A DNA stretch of 64,000 nt, from positions 88,710,327 to 88,774,326 of the forward strand of contig CM060892.1 of the NCBI GenBank assembly GCA_030762935.1, read 5' to 3'. Each line of letters begins with the position of its first letter. Position 1 is the first letter of the stretch. The translations under genes and the position numbers were made by a program. Below the pieces are notes generated by a model that was not told the origin of the DNA, did no database searches, and worked only from the letters and a program-made list of their open reading frames with translations. Positions 1 through 64,000 of this stretch are shown here, in pieces. This stretch comes from Hymenopus coronatus. Its lineage: Eukaryota; Arthropoda; Insecta; Mantodea; Hymenopodidae.

Positions 1-1415
1 GGGAACAGACGGAGCATTTGAAGAAAGGGAGGTAGGCCATTTGCCTGCAAATCTTAGTGAGTAATGAGGCTTTATTCAGAAAATAACGTTTACATCAAGG
101 CTATAACAAAAGTCCAACTTCACTATGTCTATGCTATCATTTATGAATATCAAACATCCTATCGTATCTTGTTATGCTTTTCTTCTTTTTCTCATGTAGT
201 TTGGTGTTGGTACATATCAGAAATTGGTGGTCCTTACCAATATCTATCCTAGGATTTTACTCGCTCGTTGCACCAGTTCATTCACGACAATTGTTCCATT
301 TTCTAATATCATTGTGAGCTATTTAAGTAAAATAGTTTTATGCGGAATCATTCAAATGAAGCACTTAGTTAAAGAGTAACTCGTTTGAACTGGGTATTAA
401 ATTAAAGAAAAGTTTGGAAACGAACGGAATGGCTTACATGTGGATGGCGGGGCAGGGAAACAGATGGAGTATTTGGAGAAAGGGAGGTAAGCCATCTTGG
501 TTGCAAATCTTAGTGAGAATAAGACGTCATGTTTTGTTCAGCAAAACATTTTTACATCAAAGCTGTAACAAAAGTCGAGCTTAACTATGTCTATATTGAG
601 ATTTGTGAAATTTAGATATCCTCTTATAATATATTACTATACTTTTAAATCTTACCATTCTTCTGTTTCCAATATGGTTTGGTGTAGGTACAGAAATTGA
701 CGAGTTTGCTATGAGTTTGGTCGCTCGTAGTTCAAAGAATCGCACCAGTTCATACACGACAGTTGTTCTTATTTTCTTATATCACTATTAACTATTTAAA
801 TAAAGTAGTTTTACTGCGTAATCATTTAAATGAAGCACTTAGTTAAAGAGTATTTCGTTTGAAGAGGGCATCAAAGTTAAAGAAATGTTTCGAAGCGATT
901 GGAATGGGCTACATATGTATGGCGGGAAAGGGAAACAAACGCAGTATTTGAAAAAAACGGAGATAGGCCATATTGGCTGCAAATCTAAGCGAGTAATGCT
1001 TTATTCAGCAAAACACTTTTATCTTTACACAAAGGTTGTAACAAAACTCGTATTTAACCATGACCATGTAGGCATTTGTGAATGTCAGATGTCCTCCTTA
1101 TTTGTTATGCTTTTAAGTGTTTTTGGTGTTGGTCCAGATCTTCACTAATACCTATCCTAAGGGTTTGCTCGCTCGTCGTTTCAAAACAGTCGTGAATCAC
1201 ATCAGTTCATTCACAACAATTACTCTCATTTTCTTATTTAACTCTGGGGTATTTTTAATGAAATAGTTTCATCACATTATAACTCAAACAAAGCATTCTG
1301 CTAAAGAGTTAATTCGTTTGAAATGCGCTTCAAAATTATAGAAAAGTTTGGAAATAATTGTGATGGACTACATTAAAATGGCGAGGCAGGGAAACAGATG
1401 GAGTATTTGAAGAAA
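1..1415 (+). repeat. tandem repeat, unit about 460 bp, at least three units
   Basis: The marker string 'gggaaacagatggagtattt' or a close variant recurs at about 1, 455, 930 and 1389, giving unit lengths near 455, 475 and 459 bp. Other shared landmarks repeat in the same order: a 'gcaaatctta/ctaagtgag' block, 'aaaacatttttacatcaa', 'cgctcg' with 'caccagttcattca', and 'aaagagt...tcgtttgaa'. Units differ by many substitutions and small indels. The array starts left of the window, so its full length is unknown. The last unit breaks after about 25 bp at roughly 1415, where a LINE fragment begins. The open frames inside differ between units, so this is satellite-like or a tandemly duplicated element, not a gene. 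Confidence 0.8.
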
Positions 1416-1416
1416 G

Positions 1417-2137
1417 ATCAAGAAGCGACTCTGCGATATTGACAGACACGGAGCTAGACACGGAGAAGGTTTCGTTGAATTTATAACAAAAATCAGAGTG
1501 TTGAGGTATGAAGCAATACATTAAAACAGGTGCCAAACTATTAGAAGAGGTTCGCGTAGGTGCGGATATTAAAATTTTGTGATGAAAATGTTACGAGAAT
1601 CAGCCCTATTTGTGAGGAGGAAGAGTCATGGATATACATCTTGGAAAGATGTAGGTGTACGGAGGAATGGAGGGAGAATTATTTACCACGATTCTTTACC
1701 ATTTCGAATGGATAGTTAGGGGTATGTTAGACGCTACTGGTCCGCACGGAAGACCCGGAGGTCATAGGTTAATTTCTACTTAAGGCGAGATAGCTAACAT
1801 CTTAGAGGGCTTATAGTAGGGAAGAGGAGTGGAAGTAAGAAGATTTAAATGGTGGTCTTAGTACGTAATATGCACATCCATCTATTTTCGTTTATACCTA
1901 TGTGTTCTTTGTCTATCATAATATGACACAGTATTCATAAAATCGTTTTACTGTGCTTTGTGTGTTGTCTGTATTTAAGATACATTTAAATATCTTGTCT
2001 TGTCAATTTTCGTGTGCCTTTTTATTTAATTTAATCTTGCTTATTATTTTGTGTATTATATCAGTACATGTGGCCTGTGGATCGTGTAACTAATACAGAT
2101 TGACGTATGCATACAGATATTTAAATAAATACGTTTA
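1417..2137 (+). mobile_element. degenerate LINE 3' fragment (end of reverse-transcriptase ORF plus 3' UTR)
   Basis: Translation with frame breaks gives a stretch like 'TRISPICEEEESW.YILERC' from about 1590, the same cysteine/histidine knuckle seen in the better copy at 34.88 kb, followed by 'EEWRENYLPRFF'. Upstream, 1425-1570 also translates in pieces ('TDTELD.EKVSL', 'GMKQYIKTG') as expected of the C-terminal tail of a non-LTR retrotransposon ORF2. After a stop the T-rich 3' UTR runs to the terminal block 'tggcctgtggatcgtgtaac', matching 'cggtctgtggacccgtgcga' at 35.5 kb. Substitutions, frameshifts and a degraded end mark it as the oldest of the four copies of this LINE here. Confidence 0.75.
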
Positions 2138-4714
2138 CTCAGCCAAGCAAGTTAACAAAATTGAGCCAGTAATATACAAGAGTATTCTTTCCATGATCAT
2201 CATCATCATCTCTACATAGTAATTTTCTTCTTCTTCTCACAATTTAAGATTTCCTTGTTCCAATTTCATAACTATACAGCTATTCTTGGATATGTCATCC
2301 AGTCGAATTGCCTGTAAGTAAATGCATACATTTAGGCATTCCTTCTTCTGGCTTCGTAGTAAATTCATTACCTATTTTATCTGAAAATTTATTTGCTTCT
2401 GAAGTAGGTAGTAGGTAAGTTCCATTTTCTAACTACCCTATTTCTTGTATGTTTTTCTTCAATATATCACGGACTGGTTGTTAGAAGCATAAACAAACAA
2501 ATAAATGAAAATAAAATCCAAACATTAAACTTACATGTAAACTTTCTCCATGGTGGTTCATACTTTAACCTTAACTCTGAGGTGCACCAACACAATGCTG
2601 GCCAAGGTCTGCCGCCCGCCCGCCCGCTGCACTTTCTTCATCTGCCCACAACAGGAGTCATGAGTGGGGTGCAATACAGTAGAGTCAGCGTCCCGGATCC
2701 CTCTCGGCCTATAATTATATAGCCTCCTTAGCTCCTCAATTTGTCTTCAGAGACCTAACGAGGCTGAGTTAAGCGTGAGTTTAGAAGTTCTAGTGGGAAA
2801 AAATCCCCACACTGGTACCGGGAAAGTTCGGTTAAATTGCTCCAAAAATTGCTTAAAACTACTTTTATATTGATGATAAGTTACATAGAAACACCAATAT
2901 ACTGACAAGTAATGTATCTTACAGTTTTAATGCGTATTATTTGTCCTTCCTTGAATATCATTACTTTTGTTTTAGGTACTATTTCAGACTTCCAAGAATG
3001 TATTATATAGTTTATTCACCGTCTGTAAAGAGAAGCACACTTAATGTTTTACCTTGCTATAATAATAGTTATTACAATAATAATAAAACACTCATTTGTT
3101 AATAATTTCAATTCTGAAAAAATTGCAACATCTATGTATGGGCTTCGCCCCAAACTAGCCATTTAGGGGCCTGTGACACAGATCACAGGAATAAGAGATG
3201 AAAGGTCCATAAGCATTTGGTGACGCAGTAACCCACTGGTCTAACACCACTTCGTCTGTAGCTCAAGAATTTGCAAGCTAGTATTATAATGTATCACAGC
3301 CTATGAAATATTATTTTTATAATTCGCTTTTTTACTTTTTAAACTCATCACTGTTGTTTTACTCATTAAACAGAGATTTCAAAACAAATAAATATTATAA
3401 AATTAAAATATAAAATTAGTTATAGTAATCAGCACTCAAGGAAGCATTAACGATTATTTATGTATATTAAGGCAAAATTTGACTTTATACAAAATTAAAC
3501 TAAATGTAAATACCACAAAAAACGCATCGGTAGAAGTAATTCATGTCATGCCTTGTGTTTCCCAATATAATGTGACTACGCACCGAATGCCCACGCTTGT
3601 GCCTTGTCAGCCCGTAATCCCGCAAATGTGTGGACGACGCTCTTTCCATTGTTTGTTACTAATTGCATGAACGTGATTGGGTTTCTCTCATATTTCTACT
3701 GTTATTTTCCCACCTGCGTGAGTGAACACGTGTGCGCACGCAGGCCGCTTTACATCAAAGCTTCGATTGTCACACTAGTGGGTGATTTTTTGACACCTGC
3801 GGTGGTTTTCACATGCATAATACCCTCTATTTCTAGAAATTTCTTTCCACTTGATCAGTAAGTATAAGGCAGCAACTAAAAAGTGAATTTCGACTGTGAA
3901 TTGTGAGCGTGAAGTTGCAAGAGAGACAGCACTCAACTGTCTGCGAGCGGCGAAGCCACGAGAGAGTTAAGGACCATTCACATCGAAAATCAACCGTAGA
4001 CACAGAAGCTTGCATCCAATATACGTATAGGTTCATTCACAATGATTACATTGACATCGACGTAGATATAACCGTAGTACGTTAACATAGAAGCTTACAA
4101 ACACCAAGCTTTTGCGTCAAAGTTAACACGCAACGTAGGAATCAACTAACGAGAACACTGCTTGATGATTCTCATTTATCCTCTGTTAATTCGTCTTTGA
4201 TTAAATGAATAAATCCACTATCATATACGACGAGAAACCGTTCTTTAAAATATAAAACACCAAGCAAATTGGCTACTCTAATTTGTATGTGCACGAATGC
4301 TGTCACACTCTCGTCTCTGCCAGCCATTTTAGTTTGCTATTCACTTGCATGGCGCAGTTCACTTGTTTTAATTTCTAATTGGCTATTGTCTACGTTTACG
4401 TTTGTCATTGAGAATGCTCATGGTGCATTTAATTCTGCGTCTATATTCTAAGTCCTCTACGGAGAACGGTGTTGCATTAGCTATTGTAAGCAGATTTTCC
4501 AATTTATTACATACAACATAAAATAGGGGCATTTACCAAATATCTAAGTTTTTATAGCGTTTAACGCCCGCTTTTACTACCATGGCACCGCAGGCGAATC
4601 GAAGATGTTTCATTTTTATTCTCACTACTCTTATTTGCGCATCTCCAAATGCAATTTTTGGATGGAGATTACTGTACACAGTGTAACAGTTTAGTTTGAC
4701 ATTCCTTCTCTTAT
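2138..4714. other. unassigned intergenic or decayed-repeat sequence
   Basis: I recognise no gene or repeat here. There is a short GC-rich patch at 2580-2820 with a CGCC-type run near 2610-2627, a block with 'gcccaca...gtcatgagtgg', and AT-rich sequence elsewhere. The small open frames between 3479 and 4451 show no recognisable domains and overlap on both strands. Confidence 0.4.
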
Positions 4715-5372
4715 TGTTTTTCTTCTCCTTCTCCTCAAGGCGCTACCACTTTTCAACAATATTTTTCAAGAAACTTCTGTTCTTACAGCTATAGTTCAAT
4801 ATGGTATTCTCAGTTTTCTCAAATCATTTATGACATCTTCCCAGCGAATTTTCGGTCTGCCTGCTGCTCCGGTTGCTAAGGGTTTTCATTTATACATCCT
4901 TTTCACAAGTATTTGGTCTTACATTCTTTTAACATGGCCAAACCAACTTAATCTCATAAGACTAATAAAACTCAAAATGTCTTGTATATGTATTCGTTCG
5001 TTCAATTCTTCATTGGTTTTTATGCTCCAGTTTCCATATCTATCTTTAGTGGGTCCGAAAATCCCTCTTAGGACTCTCGTTTTTGTTTGATTGATTCTCT
5101 CAGTACCGAAGTTTCACAAGCGTAAGTGAAAACTGGTCATATTGTGGTCCGATATAGCCTTAATTTGACCTTTTGTTTCTAGTTTTCTTTTGATTAAGAT
5201 TTGGTTGGCAAAACAGTCTATATTACCACTGAAAGTTCGTTCTTCAATTCCATTTTCTATCGAGTTATTGATATTTACTGTTGTTCCTAAATATTTATAT
5301 TCATTAACTTGTTTAGTCGTATGCAATTGATTTTCATATTGGTTAGATTTGTTTCTTCTCTTTTTGGCTATA
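4715..5372 (-). mobile_element. LINE reverse-transcriptase C-terminal remnant
   Basis: On the minus strand, translation from about 5326 downward gives 'NEYKYLGTTVNINNSIENGI' then 'EERTFSGN', 'FANQ' and 'IKAISDHNM'. After a frameshift it gives 'ILRGIFGPTKDRYGNWSI', 'KTNEELNERI' and 'LSWFGHVKRM', then 'GRPKIRWEDVINDL'. These are the thumb and C-terminal motifs of arthropod non-LTR retrotransposon reverse transcriptases ('EYKYLG', 'RWFGHVKRM', 'GRP..RW'). The ORF is broken by several frameshifts and only the last ~200 codons remain. The 3' end reads into a 'ctccttctcctcaaggcgct' type region, which I take as the 3' UTR. This LINE family differs from the knuckle-bearing one at 1.4, 34.9 and 59.2 kb. 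Confidence 0.85.
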
Positions 5373-5384
5373 TTTGTCGTTCTT

Positions 5385-5545
5385 CATGGTATAGGAGTAA
5401 CATGCTATCCTCTGGTTCTCAAGTTTGTGGGTTCAAATCCGGTGGAGGAAGGTGGGGTTTTTCGGCGATGGTTCCGTGTCGTAGATTTAAGGCATGTAAA
5501 AGAACCGCAAGCCTGATAAAAGAGGCTTCTGGTTAAAATTAAGCA
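5385..5545 (+). mobile_element. tRNA-derived SINE (S3 family, head and core)
   Basis: The sequence has a tRNA-like A box near 5388 ('tggtataggagtaacatg') and a B box 'gggttcaaatccg' at about 5427-5440, so an internal RNA polymerase III promoter is likely. Downstream is 'gcatgtaaaagaacc', the element core also seen inverted ('ggttcttttacgtgcaaat') at 26.8, 30.6 and 60.0 kb and direct at 53.0 kb. It abuts the LINE remnant on its left. Confidence 0.7.
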
Positions 5546-6097
5546 ATCTTTCACACCCAATATAGAATGGAACGCTAAGAACTGTAGCAGTTAAAAGCTT
5601 CTATAAACAAAACTCAATTTAAATTATTTTTCGGCAATAGGGACACTGAAACATGCCAAACTAACAAAGACATGTATCGGCATTTGAAAAATAAATGTTT
5701 TGAAGCTATCGTTACTAGGCATACAAATTGCGAATGGCAAAAATGGCAAATAAGTAACGAACTTTGAGTTGTTTTTTTTAAAAGAACGGACAGAGCAGGT
5801 CATCTGAATGAAGCAAATCAGTTTTATTTTAGTTATACTGTCTATAGACGCACAAAAATAGACAATACAAGCAAGGATACCTTTGTTTGCATGTTGACAT
5901 TCCCAGGAGACCTAAAATTGTGTATTTGGTGAAACTTTGAGTTTTTCAATTATTGCAGCAATTTATCTGCTTTAGGCTATTGAGTTATAGGGAGAATAAA
6001 GTTTATACATGTCATTTGGTTTGAGGAATAAAATAAACTTTTAATAGATTGTGCCAAGATGCATGCAAATGTTAAAGGAAACAAAGTTATTTCAACT
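5546..6097. other. unassigned AT-rich sequence
   Basis: No gene or clear repeat is seen. A stretch near 5790-5815 ('caggtcatctgaatgaagca') faintly recalls the FamA head end and may be a worn fragment. Confidence 0.35.
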
Positions 6098-6910
6098 AAA
6101 ATTAATAATTACTTTCTGAACACATACTATGCATATAGTGTGCAGAGACACTATTGTAATGCACCCAAAAATTCCATAACGAGATTTCACCGGAAATACT
6201 GTTTTGGGACCGCCTGAATAAGAAAAAAGCATTTTTAGAAAAAGTTCTGTGTGTACGTGCGTACGTGTGTGTGTCTGTGGACAGTATAGCTCAAAAACAA
6301 AAAGACCGTTTATATTTTTAGAACATTTTATTTTTCTCAAAAAAGGCTCCACTGATGTTGACTAAATTCCTCATGTATAAGATATTTTTATAACAAACTA
6401 ATTGTATATCTTGAATTTTCTGGGAATAGCCTTTGAAGAACTCTTCATTCTGGAGAACTTTTTATGTAACTGGCAAACCATAAGAGATATTTAAAAACTT
6501 ACTTCCCAAGAAATGTAGATCTCATTAAAACACCCAACTTATGTCATATAATTTTATGTAGATTTAACCGTTATAAAGATATTGCGGAATATTGATTTGA
6601 ATTTTAAGCAACTTAAACCTTTCTCAACCGGGAAGACATGTTCTTTATCCTTTCTCATGTGTTTATTTCCTCACAAGCAAGAGACTGAAATTTCAATTGT
6701 TTCACAGAGCAACCGGAATTAAAGGACGATACTATCGTTTTAGCCCGTGCATTATCTTATTTCACTTCTACTTACAAGGAAGCTAGTAATAAGACTAATT
6801 CTACTTATGTTTATCTTGATTAGCATGATGTAGATAAAATATTTATCTTTTGAATAAAAGGTTTGTCCTCCGGAGGACATCATGTGAATGAAACACATGA
6901 AATTTTTCCC
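6098..6910 (-). repeat. FamA copy
   Basis: Near full length in reverse orientation. It starts with the tail hairpin relic at 6108-6150, continues with 'cccaaaaattccataacgag' and 'atttcaccggaaata', the TG-rich microsatellite at 6240-6280, 'aattttctgggaatagcct', and ends with the head 'catgtgaatgaaacacatga'. It is older and more diverged than the copies at 54.6 or 56.8 kb. A 14-bp perfect palindrome (6865-6878) lies near its head end. Confidence 0.8.
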
Positions 6911-7055
6911 TTCTAATTACAAGCAACAAAGTACTAAGGGGAATTTCTGCTAATGTTTATCTCGATTATCATGAAGTAGACAGAAGAATAAGATTTATAT
7001 CAACAGTTTGTTACAGAGATATAGAGTAATTCATGTGAATGCAACACATCAGATT
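6911..7055 (-). repeat. FamA head-end fragment
   Basis: Only the last ~145 bp of the family (head end) is present: 'gctaatgtttatctcgatta', a damaged 'agagatatagag', then 'catgtgaatgcaacacatca'. It directly follows the previous FamA head end in the same orientation, giving a head-to-tail arrangement with the second unit truncated. Confidence 0.75.
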
Positions 7056-7156
7056 CTTTTTGTTTGATTTGTCGATTATCCTGCGTCTATGCTTTTTAGA
7101 AACATGCATTTCCTTTGCATTTTAAATTTAGATTGCAGAGTTGGTGAATAATGTTA

Positions 7157-8312
7157 TTACTTTCTCTACATGTACTTATATAATGTAACAGAGAAGATAT
7201 TGTATTCCCCCCTAAAAATTGATACTGAAACTCTACCCGAAATATACGGTTTGAGGCCCTCCGAATCCAATAAAAGAATGTTTAGAAATAGGTCAGTGTG
7301 TGTGTGCAGCATAGCTCTCTGTGGACAGCATAGCTCAACAACGAACATATAATTTAATAGCAAATTTAATATTTAAGTTTAGTATCCTCCAAGATTTTAA
7401 GGAAAATCTCCTCACCCGAAGCTACCCTTAACGTGCAACCTTTTATGAAAATTGTATTTTTCTCAAAAATTACTTTGACGATTTTGATTAAAATACTGCA
7501 TATTTATGAATTACATATCGATCTATAAATTTATTTATTATAAGTGATAGAATTATATAAACCTACTGAAATTTTTATTATTTTGATCTTTCTCTCTTTC
7601 TCGTGTAGGTTATTATACTTTGTATAAATAAAGGTGTATGTTACGTTAAATCGTTTTATTTTCTTAGTTTTAATATTTGTATTATCAATAAGTGTATTTA
7701 TTGACATAACAATATCAAACATTGGACTTCAACAATCACACGGGTACACAGACCGTACGTGCTTTTATAATACTCACTAAGAAGCAATATTAAAACAATA
7801 TATTAAGGATATATGCAAGGCAAATAAAACATATCTTGAAACTTCTGCTAATAGCCTCTGAAAGCCTATTCATTATAGATGAATTTTGCATAGTTTGTAA
7901 ATCGTGAGGGATAAACAAAAACTTACAGTTCAAAAAATGTAGATCTCATTAAAATACACGATATATGTCATAACTTTTTATGTAGTTAAGCGTTTTCGAC
8001 ATATTCCTTGTTATTGGTTTCAATTTTAAGCTACTTCTATTTTCTCAATCGGGAGGCTATCTTTCATTTCAGCTCTCTTTTGTGTTACTGCTGGCCTTGC
8101 AAAGCGAACATCGAATTTCATTTGCTTTACATAGCGATTGTCTTTTTAAAACATTAGGGCATAGCTTTAGTCTTGTGTAATATCTTATTTTCGTTCTATT
8201 TAGAACATTTCTGCTAACGTTTATCTCTAAATTACCATGTTGTACATAAAGGAATAATCTATCTACAAACTTTTGTTACAAGTAAGTCATATAAATGAAG
8301 CACATCATAAGT
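7157..8312 (-). repeat. FamA copy interrupted by a LINE-tail-bearing insertion
   Basis: FamA landmarks run from 'actttctctacatgtac' at 7159 to about 7505 ('gattttgattaaaatactgc') and resume near 7798 ('aaggcaaataaaacatatct'). They continue through 'cctgctg..gccttgcaaagc' type sequence to a head end near 8310. About 290 bp between 7506 and 7797 do not belong to FamA; their right part is a LINE 3' tail. Confidence 0.75.
7687..7796 (-). mobile_element. LINE 3'-terminal fragment
   Basis: The minus strand of this segment contains 'aaagcacgtacggtctgtg', 'acccgtgtga' and 'aataaatacacttatt', aligning with the last ~110 bp of the LINE copies ending at 35.57 kb and starting at 59.20 kb. It is more diverged than those two. 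It lies inside the FamA copy at 7157-8312, so the LINE insertion is younger than that FamA copy. The part of the insertion at 7506-7686 is unassigned. Confidence 0.7.
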
Positions 8313-8414
8313 TTTTCTATAATGTTGGGACAGAACCTCAGATATCTCATATTTTTTGATTTTTTGAAATGTCATACACTCAAATGTCAGCATTTCTGGG
8401 AGGGAGTAATTAGA

Positions 8415-8943
8415 AAAATCTGATGTGCTCCATTTACATGACTTTCTGTACATCTCTGTAACAAATTATTGTTAGTAAGCTTATTCTTCTGTATATTTAT
8501 AGCTAAAACATTTGTAGAAATGGTCTTACTACTTACTTTATAAGTATAAAGCAAATAAAGGGAATACACTAGGCTAAATTGAGAGTCAAATGTTTTAAAA
8601 TGTGGTTGCCGAGGGATTGCAATCAGTTTCTTTGCGTGGCCAGAAATTGACAAGTTGCCGTCTGAGTAAAGTTTAAGTATTTTAAAATTGAAATCAATAA
8701 CAAGGAATATCTTGAAAACGGCCAACTCCACGAAAAGATGTATAAAGCATAAATTGTGTTTTATCGTGATCTACATTTTTTGTGTAGTAAGTTTTTGTTT
8801 ATCTCTTATAGTTTACCAATTATACAAAATTCAATAAAGTTCATCCAGAATATATTTCCGGTAAAATCTCGATATCGAATTTTTGGGTGCAATACTATAC
8901 CTTCTCTATACATTATGTGCATTGTACGTATAGAGAAAGTAAA
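8415..8943 (+). repeat. FamA copy with internal deletion
   Basis: The head 'aatctgatgtgctccattta' starts at about 8417 and the sequence follows the family to 'attcatccagaat' near 8849. It then jumps directly to the tail region ('tatatttccggtaaaatctc', 'gaatttttgggtgcaatac'). The ~350-400 bp middle, including the microsatellite, is missing. It ends with the hairpin 'ttctctatac...gtatagagaaagt' at 8901-8940. Confidence 0.85.
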
Positions 8944-9879
8944 ACCGACAGAATAATTCTTAAAAATAATGTTCAATTGCCCACAGGTATGTTCTCTAAC
9001 TATATATTTATTGTAGCGTAAAATACTTATAAATAAGTGTATGTGTATTGCAAATCTGAGTGTGCAATATGATATAGATAATCAAGTTAAAATGTCATTG
9101 TTTAATTTACACTGAACATTAAGTTTGGGAATTCATTTCAAAGAGTAACATTCAACCAAATTAATTTTCTACGGTCGCTACAAAGGCACAAAGGGACAGA
9201 GGGAAACATTCTTGTTGGTGGTTGGTGGCAGGTGATGGACGATATCCTCTTTCACGATGGTGGTTACAGATCGCTGATATAATAACAATTCTGACCTCAT
9301 CACAGCTTCGTACACAGAGTAAACACTTAGAAAGGCGTTTGACCCGACCTGTAATTTTATCTTCTGACTTCCGTTGCTTCCCCTACTCACCTTCCTTCCA
9401 TCTCTCCACCCTTTAGTTTCCAGTCATCTTGCACAACGTCGAGACTGCCATAGTGCCTAATCTGATGTCTGAAGGTCGTGTTCAAATGATGCTGTGGCCA
9501 ACACTGAAGAGAAGGTTACCTCAAGACATCTTACTATCGGATATCGAAATTACAGAACAAGATGGATTCAACCTAATTTGTAATAATTATACCTTCTTTC
9601 TTCATGTTAATATTGCTAATAATACAGATTCACATTTCAACTCTTAGTTTACGAATTTGTTAATATTATTTTCATTTTAATTTTGAAATTAGTATTGCTA
9701 ATCTTCTTATATACTTCATCGTAGTCATCGTAATTTCTTTTAACCTCTAAAGCTTTCATACAATGTACACATGTTAATGGTGTCATGACTATATCAATGT
9801 TTTTAACTTGTTATTTTCTGTTAGGTTATTACAAATGAGTTGTATAGCTTCTAGCTGGTCGATCAAAATTAATAATTAA
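8944..9879. other. unassigned region with a possible exon-like block
   Basis: No repeat is recognised. A pyrimidine-rich tract ending in '..ctctccaccctttag' (about 9370-9417) precedes an open frame (about 9429-9644) of moderate GC. That resembles a splice acceptor followed by a terminal exon, but the translation matches nothing I recognise and this could be chance. Confidence 0.3.
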
Positions 9880-10285
9880 AAAACTTTTGTATATCTGGTC
9901 AATGATAAGAGGTAGAGAAAAACTTACTACCTACAGTAATAGTTTAGTGTTAATCGGCTCCGAAATATTCCTTGTTATTAGTTTCAGTTTTGAACTATTA
10001 AACTATTCTCAAATGGAAAGTTATTTTCACTTAATATTACTTTAATTTTACTCTTGGCGTTGCAAAGAGAATCGAATTTTAATTGCATCATATAATGAGC
10101 GGCCTTAAAATGATTTCACTATCACTTTAGTCTAGCGTTTCCTTATTTCCCTCCTACTTACAAGAGAGCGAGTAATGAGGAAATTTTGCTAATGCTTATC
10201 TCGATTTACTTGAAATAATTTTTAGGAATAGTTTGACTATAGAACCGTTAGCGGAAGTCATATGAATGGAGCAGATATTTTTCAT
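9880..10285 (-). repeat. FamA partial copy (head half)
   Basis: FamA sequence from 'ataagaggtagagaaaaact' through 'aatattccttgttattagtt', 'cactatcactttagtct', 'ttcctacttacaa' type blocks and 'gctaatgcttatctcgattt' to a worn head end near 10270. The tail half is absent. Confidence 0.7.
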
Positions 10286-11137
10286 AAGGATGTCTCACAG
10301 AAAGAATTTCAGAGGAATTTCATGTCCTCAATATACATTTTAGTGTTTATATTTGATACGAGAATAGATAGACAGTTTGTCTGTTTTATCTTTATGAAGA
10401 ATATGTAATAAATAAACAAATCGATATGTATTATTTCTAACTGCTTATCCACTTCTCCATGCAGTTCCTCACAGAGCTTGTTGAGATTCTGGCTTTGGGA
10501 GAGAGAAAACGATAAGGGATAGGATTAGTATTATCACAAATATGCAAGTCACAGGATTAAGACACCGATCTAAGATCATTGTCAACCTTTGCGACCTACA
10601 TTAACTCTTCGGGGAGGGAAGGGTGAGGAAAAATGGAATCTATGGATGACTAGCCCAAATATGAGCGAGGTCACTATTGTTTCCTGAAAATACGTACACG
10701 ATATCGCCCGGCGTATTCCCAGAAACCCCATAGCAATGTGAAAGAGCGCCCCACCTGAAGTCAGTGGATGTATGCCCTGACCCGGAGGCTCCTACAATGA
10801 CCTTTACAGAGCGCAAGCTACCGTCTAGCCGCAACGCGCCGAACACTATCTTCTGGCTCCTAAACCCTGGGATAGATGGAAATGTTGGATTTAGGGAATT
10901 ATGAACTACAAAGTTATGGAAGAAAATGAATCAATTTGGATTAATGGAAAAGCCTTTTGCATCCGATGTGCCCTTAGAATGCGGCTCTGGGGAACTATGA
11001 CGCCAATTCGTAAACATTCAGTATATTATTTATGGTCCTGCTTGCTTTGTCCGAAGAAATATTTACTGCAAAGGTAGTTAGATTTTAGGTAGAAGGTAAA
11101 GCCAAATTAGGCATTTTGTAACGCAATATTTTAAAAA
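10286..11137. other. unassigned sequence
   Basis: AT-rich except for a GC-richer block at 10560-10880 whose small open frames are not recognisable. I see no known repeat. Confidence 0.35.
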
Positions 11138-11995
11138 AGGGTGATGTATTTCTTTCGTATGACCTTCTATTACTTTTTCTGCAAACAAACTTTGCTACAA
11201 GAATTCTTTTATCTGTATCATACTAATTCAGATAAAAATGAGATAAATCTCTCCTATTACTTACTTCCTTTTCAGCAAAAAGGAAAGAAGGGGATGCATT
11301 AAGTTAAAGCGGTAGGCAAATATTTCGAAAACTGATCGTTAAGTAAACAATTGAAGTTCTGTTCGCTTTCTAGCAGTAAAAAAAAGAGATGAAACGATAA
11401 GTGACTTCCTGTTTCATATAATTTACGTAGTTTGAATCTGAAACCAATAATAAGGAATACCTCAGAAATTGTCAACTATACAAAAATGTATCTAACATAA
11501 ATTGTGTGTTTTAACGAGATCTATAATTTTTGTGAAGTACGTTTTTGTCTATCTTTTCCGATTACACAAAATTTATTTCAGGATAAGGAGGTCTTCAAAG
11601 GCTATTCCTAGAAAATTGAAGATGCACATTTTATTTGTCATGTTTAATATAGATACGCCTTTTTAATCAATTTATGAGAAAAACGGCATTTTCAAAAATT
11701 ATTCCACACAAAAAGTGACGCATGAAAATCTTTGTGTCGCATCCTTGGAACATACTAAATTTAAATACCACATTTGGTATTTAAAGGTCTTTTTGTTTGA
11801 TTCTATGCTGTTCAGACGCACACACAGACGCGCTCGCGCGCGCGCACGTGGAAGTTTTTCTTAAAATGTTTTTTTTTTAACTCAGAGCACCTCAAAACAT
11901 ATTTTCGGTTAAATCTTAGTATCGAATTTTTGTATGGAATATAATATCTTCTCTGTACACTATGCATGTAATGTGGGAATAGAGAAAATAATAGA
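11138..11995 (+). repeat. FamA copy, diverged
   Basis: The head is poorly preserved (11138-11300), then 'gaaaccaataataaggaata', 'cttcaaaggctattcctaga' and 'gtcgcatccttggaacatac' follow the family order. The microsatellite slot at 11815-11850 is a CA/CG run. The tail ends with 'tcttctctgtacac...' near 11950-11990. Old copy. Confidence 0.75.
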
Positions 11996-13640
11996 AATAT
12001 AATAAAAGTTAAAATAGACAATCAAGCCACATTGATTATTCTATACTATAGATATTCTGAAGAACTGAACAACACATTTTGATGATGCTTATAAGGGTTT
12101 TAAGCAAAGGAATGAATAATATTTTAAGGAAATGATGAGGTTACAGAAATTTCATTTGCTTTCTTCCACTTTCTTTTTACCTCTTGCACCAGTTTCACCT
12201 CGTCCTACAGTATTAACCAGCAAGAACCAGAGATGCACGTCTCAGATCATATGCGAACTTACCAGACAGCATTTCTGCAAAGGAAAATCATCGTCTACGA
12301 CTGTGCTGCCAACTGGTTGTACAAACCGGGCACTATCCACTTGGAGCGGAGGGAGCCTGTATTCACCAAAAGTAGATACATGGGAATTCAACCAGGGTAG
12401 CTCCTGCTGGAGCAAGCACTCTTCAACAGCGTCAACCAGGCAAGGCAAATGTACGAGTAAGAAATTTTGGTGGGGCAAAATTGAGGTCTTCACATTTGGT
12501 AAGTGCAAATTCTATACAGCTTGAGCTGGCTACAATTACTCCGGGAGAGAAGTATGCAAGAGAAATGTGCGCACCAGAGTCGCTGGCACCAGAGGCGAGG
12601 ACGACCAAAAATTCAAATCAGTTGTCGCTGGAACCTTGGACGAGAAGAAGGCAGTTAGAAGATACCCGTAGTCAATTCGTAAAGAGACCGTTGAGATGCA
12701 TCAAGAAAAATTTAGAAATTTTGGGTGGGACATGCTCTCGACCTAACTTGACAAAATTAAGAACCTTAATACCTGCTATTGTAAAGGCTTAATATCGGGC
12801 GAATACTTTTATCAGAGAATATAATGATATAAAACGATTAAAGAACTAAAAAGGGGGTTTCAGATATGAACACATGTTACATGAAGTAAATTTAATAGCT
12901 CAGTAAAGTTTGTAACTTTTACTTCACTTTTTTAATTTCCGAGTGCAAGCTTGATATACAAGTTCAATGTAATTAAGAATTATTTTACAATAAACGTACC
13001 TATGTATAAATACCTTTCTTCAAATTCTGTATATTGAAATTATAATGATTTCTTCTATTTTGCCTATGGCACACGAAGTTTGCTTTCCTAGTCGCATATT
13101 TGATGATGCATGGTAATGCTATAGAAATATTACGAATTCCAAAATAAAAACCGTATCAACCCAAAATAAAAGTGTTGAAGTTGCATGCATTTCGGTTTCG
13201 GCAAATATTGATTACAGAAGGAATGAGGAGATACATACCTGTGTCTGGTTTTTAGAATTTTTTGGGGACATTTCGGTTTTTCAATGAACAATGATGTATC
13301 GTTTGCGGTTTTTCTAAGCTAGGAAATACATTAATGTTACCTCTTAGAAGTCAATATATTGCGAAGATGTTTCTCTTCTGTTGCAGCAAGCATTTATTAT
13401 GTATGGAAAGCTAGGTACTATTACAATTTTAGATTTAAATTGCCTAATATGCGTACCTAATATTCTTTTGTAGTGCTTAAAAATATCTAGAATACACGGT
13501 AATAGGACAAAGGTATTTACTGTCTTATGATAATATTATGTTATAACGTTATAATCGTCATCATACTACTGATATTTTGAGTATTTAAGGCGCAAGATAA
13601 CGCAATTCTTATGCAAATTGCAACTGAACCTTGAACAAAT
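11996..13640. other. unassigned region with overlapping unrecognised open frames
   Basis: Two plus-strand frames (12132-12524 and 12481-12792) and one minus-strand frame (12242-12508) overlap in a patch of higher GC (12130-12790). None has a motif I recognise, and which, if any, is real cannot be decided from sequence alone. The patch may be a decayed element or a host exon. The rest is AT-rich with no feature. Confidence 0.3.
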
Positions 13641-14455
13641 TAAACTCATAATCATTAATTGATATTTTGATCAGCTATGTTACATAAAACGTTTGTAAAG
13701 TGCCTGCAAAATCTGAAGTGCCTCACTTTAGCTATTAAGGGAAAAAGTACAACTAAAGAAAAAAAATTGTGAACAACTTTAAAACTTTTTGGTTATTCAA
13801 ATATCAAAAAAGTAACATTTATTAATGTTAATTATCTTGATTATAGTTTATGAATCAGAAGAACTTGTTTTACGATTGGTAATCATTTATTATGACAGAC
13901 TGTAAAGTTTTCAACAGCACTATTAAAACGTTGCATTCACATTCAGCATTGAAACTTTCACTGTCTTTAATTCAGGTAAACCAAAATAAATAAGAAGGTA
14001 AATATTTCATTTTTTTCATACTGATAATTTACAGGTGGTTTTCGACACAGGGACGTGCACAGAAACATTTATACTTTATTCCAAACTTTTCTAAACGTTT
14101 AGTTTAATATTTATTTTCCAGGTTTCACTGATTAATTGTGGTAAACTAAAAATAAGAAACGCAATATAAAGGAAAATACGTTTTTATTTAAGATATATAT
14201 TTGTTCTCTCCGCTGCTTGCATAATTTCGACTTATGCAGTAGATTCTATGTTCAGGACATTGAAATCATCCGCCATTTTATGGATCGATAGGAGCCTTCA
14301 GAGTTAGAGCCTACTTGAATGAGACCGTGGACGCACTAGCCAAAGTTGGCTACATTGGAGTGTTATAATTTTACGACACTGAGTGATAGAATTTTCTACT
14401 TTTAACGCTAATAACATCTGGTAAAAAACCTAATTTTAGCATTAAGTTGTCTTAT
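13641..14455 (+). repeat. FamB copy 1 (second interspersed family)
   Basis: Two blocks recur elsewhere in the window. The left block (about 13678-13890, 'tctgaagtgcctcacttta', 'tgtgaacaa', 'aaatatcaaaaaagtaa') matches 54090-54290. The right block (about 14205-14455, 'ccgccattttatggatcgat', 'gagccttcagagt', 'gcctacttgaatga') matches 18600-18845. Together they imply a repeat of at least 0.8 kb. No coding potential is seen and the family is not recognised. Confidence 0.65.
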
Positions 14456-14559
14456 CATTTTTTCTTAATACTGCTAATTCTATTAAATATAATACCAAAT
14501 CTTTTATTTAAATAAAATAAAATAATAGTTCAATATACATTTAAATAACATCCTTTCGC

Positions 14560-14810
14560 CGCATGGCTAGTGTGGTGGTAGCGTGTCTGCCTCCTATTCA
14601 ACAGGTCGTGAGTTCGAATTTCGCTTAGGGTGAGTTACCCGGATAAGGTTTTTTTTCGAATTTTTCCTTATCCCTGAAAAGACGAATGTCAAGTAACTTT
14701 AAGCTCCATGGACCCCGAGATCATTTGAGCATCATTTCACATGTTTCATACATCGTCCGATATGGCCATCCAGGTTAAAGGACGTTAAACTACAAAACAA
14801 ACAAACAAAA
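14560..14810 (+). mobile_element. tRNA-derived SINE (S1 family), near full length
   Basis: tRNA-like head with A-box-like 'tggctagtgtggtggtagc' and B box 'gagttcgaattt' (about 14611-14622). The body reads 'ccatggaccccgagatcatt', 'gtccgatatggcca' and 'ttaaaggacgttaaac', followed by an A-rich (CAAA) tail. The same body occurs 5'-truncated at 25391 and degenerately at 42.26 and 42.59 kb. Confidence 0.85.
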
Positions 14811-14937
14811 TATTTTCTTTGAGATCACAATCTTCCCTTTCGAAACCAACTCTCAAAATAAATCATGCTATTGACTCTGAGGAGGAATTACTATTCATAA
14901 CACAGCTTTAAAATAATTGTTAATTTCTCTACCAATT

Positions 14938-15780
14938 ACTACTTTGTTCTTTTATAGTAAGTAGACAAGCTATTGTATTCCATCCAAAAATTCGATGCAG
15001 AGGCATCACCAACATATGTACATCTTTGAGGACCCAAGAATCCAAAAAAGGTTTTTGGGAAAAAGTCTGTGTGTGTGGGTTGTGTGTGTGTGTGTGTGTG
15101 GGTTGTGTGTGTGTGTGTGGAAGCATCACTCAAAAACCATGGTATTTAAGTTTAGCATTTTTTAACAAGACTATAAACAGATTTTCTGGAAAATCCCTAC
15201 CCTTTACATTCGAAATTTTATAAAAATCCTCCTAATTTCGATTTTCTTAAAAATAGCTCTAACGTTTGATTAAAATACCGCATATTAAAGATATTTAAAT
15301 GGCATTTAAAATGTATAACTTGAATTTGACTCTTAGTTGCTTTTATTCTGGATGTCTTTTACATACCCGTAAACCATAAGAGACAGCGAAAGCTTACTAT
15401 ACAAAAAATGCAGATCTCACTAAGCCATACAATTTAAGTCATATACACTCTACAATTTGAAAATATTCATTAATTTCTTAAACGGAAGGTCATCATTTGT
15501 TTCATATCTATTTTGTTTCATATCTATTTTGTTTTACCTCTGGCCATATAATGAGAAACGAGTTTCAACATAATCGCATAGTGACAGCTTTTAAATATTT
15601 CACTGTCACTTTAGCCTATGCATTCCCTTATTTCCCTTCTACTTATAAGAAATTGAATAATAAGACCATTTCTAGTAACTTTTATCTTAATTAGCATTAA
15701 TAGAAAAATAATCCGTTATAAGAATAGCTTATTTGCAGATCAGTTAAAGAAAGTCGCGTGAATTGAACACATCGGGTTTT
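14938..15780 (-). repeat. FamA copy
   Basis: Runs from the tail relic ('tattgtattccatccaaaaa', 14970-14990) through a long TG microsatellite (15067-15118), 'gctctaacgtttgattaaaa', 'gaccataagagacag' type sequence and 'cactgtcactttagcctatg' to the head end near 15765. The short frames in the microsatellite are low-complexity artefacts. Confidence 0.8.
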
Positions 15781-16405
15781 TACAGTCCATTGTTCTTCTA
15801 TTTATTGTGCAGCAACAGGTGTGTGTACAGGTAAGCACTACGAACATATGTTAAACTTTTCTTATTAATTTACGTTTCTTACCCTATTTGTATAAAAATA
15901 TATTTATTTTATCTTAATTTTCCAAAACATTTACTATTAATATGTTATTACTTTAAATTAGTTGGACTAAGAATCTATATAAGATGTACACTTATGGCAG
16001 TAGTGGCTCGTGACTTATAAGCATGGGTGTTGAGAAAAGTTTTAGAGTCGAATAGTTGGAAATGTGAATAGGCTCTGCTCCATAATAGATTACGTACAGG
16101 TAGTTGCAACTTCAGCCTCTCCCTACAACAGTAGCAACAACAACAAAGTCGACGGCGACGATGATGAATGAAAGAAAGAAAAATGCATGAAGGAAAGGGT
16201 AATTTTGAAGTTGTTTTTACCTACATCATTAAGTGCAGCGGCTATGTCAAGAAAGAAGTAATGTAAGAATTAAATTGCAGATGAGAATATGCCTAGTGTA
16301 GGTACCTTCCTTACTTCTGCCAAGGTCGCAGGATGGCAGAATTAACACACTATTATAGCCACTGTATTTAGAAGAGTCGTGCTAAATAGCATGAACATTG
16401 CTGCC
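15781..16405. other. unassigned sequence
   Basis: AT-rich, with a short CAA-type run near 16130-16145. No gene or repeat recognised. Confidence 0.35.
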
Positions 16406-16590
16406 CTACCGAGTGAGATGGCACAGTCGTTAAATGTCCATGGCCTGCATTCAGGTGGTCTTGGGTTCAAACTCAATGGGCCGATCAATCTGGCTGGGGG
16501 TTATAGTAATTTCCCTCGGTCGCCAAATTGGATGTAAAAAGTAGAGTGGACGGCACCTCCAACCTCATCTGCCTTTTGCGGAGCTAATAG
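16406..16590 (+). mobile_element. tRNA-derived SINE (S2 family)
   Basis: The head reads 'ctaccgagtgagatggcaca' (A box) with B box 'gggttcaaactc' at about 16464-16475, then 'ccgatcaatctggctggggg' and 'tagtaatttccctcggtcgc'. This order closely recalls the widespread insect SINE with head 'GAG.GAGATGGC.CAGT.GTTA' and 'ATTTCCCT..ATCGC', best known to me from orthopteroid insects. The 3' limit is uncertain and may extend to about 16690. Confidence 0.7.
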
Positions 16591-16831
16591 ATAAGAATGG
16601 TGCGAAGAGATGAGATCTTAGGGCTAGCAGCTATCTGAATACAGTGGTACTTCAGCTTGACTGGACGGCCCTCTAACACTATATGCTCGGCGCTATGCGA
16701 ATGACGTATGGATCGGGGATGAGGTCTTAAAAGAGTAATGTACACCACATACCATAAATGACGTACCTTACCGAACAATTCTGTCGCGATATGACTGAGT
16801 TCTTAAAACGACGCACAATAAAATGATATTA

Positions 16832-17696
16832 AAAAAAATCTTATGTGTTCCATTTATATGACTTTCTCTACATCTCGGATAAAATATTATTAAAAAGCTT
16901 ATGCTTTTATTTATTTCAAGCTAATCGAGAAAATATTTGCAGAAATAGTCTTACTACTTGCTTCCTTATAAGTAGAAGCGAAATAAGGGAGTATCATAGG
17001 TTACAGTGATAGTCAAAACATGGCTTCTATGTGACTGAAGTTCCGTTGTTTGTATGGACAGGAGTTGACAAATTCCTGTATAAGAAAAGCATAAGGCTTT
17101 CAAAGCTGAAACCAATAACAAGGAATATCTCAAAAAGATCAACTCCACGAAAAAAATGTATATGACACAATTGTGTGTTTTAACGTGCTCTACATGTTTT
17201 GTGTTGTAAGCTTTTGTCCAACTTTTACGGTTTAGCAATGATGCAAACTTTTGTAAAATTCATCCAGAATAAAGCAGTCTTCAGAGGCTATTCACAGAAA
17301 ATTCAAGATTGTTTGTCAGGTAAATCTCTTTAATATACGATATTTCAATCAAAATCGTTAGAGCCATTTTTGAGAAAATTAAAAATTTTAAAAAAAAGTT
17401 CCATGTAAAGGGTAGTTGGGTGTGGGGGGATTTTCTTGAAATTCTTTGTGTCCCATCCTTGGAAGCTACCAAACCTAATTACCAAGTTTGGTTTTTAACG
17501 GACATTTCGTTTTTGAGCCTTACTGCCCACATACACACACATACATACACGCACACGGACACGGACATTTTTCTAAAAATGCTTTTTTTGGATACAGGGA
17601 GTCTCAAAACATGCGAAATCGCGGTATCAAATTTTTGGTTGCATTACAATACCTTCTCTGCACACAATGTACATAGTATATATAGAGAAAGTAAAA
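16832..17696 (+). repeat. FamA copy, nearly complete
   Basis: Starts 'aatcttatgtgttccattta' after an A-run and ends with the tail hairpin 'ttctctgcacac...tatatagagaaagt' at 17653-17690 followed by 'aaaaa'. The microsatellite slot is at 17530-17570 (CA/CG-rich). Several overlapping open frames on both strands are frames of the repeat. Confidence 0.9.
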
Positions 17697-17749
17697 ACTG
17701 CTGCCCTCTACCACAATGATCTGCTATCCGGTGTCATTAATGTCAATTG

Positions 17750-18850
17750 TACTGACAGAGTGTGCGAGAATAAACCTCGTCATTCGAGCACGCCGCATGT
17801 GCATTTTGCCTTTAAGGTGATGCGTCTGTAAAATTTAACGCATTATTTCGTTATAAAGTAATATCAATTCTGCGTTTTAATAAAATATATCTTTTCCCCT
17901 CACGACCACATTTAACCACAAATTAACTAACGCTATAAATGGGCAGGCGCATGCTTATTAATAGGCACTCGCAACTTTAAACCTTATTTTTTCGCAAACT
18001 TTTCCATACTCAAAATATTCCATATTTTTTTCACTAATATACTTCAAACTTTTAACCTGCCGATATAAACCACAGTAAATAAAATAGTCCCATTGCGTTT
18101 TTGAAATAATGTTCCAATATGTATAAATACTTTAGGTAAAAGGCTTGAAGAATCATGAGTTTTGGAAACTATGAAAAGTAATACTCTTCCTCAACTAATT
18201 AGGGTAAATGTTAAGAAAAATATAATATAGCAGATGTAGTTATAAACTTATCCCTTGTAAAACTTGGGGTTGCATTTTAATATTTTTTAAAAACTGCCTC
18301 ATGAGGCTCATCTTTAATAGGACAATGAATTTAGACAGTACATAGTTATTTTTGATATAGGTGGTAACATTTGTGTTATATAATACTTTTAATACGTGAG
18401 CCTATTTTGAGATAATTCTCAATATTTATGGATATATTATAAAATTAAATATATTATTTTATCTATTTAAAGTAGCTCAAGCTTAACGGTCAGCAATATA
18501 CAGTTGTTGCCTTGCTTAGCATCAGTGCTGACAATCTAACTTACTTGTACAGAACGAAAACATTCTATAAAACGGATGCAGTGTAGCAGCTGTAATGTTG
18601 CTTTTTCCGCTGCTTGCACAATTTCCTCTGTTTCAGCAGATTCTATATTTATGACATTCGAACCATCCGCCATTTTATGGATCGATACGAGCCTTCAGAG
18701 TAATAGCCTACTTGAATGAAGCCCTGGACGCCTAAACCGAATTTGGCTTCATTGGAGTCTTATAATGTAGTCACACTGAGTGACAGAATTTCTACTGTTG
18801 GCAAAAGGCGTACTTTTATCATTAACTGTTTTAAAAAAAATGTTATTTAA
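17750..18850 (+). repeat. FamB copy 2 (right block clear) with unassigned left part
   Basis: The segment 18598-18845 aligns with 14205-14455 ('ccgccattttatggatcgat', 'gagccttcagagt', 'cactgagtgacagaattt'). The stretch 17750-18597 is not clearly matched to the first copy and may contain other sequence. Confidence 0.5.
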
Positions 18851-19185
18851 GTAGCCATATAAGCTACAATTTTCATACATGGCAAAAACACCACTATAAC
18901 GATGTACACCTGGTATAAACTTCGATGAGATGTCTTAGATACTGTGGATTTTCAAAACCTCACAGATGTATCACCTTAAACCAATTGCATCATATCAGTC
19001 GCGCATGTGCTACCGACATTGATACCGCATTTCATCCAGTTTAGATAAGTAGCACGGCAGATTTAAACGCCATATATTTTAAATTACTGAACTAATCCAA
19101 TAAATTCACAAGGAAACAAAAAATAGGGTATTACTTTTTTTATTCACACGAGCCATGTACAAGACATGATTTGACTAGGTAGCGT
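18851..19185. other. unassigned sequence
   Basis: AT-rich; no gene or repeat recognised. Confidence 0.3.
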
Positions 19186-19306
19186 CAGACTCAAACATTC
19201 AAGTCGGGATTTGAATGAACCATCTATCTCCCGGTCTCTAACCGTTGCTCTATCACTGAGCTTCCAAGGCTACATACCGGTACGGCATTAAATACCTAAC
19301 TGACTC
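19186..19306 (-). mobile_element. tRNA-like SINE head, left arm of an inverted pair
   Basis: The reverse complement reads 'gaagctcagtgatagagcaa' (A-box-like) and later 'ttcattcaaatcccgactt' (B-box-like), a tRNA-type internal promoter layout. It is inverted relative to 19381-19478, with the shared 'gagtcagtt', 'taatgc.gt.ccggtatgt' and 'cagtg.tagagc' blocks facing each other across about 75 bp. Confidence 0.65.
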
Positions 19307-19380
19307 ACATTTTTCCCAATAAATCACTCGGTGATCTCAAATTAAGTCGCCATGTCCCAATGGCTTACCGGATAGCACGC

Positions 19381-19474
19381 GAGTCAGTTGCGAAATTTAA
19401 TGCTGTGCCGGTATGTTGCCATGGCAGCACAGTGGTAGAGCCACCGGCGATGGCATTGAGTTCTTCAGTCTGAC

Positions 19475-19478
<4 letters not shown>
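19381..19478 (+). mobile_element. tRNA-like SINE head, right arm of an inverted pair
   Basis: 'gagtcagttgcgaaatttaa' begins the arm, which continues 'tgctgtgccggtatgttgcc' and 'gcagcacagtggtagagcca'. It pairs imperfectly with 19186-19306. A 26-base A-run follows at 19480-19506, as expected for a SINE 3' end. Confidence 0.65.
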
Positions 19479-19506
<28 letters not shown>

Positions 19507-19508
<2 letters not shown>

Positions 19509-19866
19509 AGGATGACTGCCTTCTTGGTCGAATGGTCAGCGAACTGAATTCTCACCTGGAGGTCCCGGGTTCACATCCCGGCTGGGGCGGGGAAGTTTTC
19601 TTTAACCAGAGCTATTCCGTATCTCCCACAGAGATTGGAAGTATGTATGCGAGAGTGAATTTGTGAGTGAGTGAGTGAGTGAGTGACTGAGTGTGTGTGT
19701 GTGTGTGTGTCTGTGTGTCTGTGTGTGTGTGTGTGTGTGTGTTTGAGGAAAATAAAACGATTTAACCCCAATATAAAGAAGCTACAGACAACGAATTTTT
19801 CCAGTGCCAAACCCCCGATATGACCTTAGATGTTAAAGGTTATAAAAAAAAAAAAAAAAAAAAAAA
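19507..19866 (+). mobile_element. tRNA-derived SINE (S6) with internal microsatellite and poly-A tail
   Basis: Head at 19521-19600 with A box 'ttggtcgaatggtcagcgaa' and B box 'gggttcacatcccgg'. 'ttttctttaaccagagctat' follows, then a (GTGA)n/(GT)n microsatellite at 19662-19742. The 3' block 'gatatgaccttagatgttaa' leads into a poly-A run at 19842-19866. The repeated (CA)n frame on the minus strand is low complexity. Confidence 0.8.
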
Positions 19867-20787
19867 ATTAAATAAAAATTTAAAAAAACAAGAATCAAAT
19901 TTTAACGTTGAAATTAAGTAAGAAGAAAATTAATTATAATCAGTTTCGACCTGATGGTAAGATAAATAATTGTCCTTATTTAGTTGAAACCAACTTAGAG
20001 GTATATCACTGCTAATAATAGAATTGAAAAAATTATTAAAAATGAAACAACTAAAAAAAAAAAATGAAGAAGCAGGGTGTTCACGTGCTCTTACATAGCA
20101 GACGCTGCTGCATATCTTGTACAGAAGATTAGGCAGTTCAAGTGTGAAGAAGACTGCCCATGGGACAGCGAATGGGGAAGGAAGATTGTGTGACCTCTTA
20201 TAAGCAAGCAGCAGAAGGAAGTGGAGAAGGGGACCGGCCACCACTTCGCAACATCACTACTTTATCTGGAGGAGGGGGAGCCTAATGGGGAGGCTATAAT
20301 TTCATTAGCCGGCACGAGATAAATGAGCGGGTCCTGTGCACGGCGTGGTATCATAGCTAGGAAAGGCTAAGTGCGTGGCAAGATGTTGCCAAGGAGGAGG
20401 AGTAGCAATACACAACAGTAGCAGCAGATGGTGCCTTCCTTGCGGACCGCCAGAGCACATCCCGGACACCTCCTCGCCTCCCACCACAAAGGAACCAAGA
20501 CACATTTACAAAATGCGCTATTACCGAACATGTACTGCAGCGAAAATGAAACCACGACCTAAATAAGTGCCACCAAGCTGTTAGGATTTACAACACTCAG
20601 CAGGAAAAAGGAATATTGGTGTTTCCTCTTAGCCTGGTCTGCTACTAACTAAAGCCCAGATCACGATCAAGTTCAGAAATGCCGTTAAAATAAAACCTAT
20701 TATGAGGTCTATGAAAGTTGACCAAACATTGTAACAAATTATAAAATTATTTGTTTCATAATAAAACCTCACGAACTCTGAACATTG
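19867..20787. other. unassigned region with a GC-richer middle
   Basis: 20090-20570 is less AT-rich than its surroundings and holds several short overlapping frames on both strands, none recognisable. It may be a decayed element or non-coding host sequence. Confidence 0.3.
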
Positions 20788-21646
20788 AAAAAAGCTGATG
20801 TGTTCCATCACATGCTTTTCTCTAATCTCTGCAACAAATTATTGTTAAAAAATGTATGCTCCATTTAATTTATGCTAATCGATAAAAAAAAAATAGCAAA
20901 AATACTTTTATTACTTGCTTCCATGCAAGCGGAAGAGAAATAAGGGAGTGCCATAGGTTAAAGTGATAGTCAAAAGCTGGTCGCTTTGTGACTGAAGTTC
21001 ATTTGTTTGTATGGGCAGGACAACTGACAAATTCCCGTATGAGAAAAGTATAAGCTTTTTAAGGCTGAAACCAATAACAAAGAATGTCTTAAAAATGGTC
21101 CACTCCATGAATATATATATATATATATTTAAATTTTGAGTTTTAAGAGCTTTACATTTTCTACTAAGTAAGTTTTTGTCTATCTCTTTCGGTTTGCCAG
21201 TTATACAAAATTCCGTAAAATTCATCCACAATAAAGTAGTCTTCAGAGGTCGTTCCCAGAAAATTGGAGATATGCATTTTATTTTTCAGTGAATATATTT
21301 AATATACAATATTTTAGTCAAAATCTTAGTCATTTTTGAGAAAATCAAAATTTGCGAAAAATGTTCCATGTGGGGTGGGAGATTTTCTTGAAAATCTTTG
21401 TGTCGCATCCTTGGAAAATATTGAATTTAATCACCAAGTTTGGTATTTAACGGACTTTTCGCTTTTGAGCTATGCTCTCCACAGACACATACACACACAT
21501 ACGGACCTTTTTCCAAAAGTGTTTTTTTTAATTCATGGGGACCCAAAACATATATTTTTGGTGAAATCTTGGTATCGAATTTTTGGGTGCAATACAATAC
21601 CTTCTCTGTACAATATGTACATAACATGTGTAGAGAGAGTAAAAAT
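20788..21646 (+). repeat. FamA copy, nearly complete
   Basis: Head 'aagctgatgtgttccatcac' at 20793. The tail hairpin ends 'gtgtagagagagt' at 21630-21642. A short (TA)n run at 21112-21128 lies in the middle, and the CA-rich slot is at 21482-21505. The order and spacing of all family landmarks are intact. Confidence 0.9.
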
Positions 21647-22046
21647 TAACTTACATTGCACTGAAATTATATTTCAATAAGTTTACATTCTGAGGATTTT
21701 ACACATTTCACAGATGCATCCCCTGAGCAATATAGGAATTATTCTTGATTAGTGGTTTTATACTTCATGCTATTGCTTCATGCCAGTGGGTTTTAATTAC
21801 AATGTGACGTCACTTAACGCAATAGGAGGGAAACGTTTGACAAGGCAAAACTCTTAAATTTTACGTCACGCTATCTAAATAGCTCCATTTAACACACGTT
21901 CAGGTTACGTCACGTTAAGTCAAGGTATGTTACGTTTCACTCATCGTAATCCCGACATAGTCTTAGATAAAAAATAATGGTTCTTCGCTTTCCTTCTCCT
22001 AGCAGTCCCTTTCTTCTTCTCTTTCCCCTTGTTGATCTACGTGATA
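21647..22046. other. unassigned sequence with 'tacgtcac' recurrences
   Basis: 'tgacgtcac', 'tacgtcacg' and 'tacgtcacgtt' occur at 21804-21925 in a short space. I attach no function; no gene is seen. Confidence 0.3.
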
Positions 22047-22649
22047 AACAAAAAAAGCTGGTGCATTTTATTCAAATTACTTTGTTTACCTATTCTGTAA
22101 CAAACTATTTTTACAAAAGCTTATTCAAAAGCTCATTCTTCTAACTAGTTCATGCTGATCGAGATAAAAAGATTAGCAGAAATGGATTTGTTACTTAGTT
22201 CGTTCTATGTAGAAGGGAAAAAAAGGACTACACAAGGATAACGCATTATACAGTTTTTTAAAAGCCGGTATATGACACTTTTGAAAAAACGTTGTGCATT
22301 CCAAAGCTGAAACAAATAAAAGGAAATATTTCAGAAAGATTTTAACTCCCCAAAAATGATATATGACACAAATTATCTATTTTCGTTTATCTACTCTTAC
22401 AGTTCACAAGTTATCCAAACATCATTCAGAATGAAGAGGTCTTTGCAGACTATTCGTAGAAAATTCAACATAAATATTTAATTTGTCATACAATATAATA
22501 ACCGTATGGCACTTGAGTTAAAATAGTTTGAGCAATTTCTGAGAATAATAAATTAGTCAATGTAAGAGGTATTTTGAGGTGCAGTTTGTTCTTGAAAATT
22601 TTCGTGGCGCGTCCTTGAAGATCTTCAGAAATATATTCTGCTCAAGAGT

Positions 22650-23215
22650 ATCTTTATATATAATATGTTACCAATTTTTTATTTTCTCTAAAACTAAAAT
22701 AAACGATTTTGATGAAGTAATTTATTAAACATATTTAATATAATGTACATTTTTAATTTTATTAGAATAGTCTGTGGGACCACTTCAAAATGAATGACAC
22801 TGACATAGATAGGAAACCATAAGAGGTTGACTAAAACATAAAATGTATTTGGTTAAAACACATACCATACGGATTTCATATATTGTGTTTTTGGAGTTAA
22901 CGTTTTTTTTTAGATATCTCTGGTTATTGATTTTAAATTTTCCAATAAATTTCTCAAATGGGAATTTGTTATACACTTTTTCATCTTAGCTATCCAAAGG
23001 GAAGGGGGTTTCAATTTCTTCACATAGAGACCAGCTTTTAAAATATTTGACCTTTGCTTTACCCTAGTGCAGTTCTTCAGAAGAAACCAAGTAATAAGAT
23101 TATTTTTGCTAATCTTTATCTATTAGGATAAAGTAGAGAAGAATATTCTTTTGTAAGAACAGTTTGTTGCAGAATAGGTGGAGAAAATCCTGTAAATCGA
23201 ACACATCAGTTATTG
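22650..23215 (-). repeat. FamA partial copy nested in the previous one
   Basis: Reads 'aaacgattttgatgaagtaa', 'aaaccataagaggttgacta', 'tctcaaatgggaatttgtta', 'gctaatctttatctattagg' and ends at the head 'ctgtaaatcgaacacatca' at about 23211. The tail third is missing. Confidence 0.75.
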
Positions 23216-23216
23216 T

Positions 23217-23300
<84 letters not shown>
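23217..23300 (+). repeat. compound microsatellite (CT)n(CA)n
   Basis: About 48 bases of CT dinucleotides followed by about 36 bases of CA. It occupies the microsatellite slot of the FamA copy at 22047-23430. The translated Ser-Leu and Thr-His frames are artefacts of the repeat. Confidence 0.97.
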
Positions 23301-23302
<2 letters not shown>

Positions 23303-23430
23303 GCAAGCTACAAACGGTCATTCCTATAAAAATGCTTATGGGGGTTCAATGAATTTTAAAACTATTTTCAGTGTAATCTGGATATCGCATTTATGAGTGC
23401 AATGTAATACTTCTCCTATCCAGATTAGGT

Positions 23431-24045
23431 AATAGATAACACAGTAAAACAAATGAATATCAGGTAGATTCACTATTAGTTGGTAGTGAGTAAAGGATTC
23501 CTACACAACATTTACGTTAGTAAAGAGGGTCTGTTTCCCTTAGGCTATTACATGTTGTTATGTAACTAGCTTTTTGGTCATATCTACCCCTGTAAAATAA
23601 TTAAACAAGCAAATTCTCTCGGATATTCTTTTAAACTCGACCCCTCGTAGCCCTTTTTCCATTCTCTCCAACACACCCCTTAACAACCAGAGGGTAATCC
23701 GGAGGTTTTGACCGTTACGAATTTAATTCCTACATCAATTAAGTGAACTTCTATTACGTCATTTATGAAGCCATGAGGGGGCACTGCTCTGCAGAGAAAC
23801 AGCAAAATTGCTTGTTACAGAAAGTAGAATGTTAATATATTTATTCTTTAGTGCTTGGACAAAAAGTAAATTAAAAATTAATTTTGGCTGCAACCCGATT
23901 TACTATGCTAATGTATGCGAAGTTCATTTATTACAATGGATAAAAGTGCACTCATGTGCTTTTCTTTCATTGCCTCTTGCTATACATTACGCTACTGTTT
24001 TTCTAGGCTGCCGCTCTATGTTTTGTATATACTAAGAAGATGCTG
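23431..24045. other. unassigned sequence
   Basis: No gene or repeat recognised; small frames only. Confidence 0.3.
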
Positions 24046-24214
24046 AGTCCTTTACTAAGCAGTTGGTTTGTTCTAGTATACGAAAATAATTTGCATGAAT
24101 TGAAAGCAAACTCTATGGAAACAGAACATATGGTTGTAAAAAACTGTAGCAATAAAAATGTTGACCAGTTTAAATATTTGAGCTCAATTATAGAAAGTTC
24201 AGGCAGCCGTGAAA

Positions 24215-25030
24215 AGAATCTGATGTGTTTCGCTCTTACAACTTTCTCTAGATGTTCCATATACAAACTATCCTTACAAAATATTATCTACCGCTTTCTC
24301 ATCGAGATAATTATTAGCATTATTGGTTCTATTACTTGCTTCTTTGAAAGTAGAAGACAAATATGGGAATACATTAGGCTAAAGCTATAGTCAAATATTC
24401 TAAAAACTGGTCACTATATGAAAAAATTAAGGTTTGATTCGTTTTTTCATGGTCCCGTTCGAGGACTTTAGATAGTTTGACATTGAAACCAATAACAAGA
24501 AATATCTTGAAAAGCTCAACTCTACAAGAAAACCGTGTGGCATAAATTATGGTTTAACGAGATCTAACTTTTTGTGCAGTAAGTGTTTGTCTCTCTCTTA
24601 CGGTTTAACCGTTATGCAAAATTCTGTCAAAGTCAGCCAGAATAAAGAGGTCTTCAGAGGCTATTCGTAGAAAGGTCAAAATATGAATTTTAACTGGGAT
24701 GTAAATATCTGACGATACGGTATTTTAATAAAATCGTCAGAGCCATTTTGATAAAAAAAATGCTTCAGTATGTTTTCCGTGTAAAGGGTAATTTGTAAGG
24801 AGAAAGTCTTCGTGTCACATCCTTGAAAGATACTAAACATAAATACCACATATTTTCGTTTTTGAGCAATGCTGTCCAAAGACACACACATGGACCTTTC
24901 TCTAAAAAGTATTTCTTCGAACTCACGCGACCCCAAAACATATCTCCACATCAAAATTTTGGGTTAAATACAGTACCTTCTCTAGCTACTATGTACATGA
25001 TATGTACATACGTGCTAGAGAAAGTAAAAC
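24215..25030 (+). repeat. FamA copy inserted in a LINE
   Basis: Starts 'aatctgatgtgtttcgctct' immediately after LINE codons and ends with the hairpin 'ttctctagctac...gtgctagagaaagt' at 24979-25026 followed by 'aaaa'. Both limits are sharp against LINE sequence, which makes it a useful boundary reference for the family. Confidence 0.9.
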
Positions 25031-25390
25031 TTTGCAGTAGAATTAGTTAGACTATGAAGGTAACTAGGTCCTTGAGTGGTATACTTTGGAGTAGAAAAAT
25101 GACAAAAAACAGCGGCAATGAACGTGTTTTGAAAACAATGGTAGTGGGTGTTCTTATTTGAGTGAGTGTTGTATTCTTAAGGATAAATACAGCAGAAAGT
25201 TGGAGAGCTGGATGGAATGCGTAGGAGCATGAGAATATCTCGCATACAACATATAAGGAATTATGCTATTAGACCGATTTATGGAAGCAGAAAAGATAGT
25301 GGTGAATAGAATTGAAATACGAATATTGAAGTGGTATGGAAATGCTCAAAAATAGAGGACAAGAGGTAACCTAGACGTATAATGGACAGT

Positions 25391-25511
25391 TCCATGGACC
25401 CCGAGATCATTTGAGCATCACTTCTCGAATTTCATTCATCGTCCGATATGACTAACCAGATTAAATGACGCTAAAAACAAAAAAAAAAAGAAAAAAAAAA
25501 CTAAAAAAAAA
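25391..25511 (+). mobile_element. S1 SINE, 5'-truncated, with target-site duplication
   Basis: The body 'ccatggaccccgagatcatt', 'gtccgatatgactaaccaga' and an A-rich tail match 14707-14810. It is flanked by 'aatggacagtt' (25381-25391) and 'aatggactgtt' (25512-25522), an 11-bp near-perfect direct repeat. That is the expected signature of LINE-driven insertion. The host sequence is the LINE remnant. Confidence 0.8.
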
Positions 25512-25710
25512 AATGGACTGTTCCCCATAGGAAGAAGGAAAGGAAGTAGGATTCGTTTGGGTTGTTTGGTGGTATGAAGACCGTTATGGCGAAGTTTAAT
25601 ATGGAATAGATGCAGTGGAACGATAGATAACTATGGCGGATAGGAACTAAATACAACCGCTCAGAAGTGGAGAGCCCAATTGAAGAAAGATACCCGAATC
25701 GCCTGATAAT

Positions 25711-25982
25711 CAATGACAAATTTCTGATGTGTTCGTAATTTCTTTGAAAGAAAATCTAAACATGGGTGCAAACAAACCCTTTTATTGCTTTCTTTTTCAA
25801 TTCAAGTTCCGTCATGTCGACGTTTCAGGATAGTGGTTTCTTGCTCAATGACATTTCAAGTTCACAAGTTCGCCACTATGCACACATAGTGCATAGAACT
25901 TATGCGCCATTAGGTACATAAGAAGAATTAACTTATCACCCATAAATGGCATCGTAGGTTGAAAGCATGACGAACGTAAAAA
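25711..25982. other. unassigned sequence
   Basis: No gene or clear repeat is recognised between the LINE remnant and the next FamA copy. Confidence 0.3.
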
Positions 25983-26774
25983 TATGATGTGTTCCATTCA
26001 CATGACTTTCTCTACATCCCTGCAACAAATTAGTTTTAAAAAGCTCATGCTTCTATTTACTTCATGCTAATTGACAAAAAATTAGCAGAGATAGTCTTAT
26101 TACTTGCTTCCCTATAAGTAGAAGCGAAATAAGGGAATAGCATAAGTTAAAGTGATAGTCAAAAGCAAAAGCTGGTTGTTATGTGACTGAGGTTCCTTTG
26201 TTTGTATGGACAGGAGTTGACAAATTCCTTATGAGAAAAGTTAAGTTTTTCGAACCTGAAAACAAAAACAAGGAATATCTCAAAAACGATCAACTCGACG
26301 AAAACAATGCATACAACATAAATTGTGTGCTTTAATGTGCTCTACATTTTTTTGTGTAGCCCAGAAAATTCAAAATATACATTTTATTTTTCAGGTAAAT
26401 ATCTTTAATATACGATATTTTAGTCAAAATGGTTAGCCATTTTTTAGAAAATCAAAATTTTCGAAAAAAAGTTCCATGTAAAGGGTAGTTTGAGGTGGGG
26501 GGATTTTTCTCAAAATCTTTGTGTCGCATCCCTGGAATATACTAAATTTAATTCCAACTTTGGTATTTTACCGACTTTTCGTTTTTGAGCTATCGTGTTC
26601 ACGGACACACTGACACACGGATACACACACATACGGACCTTTTTCTGAAAATACTTTTTTTGGATACAGGGGACCCTAAAACATATATTTCCGGTGAAAT
26701 CTCGGTATCGAATTTTTTGGTGGAGTGCAATACCTTCTCTATACACTGTACATGGTACGTGTAGAGAAAGTAAA
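25983..26774 (+). repeat. FamA copy, well preserved, internal deletion of about 100 bp
   Basis: Head 'atatgatgtgttccattcac' at 25983. The subterminal inverted repeat is perfect here: ACTTTCTCTACA at 26005-26016 and TGTAGAGAAAGT at 26760-26771. The tail stem pairs 'cttctctatacac' with 'gtgtagagaa'. At about 26360 the family's 'aagtttttgtc...gaggctattc' segment is missing. CA-rich slot at 26605-26632. Confidence 0.92.
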
Positions 26775-26775
26775 A

Positions 26776-26985
26776 ATGACAGAATTAAGATGAGGGATCT
26801 TTTAATTCATGGTATGGGGTTCCTTTACGTTCAACTAAGCATTACATGGGACCAACAGATTTTCCTCCCTTTTGAAGGAAAGTATGCTAAGGATCTTTTT
26901 ACATCGCCTCCGACGGGTTTGAACCCGCAAGCTTAGGTATTAGAAGCTAGTGGTAACCACTGTACCACAGAGAGATTATGAGCTG
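26776..26985 (-). mobile_element. tRNA-derived SINE (S3 family)
   Basis: On the minus strand the head carries A-box-like 'tggtacagtggttaccact' and B box 'gcgggttcaaacccg' (about 26917-26931), followed by the core and 'aaaggaaccccatac'. It directly abuts the tail end of the preceding FamA copy. Confidence 0.75.
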
Positions 26986-27057
26986 TTTAATGATTATGAA
27001 GTCTAAACCATCTTATAAATTAAATAAAGATTAAGTTTAGAATTATTTACTCATGGA

Positions 27058-27510
27058 TTACTTTCTTTACTATGTACTTATCTATTGTAAGTAGGGGAGA
27101 AAATTCCACCATACGAAGATTTCATCGGAAATATGTTTTCAGTCTCCCTAAACAAAAGTGATGTACCTAAAAATTCTAATGTATATGAGTACATAGGTAG
27201 GTGTATGAGTGCGTGAATGTTTCTGTACACTATAATTCAAACACTAAAATTTCCAGATGTAATACGAAAAAATTCCTGAACATCTCAACACTCCAATCCA
27301 TCCTCTATATTAAAATGTTTTTTGTTTTTTAATTTTCTCAAAACGCTTCATTTTGTTTTAGACAACATAAATATTGAAGATATTTACAATTCATAAAATG
27401 AATATCTTAGTTTTCTGCAATGAATTTCTGGAGTCCTGTTTACTCTGAATATCATTCTGAATAACTGTTTTTGTGGCTGAGAAATCATAAGAGACAGACA
27501 TTTCGTGGTA
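27058..27510 (-). repeat. FamA partial copy (tail half), diverged
   Basis: Tail relic at 27061-27100, 'atttcatcggaaatatgttt', a TG-rich degenerate slot near 27190-27225, 'gaagatatttacaattcata', then 'gagaaatcataagagacaga'. The head half is lost. Old copy. Confidence 0.65.
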
Positions 27511-27932
27511 GCTAAAAAAAAAACAACACAAATTGCCAAACAATATGGTAGCTAAAAGAAAAGAAAAACAAATAAACATAAATTGCTAAAAAGTTCTTCT
27601 TCTAATAATAATTTTCCTAGGTCATTTTATTTTTTGGTGGTGCATTTGCCTATCGCTTATCATTTACCAGTTTTACAAGATTCTTTACCATATCCTTCGA
27701 ATATAGAGGGATACCTTCACAAATAATTAAATAAATAATAAATGTGGGTATAAAAATCTGGATCACCATATACCGATATCTAATTTCTAAAACCAAGCTA
27801 TGCATCGCAAATCTTTACTTCGTATTTCCAAATTTTATTTATACATCCATTAGATATTAATCAACTAGGGTACAAAAATTGTGCTCTTCAATTTAAACAA
27901 CTTTTTCCTTTTTAGGTTTCTCAAATATTAAC

Positions 27933-27989
<57 letters not shown>

Positions 27990-28029
27990 AACTATTACTA
28001 CCGCAATTTCACAGACGATTCAATATATA
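27511..28029. other. unassigned AT-rich sequence with an (ATT)n microsatellite
   Basis: The (ATT)n run spans about 27933-27988. Nothing else is recognised. Confidence 0.6.
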
Positions 28030-28482
28030 TATCTTATTTATCATGTAAATATTTTCAATATGGGGTATTTTAATCAAAATCTTAAGGACATTTTTGAAAA
28101 TAAAAAGGAAATTTTAAAAATGTGTCTCGTAAAGAGTATTTGGGGATGCAGGAAGATACAACTTAAATACCAAATGTGGTTATTTATTCGAAATCACATA
28201 TTTAATTTCTATGTAGATATAGTAAATAGATAAAGTGTTTTATCATACCAATGTCACCGGAAATACACGTTTTGAAGTCCATTAAATACAGCTACATTTT
28301 AGGAAAAAAGTTCATGTGTGTAAGAAGAAGTAACGAAAGTCACGTGAATGTTACACATCAGATATTTTAGTTATGCTGTCTGCAGTCTTACACACCAAGG
28401 CAAAAATATTGCTTTTCGATTTCCGGTGAAATATCTGTATCGAACTTTTGGGTGGAATGTGATACCTTCCCTATCTTATGCA
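28030..28482 (+). repeat. FamA tail-half copy interrupted by a small opposite FamA deletion derivative
   Basis: 28030-28175 reads 'tcatgtaaatattttcaata', 'tattttaatcaaaatcttaa' and 'cgtaaagagtatttgggg'. 28366-28482 reads 'atgctgtctgcagtcttaca', 'tttccggtgaaatatctgta' and 'gggtggaatgtgatacctt'. Between them, 28235-28365 is FamA in reverse with both ends ('aatgtcaccggaaatacacg' and 'cacgtgaatgttacacatca') but almost no middle. Confidence 0.65.
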
Positions 28483-29019
28483 TTAATATACAAAACAATG
28501 TAATTGATAGACCAACAAAGAAAGGCCAATATGAAATCAAAGCCTGTGGAGCATATGGGAACTAAGGTTGAGCATACCCCACAGAAACACTTGGAAGGGT
28601 GGTAGGTGTAGCATCTCTAATGCTTTATAATACTAACCAACAGTTAGGAGTTGGGAAAATCCTGGTCGTCACGGTGCCATGGCAAGGAATGAGAGAAAGT
28701 TTCGTGGAGCAGAACACACCGGTCAGACGGATCCAAGCTGTTGCAGCTTGCCCCCTCCTCCATACAGCCCGGACCGGCTACGTATAAAGTTTCTCTAGTC
28801 GTCGCTCCGGAACACTGTGTCCCTGTATGTGCGTATGAGCGTGTTTTTCTTCTGCGATGGGCATTAGTACAGCCACTGCAATCGCAAACAGCATGTTAGC
28901 ATACCGCTTTTCAACCTTGTTTTTACCTTTATTTGAACTGGAAGGAGATAAAATAACAAATGCACTATTATATCTTTTTTAATTACTTTAACACGTCAAT
29001 TGCATAGCAGTTAAAGAAT
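28483..29019. other. unassigned region
   Basis: 28590-28860 is GC-richer with an unrecognised 62-codon frame (28599-28787). No repeat match is found within the window. Confidence 0.3.
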
Positions 29020-29620
29020 GTATTACATTCAACCCAAAATTTTGAAACCGAGGTTTCACAGGAAATGTATTATAAACATTCCGAAAAAATTAGAAAACGG
29101 TTCGTATAAATTTAAGTTTAATATCTACTAAGTATGCGACAGGAAGGTTTTGAGAACATTTTTCCTATAAAACTACCCTTTACATTAAAAATTGTTCCAA
29201 ATTTGGATTTTTCCAAAAATGATTGTAATAATTTTGATAAAACTGGTATATATAAAAATAGGTGACAAATTTATAATTTGAACTCTTTGCAACAATTTCT
29301 GTCAAATATACTTTTGTCAAAAATAAATCATTTTCATGGTATTGCTTGTTATTGGTGTCAATTTTAAAACATTTTCCTCCAATGGAAATGTCGTTATTCG
29401 TTTTCTTGTTTATGATTAAGCAAATAAATTCAAATTTCATAGACAATATATAACGACTAACTCATAAAAAGTACTAGCCCGTAATTCTAGTTTATTACCC
29501 CATTTTCTTGAATCTACATGGGGATATACTAAGGATTTGTGCAAATGTTTATCTGATTTAAAGTGAATCGTTTTTAAGAATAGGTAGAGAAATTAATATG
29601 AACGTAGTACATATATTTTT
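29020..29620 (-). repeat. FamA copy, old, microsatellite lost
   Basis: Runs 'ttcaacccaaaattttgaaa', 'aaactaccctttacattaaa', 'gtattgcttgttattggtgt', then 'gtagagaaattaatatgaac' near the head. High divergence. Confidence 0.65.
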
Positions 29621-29669
29621 TAAAGCGCATGAATATATATTTATAAAAAACATAACTAAACACGGAAAA

Positions 29670-30380
29670 TTATTTAAATATCAAACTTGATATTGAATTC
29701 TGCTGTTATAAAGATGCAACATGAAAATTTGCAGAAAAATTGATCTAAAAGTTTGATATATTTTTATATTTTCCTGACAAATAAAATATTGAATTTTCTG
29801 GAAATAGACTCTGATGTCCTCTTCATTTTAGATTACTTATACATACTGATAAACCATAAGAGATAGACAAAATCCTACTACCTTTACAAAAATATAGATT
29901 TTGTTAAAGCAAAACATACATTTCCTTTGGAGGTAGAATTCGTGAAATATTCTTCTTTATTTATTTAAATTGTTCAATACTATACTTGTCTCAATTTTAA
30001 AGTGTTCATAAGATTTCCTTTTTTTTTCTTTTCTTTGTCTTTGCTCGTGGACATACAAAAAGAGGCGAGTTTCATGATGACCAAAAGAAAAAAGAAAACA
30101 AAGAAAGAAAGAAAAGGAATCTGTGTAGGATGAAATTATACTATAAAGTACTGTTCAACAAAACAATGCTTTGAAATACTTCTGAAAATCGAATTTTGAG
30201 CAATTTTGATTATTTTGGGAGGATAGGCCTTTATTATTTTTACTCAACACACCTCTCACATACCGATCCAACATGCCCCACTCTTAAAAGTATTGACTTC
30301 ACTTTAGCCTACTGTGTTCTCTTATTTCTCTTGGAACTACATGGAAGAAGGTAATAGATTATCTCTCGAGTATTAGTGAG
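29670..30380 (-). repeat. FamA copy, old, with inserted purine/pyrimidine-rich DNA
   Basis: 'aatatcaaacttgatattga', 'tattgaattttctggaaata', 'aaaccataagagatagacaa' and later 'cactttagcctactgtgttc' follow the family order. 30010-30290 carries extra sequence including T-rich and AAAG-rich runs. Confidence 0.55.
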
Positions 30381-30454
30381 TCCATTTTTGTAGCACTAAC
30401 ATTATTTAGTTAGTTATTTCGTGTAAATCCCAAGTTGAACATTATCTTCATTAT

Positions 30455-30785
30455 GATCTTTGCGTGGTCGGATTTGTATTTTTAATTTTTTGGGTTGGCC
30501 GCTGTGCGTCATGCTGGCAAGGGATCAGCTTGTCGCCCACAGATGGCACTGTAGGACAAAATTACGACTTGCGGACGCGAAATGAGGGAAATTTACCCAG
30601 AAACGTTCTTATTTCAGGATATGGGGTTCTTTTACGTGCAAATAAACATTACACGGAACTACCTCCTTTACTTCCTTTCCCAAAGAAGCCACGCAAAGCA
30701 TTTTTGCACTAAAAAAGAATCTATCACCCTCCGCTAGGTTTTAGAGCTAGCATGGTAACCACTACACCATGACGATATCGCCAGC
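30455..30785 (-). mobile_element. tRNA-derived SINE (S3 family), longest copy
   Basis: On the minus strand the head at 30785-30735 has 'tggtgtagtggttaccatgc', the core 'cacgtaaaagaacccca' lies at about 30625-30645, and the 3' part contains 'cagtgccatctgtgggcgac' and 'agctgatcccttgccagcat'. The same 3' part appears in direct orientation at 53.08-53.12 kb. Full length is about 330 bp. Confidence 0.75.
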
Positions 30786-30839
30786 CGAATGGTAATTGAC
30801 AATAGAAGCACATAGCTTCAGAAACATGTCTTCCATTTA

Positions 30840-31653
30840 AAAAAAATCTGATGTGTTACATTCACATCACGTTCGCTAAATCTCTGCAACAAATTATTCT
30901 ATTTACTTCATCTAATCAAGAAAGAATTAGCGTAAATAGTCTTATTACTTGCTTCCTTGTCAGTAGAAGCGAAATAAGGGGGTATCATAGTTTAAAGTGA
31001 TAGTCAAAAGCTGATTGCTATGTAACTGAAGTTCCTTTGTTTGTATGGACACGAGTTCACAAAGTCCTGTATGAGAAAGGTGTTTTTTATAGCTGAAACC
31101 AAAAACAAGGAATATCTCAAAAACAATCAACTCCACGAAAAAATTTATATAACCTATATTGTGTGTTTTAAGGTGCTCTACATTTGTAGTGTGGTAAGTT
31201 TTTGTCCATCTCTAAAGGTTTAGCAGTTATGCAGAATTCCGTAAAACAGACCACGAATAAAGTAGTCTTCAGAGGCTATTCCCAGAAAATTCAGAATATG
31301 CATTTTATTTGTCAGGTAAATATCTTTACTATACGGTATTTTAATCAAAATCGTTAGAGCCATTTTTTAGAAAATCAACATTTTCGAAAAAAGTTCCATG
31401 TGAAGGATAGTTTGGGGTGGGGGGATTTTTCTCAAAATCTTCGTGTCGCATCCACGTTTGGTATTTTACCGACTTTTACTTTTTGTGTTATGGTGTTCAC
31501 AGACACACAGGCACGCTGACACAAGGATTTTTTTTGGATACAGGGAACCCTAAAACATATACTTCCGGTGAAATCTTGGTATCGAATTTGTGGATTGTGG
31601 ATTGAATACCTTCTCTATACACTATGTACATAGTACGTATAGAGAAAGTAAAA
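30840..31653 (+). repeat. FamA copy, well preserved
   Basis: Head 'aatctgatgtgttacattca' at 30847, tail hairpin 'ttctctatacac...cgtatagagaaagt' at 31611-31649. The CA slot at 31500-31522 is short, and 'gtggattgtggattgaatac' carries a small local duplication near the tail. Confidence 0.9.
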
Positions 31654-32516
31654 AGTGATATAGTGTTACAAAATTGACTCGCTAATTAAATTGAATGATT
31701 AGAACACATCACTGTCACTAAGTCCACAATAAATTGTAATTTTAATTAAAGACTATTTCTGTTAATGTTTATCTTGATTAGCATGTGATTTAAAATGGGG
31801 TTTTGCAGGATATCTAGTTACATTTCATTCGTATTCTTTTTGGCAGGACTTGTAAGAGGGGAAAGGGAGCCGCTTGCTGCAGGAACCGGTCGTTCCCCCT
31901 CGTTTCCAACTGTTGGATAAAAAATAAAAATTAGTGGATGCGAATAGACTATACTCCTATGTACAACTAGTAAGTACGATGATATTGTTTCATCGTCCAT
32001 GGTAAATTACATCTTAATTCAGAAATCAACGTAAGATTCTCTAAAGTTATATACAATACATGTCTGTCTAATACTGGAACCACAGGTAAGTGATATTTTC
32101 TACAAAAATTGGTGGCATTATCAATGTCATATGCAATACTACTAATTGCAAATAATGAAATATCTTCTTTTTTCATGTTCCTCCCATTCACAAATTAATT
32201 ACAATATTGTCCTACACCAAAGTAGATTTATCTGCAATATTTTAATAAGTAAGGCATTTTCAGGAATTTGTGAATATCGAAATTATATAAAATTAAATTA
32301 GCTTTTTCAAGTTGCATGAAAGGGATATAGGAGTAAGAATTATTGGTTTGGTACCTCAATGTCGACATGTTGCTTTACTTTCCCCACAAAATGAAACACA
32401 ATTATTACCTCACAAGTGTTTAACATGTCGCACATTTAGGTGTACCTGGAAACATAAAGGAGGGTGAACTATAGTATACCATTCCAGAAAACCGAAGAAA
32501 TATTTTTTTATGCTTT
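31654..32516. other. unassigned region with a small FamA fragment
   Basis: 31743-31790 ('gactatttctgttaatgttt', 'atcttgattagcatg') is a short reverse FamA fragment. The remainder has only unrecognised short frames. Confidence 0.45.
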
Positions 32517-33245
32517 TACTTTTTTTACTGTTTATAGTAACTCGAGGAAATATTGTATTACATGCAACAGTTCGATGTCGAGATTGCATTGGAAATATAT
32601 GTTTTGAGTCCATTTAACCCCTAAAAACATCTTTAGAAAAACTCATAATATCTGTGTGTTTGTCGCTCTTTATGTGAATAGAATAACGCAAAAACGAAAT
32701 TTCAGCTAAAAATCAAAGTTAGTAGTATTTAAGCTGCCTATCATCTAAAACCGCGATACAAAATTTATCAATAAAAAGTCTCCACTCCAAACTAACATTT
32801 GCATGCGAAAGTTTAAAACTGTTGATTTTTTATAAATGGCTCAAATAGTTTTGAATAAAATCATATGTTTGTGAAAAAGTTATACGTATTCCTTAATTTC
32901 CTGGGAATAGCCTCTGAAATCCTCTGTTAATTCAAAACGATTTAAATAACTGGTAAACGTTAAAGATAGACCCAAATCTTACTAATAGCTAATAATTTTC
33001 TCAGATGGTTAACGGTGTTTTCCCCTTTCCCATGCAAGAGGAGAGCGAAATTTCAAAGTCATCACAGAGCGATCTGCTTTAAAGATTCGATTATCACTTT
33101 AAACTTACTACATTTCCCCTGTACCTATACGGAGGTATGGAATGAGACAGTTTCTTCAAATATTTATCCAAATATGCATGAAACAGAAAAATAAGTGTTT
33201 GCACGCGAATAGAAAAAGTCATATGAGTCAAACACATTAGATTTT
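32517..33245 (-). repeat. FamA copy, first unit of a head-to-tail tandem
   Basis: Begins 'tactttttttactgtttata', continues 'cgatgtcgagattgcattgg', 'cataacgcaaaaacg' type sequence and 'gggaatagcctctgaaatcc', and ends 'catatgagtcaaacacatta' followed at once by the next unit's 'tttttactttctttacc'. Confidence 0.8.
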
Positions 33246-33734
33246 TACTTTCTTTACCAAGTATGCACAAAAATATACACATCCTACCCAAAATTCAACA
33301 CCAAGGTTTCACCTGAAATACACGTTTTGAGGACATCGAACCAAAAAATCATTTTCAGAAAAATGGCTGTATATAAGTGTGTATATCATAGTATGTAAGT
33401 TCTGCATCTTCTAAAGATGCGACGTGAAGATTTTAAAGAATATCCCCCTACCCCAACTTACCCTTTTGTGGAATATTTTTGAAATTAACGATTCTCTCAA
33501 AATGGCGCTAACGATTTTTATTAAAATACAGGTGTCCCAGACTTCAACAAACAGGCAGGATTGTAGAATAGTCCAAAATAAAGTTTTATATAGGGAACCT
33601 GTGAGGCATGGGTTCCTAATTCTTTGCTACAGCTGAAATATATTAAGGTTTAGCATGCACTGATCAAACCGCAGTGGACCGAGACGTGAGCACTTGGATT
33701 TCGGAGAGCATAGATTTAGTGGCAATACTTAGCG

Positions 33735-33810
33735 CTATGGTTAGCGTGTGGGCATTGCGTGAGGATGTAGGGAGTTGAGGATTCAAGTTTCCCTAAATAC
33801 ATTTATTTTT
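33735..33810 (+). mobile_element. tRNA-like SINE head (weak)
   Basis: 'agcgctatggttagcgtgtg' resembles an A box and 'gaggattcaagtttccc' a B box, about 45 bp apart. No body or tail is recognised. It may be a worn SINE or a chance similarity. Confidence 0.4.
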
Positions 33811-34849
33811 ATGTTGTCTTCTTTTTTGTATTTTATAATGAACTATTCATATTCTGCTGCCCTACTCCACATGATTCATTCTACTGACAAATAAAATAAA
33901 TGTAATGAACGATGAGCATGTAGATGCTACGTTGCTCGAAAATGCAATGAGAACGTTTCAATAATAATTGCATTTAACACACTTGTCCCATGAAGGAGTT
34001 TCCAAAATACAGTGTTAAGTACATCACAATTGCAGGCATAGTTTAAATTAACGATACAATACTATCATTGAGTCAAATTAACTTCAAATGAAATAAAAAT
34101 GAACAATTATCTCTGTAGTAAAACAAGTGTGAACATAAAACAAATTATAAACGATGTACCAGTAAGGTTAGTGAAATCTACATTTTCATCTCTGCATGAA
34201 AGACAAATAGAAAGAGACTTCGAGAAATAATATAATATCCGAAGCACAAAATACAGCAGGTTACCATGGGAACTTTTCAAGAGAGATCCTTGCAGAGATT
34301 GCACCTTAAAGAAATGAACCTTGTAGCCTGTCAAAACTTCTAGAATTGTTGCGAATCTCACCACAAGAAGCTAGAGTTCCTGTTAGTATTTGTTACTTTG
34401 ATTCAACGGAAATCTGATACGTGAGGCTCATAAACATGCGCAATGGTTCCACGTGGTATCAAAAGGCACATGGACTCTGAAGTTCGCAGCTGAGATTATC
34501 TTAGGAAGTTTTGGTGTGTGTAGCGCACCTCTTTGAAACAATATATGTTCTTACTCATAATGTGTATACTTTTACAATATGAACACAAACGTTTAGCAAT
34601 TCATAGTTCTCACAGTGGTCACGTGTAGGCATTAGAAGATATTTTCAGATCACTTTATCGCTGGGCCACGGTAGATCAAGAGGCTAAAACGGCATAACAC
34701 CTACATAGAATAACATCAAAGTACCACTGTTTGAATCCTGGTAGTAACCTAGATTTTTATTATTCCGCCGTTAAAATCATTTTCAGTTACCTACCTACAT
34801 TCCAAAACACATATTACATAAATGTTTTCAACCAAACTAATAGTTTTAT

Positions 34850-35575
34850 TGCATTAATCTGCGCAGGTTCCTTGATAATTATTGACGAGAATGGTACGAG
34901 AATCAGTCCCATTTGCGAGGAGGAAGAGTCGTGGACTCACATCTTGGCAAGATGTAGGGGCACGGAGGAATGGCGGGAAAAATATTTGCCGCGATTTTTT
35001 ACCACTGCGAATGTAGGGATAGAAGCATGTTGTACGCTACTGGCAGGCACGGAAAACATGGATGGGCTAGGTAAATTTATACTTAAGGCAAGACAGCTGA
35101 GATCTGAGGAGGCTGCCAATAGAGAAGGGGGGGGGGGATAAGATCAACTAAACAAAAGTGACTACAATGTTCTACATACATATATATTATGTCATACTTA
35201 GGTCACTGTTGTGCTAGGGTTGTATATATTATGTGTATATATGTCTTTTAAGTGTAATTATCTATTATAAGAGGGTGCATTTATGAAGGGTACTCTGTGC
35301 TGTAAATTGAAATTGCTATATTTTAATATCTTTGTATCTTTATTTTCGGATTCACTCTTAATTTTATTGTTGTTTAATATTGCTTTTGACTGTGTATTTC
35401 CTTTGTCTTTTTATTTTCGTGTTTACTCTTCTAATTCTTTGTTGTGGTTGTTGTTTTAATATTGCTTGTAATGTGTATTGCAAAAGCACGTACGGTCTGT
35501 GGACCCGTGCGACTGTTGAAATTCTATGTATGATATTGCTATGTTAATAAATACACTTATTCATTCATTCATTCA
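34850..35575 (+). mobile_element. young LINE 3' end (ORF2 C-terminus and 3' UTR)
   Basis: An open frame ending at 35141 encodes 'TRISPICEEEESWTHILARC' (a C...H...C knuckle), 'RGTEEWREKYLPRFFTTANV', 'CCTLLAGTENMDGLGKFILK' and 'ARQLRSEE' before a G-rich run and stop. The 3' UTR is T-rich and ends 'tgttaataaatacacttatt' with a (CATT)n tail to about 35575. The UTR is nearly identical to the copy at 59195-59646, which implies recent activity. It is 5'-truncated at about 34850-34880, as usual for LINEs. Clade not certain; the tail knuckle fits several non-LTR clades. Confidence 0.88.
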
Positions 35576-36235
35576 TACATTTAATATTGAACGCTATGCA
35601 GATATCAGTCATAGTCTTTTAAAATCAATTTGTACTGGAGAGTTCATATTTAGAAATGTAAACTAAACATATTAACGCTGCTCTAATTGTGTATTCTTTG
35701 AGAAAATCAAGAAAACTAAAAAACCTTAAAGAAAGGAAACTTCAGAGAGCGTTGCGATCTTTGTATCGTGGAATTCGATGACCAGCGCTATACCGACTCA
35801 CCCACCACTAAATTTTGGCGGAGAGGCCTAACTATATACCGTGTGGCCATTGAAATGCGATCTAGAAAACATGTCATAATTTTGATATTTGGCCAAAGGG
35901 ACAGTTTCCTATCTCCTTATCTAAGACCCCTTTACAATCACGCCAATTTCTGCGCTCGAATCTGGGACACCTTTGTATACTCGAAAACAAAATGTATATC
36001 TTAAATTTTCTAGAATAACCTGCATTTGGAAGGAATTATATATAGCTTTTTCTAACAAATAAATGCTAAGCGATAAACAGAAACTCACTCCACAAAAATA
36101 TACATGTCTTTAAAACACACAAATAATTCAAATACATCTAATGTCATAAGCCATTTCCGATATTACATGTTAATAATTATTACAATTTTTAAAAACCTGA
36201 TTATTCTTTTAAAGTTACAGCTGATATTCAATTAC

Positions 36236-37332
36236 TTTTCCCAGTTTTTATTTTTATAGCGCACATACATTGTAGATAGTGGAGGTATTGTGTTGCACAC
36301 AAAAATTCTAAAACGAGATTACACCGGACATATGTTTTAAGACCCCCTGAATATAAAAAGAACACTTTTACAAAAAGGTCAGTGTGTGCGTCTAAAACAG
36401 TGAACTCAACAGCATAACTCAAAATCGGAGAGTCCGTGAAACACCAAACTTAGTATTTAAGTTCAGTATTTCCTAAGTAAGCAACACGAAGCATTTTTAG
36501 AAAAAGTTCCATGTGTCTGTGTGTCTGTGAATATGATAACTCAAAAGCGAAAAGTCGTTAAAATACTTTATATTTAAGTTTACTACCTTCCAATACTAAT
36601 CTTAGTTTTCAAGTTTAATATCTTATGTTTAGTATCTGCGATAATAAAGCGAGAAAAATACGTGCACCCCAAACTACCCTTTACAAGGAAATAATTTCGA
36701 AACTTTTCTCAAAATAACTAACGATTTTGATTAAAGATATTCACATGAAAAAATATCTGGGAATTTTCTAGGAATAACCACAATTGACTCTTTATTTTGG
36801 AAGAATTTTCCTGAATTTTGTGCAACTGGTATGCCATAATAAATAGATAAAAGCTTACTCTACAAAGCTCGCTAAAACACACAAATTTATGTCATATACA
36901 TCTTAAGGGTCTTCTCGACCCTTAATATTTAAATCATTTTACTTAAAATCTAAATTAAATTTAATAAACATAGGGTTAAATCAAATTTCTGTTCGGAAAA
37001 TCTTTATATGTTTGATTCAATTAATCTGGAGTTCTGCATTTTTGAAATACTCCTTGTTATTGTTTTCAGTTTTAAAATGCTTAAAACTTTTGGCAAACGG
37101 AATTTGTCAACTCCTGGCAATGCAAAGAAATGCGGTTCAGTCACAACAATTAGCTCTTCAAATATTTGACTATCCCTTTACCCTGGTGTATTTCCTTATT
37201 TCCCTTCTACTTGCAAGAAACTAATAAGACAATTTCTGAAAATGTTTATCTGGATTGAAGTAGAAGAATAAATTTTTGAACAAATTGTTACAAATGCAGA
37301 GAAATTCATGTGAATGAAACACATACGGTTTT
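36236..37332 (-). repeat. FamA copy with internal duplication and insertion
   Basis: The tail starts 'attacttttcccag' and the head ends 'tgtgaatgaaacacatacgg'. The block with 'aactcaaaa.cg' after the microsatellite occurs twice (36417-36440 and 36538-36560), a local duplication of ~120 bp. About 100 bp at 36903-37010 are foreign, starting with a perfect 9-bp hairpin TTAAGGGTC/GACCCTTAA (36903-36911 and 36917-36925). Confidence 0.8.
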
Positions 37333-37680
37333 TTTTTCATTTAACGATTTTGCATATTTCTACGTGGGACTCTTGTCCGAGTAGTGACAATTGTAAATTG
37401 GGTTCTTCGACTAAGCTCCTTATCATCTTGACCTTCTTTCTGTTTCTCTGATTATTTGGTAATTAATAGTTGATTAGGTAATAAGGATAAGATGAGAACC
37501 ATGAGTGAGACATAGCAATGAAGGTTCCTATAATCTCCACCGAAACCAACAAGATGAAGGATGAATTAAATGACAATGAAATTGATATGGAAGGGCAGGA
37601 AATTCGGGGAATGATATAAAACTACACAGCATTCGCCTGGTGACCCGAGAAACCTCCCCAAAATAATCCATTGGTCAGGT
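37333..37680. other. unassigned sequence
   Basis: Non-coding. Contains a self-similar 'taattaatagttgattaggt' region; no known repeat recognised. Confidence 0.3.
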
Positions 37681-37785
37681 GTCCGGCACGAGGATCACAG
37701 TAGCTCCATGGTTAGAGCAACCTTATGGAGAGCGGGAGAACCGTGTTCAATTTCCGGCTGTGGCGTTGAATTTTTCAACTAATCC
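37681..37785 (+). mobile_element. tRNA-derived SINE head (S5)
   Basis: A-box-like 'tagctccatggttagagcaa' (about 37700-37719) and B-box-like 'cgtgttcaatttccggctg' (about 37742-37760). It resembles the S6 head at 19.53 kb downstream of the B box. It abuts a truncated FamA copy. Confidence 0.65.
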
Positions 37786-37799
37786 TAATCAAATAATTT

Positions 37800-38420
37800 A
37801 TATTTAAGTTTAGCATTTTTCAAGGATGCGGTACGAAGATTTACAAGAAACGTCCAAAATCGCCCTTTACATGGAACATTTTTTGAAAAGTTTGATTTTC
37901 TCAAAAATGACTCTAGCGACTTTATTAAAGCTTATGTTTAAGATATCTTTATTCAAAATAAAATGTATATCTTGAATTTCCTGAGAATAGCCTCTGAAGT
38001 CCTGTTAATTCTGGAGCACGTTTGCATAACCGGTAAATCGTAACATATAGACAAAACGTTACTGCATAAAAATGTATAACTCGTTAAAACATACATTTAT
38101 GTCAAATAAAATTTTATATATTGTTAATCGGTTTCGAAGTATTCGTACTTATTTGTCTCAAGTTTAAAACACTTATACATTTCTCAAATGGAAAATCGTT
38201 TTTCTTTCTCCTGTCTAAGCAGAGAGAAGGGAATGTGAGTGTATCACATGATGATTAGCTTACCCCAAGTATTCTCTTGTACCTACATATCTAGAGTAAA
38301 ATTATTTATGCAAATGTTTATATTCTTATGCCTGAAGTATATAGAAAAAAAGTTTTCTCAAGAATAGTTTAATGCAGAATAGGTAGAGAAAAGCATGTGA
38401 ATTTCACTTAGATTTTTCCT
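37800..38420 (-). repeat. FamA partial copy (tail end truncated)
   Basis: From 'tttaagtttagcatttttca' and 'aaggatgcggtacgaagatt' through 'tgagaatagcctctgaagtc' to the head 'agcatgtgaatttcacttag'. The tail hairpin and microsatellite are missing. Confidence 0.8.
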
Positions 38421-39003
38421 TCTTGTGTTATAGTGATGTTTTTGAAACATGAGCGTAATGCATATTTAGTTCTAAAATGTGCATGGATGGTTAAGTCAGT
38501 TTTTTTAATTTTTTAAACATAGTTGGCATGGTATCTGAAGTGTCTTTCACTATATTCTAATTTTATTAAGCCTAAAACTTGAGTCACACTACGAGACAAC
38601 GTGGCCAAAGAACAAATTTCTCCATCACGAAGAGTAACCTCGTGAATAAACGAAATAGCAGCCATTATATATACAAATTGACATTTAACAACAGCGTAAT
38701 ATATGTTAAGATTTTCCCTACTCTCCCGTTCCACAATTCTCCCACAGGATTTCTTAGGACGGTGACTGTTTTCTGATTGAAACACCGTTGAAACCTTATG
38801 CCAATGCATGTCACGTTTGATTACACAAGCCAATGATGAAATATTTTGTTAATGAATTTGCCTTATTATTATGGCTTATACAGTACTGAATCCAAATATG
38901 ACAGTAAAAATGCTGTAGCACCCACCATTTTTACAATTCCCAATTAAACATTCAAGAAAATTAAAATGTTACCTATTTCGAAGGTTTTTTATACTTTCTC
39001 GTG
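38421..39003. other. unassigned sequence
   Basis: Overlapping frames at 38513-38833 (minus) and 38579-38776 (plus) show no recognisable motif. Confidence 0.3.
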
Positions 39004-39645
39004 ATCAACAATGGTCCAGAAACAGTTAGCCTGAAAGAAAAGTTTTATAGCCTGGAGAGAAGAACATTATGCACAACAACATTATGGATTCGGAAAACAT
39101 TTTGCTACCACCTCTACACGTCAAATTAGGTCGACTGAAACAGTTTGTGAAAGCCTTCCTCAAAGTTGAGTAATGTTTCAAGTATCTCTGTGAGAAGTTG
39201 CCTCACTTATCAGAAGCAAAATTCAAAGGAAGCGTGTTTGTTGGACCTGATCCGAAAAATGACGTTTGATTCCAACTTTGAATAAAAATTGACGGACAAT
39301 GAGAGAGAGGCTGGGTATCATTCAGGCAGGTTATTACCAAGTTTTTGAGCAAAAAAAAGGACCCACAATATGTTTCTATTGTAGCCAAAATGCTGGATAA
39401 GTTCAAAAGTTCATGATGGATGATGAGCCTAAAGATTCAATTTTTGAACAGTCACCTTTATTTCTTCCCAGAGAAATGTGAGTGAGGAGCAAGGTGAGTG
39501 GTTTTATCAAGACATCAAAGTGATGGAATGAAGGCATCAAGGCCGCTGGGATACCAGTATGATGGGAGACTACCGCTGGTCACTTCACCGAGGTGTTCAG
39601 CAAGCGACTCATATGAAAAACAGCTATACCACAAGCTTTAAGTAG
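39004..39645 (+). pseudogene. decayed copy of a multicopy arthropod uncharacterised-protein family
   Basis: Conceptual translation with frameshifts gives 'ENILLPPLHVKLGRLKQFVK' (about 39092-39152), then pieces like 'MFQVSL.E' / 'FKYLCEKLPHLSEAKFK', 'VFVGPDPK', 'LIPTLNKN', 'KKKDPQYVSIVAKMLDKFK', 'EQGEWFYQDIK', 'HQGRWD.SMMGDYRWSLHR' and 'HMKNSYTT'. I recognise this order (LPPLH, LKQFVKA, KFLGN..D..Y, QGE.FHQDI, GRW...MM.DYCW) from large sets of uncharacterised proteins in arthropod genomes, many linked to transposable elements. The identification rests on memory of the family. At least four frameshifts and internal stops make it a pseudogene. Confidence 0.65.
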
Positions 39646-41163
39646 AAGATAGAAAGGAAATTTAAGCAAATGGACACATAAAATTACGTACTAGAGATAT
39701 TTTCTTGTTTAGACTTGGATAAACGCTTTGTACATATTGTAGCAATAATTTATTTTTCATTCCTAGAACACATTGTGATAATTTTCTGGTTTGTAATGAA
39801 GCTACAATGTGAGGAAACTGTGAATGATATAAAAAGAATTGCGGTCATATTTGAAATCAGTGACATCAAAACTATAAGATCATTTCTGAACGTTAAATAA
39901 GTTTTTGAAAAGTTGTATTTTGTTGACCTGTGTTACTATTCTTTTACTTTATAACATTATAGTTTCAATGCGTGTGCCATTGTATTAGAATTTCAGCCAA
40001 CAGCATTCAGAAGCGTATCTTTGTTGTATCCTCAAGGGACGGGATAACATAGGAAGAGATTCTTCTGGCGTAATCTGCTCTCAAAATTTCAGAAAACATT
40101 GCAATATGGATGTTTCTTCTTGGATGTGCATCAACTTGTCGATTATTATGATGGTTCTCTTCAAACATATCACAGTTAATACATGTTTATCTCATTTACG
40201 TGCACTGCTACAATAAATGCTTATTCGTTATAGTTAATTGTACCCAGAGATGACAGCTAGGTGGTTGGTAAAAATGGACCATGTATTCATAGATTCAGGA
40301 ACGTTATATACGGTAGAAATATAGGGGACATCAGAATTGAGCAGCAAAGTTGATGACTTGTATATATTCTAGTTAAAGAACTATTAGGAGTATAATATAG
40401 GCAGGTAGCTTTAGTGGAGCTGGGAGAAAATAAGAAGGATGGAAACTGTGGTAGAGAATATACTGCAATTTGGTATAAATGCATAAAAACGGAAGGATAC
40501 TTTTCAAACTAATTTATGATGTAACAATTGTTGTTAAATTACCAAAATAATTGATGGAATGGGAAAGAAAAAGAACTTGAAATAAGGAAAGGAAACTATA
40601 TGGAGGCTGTAAGAAAAACAATAACAACTTTTGAAAAGTGAAAAAATAGAATACAAGATATAGGAAAACACAAAAATAAAAATGGGGAAGTTTGGAAAAT
40701 TGTGGTTTCTCATTCATCTGTTGTAAAAATGTATATTCTTTATACAGTGGAACAACAAACATTTTTCGTTAAAGAGATCACCAGTTCGTTACTTTCTTAT
40801 CCCTGAATTTTTGCCGATTTTTTCAGGAATCAGTAAGTCCAGTTCCTTGATTGATGATCCTGTTAGGGTCTTCGATATTGAACATTTAGACATTTGTTTC
40901 TGCTATTAAATAAGGTAAATTGAAGTATATATCATGGGAGGTATGCCATTAAGGTGTGTATTATTAAATCTTAATGCATTGCTGTAGTATCTATGATTAT
41001 TTTTGAATTCAGTAGTTATTTAATTGGACTGATATGTATATAATATTATTTTATTAATCTCGTGTTACCGAAATTAAACTACATATATAGCTTTGAAGTC
41101 CGAGAAACTCTAGTAATAATATTAAAAATGTCACGTTTTTTTATTTATAAATGTTTTGAAGCG

Positions 41164-41210
<47 letters not shown>

Positions 41211-41688
41211 CATAATAATAATATTATCATATCACTCATCATTTTATTTCGTAGTATTATAATTATTTGCAACTAATGCATTAATTATTCACTTCCGCTT
41301 ATCGTAAGGTACACAGAGGATAGGATCTACTATTCCCGACTCTCAGTAACCATTCTTTTATTGCCCTGGATAAAATGGTTACCATGGCTCCTCGGAGAGG
41401 CAGCTGGCTGACACCCCCACCCCCCCCCCCCCCACATACAGTCACACACTCCCTTCACTTTTCTCCTGGTGATGAATATTGAAACAACCTTAAAAATGAT
41501 ATTTATGTGCTGCATTCATTCAGCAGCGCAACGTCAGAGTTTTAGCAAAGTCTGAATGTTTATTTTCCACTTCGGCGAGTAGAGAAACAATTATTATTTG
41601 ACTTTTAGCTTGTTATATTCCCTCATAATTATGCTTACAAAACAGCAGATACCAGAAAATACAAACGGAGGCGGAATCGGAAGCCACA

Positions 41689-41719
<31 letters not shown>

Positions 41720-42262
41720 TAATTTGTAATTTTTACGGGTGTGCGTCAGCACGTCACTAACGAACACACATTTCTAATTATTATGAAATATAATTTTGAG
41801 GTCATAAATAATAAATGCGAGAATGTTAATGTGAATGAAGTAGTGCTACAATAGGGTTGTGCAATACGGCCTTATGTCTCTGGAATTTACTTGTTGAAAC
41901 AGACCTTCCATGGCGTCTAATTAATTTACTAAACAATTTATAACGAAGCAAACTCTGCGTCAAACAATTTAGAGGAAAGTATTAATATTGGTGTTAGACA
42001 ATAGTGAGAGTCGTTCTGCTAAAGATTAAAGAATCTAAACTAAACATCTGTACGCAAATTACCTTACGCCAATTATAGAAATTGAAACCGGTTCCAAACA
42101 AATAAAATCACGAGAATTAATAGCTAAAAATAAAGCTAAATTATGGATTTCATGATAATAATACACCAATCTAAAAAATAATAAATATTAAAGAACTAAT
42201 ACTGCAAAAAGATGGACCCTTAATAGCAACTCAGTTGTAACGTATAATATAAAGGAGAAGTA
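39646..42262. other. unassigned region, low repeat content
   Basis: The longest stretch without a recognised element. It contains an (ATA)n microsatellite at 41164-41212, a C-run at 41409-41433 and an (ATT)n run at 41692-41717. A 61-codon frame (39715-39900) follows the pseudogene but is not recognised. This may be unique intergenic or intronic host DNA. Confidence 0.4.
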
Positions 42263-42452
42263 GATGTCCACGGTGGCCAAGGTGGATAATGCACGGGCTC
42301 GTGATCTTGATCAGCAGTTCTAATCCCCCCAGCACTGTTTCCTCCCTTTGAGATTTTATATTCGTTCCTAAATATTTTTTCTTATTATATCATGACCCGT
42401 ATCTGTGTTGTAGTAACACAAGACGTTAAACAACATTAAAAACATAAGAATA
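42263..42452 (+). mobile_element. tRNA-derived SINE, degenerate
   Basis: Head 'cggtggccaaggtggataat' with a worn B box 'cagttctaatcc', then a body of about 100 bp and 3' end 'acacaagacgttaaacaaca' plus an A-rich tail. The 'gacgttaaac' ending is shared with the S1 SINE at 14.79 kb. Confidence 0.6.
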
Positions 42453-42587
42453 AAACGAGTTATCCAGACATGCATTATAAAATAACGCTGCTCAACTCCA
42501 TTGTGTAGGAGCAGCCTGTCAGTAAGTTTGAATAATTTATCAAGATACGAGGTTCTCTTTCTGAATTGTTTCTTATTCTGAAAAGAG

Positions 42588-42700
42588 GAATTTGGGTTAG
42601 ATTTAGGTTCTATAGATTCCGAGATAATTTGAATATTGCTTGACTAATTCGCTGTTCGAATAAACCTAGTCGGTTAAAGGATATTAAAATCTGTGAAAAA
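42588..42700 (+). mobile_element. S1 SINE 3' fragment, degenerate
   Basis: 'aggttctatagattccgaga', 'taatttgaatattgcttgac' and 'ggttaaaggatattaaaatc' match the S1 body order with many changes; the head is missing. Confidence 0.55.
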
Positions 42701-43109
42701 TATTACCTTTAAAAGTGCAATAGTATAATTTTGTAAAACAATGGCCGCACATGTGCATATGGCAGCAAGAGTTAAGACTTCAAGGAACAGAGATATTAGA
42801 AGAATATATGCATACAACTAGGATGCGAATTTCTACCTCAATCATTGAAGTAAGAAAACGAAACAGAATAAGATTAAACAATTGGTTATCAATTTATTTT
42901 GTGTAATATAAAAGAAGGAAAGGACAGTTTCAGAAATGAAACAATATTTCAGAAACGTAGGAGTGTCAAATAAATAAATATTCACCAATATGAAGTCGCA
43001 AGCGCTAAAAGGCCATCCCGTCTGTTGCAGGATCTGAAATAATATGAGTTATCAGATACGTAGTTTAGTATAACAATACAATCAGTGAGTTTTTATTTTC
43101 CAGTAGTAA
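42701..43109. other. unassigned sequence
   Basis: AT-rich; no recognised feature. Confidence 0.3.
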
Positions 43110-43222
43110 TTGGATCCAGGGGTCTCAAAACATGTATTTCCGGTGAAACCTCAGTAGAAAATTTTTGGGTGGAATAATCTTCTCTGTATACTATGTACAT
43201 AGTACATATAGAGAATGAACAA
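43110..43222 (+). repeat. FamA tail-end fragment
   Basis: Only the last ~110 bp: 'ggatccaggggtctcaaaac', 'atgtatttccggtgaaacct' and the hairpin 'ttctctgtatac...catatagagaa'. Confidence 0.85.
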
Positions 43223-43297
43223 ATGGACATGAAAAACCTCACTAATTTTTTTTCAAACGTAAACGAACATTATGTCCTGGATTAAACTGATGTATTT

Positions 43298-44062
43298 ATT
43301 ACTTTCTCTGCACGCACTATGTACATTGTGTACCGAGAAGGTATTGTATTCCAGCGAAAAATTCAATATCGAGATTTCACCGAAAATACATGTTTTGTGA
43401 ACCCTTGAATCCCAAAAATATATAGAAAAATATCAGTGTGTGGGTCTGTGTGAGTGTGTGCGCGCGAGCAGCATAGTTCAAAGACGAAAAGTCCGTTAAA
43501 ATCCAAACTAGATATTAGAGTTCAATACCTACTAAGGATGCGACATGAAGATTTCCAAGAAACACCCCTCCTCAACTACCCTTTACATGGAAAAAAAATT
43601 CCAAAATGTTGATTTTCTAACAAATGGCTGTAACAATTTTGATTAACTTTTCTTATATTTAAGACATTCACAAGACGAATAAAATACATATCTTGAAGTT
43701 TCTGAGAATAGTCTCTTAATGACCAATGTTATATCTTTTTAAGGCACACAGTTTATGTCACATACATGCTTGTTTTCCTGCAGTTCACTATTTTCGAGAT
43801 ATTTGTTGTTATTGGTTTCAGTTTTAAAATACAGGAACATATCAACTCCTGGCCACGCAAGGAAACTGATTTTAATCCTATAGCAACCACATTTTAATAT
43901 ATGTGACTATTGGTTTAGCCTAGTGTGTTCCTTTATATTCTTTCTAATAAGACGTTTCTACTAGGGTTTATCAATTAGCATGAAGTGAGTATAAGAATAA
44001 GCTTATTAACAGTAATTGTTACAGAGATGTAGAGGAACTCAAGAGAATGAAACACAGCTGCT
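43298..44062 (-). repeat. FamA copy, first unit of a second head-to-tail tandem
   Basis: Begins 'ttattactttctctgcacgc' with a good hairpin to 43345. TG/CG microsatellite at 43436-43470. Ends 'actcaagagaatgaaacaca'; the next copy starts about 25 bp later in the same orientation. Confidence 0.88.
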
Positions 44063-44084
44063 TTCTTCAAAACTTTCCATTTTT

Positions 44085-44920
44085 ACTTTCTCTAGCCCCG
44101 TATGTACAATGTACATAGAGATAGAGAAGTACTGTATTCCACCCAAAAATTAGATACCGAGATTTCCCCGGAAATATGTTTCCAAAAAAAGCATTTTCAT
44201 AAAAAGGTCCGTGTGTCAGTGTGTCTGTGAACACGATAACTCAAAAACGAATAGTCGGTAAAAGCACCAAACTTGATATTTAAGTTTAGCATCTTCCAGG
44301 GATGCGACACGAAGATTTTAAGAAAAATCCCCCCACCCCAAACTACCCTTTACAGGAAATTTTTTCGTAAATTTTGATTTTCTTAAAAATGGCTCTAACG
44401 ATTTTGATTAAAATATCGTGTATTAAAGACATTTAGCTGACATACAATACTTATATCTTGAATTTTCTGGGAATAGCTTCTAAAGACCTGTTTATTCTGG
44501 ATGAATTTTGCTTAATTTGGCATAACTAGTAAACCGTATACAAAAAATGTAGGTCTTGCTGAAAATACACAAGTTATGCCATATACATTTTTCTCGTGGA
44601 GCTTACAGTTTTCGAGGTATTCAGTGCTATTAGTTTCAGTTGTGAAGTACTTACACTTTTCTCAGACTGGAGCGTGCGGTTTTCTTTTGTTCTACTCCTG
44701 GCCAAGAAAAGAAAGGATTTGTAATGACAATCACATAAGGACAGCTTTTAAAACACTTGACTATGTCTTTAGCCTAGTGTATTCCCTTAGTTTCTTCCTA
44801 CTTATAAGGAACTAAGTAATAAGAACATTGTGCTAATGAGTACCTCAATTAGCAAGATGCAGAAAGTTTGTAGAACAGCTAGAGAAAGTCATGTGAGTGT
44901 AACACATAAGATTTTTTCAA
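44085..44920 (-). repeat. FamA copy (same subfamily as the copy at 49066-49969)
   Basis: Starts 'ttttactttctctagccccg' and ends 'catgtgagtgtaacacataa'. Its head carries 'gtagaacagctagagaaag', a variant shared only with the copy at 49.07 kb. The two also share a ~77-codon open frame, which is an accident of close sequence identity. Confidence 0.92.
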
Positions 44921-46261
44921 AAGGAAATAAAATCGTAATTGCGGTTTATACAGACTGTTCAATCAATAATAAATAACATATCTAGGAGTCGCGCCAAGTA
45001 TCTACGAGTCGCCGACAGGCATAATTGTTTATACCTGGTCAGCTAGGCCGTACTTAACAATGTGAATACCAAACCCAATAGCCGCAACATAAATTGTTTT
45101 AAGAAAATAGTGGTTCCAAAAAGTGAAAATAATAAAATATTAGTAATATATACATAATTTGACTAAAAAAACTATAAGAAACATTATTTATAAAAGATTT
45201 TATTGCTACGTTAGTTTTTGTTTCTTTTTACAAAAGTGTTTAAACACAGCTCAGTCTAGGTACACACAGAATATAACTATGAGTAATAGAGAGGCGTAAT
45301 CTTTACAACCAGTTTCGAAGCGTGTTGTACTATCTAGCATTGCTCATTGCCTGGCTTCGTTCAGTTCCTGCTAGTAGGTAAATCAGTGAACACTAAAGAG
45401 AGCACAGATTAAAAATGTCGAAAATACGATAGGGTAGGCCTTCAACACTGAACGAAATTGAGGTTGATTCAAATATATTTTCAGTGGAAGGAGAAGAGCC
45501 TTTTTTCGGATACAGTGAAGATGTATCTGCTATTTCATTGCAACGAATTCTGAATGAGTTTGGTTCATTTATGTTCATTGTCTTTCCAAAGGTCTGCACA
45601 TTATTTTTCTAAATGTTTTGTATCAAGATTTACACTTTTGTTGTAAAATTAAGTACAAGGCGTGATGATTTACTAATCATGTTGTGAAATAATTGTTTTA
45701 TTGTGTTACTTTATGAATTAGAACAATGCATATTTTTGTAACAGATAATAGCTCAACGTGTGTATGTTTACGATACAAATCACCCCCTCTTTATACCGCT
45801 GACTGCTCTTTGTGTTCGTAACTGCCTGCGCTTTGGAACACAAAATCGAGCTCTAGTATTAAATTGTGAAAAACATTTTTAACGAATTTCAGTGCATTAA
45901 TTAGGCATAATAATTATTAATGTTCCTTCAAATGACAAGTGGAAGCTCACTCTCAAAATTTGATACTTGTAAGTTTTGGATTTTCTCTGCAAAATTGAAC
46001 ATAAAGATCTTGAAGTGATGGTGAATGACTGCCGGTCAGAGAGAAATCATAGTGCACTCTGGTGGCAAAATAGCTTTTGTTATAGAAGCTGAATTTATTT
46101 ATGAACAGGTCTAAAAAGTATTGCCAATTACATACTGTTAATGACGTAAGCGTAATGCCAACATGAGTGCTCATAGCATTACGTGAGCATACTCTCGACT
46201 CCCCGCGAGCGTCAAGTTGTCAATATTCGTTAGGAACGACAGTGGTAGCTTCAACTGGAAC
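44921..46261. other. unassigned region
   Basis: 45410-45610 can be read on the plus strand as a short frame rich in acidic residues ('NEIEVDSNIFSVEGEEPFFG'), but it has no recognised relative. 44985-45110 has a local repetition of 'cgagtcgcc' / 'ggagtcgcg'. No other feature is seen. Confidence 0.3.
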
Positions 46262-46562
46262 GGGCTACAGTTCAACACTGAAGCCAATAACAAGGAATTT
46301 CTCGGAAACGGTTACTTTAAAAATAAAAATGATAATAATAATAATAAAAATAATAATAATAAAAAATAGAAAATTAATAAATAAAAAATCTAATAAATAA
46401 CAAAATATTAAAAAATAATAAATAAAATCAGTATATGACAAATTGTGTATTTTAACGAGATTTACATTTCTCTACAATAACGTTTTGTCTATCTCTTACA
46501 GTTTATCCATTTACATAAAATACATCAAATTCACACAGACACATACGGACCTTTTTCTAAAT
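46262..46562 (+). repeat. FamA fragment with AT-rich expansion
   Basis: 'ctgaagccaataacaaggaa', 'ttctcggaaacggttac', then an AAT/AAAT-rich expansion (46320-46425), 'tatgacaaattgtgtatttt' and 'gtctatctcttacagtttat', ending in 'cacacagacacatacggacc'. Internally deleted and followed directly by another FamA head. Confidence 0.75.
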
Positions 46563-46563
46563 A

Positions 46564-47568
46564 TCTAATGTGTTCCATTCACATGACTTTCTCTTCAACA
46601 AAGTATTCTTAATAACTAATTGAGATAAACACTAGCAGAAACGGTCTTATTGCTTAGTTTCTTATAAGTAGAAGGGAAATAAGGGAATATACTAGGCTAA
46701 ACCGTCAGGAACATTTTTAAAATATGCTTGCTATGTGTTTGAAATCCGTTTCTTTGCCTGGCCAGGATTTTACACGTTTCCGTGTGAGAAAATTTTAAGT
46801 ATTTCAAAAATGAATCCAATAACAAGGAATGTATTAAAATGGTCAATTTCACAAAAAGAAAAAAGGATATGATCTAAATTGCGTGATTGCAGGATATATA
46901 CAGTTTTTGTGTAGTAATGTTTTGTCTATTTCTTAATATTTATTAGATATGGAAAAATAAAAAAAAAGAATTAAGAGCTCTTCAGAGCCTATTCCCAGAA
47001 AATTCAAGACACCTATACATTTTATTTGTTATGCAAATATCCTAAATATAAGAGATTTTAATTTTTATTGGAAGATAATAATGGAACAAAGGAGAGATTT
47101 ATCGTGAGATTCCATGTGATCTCAAATTAATAAAATAGTTTAGTTGCATTTGGTTTAATTCAATGTTAGTATGTGTATTAAATCATTATTTTTTATGATT
47201 ACTTTGTGTTTTCAAAATGTTAGAGTCATTTTTGAGAACATCAACAATTTCAATTTTTTCCCATGTAAAGGGAAGTTGATTGTGGGGGACATTCTTGTAA
47301 ATCTTCGTGTCGCATCCTTGGAAGATACTGAGCTTAAAAACAAGTTTGGTATTAAAAGGACTTTTGGTGTTTTAGCTATACTGTCCACACAGACGGGCAG
47401 ATACACACACGCACACATACACTGGCATTTTTCTGAATTTTTTTTTTCTTCAGGAGTCTCAAAACATGTATTTCCGGAGAAATCTTTGTATCAAATTCTG
47501 GGCGTACATACAATACCTTCTCTATACACTATGCACATAGTACGTTCAGAGAGAGAGTAAAAATGTTA
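46564..47568 (+). repeat. FamA copy with about 140 bp internal insertion
   Basis: Head 'atctaatgtgttccattcac' at 46564. Tail hairpin 'ttctctatacac...cagagagagagt' to 47568. 47065-47205 does not belong to the family. CA slot at 47400-47423. Confidence 0.85.
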
Positions 47569-47574
47569 TTTTTA

Positions 47575-47685
47575 CAGGGGACTATAAAACGCGCATTTCC
47601 GGTGAAATTTCGGTATGGAAATTTTCTACGGAATATAATACCTTCTCTATCTACGTACCATGTACTAAAAAAGGATACGTTATCA
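47575..47685 (+). repeat. FamA tail-end fragment in tandem with the previous copy
   Basis: 'ggggactataaaacgcgcat', 'ttccggtgaaatttcggtat' and 'taataccttctctatcta'. It repeats the terminal ~110 bp in the same orientation right after the complete tail. Confidence 0.8.
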
Positions 47686-48974
47686 GTATTGAAACCCATT
47701 TAAGATACATCGTTTAATTCTGGCTCAAATATTGTGAAAGTAGAATTCACCAATACGAATTTAATAGCCAATAAGGAAAAATCTTTATAAAATTGAATTA
47801 AAAAATAAACCCCGCTGTAACTATATACATTGCTACGAGAGAGGTGAAAGGAGAGAGAGTGAGAGAGTATAAGCTAGAGAGACGTACCTCCACATTTATA
47901 GCAGCCATAACTGCAGGTTATGTCAGTCTTAAATGAATACATCTTAAAGGCTTAGCTGCTCTTCAGTGCTCAAGATACCGGATTATATAATTATTCTTCA
48001 TTATTTGATATAAGATTTTCCTTGTGTGAATAAAGTGGTGATCTCATATGCCATATGTAGGTAGAAAAGCAGTCTATACATGAGGTAGTACTGGCTGAGG
48101 CAAGCCTTATGTCTCGCCGTCTTTTTGCCTCTCCTCTATCTTGCTCTGTGAACCCAAACCACCCTCTTCATGGCACAAACTCTCGGGGCTACGACCCCTA
48201 CCTTCCCCCCCCCCCCATCCTACAGTAGCAGGGTTGGTTATCTCTGTGAATCCCCCAGTCTCAACCGACGCCCGCAGGCTAATGTGGTATCATAGTCAGT
48301 AATTAGCCGACTGAGACTACAAGATAATGTACTTCGCTGGCATAAATCTTTCCTTGCAAGCAGCAGCCTTCTACCACTACGCGAAATGGCTGAAACGAAC
48401 TCTCTTCCTCCTCCTCTCTCTCCTAGAAATACCTACTGTCTCCATCTCTTTCCCTCTCCTTCATTTAATCCGATCTTAACTCTTCTTCTCTTTCTCTCCA
48501 ATCTTAATCACCCTAAAGGAAAGAAGGAAAGAGAAAAAGGATTGCTTCGGGGTGAATATGGGTTGGTTGTGAAGGGAAGATGAGGAGGCTGTGAAGTAAA
48601 AGTGGAAGAAGGAGAAATGAAATATATTTTTAAAATGAAGGGGCCCAGAAACAAGGAGATACGGAGGAGTATATTTTCAGCTGTGCTATAGATATACCGG
48701 AGAAATGAGGGGATATGGATTGTATGCAATATATAAGCAAACGTTACAGATGCAGCACGATAATAAACGATTTTCCTTTGAGGCTGATCTGCAGTTTCAC
48801 TTGCAGCCAATGTCAATTCCTAATTTAATAATAGCTATTTACATATTACGTATAGACACGACAATGTTAATTTTTCCAAAAGAATCGCAAAAAATATAGA
48901 AAAGTGAGAAGCTGTTCTACAAAATTCGAGCAATACAACCTAATTACTTTTGCTAAAACGTACGTACCATCTAC
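47686..48974. other. unassigned region with pyrimidine/purine-rich low complexity
   Basis: A GA-rich run lies at 47838-47882, a C-run at 48206-48218, and a CT-rich stretch at 48400-48500 faces purine-rich sequence to 48650. Several frames on both strands are composition artefacts. Confidence 0.35.
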
Positions 48975-50693
48975 GTAATAGATAGAGAAGGTATTGTATT
49001 CCTCCCAAAATTATCGTACCAAGTTTTCATAGTAAATACCCGTTTTGAGGACCCCTAGTATATAAAATCTGATGTGTTACACTCACATGCCTTTCTCTAG
49101 CTGTTCTACAAACTTCTTACAAAAATTATTCTTCTTTCTGCATCTTGCTAATTGAAGTACTCATTACCACAATGTTCTTATTACTTAGTTCCTTATAAGT
49201 AGGAAAAAATAAGGGAATACTCTAGACTAAAGCCATAGTCAAGTGTTTTAAAAGCTGTCGTTATGCGGTTGTCATTACACATCCTTTCTTTTCTTGGCCA
49301 GGAGTAGAGCAAAAGAAAACCGCACACTCCCGTCTGAGAAAAGTGTAAGTACTTCACAACTGAAACTAATAACACTGAATACCTCGAAAACTGTAAGCTC
49401 CACGAGTAAAATGTATATGACATAACTTGTGTATTTTAGCAAGACCTACATTTTTTGTATAGTAAGTTTTTGTCTATCTCTTACGATTTACTAGTTATGC
49501 CAAATTAAGCAAAATTCATCCAGAATAAACAGGTCTTTAGAAGCTATTCCCAGAAAATTCAAGATATACATTTTATTTTTCAGCTAAATATCTTTAATAT
49601 ACGATATTTTAATCAAAATCGTTAGAGCCATTTTTAAGAAAATCAAAATTTTCGGTAAAAATTCAATGTAAAGAGTAGTTTGGGGTGGGGGAATTTTTCT
49701 CAAAATCTTCGTGTCGCATCCCTGGAACATACTAAACTTAAATGCCAAGTTTGGTGCTTTACCGACTTTTCGTTTCTGAGTTGTCGTGTTCATAGACACA
49801 CGGACAAACGGACACACACACGGACCTTTTTGTGAAAATGATTTTTTTGGATACAGGGGACCCTAAAGCATATATTTCCGGTGAAATCTCGGTATCGAAT
49901 TTTTGGGTGGAATACAATACTTCTCTATCCCTATGGACATTGTACATACGGGGCTAGAGAAAGTAAAAAGGTTCAAGTGTGTGTGTTTTGTCTATTTGTC
50001 GATCCCTATGTGTGTATGTGTGTGTGTTAATGTGTGTAAAAAGCATAACTCAAAAACGAAAAGTGTGTTAAATACTAAGGTTATTATTTACGTTTAGTTT
50101 TTCCTTACGTATCAACACCAAGATTTTCAAGAATTCTTCATTAGAAACTATCCTTTATATACAAAAACTTGGAACATTTGGATTAACCTACGTATATTGA
50201 AAATCTTTACCTGACCAACAAAATGAGAATATCCTCTGAAATTTTCATTTAGTTTTACAATACTGGTAAACTGCAAGAAATGAACAAAAAATTAGTTTAC
50301 AAAATATATAGATTTCGTCAAAACACAGAATTTATGTATATTTTTGCTGTGAAGCTAACCATTTCAGAGATATTCCATGTAATTGATTTCAGTTTTAAAA
50401 TACGCATGTTTTTCTTGAACTTGTCATTTGTGTTTCTTTTGTTTTACTCCTGGCCAAACAAAGAAAACTAATTTCAATTTTAGTTACATAGCGACAATTT
50501 TTAAAAGTTTAGACTAATGATTTAGCCTAATATATTCCTTTACTTTCCTTCTATGTAAAGCAACTAATTAATAAGACCATTCCTGCTAACGTTTATCTCA
50601 ATTAGCATGAAATAAATAGAATAGCAATAAGAATATGATAATAAACAATATATTAAGAATAGGTTGCAGGTGAATGGAACGCATCAGAATACG
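48975..50693 (-). repeat. FamA copy split by another FamA copy
   Basis: The left piece 48975-49065 covers the tail hairpin relic to 'ttgaggacccctagtatata' plus an A-run. The right piece resumes at about 49970 with 'aggttcaagtgtgtgtgttt', the next part of the family, and runs to the head 'gcaggtgaatggaacgcatc' at 50690. The interruption is the opposite-strand copy 49066-49969. Together the pieces form one nearly complete element. Confidence 0.82.
49066..49969 (+). repeat. FamA copy nested inside another FamA copy, well preserved
   Basis: Head 'aatctgatgtgttacactca' immediately after 'tataaa'. Tail hairpin 'ttctctatcc...ggggctagagaaagt' ending near 49965, followed by an A-run and the resumed host copy. 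The CA slot is at 49795-49822. Confidence 0.92.
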
Positions 50694-51445
50694 TTTACTT
50701 TCTCTAGCACGTAAGTGCAATGAACATAGTAGTTAGACAAGTATTGCATTACATTTGTTGTGTATTTGTGTATGTCTGCGTGCCAGTGACCAGAAAATTC
50801 AAAAACGAAAAGTCGAATAAGAACTAAACTTGGTGTTGAAGTTAATTATATTAAGGATGAAACACGAAACACCAAATTACCCATTACATGGAACATTTTG
50901 AAATTATCAATTTTCTGAACAAATTCTCTAACGATTTATAAGTATTATTGTAACACATATTAAAGATATTTACTTGATAAATAGGATGCATATCTATCTT
51001 AATTTTTTTTTGGAATAACCTCTGCAACCCTTTTCTAATTCTAGAGGACCTTTGCATAAGAATTAAGCCTAAGAGTTTACGTTATGCAGCGGTTGTGTCC
51101 TTCAGATCTCGTTAAAACATATAATTTAGCTTAGAAAGATTTTTAAGAAGTTTACTGTTTTCAAGAAATGTCTTGTTATTGGTTGTAACATACTTATACT
51201 TTTTAAAAAGGTAAATACATTATTCTTTTTTCTTTTGTTTTGCTATTGACCATGTAAAAAGAACCAAATTTTAATGTCATCGCTTTTAAAATTTGGCTAT
51301 TTCCTTATTTCCCTTCTATTTACAAGCAACTAAGTAATACTTTAATTTCTTCTAATGCTTATCTCAATTAACATGAAGTAGATGCAAGCACACTTTGTTC
51401 GCAGATCAGGTATAGAAAGTCATGTGAATGGAACTCATCTGAGTT
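50694..51445 (-). repeat. FamA copy in tandem with the preceding reverse copy
   Basis: 'gtttactttctctagcacgt' starts within a few bases of the previous head end. Ends 'catgtgaatggaactcatct'. The microsatellite slot is reduced to 'gtgtatttgtgtatgtctgc'. Confidence 0.85.
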
Positions 51446-52004
51446 TCATTCAATTATCTCGTTCTACTGTACTTATATATAGATCTATCATACAAATTTT
51501 AAATTAAAAGTTGGGTACTTTAGTCATATTGGGGGAAGGGAGTGTTAGGCTCAATCTGTTTTAGCTGATGATTTTTATAAAGAGACAAAAATATATAACA
51601 ATACTCCTATCTTTGAATAATCATTTCAGTGGAAAAGAGAAACATTTTGCCAGTTTGTTCAGTCTATTTAAAACCCTGAATAATTATTTTAGAGAGAAAT
51701 ATTTTCTGTTTTTTTTTCTATTTTGTTTATTTAGGAATGATATTTGGTTTGCTTTGAATTACTTTCTTACCCAGAACTGTAATGGTACATAATAAAAAAT
51801 GGGGATTAGCATAATGATAGGAATGATATTTATAGCTTGGAAGTAACCTGTAATTTAGACTTAAAACATGGGTGTACAAAGGTTTCCACCGATTGGTGAA
51901 ATACTAAAAATGCTTATATAAGGAGGTAAAAACATGCGTATGCTTAGCTTTTCTAACTTGTATGGTCTTCCATACTTTTCGTCAAGTCCTGTAGTCAAAG
52001 TGTA
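51446..52004. other. unassigned sequence
   Basis: AT-rich; a 74-codon Phe/Leu-rich frame (51568-51792) reflects base composition. Nothing recognised. Confidence 0.3.
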
Positions 52005-52815
52005 AAAATCTTGTATGTTCCATTCAAATGACTTTCTTTGCCTGTGTCGCAAACAATTTATTCTTTTTTCTAAATCATGCTAATTAACATGGAGCATTAG
52101 CCCAAATTGTATTATTACTTGCTTCTTTGTAAGTAGAAGGGAAATACGGTGAAACAGTAGGCTAAATCGATAGTCAAATCTTTTAAAGCTGTCGTTATGC
52201 GACGCAAATGAAATTCGGTTTGCAACATGGCCTGGAATAAAACAAAAGAAATGTGAATTGAAAGATGAGTTGTCGTTTGACACAAATTTAAGTAGTTTAA
52301 CATTGAAAACATAACAAAGAATATCTGGGAAACGGTTAACTCTTTAATAATAATAATAATGTATTGTGTGTTTTAAGAGATTTATATATTTATGTATTAA
52401 ATTTTTTGTCTATCTTTTACAATTTACCAGTTATATTAAAGTTATCCAGAATAAGAAGGTCTTCAGTATATTCCAAAATATTTAAGCCAATTGTCTCATT
52501 TGTCATGAAAATACATATCTTAAGCATATTGTATTTTAATAAAAATTTAAGAAGCATTTTTGAGAAAATTAAAATTTTCGAAAAATCTTCACTGTTAAGG
52601 GTAGTTTGGGGTAGGAGTACTAGAGTTTAAATTTAGCCGACTTTTCGATTTAAGTTGTATATTATTCACATATATTGGCAAAGAAACACGGAGCTTTTTC
52701 TAAAAATGCTTTTTTTATTCAGGAGACACTAAAACGTGCATTTCCAATGAAGTATTATTATAGATTTTTTGGGGTGGAATGCATTACCTTTTTACCTATA
52801 TGTTATGCAGGTAGT
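52005..52815 (+). repeat. FamA copy, diverged
   Basis: Head 'aatcttgtatgttccattca' at 52008, 'tacggtgaaacagtaggct', an (AAT)n patch at 52346-52360, and tail 'ggggtggaatgcattacctt' ending 'gtataaaagt' at 52810. The microsatellite is lost. Confidence 0.82.
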
Positions 52816-52829
52816 ATAAAAGTAAAAAT

Positions 52830-53175
52830 ATCCTGATTGGGAAACAATATAGTTTATCCACGCTCTGCCTATAAAACCCAAAACTGCTGGTTATAACCTG
52901 GCAGATGTGATGGAATTTTTCAGACGCAAAAATCCTTATCATGGCTTCCTGTTGAAGGAGAGTAAAGCGGAGGTCCCGTGTATTGTTTATTTGCACATAA
53001 AAGAACCCCATACCTTGAAAGAAGAAGGTTCCTGTACAAAATTCCGCCATTTCGAGTCCCAAAGACGTGATTTTGTACTATAGTGTCATCTGTGGGAGAC
53101 GAGCTGATCCCTTGTAACTACGATCCCCCGAATGCTAGCCTCATGCGTTACCGCGAAGCCATCTCCTGGTGAAGG
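52830..53175 (+). mobile_element. tRNA-derived SINE (S3 family), long copy with poor head
   Basis: 'cgcaaaaatccttatcatgg', 'cggaggtcccgtgtattgtt', the core 'gcacataaaagaaccccata', 'agtgtcatctgtgggagacg' and 'agctgatcccttgtaac' match the minus strand of 30455-30785 in order. Confidence 0.7.
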
Positions 53176-53779
53176 GCAGAAACCATTAATGGGTTGAAGG
53201 AAACTTTCCCTTGATAAGTTAAAGATGAATGTCCGTTGGAATCCTGGTCACTAGGGGAATGCTGGGGATGGTTCTTTCATCCCCCACACTTTCTGCAGCT
53301 AGATTTTGTTCCATCCGGTCTTTCTAGAAAGAAGTTTGGCCCGTCGTGCTGCGGTCGAGGTGGCATTTCGCTTTATAACTGCTGTTCTCTCCGCTGCGCT
53401 GGCATGTCGGTCATCGTTCTCCACGCGGGAAGGGGGCAGTGTTGCAACCCGTGTGGGCTAGCACTGCCTGGCGAAACCAGCCGAGGGCTGAAGAATTACG
53501 AGCATCGTATAGGGCCCACCTCGACCGCGCACTTGCTCGGCACACCTGACATCATCTTCATCACGCTTCCACCCGAGTCTGATATGCGATATCAATCTAG
53601 TGCTCTGTGTGGAATCCCCTCCTCTCAGTAGTTCATTCAAGTTCTGTCACTTAGCGAAATATCTTGGGTTTTTTCGATGATTACCTCTGTAATCATATCT
53701 GCCGGGCGTTCTCATCAAAATGGTTGTTTGATCACGATTAAGGACACTTGGCAGACAGAGTAGTAATTTCCATTGCGAA
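53176..53779. other. GC-richer unassigned block
   Basis: 53236-53640 is markedly richer in G and C than its surroundings and contains the longest open frame of the window (131 codons, plus strand, alternative start included) with an overlapping minus-strand frame. Neither translation is recognised. It could be a fragment of a host exon, CpG-type sequence or an unknown element. Confidence 0.3.
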
Positions 53780-54490
53780 CCTCAATAAAATATATATTAA
53801 GGGCCACTTAAAACTATACAAGCTATTATAATGAAAAATGTACTTCTAATCCATAATCATAATTTAGGTTAATAATTGCTAACTTGTTGAAATTTCAATA
53901 AACAAGAACATTTACAAAATAGTTCATACTTTAGGTACACTATTCTAAAAATGTATAATAATAGGTAGAGCTATGAATTTTGCGTACATGCAACATGTAA
54001 TGCTCTAAACAGCTGCTGAAAGTTTGTTATTTGTGTATGAAACTGTTTTGGTTAAACTGGCTTAATCTTTCACCAGATATGTCAAATAATGTGTTTTCGA
54101 GTGACTAGAAAGTCTGAAGTGCGTCACTTTATTTTTTTAGAAATATGCACCTAAAGAAGGATTTGTGAACAAATTTAATGTTCATTGAAATATCAAAAAG
54201 TTAGTAATTATTAACCATGGGTTATAATTTGGCTATGATTTCTGAATTAGAAAAAACTTGTTCTATGACGGGTAAAGTTTTTATAATTATAGCTTGCATA
54301 ACCTTTAGGTGACCTTAGTATATATTTAATTGAGATTCAACTTGAAAGTTGCTATTCTGTCTCTACCAAGTGCTCTTAAAGTCGTTGAACCAAAATATGC
54401 TGTCATAAACCATAAAAAATTTCGCTTTTATCTCCTTATAAGTGTTCTTATCCAAAAGCAAATTATTGAACCATATTACACTATCATTTA
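53780..54490 (+). repeat. FamB copy 3 (left block)
   Basis: 54085-54290 ('tctgaagtgcgtcacttta', 'tgtgaacaaa', 'gaaatatcaaaaagttagta', 'aaaaacttgttct') aligns with 13690-13890. The limits and the rest of the repeat are uncertain. Confidence 0.55.
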
Positions 54491-54606
54491 CACACGTTGA
54501 ATTACTAACTTATTTACCAAATCCTAATTAGTCTATTTGTTTTGGCAAGTTTAAGAAATGACAGTATACGGTGTTAACACTAATTGACTAAAGCAATACC
54601 ATCTTT

Positions 54607-55455
54607 TTACTTTCTCTGCACGTATTATGTACATAGTGTATACAGAAGTTAATGCACTCCACCAAAAAATTCGATACCGAGATTTCACCGGAAATATACG
54701 TCTTAGGGTCCCCTGTACCCAAAAAAAGTATTTTCAGAAAAAGGTCCGTGTGTAGTGTGTTTTTGTGACCGTGTGTCTTTGAACACTATAACTCAAAAAC
54801 GAAAAGTCGGTAAAATACCGAACTTTATATTTAAGGTTAGTATATTCCAGGGATGACACAAAGATTTTGACAAAAATCACCCCACCACAAACCACCCTTT
54901 ACATGGAACGTTTTTCGAAAAAATTGATTTTCTTGAAAATGATTCTAACGATTTTGATTAAAATATCGTATATTAAAGATATTCACCTGACAAATAAAAT
55001 GTATATTTTGAATTTTCTGAGAATAGCCTTTGAAGACCACTTTATTCTGAGTGAATTTTACGGAATTTTGCATAACTTCTAAACTGTAAGAAATGGACAA
55101 ACACTTACAACACAAAAATGTAGAGCACATTAAAACACGGAATTTTTGTTGTGTACACTTTTTTGTGGAGTTGATCCTTTTTTAGATAATCCTTGTTTTT
55201 GGTTTCAGCTTCCAAAAACTTAACTTTTCTCATACAGGAAAATTGTCAGTTACATAGCAACCAGCTTTTGATTATCATTTTAACCTATGGTACTCCCTTA
55301 TTTCTCTTCTACTTACAAGGAAACAAGTAATAAGATTATTGCTGCTATTTTTTTTTTTCGAATAGCATGAAATAATTAAAAGCATAAGCTTTTTAACAAT
55401 AATTTGTTGCAGAGATGTAGAGAAAGTCATGTGAATGGAACACATCAGATTTTTT
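54607..55455 (-). repeat. FamA copy, well preserved
   Basis: Starts 'ttttactttctctgcacgta' and ends 'catgtgaatggaacacatca'. TG slot at 54745-54780. The blocks 'gcttccaaaaacttaacttt' and 'cagttacatagcaaccagct' are close to the copy at 56795, implying one recent subfamily. Confidence 0.93.
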
Positions 55456-56794
55456 GAAATACGGATACGTATTGAACCGTCCTCGGATAGTCTGTGGTCA
55501 TATGGAAGAATGGGCCTCTAATAGTGAAAGAATTATCAAAACCGGCTGAGAGATTTTGAGATTACCCTACAACCAAACACAATACATTTCTCTCTTAAAA
55601 TGCTAATATTTCGTTGGAATTATCATGCTGATGAATCACCTGAAAGTAAGTTCTGTCTGACCGCACACATGCCGCAGACTGTTGTAGCCTGAACCCTTAT
55701 GCGTGAACTTTAACAGAACTCCTTTACGAAAGTTGTTAACAATTGTGTGCCGAGCAAGATAGCATAGGCATGATGCGCTCATCAGAAGGTCGCGTTTAAA
55801 TATGACCTTAACTTACTTCCTGGTGTTTCAGGGTCGATAGGCAAACATTGGCCATGATTTTACAAGGTGGGAGGTTAATAAGTGCAAATGTTTGTATCAA
55901 TGTTTGAGGACGATATGATGATCTAGTATTTGCAATTTTTTTTTCGCTATTTTATAAAGTTATGTTCATGAGGTACATTTATACATGTTTTCAGGACGGT
56001 CGTTATTCCCTATCTCAGACGCTCAGTGATTAACAGGTTACCTTTCCCTTCTGCCCTATTCTTGGTGTAAAATGAGGAAAATAATTTTGATCGCTCTGCT
56101 ATGTTTTTATTTTCATAAAACATCTGATTGGGATTCACAATGCATTCAGGACTCATATTAAAATAATTGAACACAATTTCGTTAATTGATATATTTTATT
56201 TAAATTTGGATTTATTGAGCAAACAATTAACTCAAACCAACTGTAAGTATTTAAACATTCTTTCTTAAAACAAAAATCACACTCATTGTTCTTACAAAGG
56301 TAAAAGTTAAAATTCAACAATTAAAAAACCCTCAAATTGGGAATTAAAAGAACTCGTGACACTGACCCTTTGACAGTTAACATTTGTGTTTTGGAAAGAT
56401 AACGATACCAATCCCTCGCTGAATTGACTAATTCCCTTGTTGAGGTATAAATTAAATGAATATCTGCTAATAAAGTCAAATGAAAGCCATTTATTCTGTA
56501 AAGAAAAGTTCGCAACTGAATCGGTCAGTATGTCACGTGACTGCAGTTTGCGAATTGCACTAAACACAGGAGTTGGTCGTTATGAAGAGTATGAAAGCAA
56601 AGCGAGGCATAACGTAGGGCCATTCAAAATACGTTAGAGGTTAGAGTTTGTGCTTCATGTATGGTAATACTATTAGCGAGAGGCCAAAATGAGATACACT
56701 TGTGTATTATATGTAATTTTTGTTGTATCACTTAAGCATCATGGCTATTTTTCATTATTTTTTTTAATTTCATGTGTTCTATTGTTTTCTTTTT
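55456..56794. other. unassigned sequence
   Basis: No recognised element. Overlapping frames at 56307-56637 on both strands have no known motif. Confidence 0.3.
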
Positions 56795-57635
56795 CTATTT
56801 TTACTTTCTCTACATGTACTATGTAGATAGTGTATAGAGAATTCACTCCACCCAAAAATTCGATACCGAGATTTCACCGGAAATATATGTTTTAGGGTCC
56901 CCTGTATCCAAAAAAAGCATTTTCACAAAAAGCTCCGTGTGTATGTGTGCGTGTGTGTCCGTGTGTCTGTGAACATGAAAAAGTCGGTGAAATACCAAAC
57001 TTGGTATTTAAGTTTAGTATCTTCCAGGGATACGACACGAAGGTTTTGAGAAAAATCCCCCCACCGCAAACTACCCTTAACATGAAACTTTTTTGAAAAT
57101 TATGATTTTCTAAAAATGGCTCTAACGATTACGGTTAAAATACCGTATATTAAAGATGTTTACCTGAAAAAGAAAATGTATATCTTTAATTTTCTGGGAA
57201 TAGCCTCTGAAGGCAACTTTATTCTGGACGAATTTTACGGAATTTTGCATAACTGCTAAACCGCAAGAAATGGAAAGATGTAGAGATTAAAGCACACAAT
57301 TTATGTTATATGCATTTTTTCATGGAGTTGATCGTTTTTTTGGATATTCCTGTTTTTGGTTTCAGCTTTAAAAATTATACTTTTGTCACAAGGACTTTGT
57401 CAACTCCTGTCCATACAACCAAAGGAACTTCAGTCACATAGCAACCAGCTTTTGACTATCACTTTAACCTATGTTACTCTATTATTTCGCTTCTACTTAC
57501 AAGGAAAAAAGTACTAAAACTATTTCTGCTATTTTTTTCGATTAGCATTAAGTAAATAGAACAATAAGCTTTTTAGCAATAATTTGTTGCGGAGATGTAG
57601 AGAAAGTCATGTGAATGGAACATATCAGACTTTTT
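56795..57635 (-). repeat. FamA copy, well preserved
   Basis: Starts 'ttttactttctctacatgta' with hairpin partner 'gtgtatagagaa', and ends 'catgtgaatggaacatatca'. 'cagtcacatagcaaccagct' and 'tgtcaactcctgtccatac' are intact. One of the best references for a family consensus. Confidence 0.94.
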
Positions 57636-57697
57636 CTTAGGTTTTTATTTTTCCCTATTTGTTTACATCTTTCATTTTATTAAAAATTCAAAAACAT

Positions 57698-57850
57698 GTG
57701 CACATACATACATACATAAAAACCTATATCCGAGGCGAGTTTCGAACCCGCGTTCCACTGCACCACGTAGCGCCAAGACTAGGTACTTTAGCGAGCGCGG
57801 CCATAACACCCGGCAAATATTTATACCGCTTGCATGATCAGCCTGTATTA
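57698..57850 (-). mobile_element. tRNA-derived SINE (S4 family)
   Basis: On the minus strand, A-box-like 'cgctacgtggtgcagtggaa' and B box 'gcgggttcgaaactcgcc' lie at about 57770-57735, preceded by 'gccgcgctcgctaaagtacc'. A (TATG)n run (57698-57716) follows on its 3' side. The same arrangement recurs at 60.45-60.61 kb. Confidence 0.75.
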
Positions 57851-57926
57851 GGGAGATAAAAAGCTGTTTAGGAATTAAAGAGTAAAAAGCGCATATGCAG
57901 CAAAAGAATTTGTGCAATGAAGAGTT

Positions 57927-58312
57927 AAAAACCAAATGTGTTACATTCATATAGCGTTCTATCCACTGTTCAAACCTATTTTTCTACTAATTTCAAACTA
58001 TTCGACATAAATGTTTGCAGACATAAATGTTTGCAGAAGTGATTTCATACCGCATTTTCTTTTAATACGAGGTGAATACAGTTGGCTGAAATATTAAATA
58101 GATCTTTAAAAAATTGTTTACATCTGGTTTTAAAATTTCTGTGTTGGATGGTCATAAACATTTGTAAGCTAGTTATCATCTCAAGCGGCGAACTGGAATG
58201 AAACTCAGGGAATCAGAAATATACACTTTTGGTAAACCTTCAATTAAAAATTTTTGGATGAAACGCAATGCTTGCTGAACTTACTGTGGGTTGTAAGTAG
58301 AGAGGGTAAACC
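57927..58312 (+). repeat. FamA copy with large internal deletion
   Basis: Head 'aaccaaatgtgttacattca' at 57932 and a tail piece 'aaatttttggatgaaacgca' to 'agtagagagggt' at 58304. The middle is mostly gone. 'gacataaatgtttgcag' is locally duplicated at 57994-58036. Confidence 0.65.
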
Positions 58313-58332
58313 AAAAACCAACAAATATAAAA

Positions 58333-59062
58333 ATTATGATGTGTGCCATTTACATGACTTTCTCTACATCTCTGCTACAAATTATTGTTCAGAAAGTTAT
58401 TCTTCGATAGTCAAAAGCTGGTTGCTATGTGATTGAAGTTTATTTGTTTGTATGGACGGAGCTGACAAATTCCCGTATAAGAAAGTATAAGTATTTTAAA
58501 GTTGAAACCAATAACAAGGAGTATCTAAAAATGATCAATTCCACGAAAAAAAGTATATAACATAGATTGTGTGTTTTAACGTGATCTACATTCTTTGTGT
58601 ATTACGTTTTTGTCTATCTCTTATGGTTTACCGGTTACGCAAAATCAGCAAAATTCATTCAGAGTAAAGAAGTCTTCAGAGGCTATTCTCAGAAAATTCA
58701 AGATATACATTTTATTTGCCATATAAATATATTTAATATAGCTGCGGTATTTTAATCAAAATCGCTAGAGGCATTTTTGAGAAAATCAACATTTTTGCTT
58801 GTAAAGAGTAGTTTGGGGATTGATTTTTCTCAAAATTTTCATGAAGTATCCCTATAAGATAGTAAACTTAAATACCAAGTTTGGTACTTTACTGAGTTTT
58901 CGTGTTCATAGACACACGGACCTGTTTCCAAAAATGTTTTTTTTTGGGATGCATGGGGCCCTAAAACGAGTATTTCGGGTGAAATTTTGGTATCAAATTT
59001 TTGGGTGGAATGCAATACCTTCTCTGTACACTTGTACACAGTAGGTGTAGAGAAAGTAAAAA
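58333..59062 (+). repeat. FamA copy
   Basis: Head 'attatgatgtgtgccattta' at 58334, tail hairpin 'ttctctgtacac...ggtgtagagaaagt' to 59058. The CA slot is short (58910-58922), and ~90 bp after the head are deleted. Confidence 0.92.
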
Positions 59063-59194
59063 TTAAATCGGCCAAGCAGAAAAAGCCAAGAACTCGATTG
59101 TTACCGAATGTTCCTCGCCAACCATGGAGGATATTATCCACCATCACCGCTGCCGTCGCCACATTCAGCTTCACGACTTTTGTTTTTCATGAAT

Positions 59195-59646
59195 GAATGA
59201 ATGAATAAGTGTATTTATTAATATAGCAATATCATACATAGAATTTCAACAGTCGCACGGGTCCACAGACCGTACGTGCTTTTGTAATACACATTACAAG
59301 CAATATTAAAACAACAACCACAACAAAGAATTAAAAGAGTAAACACGAAAATAAAAAGACAAAGGAAATACACAGTCAAAAGCAATATTAGACAACAATA
59401 AAAATTAAGAGTGAATCCGAAAATAAAGATACAAAAATATTCAAATATATCAATTTAAATTTACAGCACAGAGTACACCTTCATAAATGTACCCTCTTAT
59501 AATAGATAATTACACTTAAAAGACATATATACACATAATATATACAACCCTAGCACAACAGTGACCTAAGTATGATATAATATACATGTATGTAGAACAT
59601 TGTAGTCACTTTTGTTTAGTTGATCTTATCCCCCCCTTCTCTATTG
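59195..59646 (-). mobile_element. young LINE 3' end, nearly identical to the 35-kb copy
   Basis: Read on the minus strand it matches 35122-35575 with only a handful of differences by eye, including 'gaagg', G-run, 'ataagatcaactaaacaaaa', the T-rich UTR and the (CATT)n tail. It is 5'-truncated at 59646, right after the 'ccaatagagaag' that precedes the stop codon region. Truncation, tail and low divergence are as expected for a recent retrotransposition. Confidence 0.92.
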
Positions 59647-59894
59647 GATCGGTTCCGTCCTCTTGAGGAGCGAACTGATCGTGCCAGCAAAGCACGAAGT
59701 GTCTTGGACTTCTTTGCCCCCTAGGGTCGATAGTTTAAAAGCTTGTAGTGAAGTAGTTCTTCGTGCATCATTAAAACACCATCGCCACTTAACGGAGGTT
59801 TCTTGGTCAATTGAATTTCTAGTTCGCGAATTGGCCAAAATGCGCAGATGTTAACGAGAAATCATCTCATCATACATAGATGGAACCATAGAAT
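59647..59894. other. unassigned sequence
   Basis: Open frames on both strands (about 59641-59854) overlap. Neither is recognised. Confidence 0.3.
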
Positions 59895-60135
59895 CACAAC
59901 ATTAGGGCGTCAAAATGACAGAATTTAGCCCAGGAACTTTTTGTTTCAAGGCATGGAATACTTTTACGTGCAAATAAACATTACAAATACCACTGGACTT
60001 ACCTCCTTTCCAAAGGAAACCGTGCTAAGGTATTTTTACATTCGAAAAATCCATCTCCCTCCGTCAAGTTTGAAGCCGCAACTTTGGATATTAGAGATTA
60101 GCGCGGTAACCACTGCATCACGGACTGCGACTTCA
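59895..60135 (-). mobile_element. tRNA-derived SINE (S3 family)
   Basis: On the minus strand: head 'tgatgcagtggttaccgcgc', worn B box 'gcggcttcaaacttg', then core 'tttgcacgtaaaagtattcc' at about 59947-59970. It matches 26776-26985 and 30575-30785. Confidence 0.75.
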
Positions 60136-60146
60136 CAATCCTGTGT

Positions 60147-60215
60147 CATTGTATTTCCGGATAAATTCTGATATGTAATTCTTTAGTGGAATACAATATT
60201 TCCTTTACTACTATA
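60147..60215 (+). repeat. FamA tail-end fragment
   Basis: 'tgtatttccggataaattct' then 'tagtggaatacaatatttcc' is the family tail with the hairpin worn away. Confidence 0.55.
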
Positions 60216-60447
60216 ATTATGCGCCTGAAAGAGTTGCAAAATTAACTGCACCTCCGGGAAAAAAACTAATAATTTTAACATATGATGATTTTTACTGAAG
60301 CTTACTATTTTTTTTTTTTTTTATTATTTTTACTTTAGTTAAAAAGCAGTTCCGGAGTCTTGTCAGGACTGAATTCCTTTTTCCTCTTTTTTCATTTTCC
60401 TAACATTTACTTTGTTTTTCTGGATGATTACCGTTTGCTTTTTGCTT

Positions 60448-60612
60448 CTAATACACACATACATATACACATGTGCAAATACACAAACACTCATTCCCAA
60501 GGGGGACTCGAATCCACGATCCTCTGCGCCACGGAATACCGAAGCGAGGCAATTTACCGAGCGCGGCCAAAGCGCTCCTTCCTAAGCATTGTCACTAGCA
60601 TGTTTTGACTTA
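60448..60612 (-). mobile_element. tRNA-derived SINE (S4 family)
   Basis: On the minus strand: 'gccgcgctcggtaaattgcc', 'ccgtggcgcagaggatcgtg' (A-box-like), 'gattcgagtcccccttggg' (B box), then a TG/TATG-rich tail (60450-60490). Same layout as 57698-57850. Confidence 0.75.
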
Positions 60613-61146
60613 GCGTTCCGTCCCATGAGTTGGAGTCCCGCCTCCCACATGTTTATTTAAAATGTGTAGATTGCGAGAGCTTGTAAAAATAAATATAGAA
60701 AACCACCAAAATAATCATATAACCATTAAAAGAATCTGTTTGAATGTTTCTCGGTAGCTTTTGCTACCCGACCTTGGATTCGCCAAATATAGGTCCAAAA
60801 AGCCATGTGGTATTTTTACTTACTCTGCTGAGTACATGGTACAGTCATGGAAACATTGAACGCACTCTGAGAGCAGGATATTTCAAAGTCCCACTTCGCA
60901 TCACAGCGAGGTTTACACTGGTCGCTATTTCCAATATGCAGCTAGACTTACCTAACAGTGTCTGCGACATACGTTATCGACTGTCGAACGCATTAACAGG
61001 CTATGTCTTGCATCGTGTTTCGTATCTGTATTGGTCCCTGATAAATAATTCAGCAACAAGCGCCATGCTACCCATTCTTCGTTAGCCAATTAGTAAACAA
61101 ACCCAAAAATGAAATAAGAGTTGAAGCTTTCCTGGTGACGAATATG
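60613..61146. other. unassigned region with a 113-codon frame
   Basis: The plus-strand frame 60744-61085 has no motif I recognise. The surrounding base composition is somewhat less AT-rich. Confidence 0.3.
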
Positions 61147-61255
61147 CGGGCTTCAAGTGAGCGTACATCTCTCACTTCAGCATCCTGAAGAAGGGAGAGA
61201 TGTACGCTCCCGATACGTCGATGTCTTCACATCACCTCACCTGGCTTGAAGCCCG
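61147..61255 (+). other. nested hairpin, possible decayed hammerhead-ribozyme/Penelope-type terminus
   Basis: The outer arms CGGGCTTCAAG (61147-61157) and CTTGAAGCCCG (61245-61255) are perfect complements. Inside, GAGCGTACATCTCTC (61159-61173) and GAGAGATGTACGCTC (61195-61209) form a perfect 15-bp hairpin. Overlapping this, 'CTGAAGA' (61184 onward) is followed by GGGAG...CTCCC, then 'GATACG' and 'TGTC', the order of a hammerhead core (CUGANGA, stem II, GAAA, stem III, UH), except that GAAA reads GATA. Penelope-like retroelements are known to carry such ribozymes. This link is inference. Confidence 0.4.
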
Positions 61256-61825
61256 AGAACGTCTAGAGCAAACCCAAAAGCGTATCCACCCGATGCTATA
61301 CCATTGGTAGTTATACATATAGGTGGAGCAACCAATTCCCAATCAACTTAATCAACCAATGAACTGGTTTAGAAACCATGAAGTACCCTGAATACCGTAA
61401 ATGATTCACGTTATCTTAAGAACCATGACTATTACTACAGCAGCAGCGCCTATTGACCCAAATAGATATTCCTCAGAGATAACGCAAGCGCTTTGAAAAT
61501 TGCCGAACCTAAGTTAAAACCTCTGTGACAGCATACTTTTTTTCTCCCCCATCTATGTTGTTTCTTCTATCATGTTTTTTACTTCACATTCTTAATTTAT
61601 ACTAATACAGAGTTTCCGCTATATTAGTTATAATTTGAGTATTAGATAATATACAGATATATATTATGTATAATAGTCAAAGTTTACAGCTACTGTTGAT
61701 AAGTATCATCCCGTGGTCGTAATTGTGTTTCTCTCTGTGCTGGTCAAATGTTTGTACTTGACTCCATCAGTCGCCGAAAGAGATCTTCAATCACGACTAT
61801 AACGACGCATTCATTCATACTTAAG
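61256..61825. other. unassigned sequence, may include the worn left end of a Tc1-like element
   Basis: No gene is seen. I could not find a terminal inverted repeat matching the right side of the transposase remnant. Confidence 0.3.
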
Positions 61826-62815
61826 AAAAGTCAGAGGCCGTTGATAAACGTTCTGCTGTTCTCAACCTGGTTTCACAGGGTTATACGGCCACCAGAGTGG
61901 GTAGCATTTGTGATGTTCCACAGTCCACTGCGAGGAATTTGGCAAAGTTATATTGTAAAGGGCGACAAGTTGCTGCAAGGAAGAGCACTGGTGGCTCGCG
62001 TGTATCTACCGAGAAAGAAGACAGGTCTCTCATGGCAGAGGTCAAAAGAGATCCGTTTCTGACGGCCATAGACGTGCGGCAGCAAAGGAAGTGCCAACTG
62101 AATCCCACAAAATTGACAGGTTCACATTTACAGTAGAGTACGAGAACTTCGATTGAAGCGAAGTAATTTTCTACGATGAAGCAAGTTCTAATGCAGATGT
62201 CAATTTGACTGTGTTTTTTCAAGAGACGATATACTATGGTGTTCATTTTTGCTATTTAATTACTTCAATTTGGGTTATCTCTATTTTGATTTGACATCAT
62301 TATTTTGTCATACTGCTGTTTCTCCTGCAGAATTTCCTTGATAAATGATGCAATAGCTGCAAGGAGTGGTCGAATGAGGGTTACTGCTTGGGCGTGGTGC
62401 AGGTATGCTGGAACATGATCATGGAAAGCTGAAAAGGAAACCTACTCTGAAATTCTAGAACATGTTCTGCTTCCATCTGGCCAAGAGCGTTATCCTGAAG
62501 ATATTATTAAATTCCAACAGGAGAATCATTCAGTCCACAAGTCGGTCAAAGTTCAAAAGTGGTTTTCGGAGCACACGAATATCTTAGAGCAGATGCCGTG
62601 TCCTACAAAGTCAGCAGATCTCAACCCAATTGAACATGTTTGGACGAAAGTAAGCAGAGGCTTTCTCAGGTCTCAGATTTAATAATGCTACACAACTCTG
62701 GTGTGCCATGATAGACACTTGGGATTCACTACAGAAGACGTTACTTATTTTCAAACGCTAGTGGAGTCCATGCCCCGAAAATATGGGGCAGTGATAGTAA
62801 ATAATTAGGCAACCA
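61826..62815 (+). pseudogene. broken Tc1/mariner-superfamily transposase
   Basis: The N-terminal helix-turn-helix region reads 'AVLNLVSQGYTATRVGSICD' and 'VPQSTARNLAK' from about 61855, followed by 'STEKEDRSLMAEVKRDPFLT', the paired-like DNA-binding part of Tc1/Tc3-type transposases. The centre is degenerate. The C-terminal catalytic part is in one frame from about 62431: 'YSEILEHVLLPSGQERYPED', 'FQQENHSVHKSVKVQKWF' and 'SADLNPIEHVW', then after a stop and frameshift 'YFQTLVESMPRKYGAVI'. The final acidic residue is present (Glu codon 62632). The usual 'Q(D)N..(V)H' aspartate is Glu (codon 62521), and the first catalytic Asp is not identifiable. Inactive relic. Confidence 0.88.
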
Positions 62816-63337
62816 CACAAAGTATTAGGATTTGTTTTCTCTTGTTTCATTAGCCTTTTGTTGCATTTAAAAGCAACCGGATATCAGGTTGCGGTGTTTT
62901 TCTTTGTTTTCTAGTTGATTTATATAACTTAATATACATCGGTTGTAAACAGAACTAATATGAACTAAAATACAAAATAATAATCAAAAAAAATCTATGC
63001 GATTTACTGGCCTTGAACCTACGCTAGGTAGCACACTGAGCTTCAAACGGAGCACGTTCGCCTGAGAATACTCTAGGTACTTTATTCCCTGATTATAAAG
63101 AACTGTTGCGGACAGCTCAACCGTCAAGGTTTGGTTTATTTTTTAGTGTTTTTGTACATGTTAGAGGAAAACAATTATTTTGATTGTTCCCTGGTTGCTA
63201 TTTTATGTTATAAAGCAATAAACTACGTTTTAACTTTCTGTATAAAAGCATGTTTTGTAGCTTAGCGCACGTGCACGTGTAAATCCAGCTTGTGTAGCTT
63301 CGTGTGCTTCCGTGAGGCCGAAGCGATACCTTGAAAG
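62816..63337. other. unassigned sequence with a weak tRNA-like patch
   Basis: On the minus strand about 63070-63005 reads 'gaagctcagtgtgctaccta' and 'gtaggttcaaggcc', faintly A- and B-box-like. Not enough to call a SINE. Confidence 0.3.
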
Positions 63338-64000
63338 GTTACATGATTGTACATAGCTAAGGAAGTATTCCACCCATCAATTCGATGGCAAGGTTCCCTG
63401 AAACCAATAAACATTTTTAGAAAAAGATCAAGTGTGTGTGTTTGTGCGTGTGTGTGTGAGTGTGTGTGTATCTGTGAACACGATAACTCAAAATGAGAAG
63501 CCTGTTAAATACAAACTTGATGTTTAAGTTTAGTATATTCTACGACACGAAGACTTCCAAAAAAAATCCAAAAAAAATCCTCTCACCCCAAAGTACCTTT
63601 TACATGAAAAGGTTTAGAAAGATATGATTTTCTCAAAAAATGCTGATGATTTTGATTAAAATGCCTTATATCTAGAGTTTTCTGAAAATAACCTCTGAAG
63701 ATGCCTTCATTCTGCATGCCTTTAAACTGTAAGAAATAGACCAATCTACTACGCAAAGAATATAGATCTCGATAAAACACACAATTTATCTTCGTGGAGT
63801 ATGGCATTACTTTGTTACTCATTATTGTTTTCATTTTACAGTATTTAAATCTTTCCATACGGGAATTTTTCATTCCAGTTTGTTTTGTTTTTCTCCTGAT
63901 CATTCAGATAGAACCGAGTTTCAATCACATAGCGACAGCTCTTTAAAAGATTTGACTATCACTTTAGCCAATTGTATTTCGTTAGTTTCCTTCTTCTTAT
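63338..64000 (-). repeat. FamA copy, runs off the right edge
   Basis: From the worn tail ('ggaagtattccacccatcaa', 'ttcgatggcaaggttccctg') through a TG microsatellite (63432-63470), 'cacgataactcaaaatgaga', 'ctgaaaataacctctgaaga' and 'cactttagccaattgtattt'. The head lies beyond the window. Confidence 0.88.

Follow-up and report, generated by a model that had tools for sequence, protein, structure and literature searches.

The stretch of DNA analysed here, in the following called the window, is 64,000 bp long and contains many copies of a single non-coding repeat family. A family model of 878 positions was built from eight aligned copies, and a search with this model in nhmmer gave 56 matches in the window, which were chained into 41 copies or pieces, 16 of which have both ends. 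They cover 23,266 bp (36%), the earliest copy beginning at position 6109, which agrees well with the roughly 40 copies or pieces and the two fifths of the window proposed in the original prediction. In a self-BLAST alone, 24,934 bp of the window match any second copy. The model gave no matches to a 2-mer block shuffle of the window and one borderline match (E 2.4e-4) to the reversed window, located in the microsatellite part of the model. Long open frames are absent from the family copies examined. The copies and pieces below were identified with nhmmer and the family model, combined with joined-flank alignment for the entries from 46565 to 49962.

6109–6900 (+): copy with both ends
6905–7053 (+): 3' piece
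7157–8308 (+): copy with both ends, gapped chain
8419–8944 (-): copy with both ends and an internal deletion
9884–10276 (+): 3' half
11142–11987 (-): copy with both ends
14939–15775 (+): near full copy
16840–17697 (-): copy with both ends
20795–21645 (-): copy with both ends
22059–22620 (-): 3' part
22617–23209 (+): 3' part
23272–23415 (-): piece
24219–25029 (-): copy with both ends, 5' TCTAGC
27068–27500 (+): 5' part
28008–28474 (-): chained pieces
28209–28321 (+): piece
29001–29611 (+): chained pieces
29658–30365 (+): chained pieces
30847–31654 (-): copy with both ends
32529–33240 (+): near full copy; one T5 joins its 3' end to 5' end-like sequence
33262–33530 (+): 5' part
35981–36136 (+): piece
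36261–36505 (+): 5' piece
36489–37324 (+): chained pieces
37798–38406 (+): 3' part
43110–43220 (-): 5' piece
43299–44058 (+): copy with both ends
44087–44910 (+): copy with both ends, TCTAGC/GCTAGA
46271–46520 (-): chained pieces
46565–47562 (-): copy with both ends, nested in another copy
47558–47664 (-): remainder of the host copy around 46565–47562
48960–49056 (+): piece of the host copy around 49068–49962
49068–49962 (-): copy with both ends, TCTAGC/GCTAGA, nested in another copy
50002–50688 (+): rest of this host copy
50761–51440 (+): 3' three quarters of a copy
52013–52812 (-): near full copy
54605–55449 (+): copy with both ends
56798–57629 (+): copy with both ends
58336–59062 (-): copy with both ends
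63348–63999 (+): copy running off the window

Read from 5' to 3', the element opens with T5 and a subterminal inverted repeat (subTIR), ACTTTCTCTACA, which is accompanied by a nested partner repeat. A GT/GTCC microsatellite lies near position 140, and the inverse of the subTIR, a small putative stem-loop, CAGA and a T-run close the element. The reference copy, for which the minus strand is the element sense, is organised as follows.

25984–26776 (-): reference copy with both ends, from the family model
26772–26776 (-): 5' T5, AAAAA on the plus strand
26760–26771 (-): 5' subTIR ACTTTCTCTACA, exact motif
26732–26743 (-): partner repeat of the 5' subTIR, TATAGAGAAGGT, 16 nt away
26600–26638 (-): GT/GTCC microsatellite
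26005–26016 (-): 3' subTIR TGTAGAGAAAGT, exact motif
25987–26003 (-): 3' stem-loop ATGTG-AATGGAA-CACAT, then CATA (CAGA in the consensus) and a T-run

The perfect inverse of head and tail that had been pointed out at 25983–26774 corresponds to the two exact-inverse 12-mers in this copy. In the model consensus, the 12-mers are inverse at 12 of 12 positions, within the 11–15 bp expected of such subterminal repeats, and the partner repeat lies 18 nt from the subTIR and is complementary at 10 of 12 positions. The last two letters of the subTIR agree between a copy's own two ends in 11 of 21 copies, compared to 5.6 in shuffles (3/2000). Counted from the 3' end without the T-run, the 3' subTIR is located at 22 nt and the palindrome at 4 nt. 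In the window and at the sampled loci, the model located 50 5' ends and 54 3' ends, most of which show the order of landmarks of a HINE, as judged by eye; eight of these loci (L001–L008) were obtained via the exact 3' motif and are thereby biased towards well-kept 3' ends. None of 200 shuffles folds as well as the 5' hairpin (z -2.7). The 3' stem-loop (five pairs, -2.3 kcal/mol) does not stand out in this way, as its energy is reached in 68 of 200 shuffles. Within ATGTG-N7-CACAT, 88% of the cells pair in the aligned 3' ends, which are 20 out of 28. Pair counts revealed no covariation beyond shuffles in either end structure, based on 24 of 31 five-prime and 20 of 28 three-prime ends after ends of odd length had been left out.

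This anatomy reverses the direction originally assigned to the element. What was taken for a stem-loop at the tail represents the 5' subTIR together with its partner repeat, and the supposed head contains the palindrome ATGTG-N7-CACAT and is thus the 3' end. The reversal rests on the order of the landmarks and on which way the Helentron leader and genes described below run, not on the strength of the hairpins. The microsatellite does lie at a fairly constant distance, as proposed: GTGTG is first met 139–147 bp from the former tail in 13 of 17 ends, the other four having it at 125 bp (one), at 169 bp (one) or not at all (two). The landmark motifs are also present, but because the copies have diverged, their exact forms are scarcer than implied, with a single occurrence of TCTGATGTGTTCC in the window (55437, minus strand) and nine of ACTTTCTCTACA/TGTAGAGAAAGT. 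For 32 copies with two ends, 16 of them located in the window, the Kimura distance to their majority sequence has a median of 0.172 (range 0.078–0.329).

The insertion sites were analysed in 21 copies with well-kept ends, after 11 of the 32 two-ended copies had been dropped. The 5' T-run is exactly T5 in 14 copies, T4 in five and T2 in two, whereas the 3' T-run varies from 0 to 9 in a strict count. The A-run (T-run) flanks and the lack of a long duplication noted earlier are confirmed: non-T letters are not duplicated in 20 of the 21 copies, and in the remaining one a direct repeat includes a non-T letter. The mean direct-repeat length equals that of shuffled pairings (3.52 versus 3.40; 173 of 500 reach it). 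At such T-rich sites a T5 that belongs to the element looks the same as a T5 target duplication, and a duplication of Ts only is compatible with the data from the 21 copies. Empty sites were provided by the family itself: when the flanks of the 32 copies were joined, an alignment to the family model spanned the join in four cases (89% over 254 bp, 74% over 250 bp, 70% over 218 bp and 80% over 122 bp), consistent with insertion into T-rich sites with no duplication beyond Ts.

The same genome contains Helentron genes, which are decayed. Among 20 of the weaker Rep matches that were fetched, 12 have the Helentron-type motif 2, with G-S rather than G-L before (P)HxH, one has G-L, and in seven the motif was not recovered. 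With one Helentron-type Rep as query, 51 matches were obtained at 35 places in the genome, at least nine of which have a PIF1-type helicase match 1.5–1.8 kb downstream, as seen by comparing coordinates by eye. In one Helentron, an ORF similar to Herpes_teg_N precedes DUF6570 and Rep. Helentrons with a tegument-type (VTD) deubiquitinase are described in the available part of PMC9741609; the match here differs in that it lies on a broken frame and below the Pfam cut-off (21.4 versus 25 bits, E 2.1e-4), and the endonuclease was not seen. The DUF6570 part of the Helentron gave 24 matches, with named relatives in the arthropods Eretmocerus, Trichogramma, Araneus, Nezara and Trichomalopsis and in one sea cucumber. 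Some of the decayed genes carry family-like sequence ahead of their leader: in C13, C11 and a derivative in C1, which are separate contigs, a family-like block that ends in the family 3' signal is placed directly before the Helentron leader. The link to an autonomous Rep/helicase partner with the same ends, for which a search had been suggested, is partial and consists of this common 5'-side sequence and one deletion derivative with family ends. No complete autonomous Helentron, 3' end of one or C-terminal endonuclease was seen at the Helentron loci that were read.

Taken together, these features suggest that the family is a HINE, a non-autonomous element of roughly 0.85 kb moved by Helentrons, and we put the probability of this reading at about 0.86. 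The Helentron/HINE (DINE-1-like) class of the original prediction is thus supported by the layout, which matches the descriptions in the accessible parts of PMC4067079 and PMC7492417, by the absence both of the ends typical of canonical Helitrons and of strictly terminal inverted repeats, and by the Helentron-type Rep genes in the same genome. As far as PMC4067079 was available, HINE-Mo of a mite and HINE-Cq of Culex share with the family 12–15 bp subTIRs close to the 5' end, at the level of sequence a short palindrome near the 3' end, insertion at T-rich sites where the number of Ts varies and no duplication is seen, the lack of coding sequence, and microsatellites in some copies. Compared by description only, the family differs in that its subTIR is non-palindromic and is paired with a separate partner repeat, like that of DINE-1. 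In the mite HINEs, the 3' subTIR is reported at 38–60 nt and the palindrome at 8–35 nt from the 3' end, so that both lie nearer the end in the family. The same source describes a subTIR, microsatellite, 3' stem-loop and TT sites for DINE-1/INE-1 of Drosophila, with an inverted repeat 3–22 bp from the 5' subTIR, a range that includes the 18 of the family consensus; the subTIR is 13 bp rather than 12 bp, and the likeness is one of description. Cg_HINE of the Pacific oyster, according to the part of PMC7492417 at hand, similarly has an 11–12 bp 5' subTIR with a complementary repeat, a GTCY-type microsatellite in the left part, a 3' subTIR followed by a palindrome, and oligo-T sites. However, it also has regular central satellite-like tandem repeats, none of which were seen in the aligned copies of the family.

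Three other kinds of element were considered. A MITE, moved by a DDE transposase that cuts and pastes via the inverted repeats and duplicates TTTTT, would account for the inverted 12-mers near both ends and for the frequent 5' T5 opposite a T-run, and the window contains a decayed Tc1/mariner-like gene at 61825–62679. However, the outermost sequences, TTTTTACTTTC... and ...CAGATTTT, do not form an inverted pair, the repeats are subterminal and asymmetric, one adjoining the T-run and the other lying further in, and the 3' T-runs vary. The 21 copies show no terminal inverted repeats with a duplication of fixed length, unless it is one of T5 alone, and no DDE gene with family ends was encountered incidentally. 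We regard a MITE as very improbable. Nearly the same is to be said of mobilisation by the canonical Helitrons of the genome, with Rep motif G-L-P-H. These give the strongest Rep matches (18 of the best 30 loci have G-L-(P/L)-H, one has G-M-P-H, and in 11 the motif was not recovered), but the family ends in 5' TTTTTAC and 3' CAGA rather than TC...CTRR, its sites are T-runs rather than A|T, and the model matches three of these 30 loci, as opposed to the family-like block at the Helentron leaders; this origin seems improbable. A SINE or other retroelement would fit the A-runs and the short length, but in the window ARAGORN (bacterial settings) detected no tRNA and nothing in Rfam matched at the gathering score, and T-runs are present at both ends with no target duplication beyond Ts, which leaves its probability close to negligible.

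It is a more serious possibility, with the odds somewhat against it, that the family is a HINE but that the block before the leader arrived there as a hitch-hiker, the true partner being a Helentron that is unseen or has been lost. Given the high density of the family, a chance neighbourhood with Helentron genes is likely at single loci. Furthermore, the block belongs to a diverged subfamily (Kimura distance of the C1 copy 0.28), so that the young copies do not descend from it directly, and in the Helentron copy in C21 a different family segment (model 667–476) precedes the leader. Against this, the same junction on separate contigs implies that the block was inside the copied unit, and the block in C11 resembles that in C1 (80% over 310 bp, 260 bits) far more than it does any of the other copies sampled outside the Helentrons (best 105 bits).

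If the family is moved by Helentrons, it may use the proteins of the Helentron found here. A nick would be made in a flanking T-run, one strand would be peeled off and copied, copying would stop at the 3' signal, and the product would be joined into another T-run with only Ts added or left. A further idea, which we consider unlikely, is that the autonomous Helentron opens with a complete HINE, including a 3' subTIR and a palindrome that belong to it, and that the leader and the genes come after these. Rolling-circle copying from the 5' end would usually stop at this first signal and give a short HINE, and an element with genes would arise by read-through only. In that case the Helentron would mainly produce the short family, which would not be a deletion derivative formed by chance. 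This would account for more than 100,000 marked short copies versus some tens of gene remnants, and roughly a third of the 3.1-Gb genome could have been built by the process.

The family is an unusually abundant member of an already known kind of element. The 3.13-Gb genome contains its 13-base end motif 138,139 times and the control 119 times, and five arbitrary 10-kb stretches consist of 7–61% family sequence (mean 29%). A large share of the genome thus seems to have been built by one short, protein-free family of Helentron type. If the five stretches are representative, this single rolling-circle family makes up about 0.9 Gb; according to the parts of the papers available, all Helitrons together account for 17–22% of morabine grasshopper assemblies (PMC7754599) and 7–20% of gomphocerine repeatomes (PMC7486953). 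A 29-base 5' motif of the family had no matches in contig collections of genomes and of viruses, from which records near the source may have been excluded, so that these yielded no named relative.

Head-to-tail tandems, also part of the original prediction, exist (for example at 33241 and 44061–44087) but are not the rule, as neighbours less than 150 bp apart in the window are on the same strand in 10 cases and on opposite strands in seven. Genome-wide, there are 1,947 exact head-to-tail junctions, counted in this orientation only. With junctions, nested sites and Helentron relics in one genome, the family offers a natural series for studying how Helentrons start, stop and choose T-runs. At one sampled locus, L043, the 5' part of the family is repeated in steps of 109–178 bp.

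A profile built from eight copies of the repeat gave 56 matches in the window, which were chained into 41 copies or pieces spanning 23,266 bp (36%), so that the about 40 copies and two fifths of the sequence named in the original prediction were roughly right. Control searches gave 0 matches in block-shuffled sequence and one borderline match in reversed sequence. Since the copies have diverged, with Kimura distances of 0.08-0.33 between 32 copies and their majority sequence, the window contains few exact occurrences of the motifs. In the host assembly (384 contigs, 3,126,739,099 bases), TCTGATGTGTTCC occurs 138,139 times against 119 in the reversed control, and the 35-base 5' end 14,153 times against 0. 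In five 10-kb stretches chosen arbitrarily by round coordinate, the family occupied 61, 50, 7, 10.5 and 17%, a mean of 29% with a wide spread over only five stretches. These stretches and the window together hold three exact 13-mers, against 5.0 expected at the genome-wide density, and the sample is therefore not obviously family-rich.

The element runs on the opposite strand to that first proposed, and its direction had been read backwards: the supposed tail is the 5' end and the supposed head the 3' end. In the corrected orientation, which is also that of the Helentron leader and genes, the consensus begins with T5-ACTTTCTCTACA-18 nt-TATAGAGAAGGT, contains a (GT)n/GTCC microsatellite that starts near position 140, and ends with TGTAGAGAAAGT-C-ATGTG-AATGGAA-CACAT-CAGA-T-run. 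The layout described for DINE-1, HINE and the oyster Cg_HINE corresponds to that of the family: a 5' subterminal inverted repeat (subTIR) with a nearby partner repeat, a microsatellite in the left part, a 3' subTIR followed by a palindrome, and T-rich sites without duplication (PMC4067079, PMC7492417). The family is very probably a new member of an already known kind, the HINEs, which are non-autonomous Helentrons. None of 200 shuffles folds as well as the 5' hairpin, while the five-pair 3' stem-loop is not outstanding, its folding being equalled by 68 of 200. No covariation was seen inside the copies for either hairpin, in a test that ignores their kinship. In the Helraiser work, the 3' hairpin of a canonical Helitron is reported to be functional (PMC4778049), and that of the family may have a functional role.

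Two-ended copies numbered 32, with 16 in the window and the others in 12 further stretches, some of which were picked by the exact 3' motif; insertion sites were counted in the 21 with well-kept ends. The 5' T-run had exactly five Ts in 14 copies, four in five and two in two, and the 3' T-run, strictly counted, ranged from 0 to 9. Only one of the 21 had a direct repeat containing a non-T letter, and pairing the two flanks of the same copy was no better than shuffled pairing. Four copies were nested inside other family copies, and their joined flanks align across the join to the family model, at best with 89% identity over 254 bp. At the nested site in locus L008, two letters ahead of the T-run also appear by eye to be missing; the differences otherwise consist of changes in T number and ordinary divergence. 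A pure-T duplication and Ts carried by the element are indistinguishable here.

Both ends of a copy change together. TCTAGC 5' ends pair with GCTAGA 3' ends at 44910 and 49068 in the window and, by eye, at 6351 in locus L039, with exceptions at 24219 (no fit) and at L008 963 (GCTAGA with TCTACA). The last two letters were alike between a copy's own ends in 11 of 21 copies, compared with 5.6 after shuffling (3 of 2000; kinship ignored).

Exact head-to-tail junctions, in which a 3' end is followed within 14 nt by a 5' end, occur 1,947 times genome-wide (control 0), and exactly TTTTT separates CAGA from ACTTTC in eight of the 15 junctions listed. They fit rolling-circle read-through, but also insertion in a fixed orientation into the T-run that precedes an older copy. 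At locus L043 (2289-2710), the family 5' end is itself repeated head to tail in steps of 109-178 bp, possibly the beginning of a satellite.

A search of the genome with PF14214 gave 112 matches. Among the best 30 loci, which are mostly canonical Helitrons, 18 had G-L-(P/L)-H, one had G-M-P-H and 11 were unrecovered. Rep motif 2 had the Helentron G-S form in 12 of 20 weaker matches, the Helitron form in one and neither in seven; a stricter motif pattern recovered 11 of the 12. One G-S Rep used as query gave 51 matches at 35 places, with stop codons in 32 of the 51, and a PIF1 helicase match lay 1.5-1.8 kb downstream at at least nine of the 35 (compared by eye). One Helentron copy has DUF6570 (E 3e-16), upstream of which lies a weak match to Herpes_teg_N (E 2e-4, below the cut-off), a domain reported from Helentrons (PMC9741609). 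In the Helentrons L095 (contig C13) and L097 (contig C21), a tegument-type deubiquitinase-like ORF precedes a lysine/glutamate-rich repeat region and DUF6570; by eye, the C21 copy contains NTQCTSNSVMALC and YWLxDPH. A Penelope-like reverse transcriptase, read by eye in L096 (C13:136951936-136956935), starts about where the Helentron homology stops and is probably an insertion into the Helentron. The canonical Helitron Rep loci L009-L038 lie in related DNA groups with roughly 85-92% identity among the 60 longest pairs listed, and most of their Rep matches contain stop codons.

Because the family is so dense, single neighbourhoods of family and Helentron are weak evidence. On contigs C13 (L095) and C11 (L099), the Helentron leader follows a family-like block whose end is the region of the 3' subTIR and palindrome. 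The same junction is found at C1:208788-213067. Here the block forms a complete 727-bp element that has a 5' end of its own, and after it come a shortened leader and then a family 3' end; the most plausible reading of this locus is a Helentron that has family ends and has been reduced by deletion. Part of the block is retained on C16 (L098), and a different family segment lies ahead of the leader on C21 (L097). The C11 block matches that of C1 with 80% identity over 310 bp (260 bits); no other copy sampled outside Helentrons scores above 105 bits. The block is shared on different contigs and therefore belongs to the copied unit. The link, drawn from the 5' side of gene-bearing copies and from the C1 derivative, is strong but not final. 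Most likely, the Helentron Rep/helicase would act on the subTIRs, one strand would be copied, copying would end at the 3' signal, and the product would be inserted into T-runs. It is a rather improbable extension that the Helentron begins with a HINE whose 3' signal halts most replication, making short copies the main product. Both its abundance and the presence of relics of a likely partner in its genome make the family unusual.

The window also contains two features with coding resemblance:
61825-62679, + strand: degenerate Tc1/mariner-like fragments matching DDE_3 (E 8e-9) and, below the cut-off, HTH_23 (E 2e-4)
34698-35138, + strand: open frame of 147 codons resembling, by eye, the end of a retrotransposon protein, with no Pfam match

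Positions 34883-35143 are 77% alike to 1580-1840. Positions 1-1415 hold about three units of some 470 bp each, arranged head to tail and 68-69% alike, with no match to the family model. An inverted pair of 463 bp (35116-35576 and 59189-59647) has 96% identity, far closer than the other listed repeat pairs. Among the contigs of the genome with lengths listed, fourteen measure 61-187 Mb and one 546 Mb, which may represent a fusion or an exceptionally large sex chromosome.
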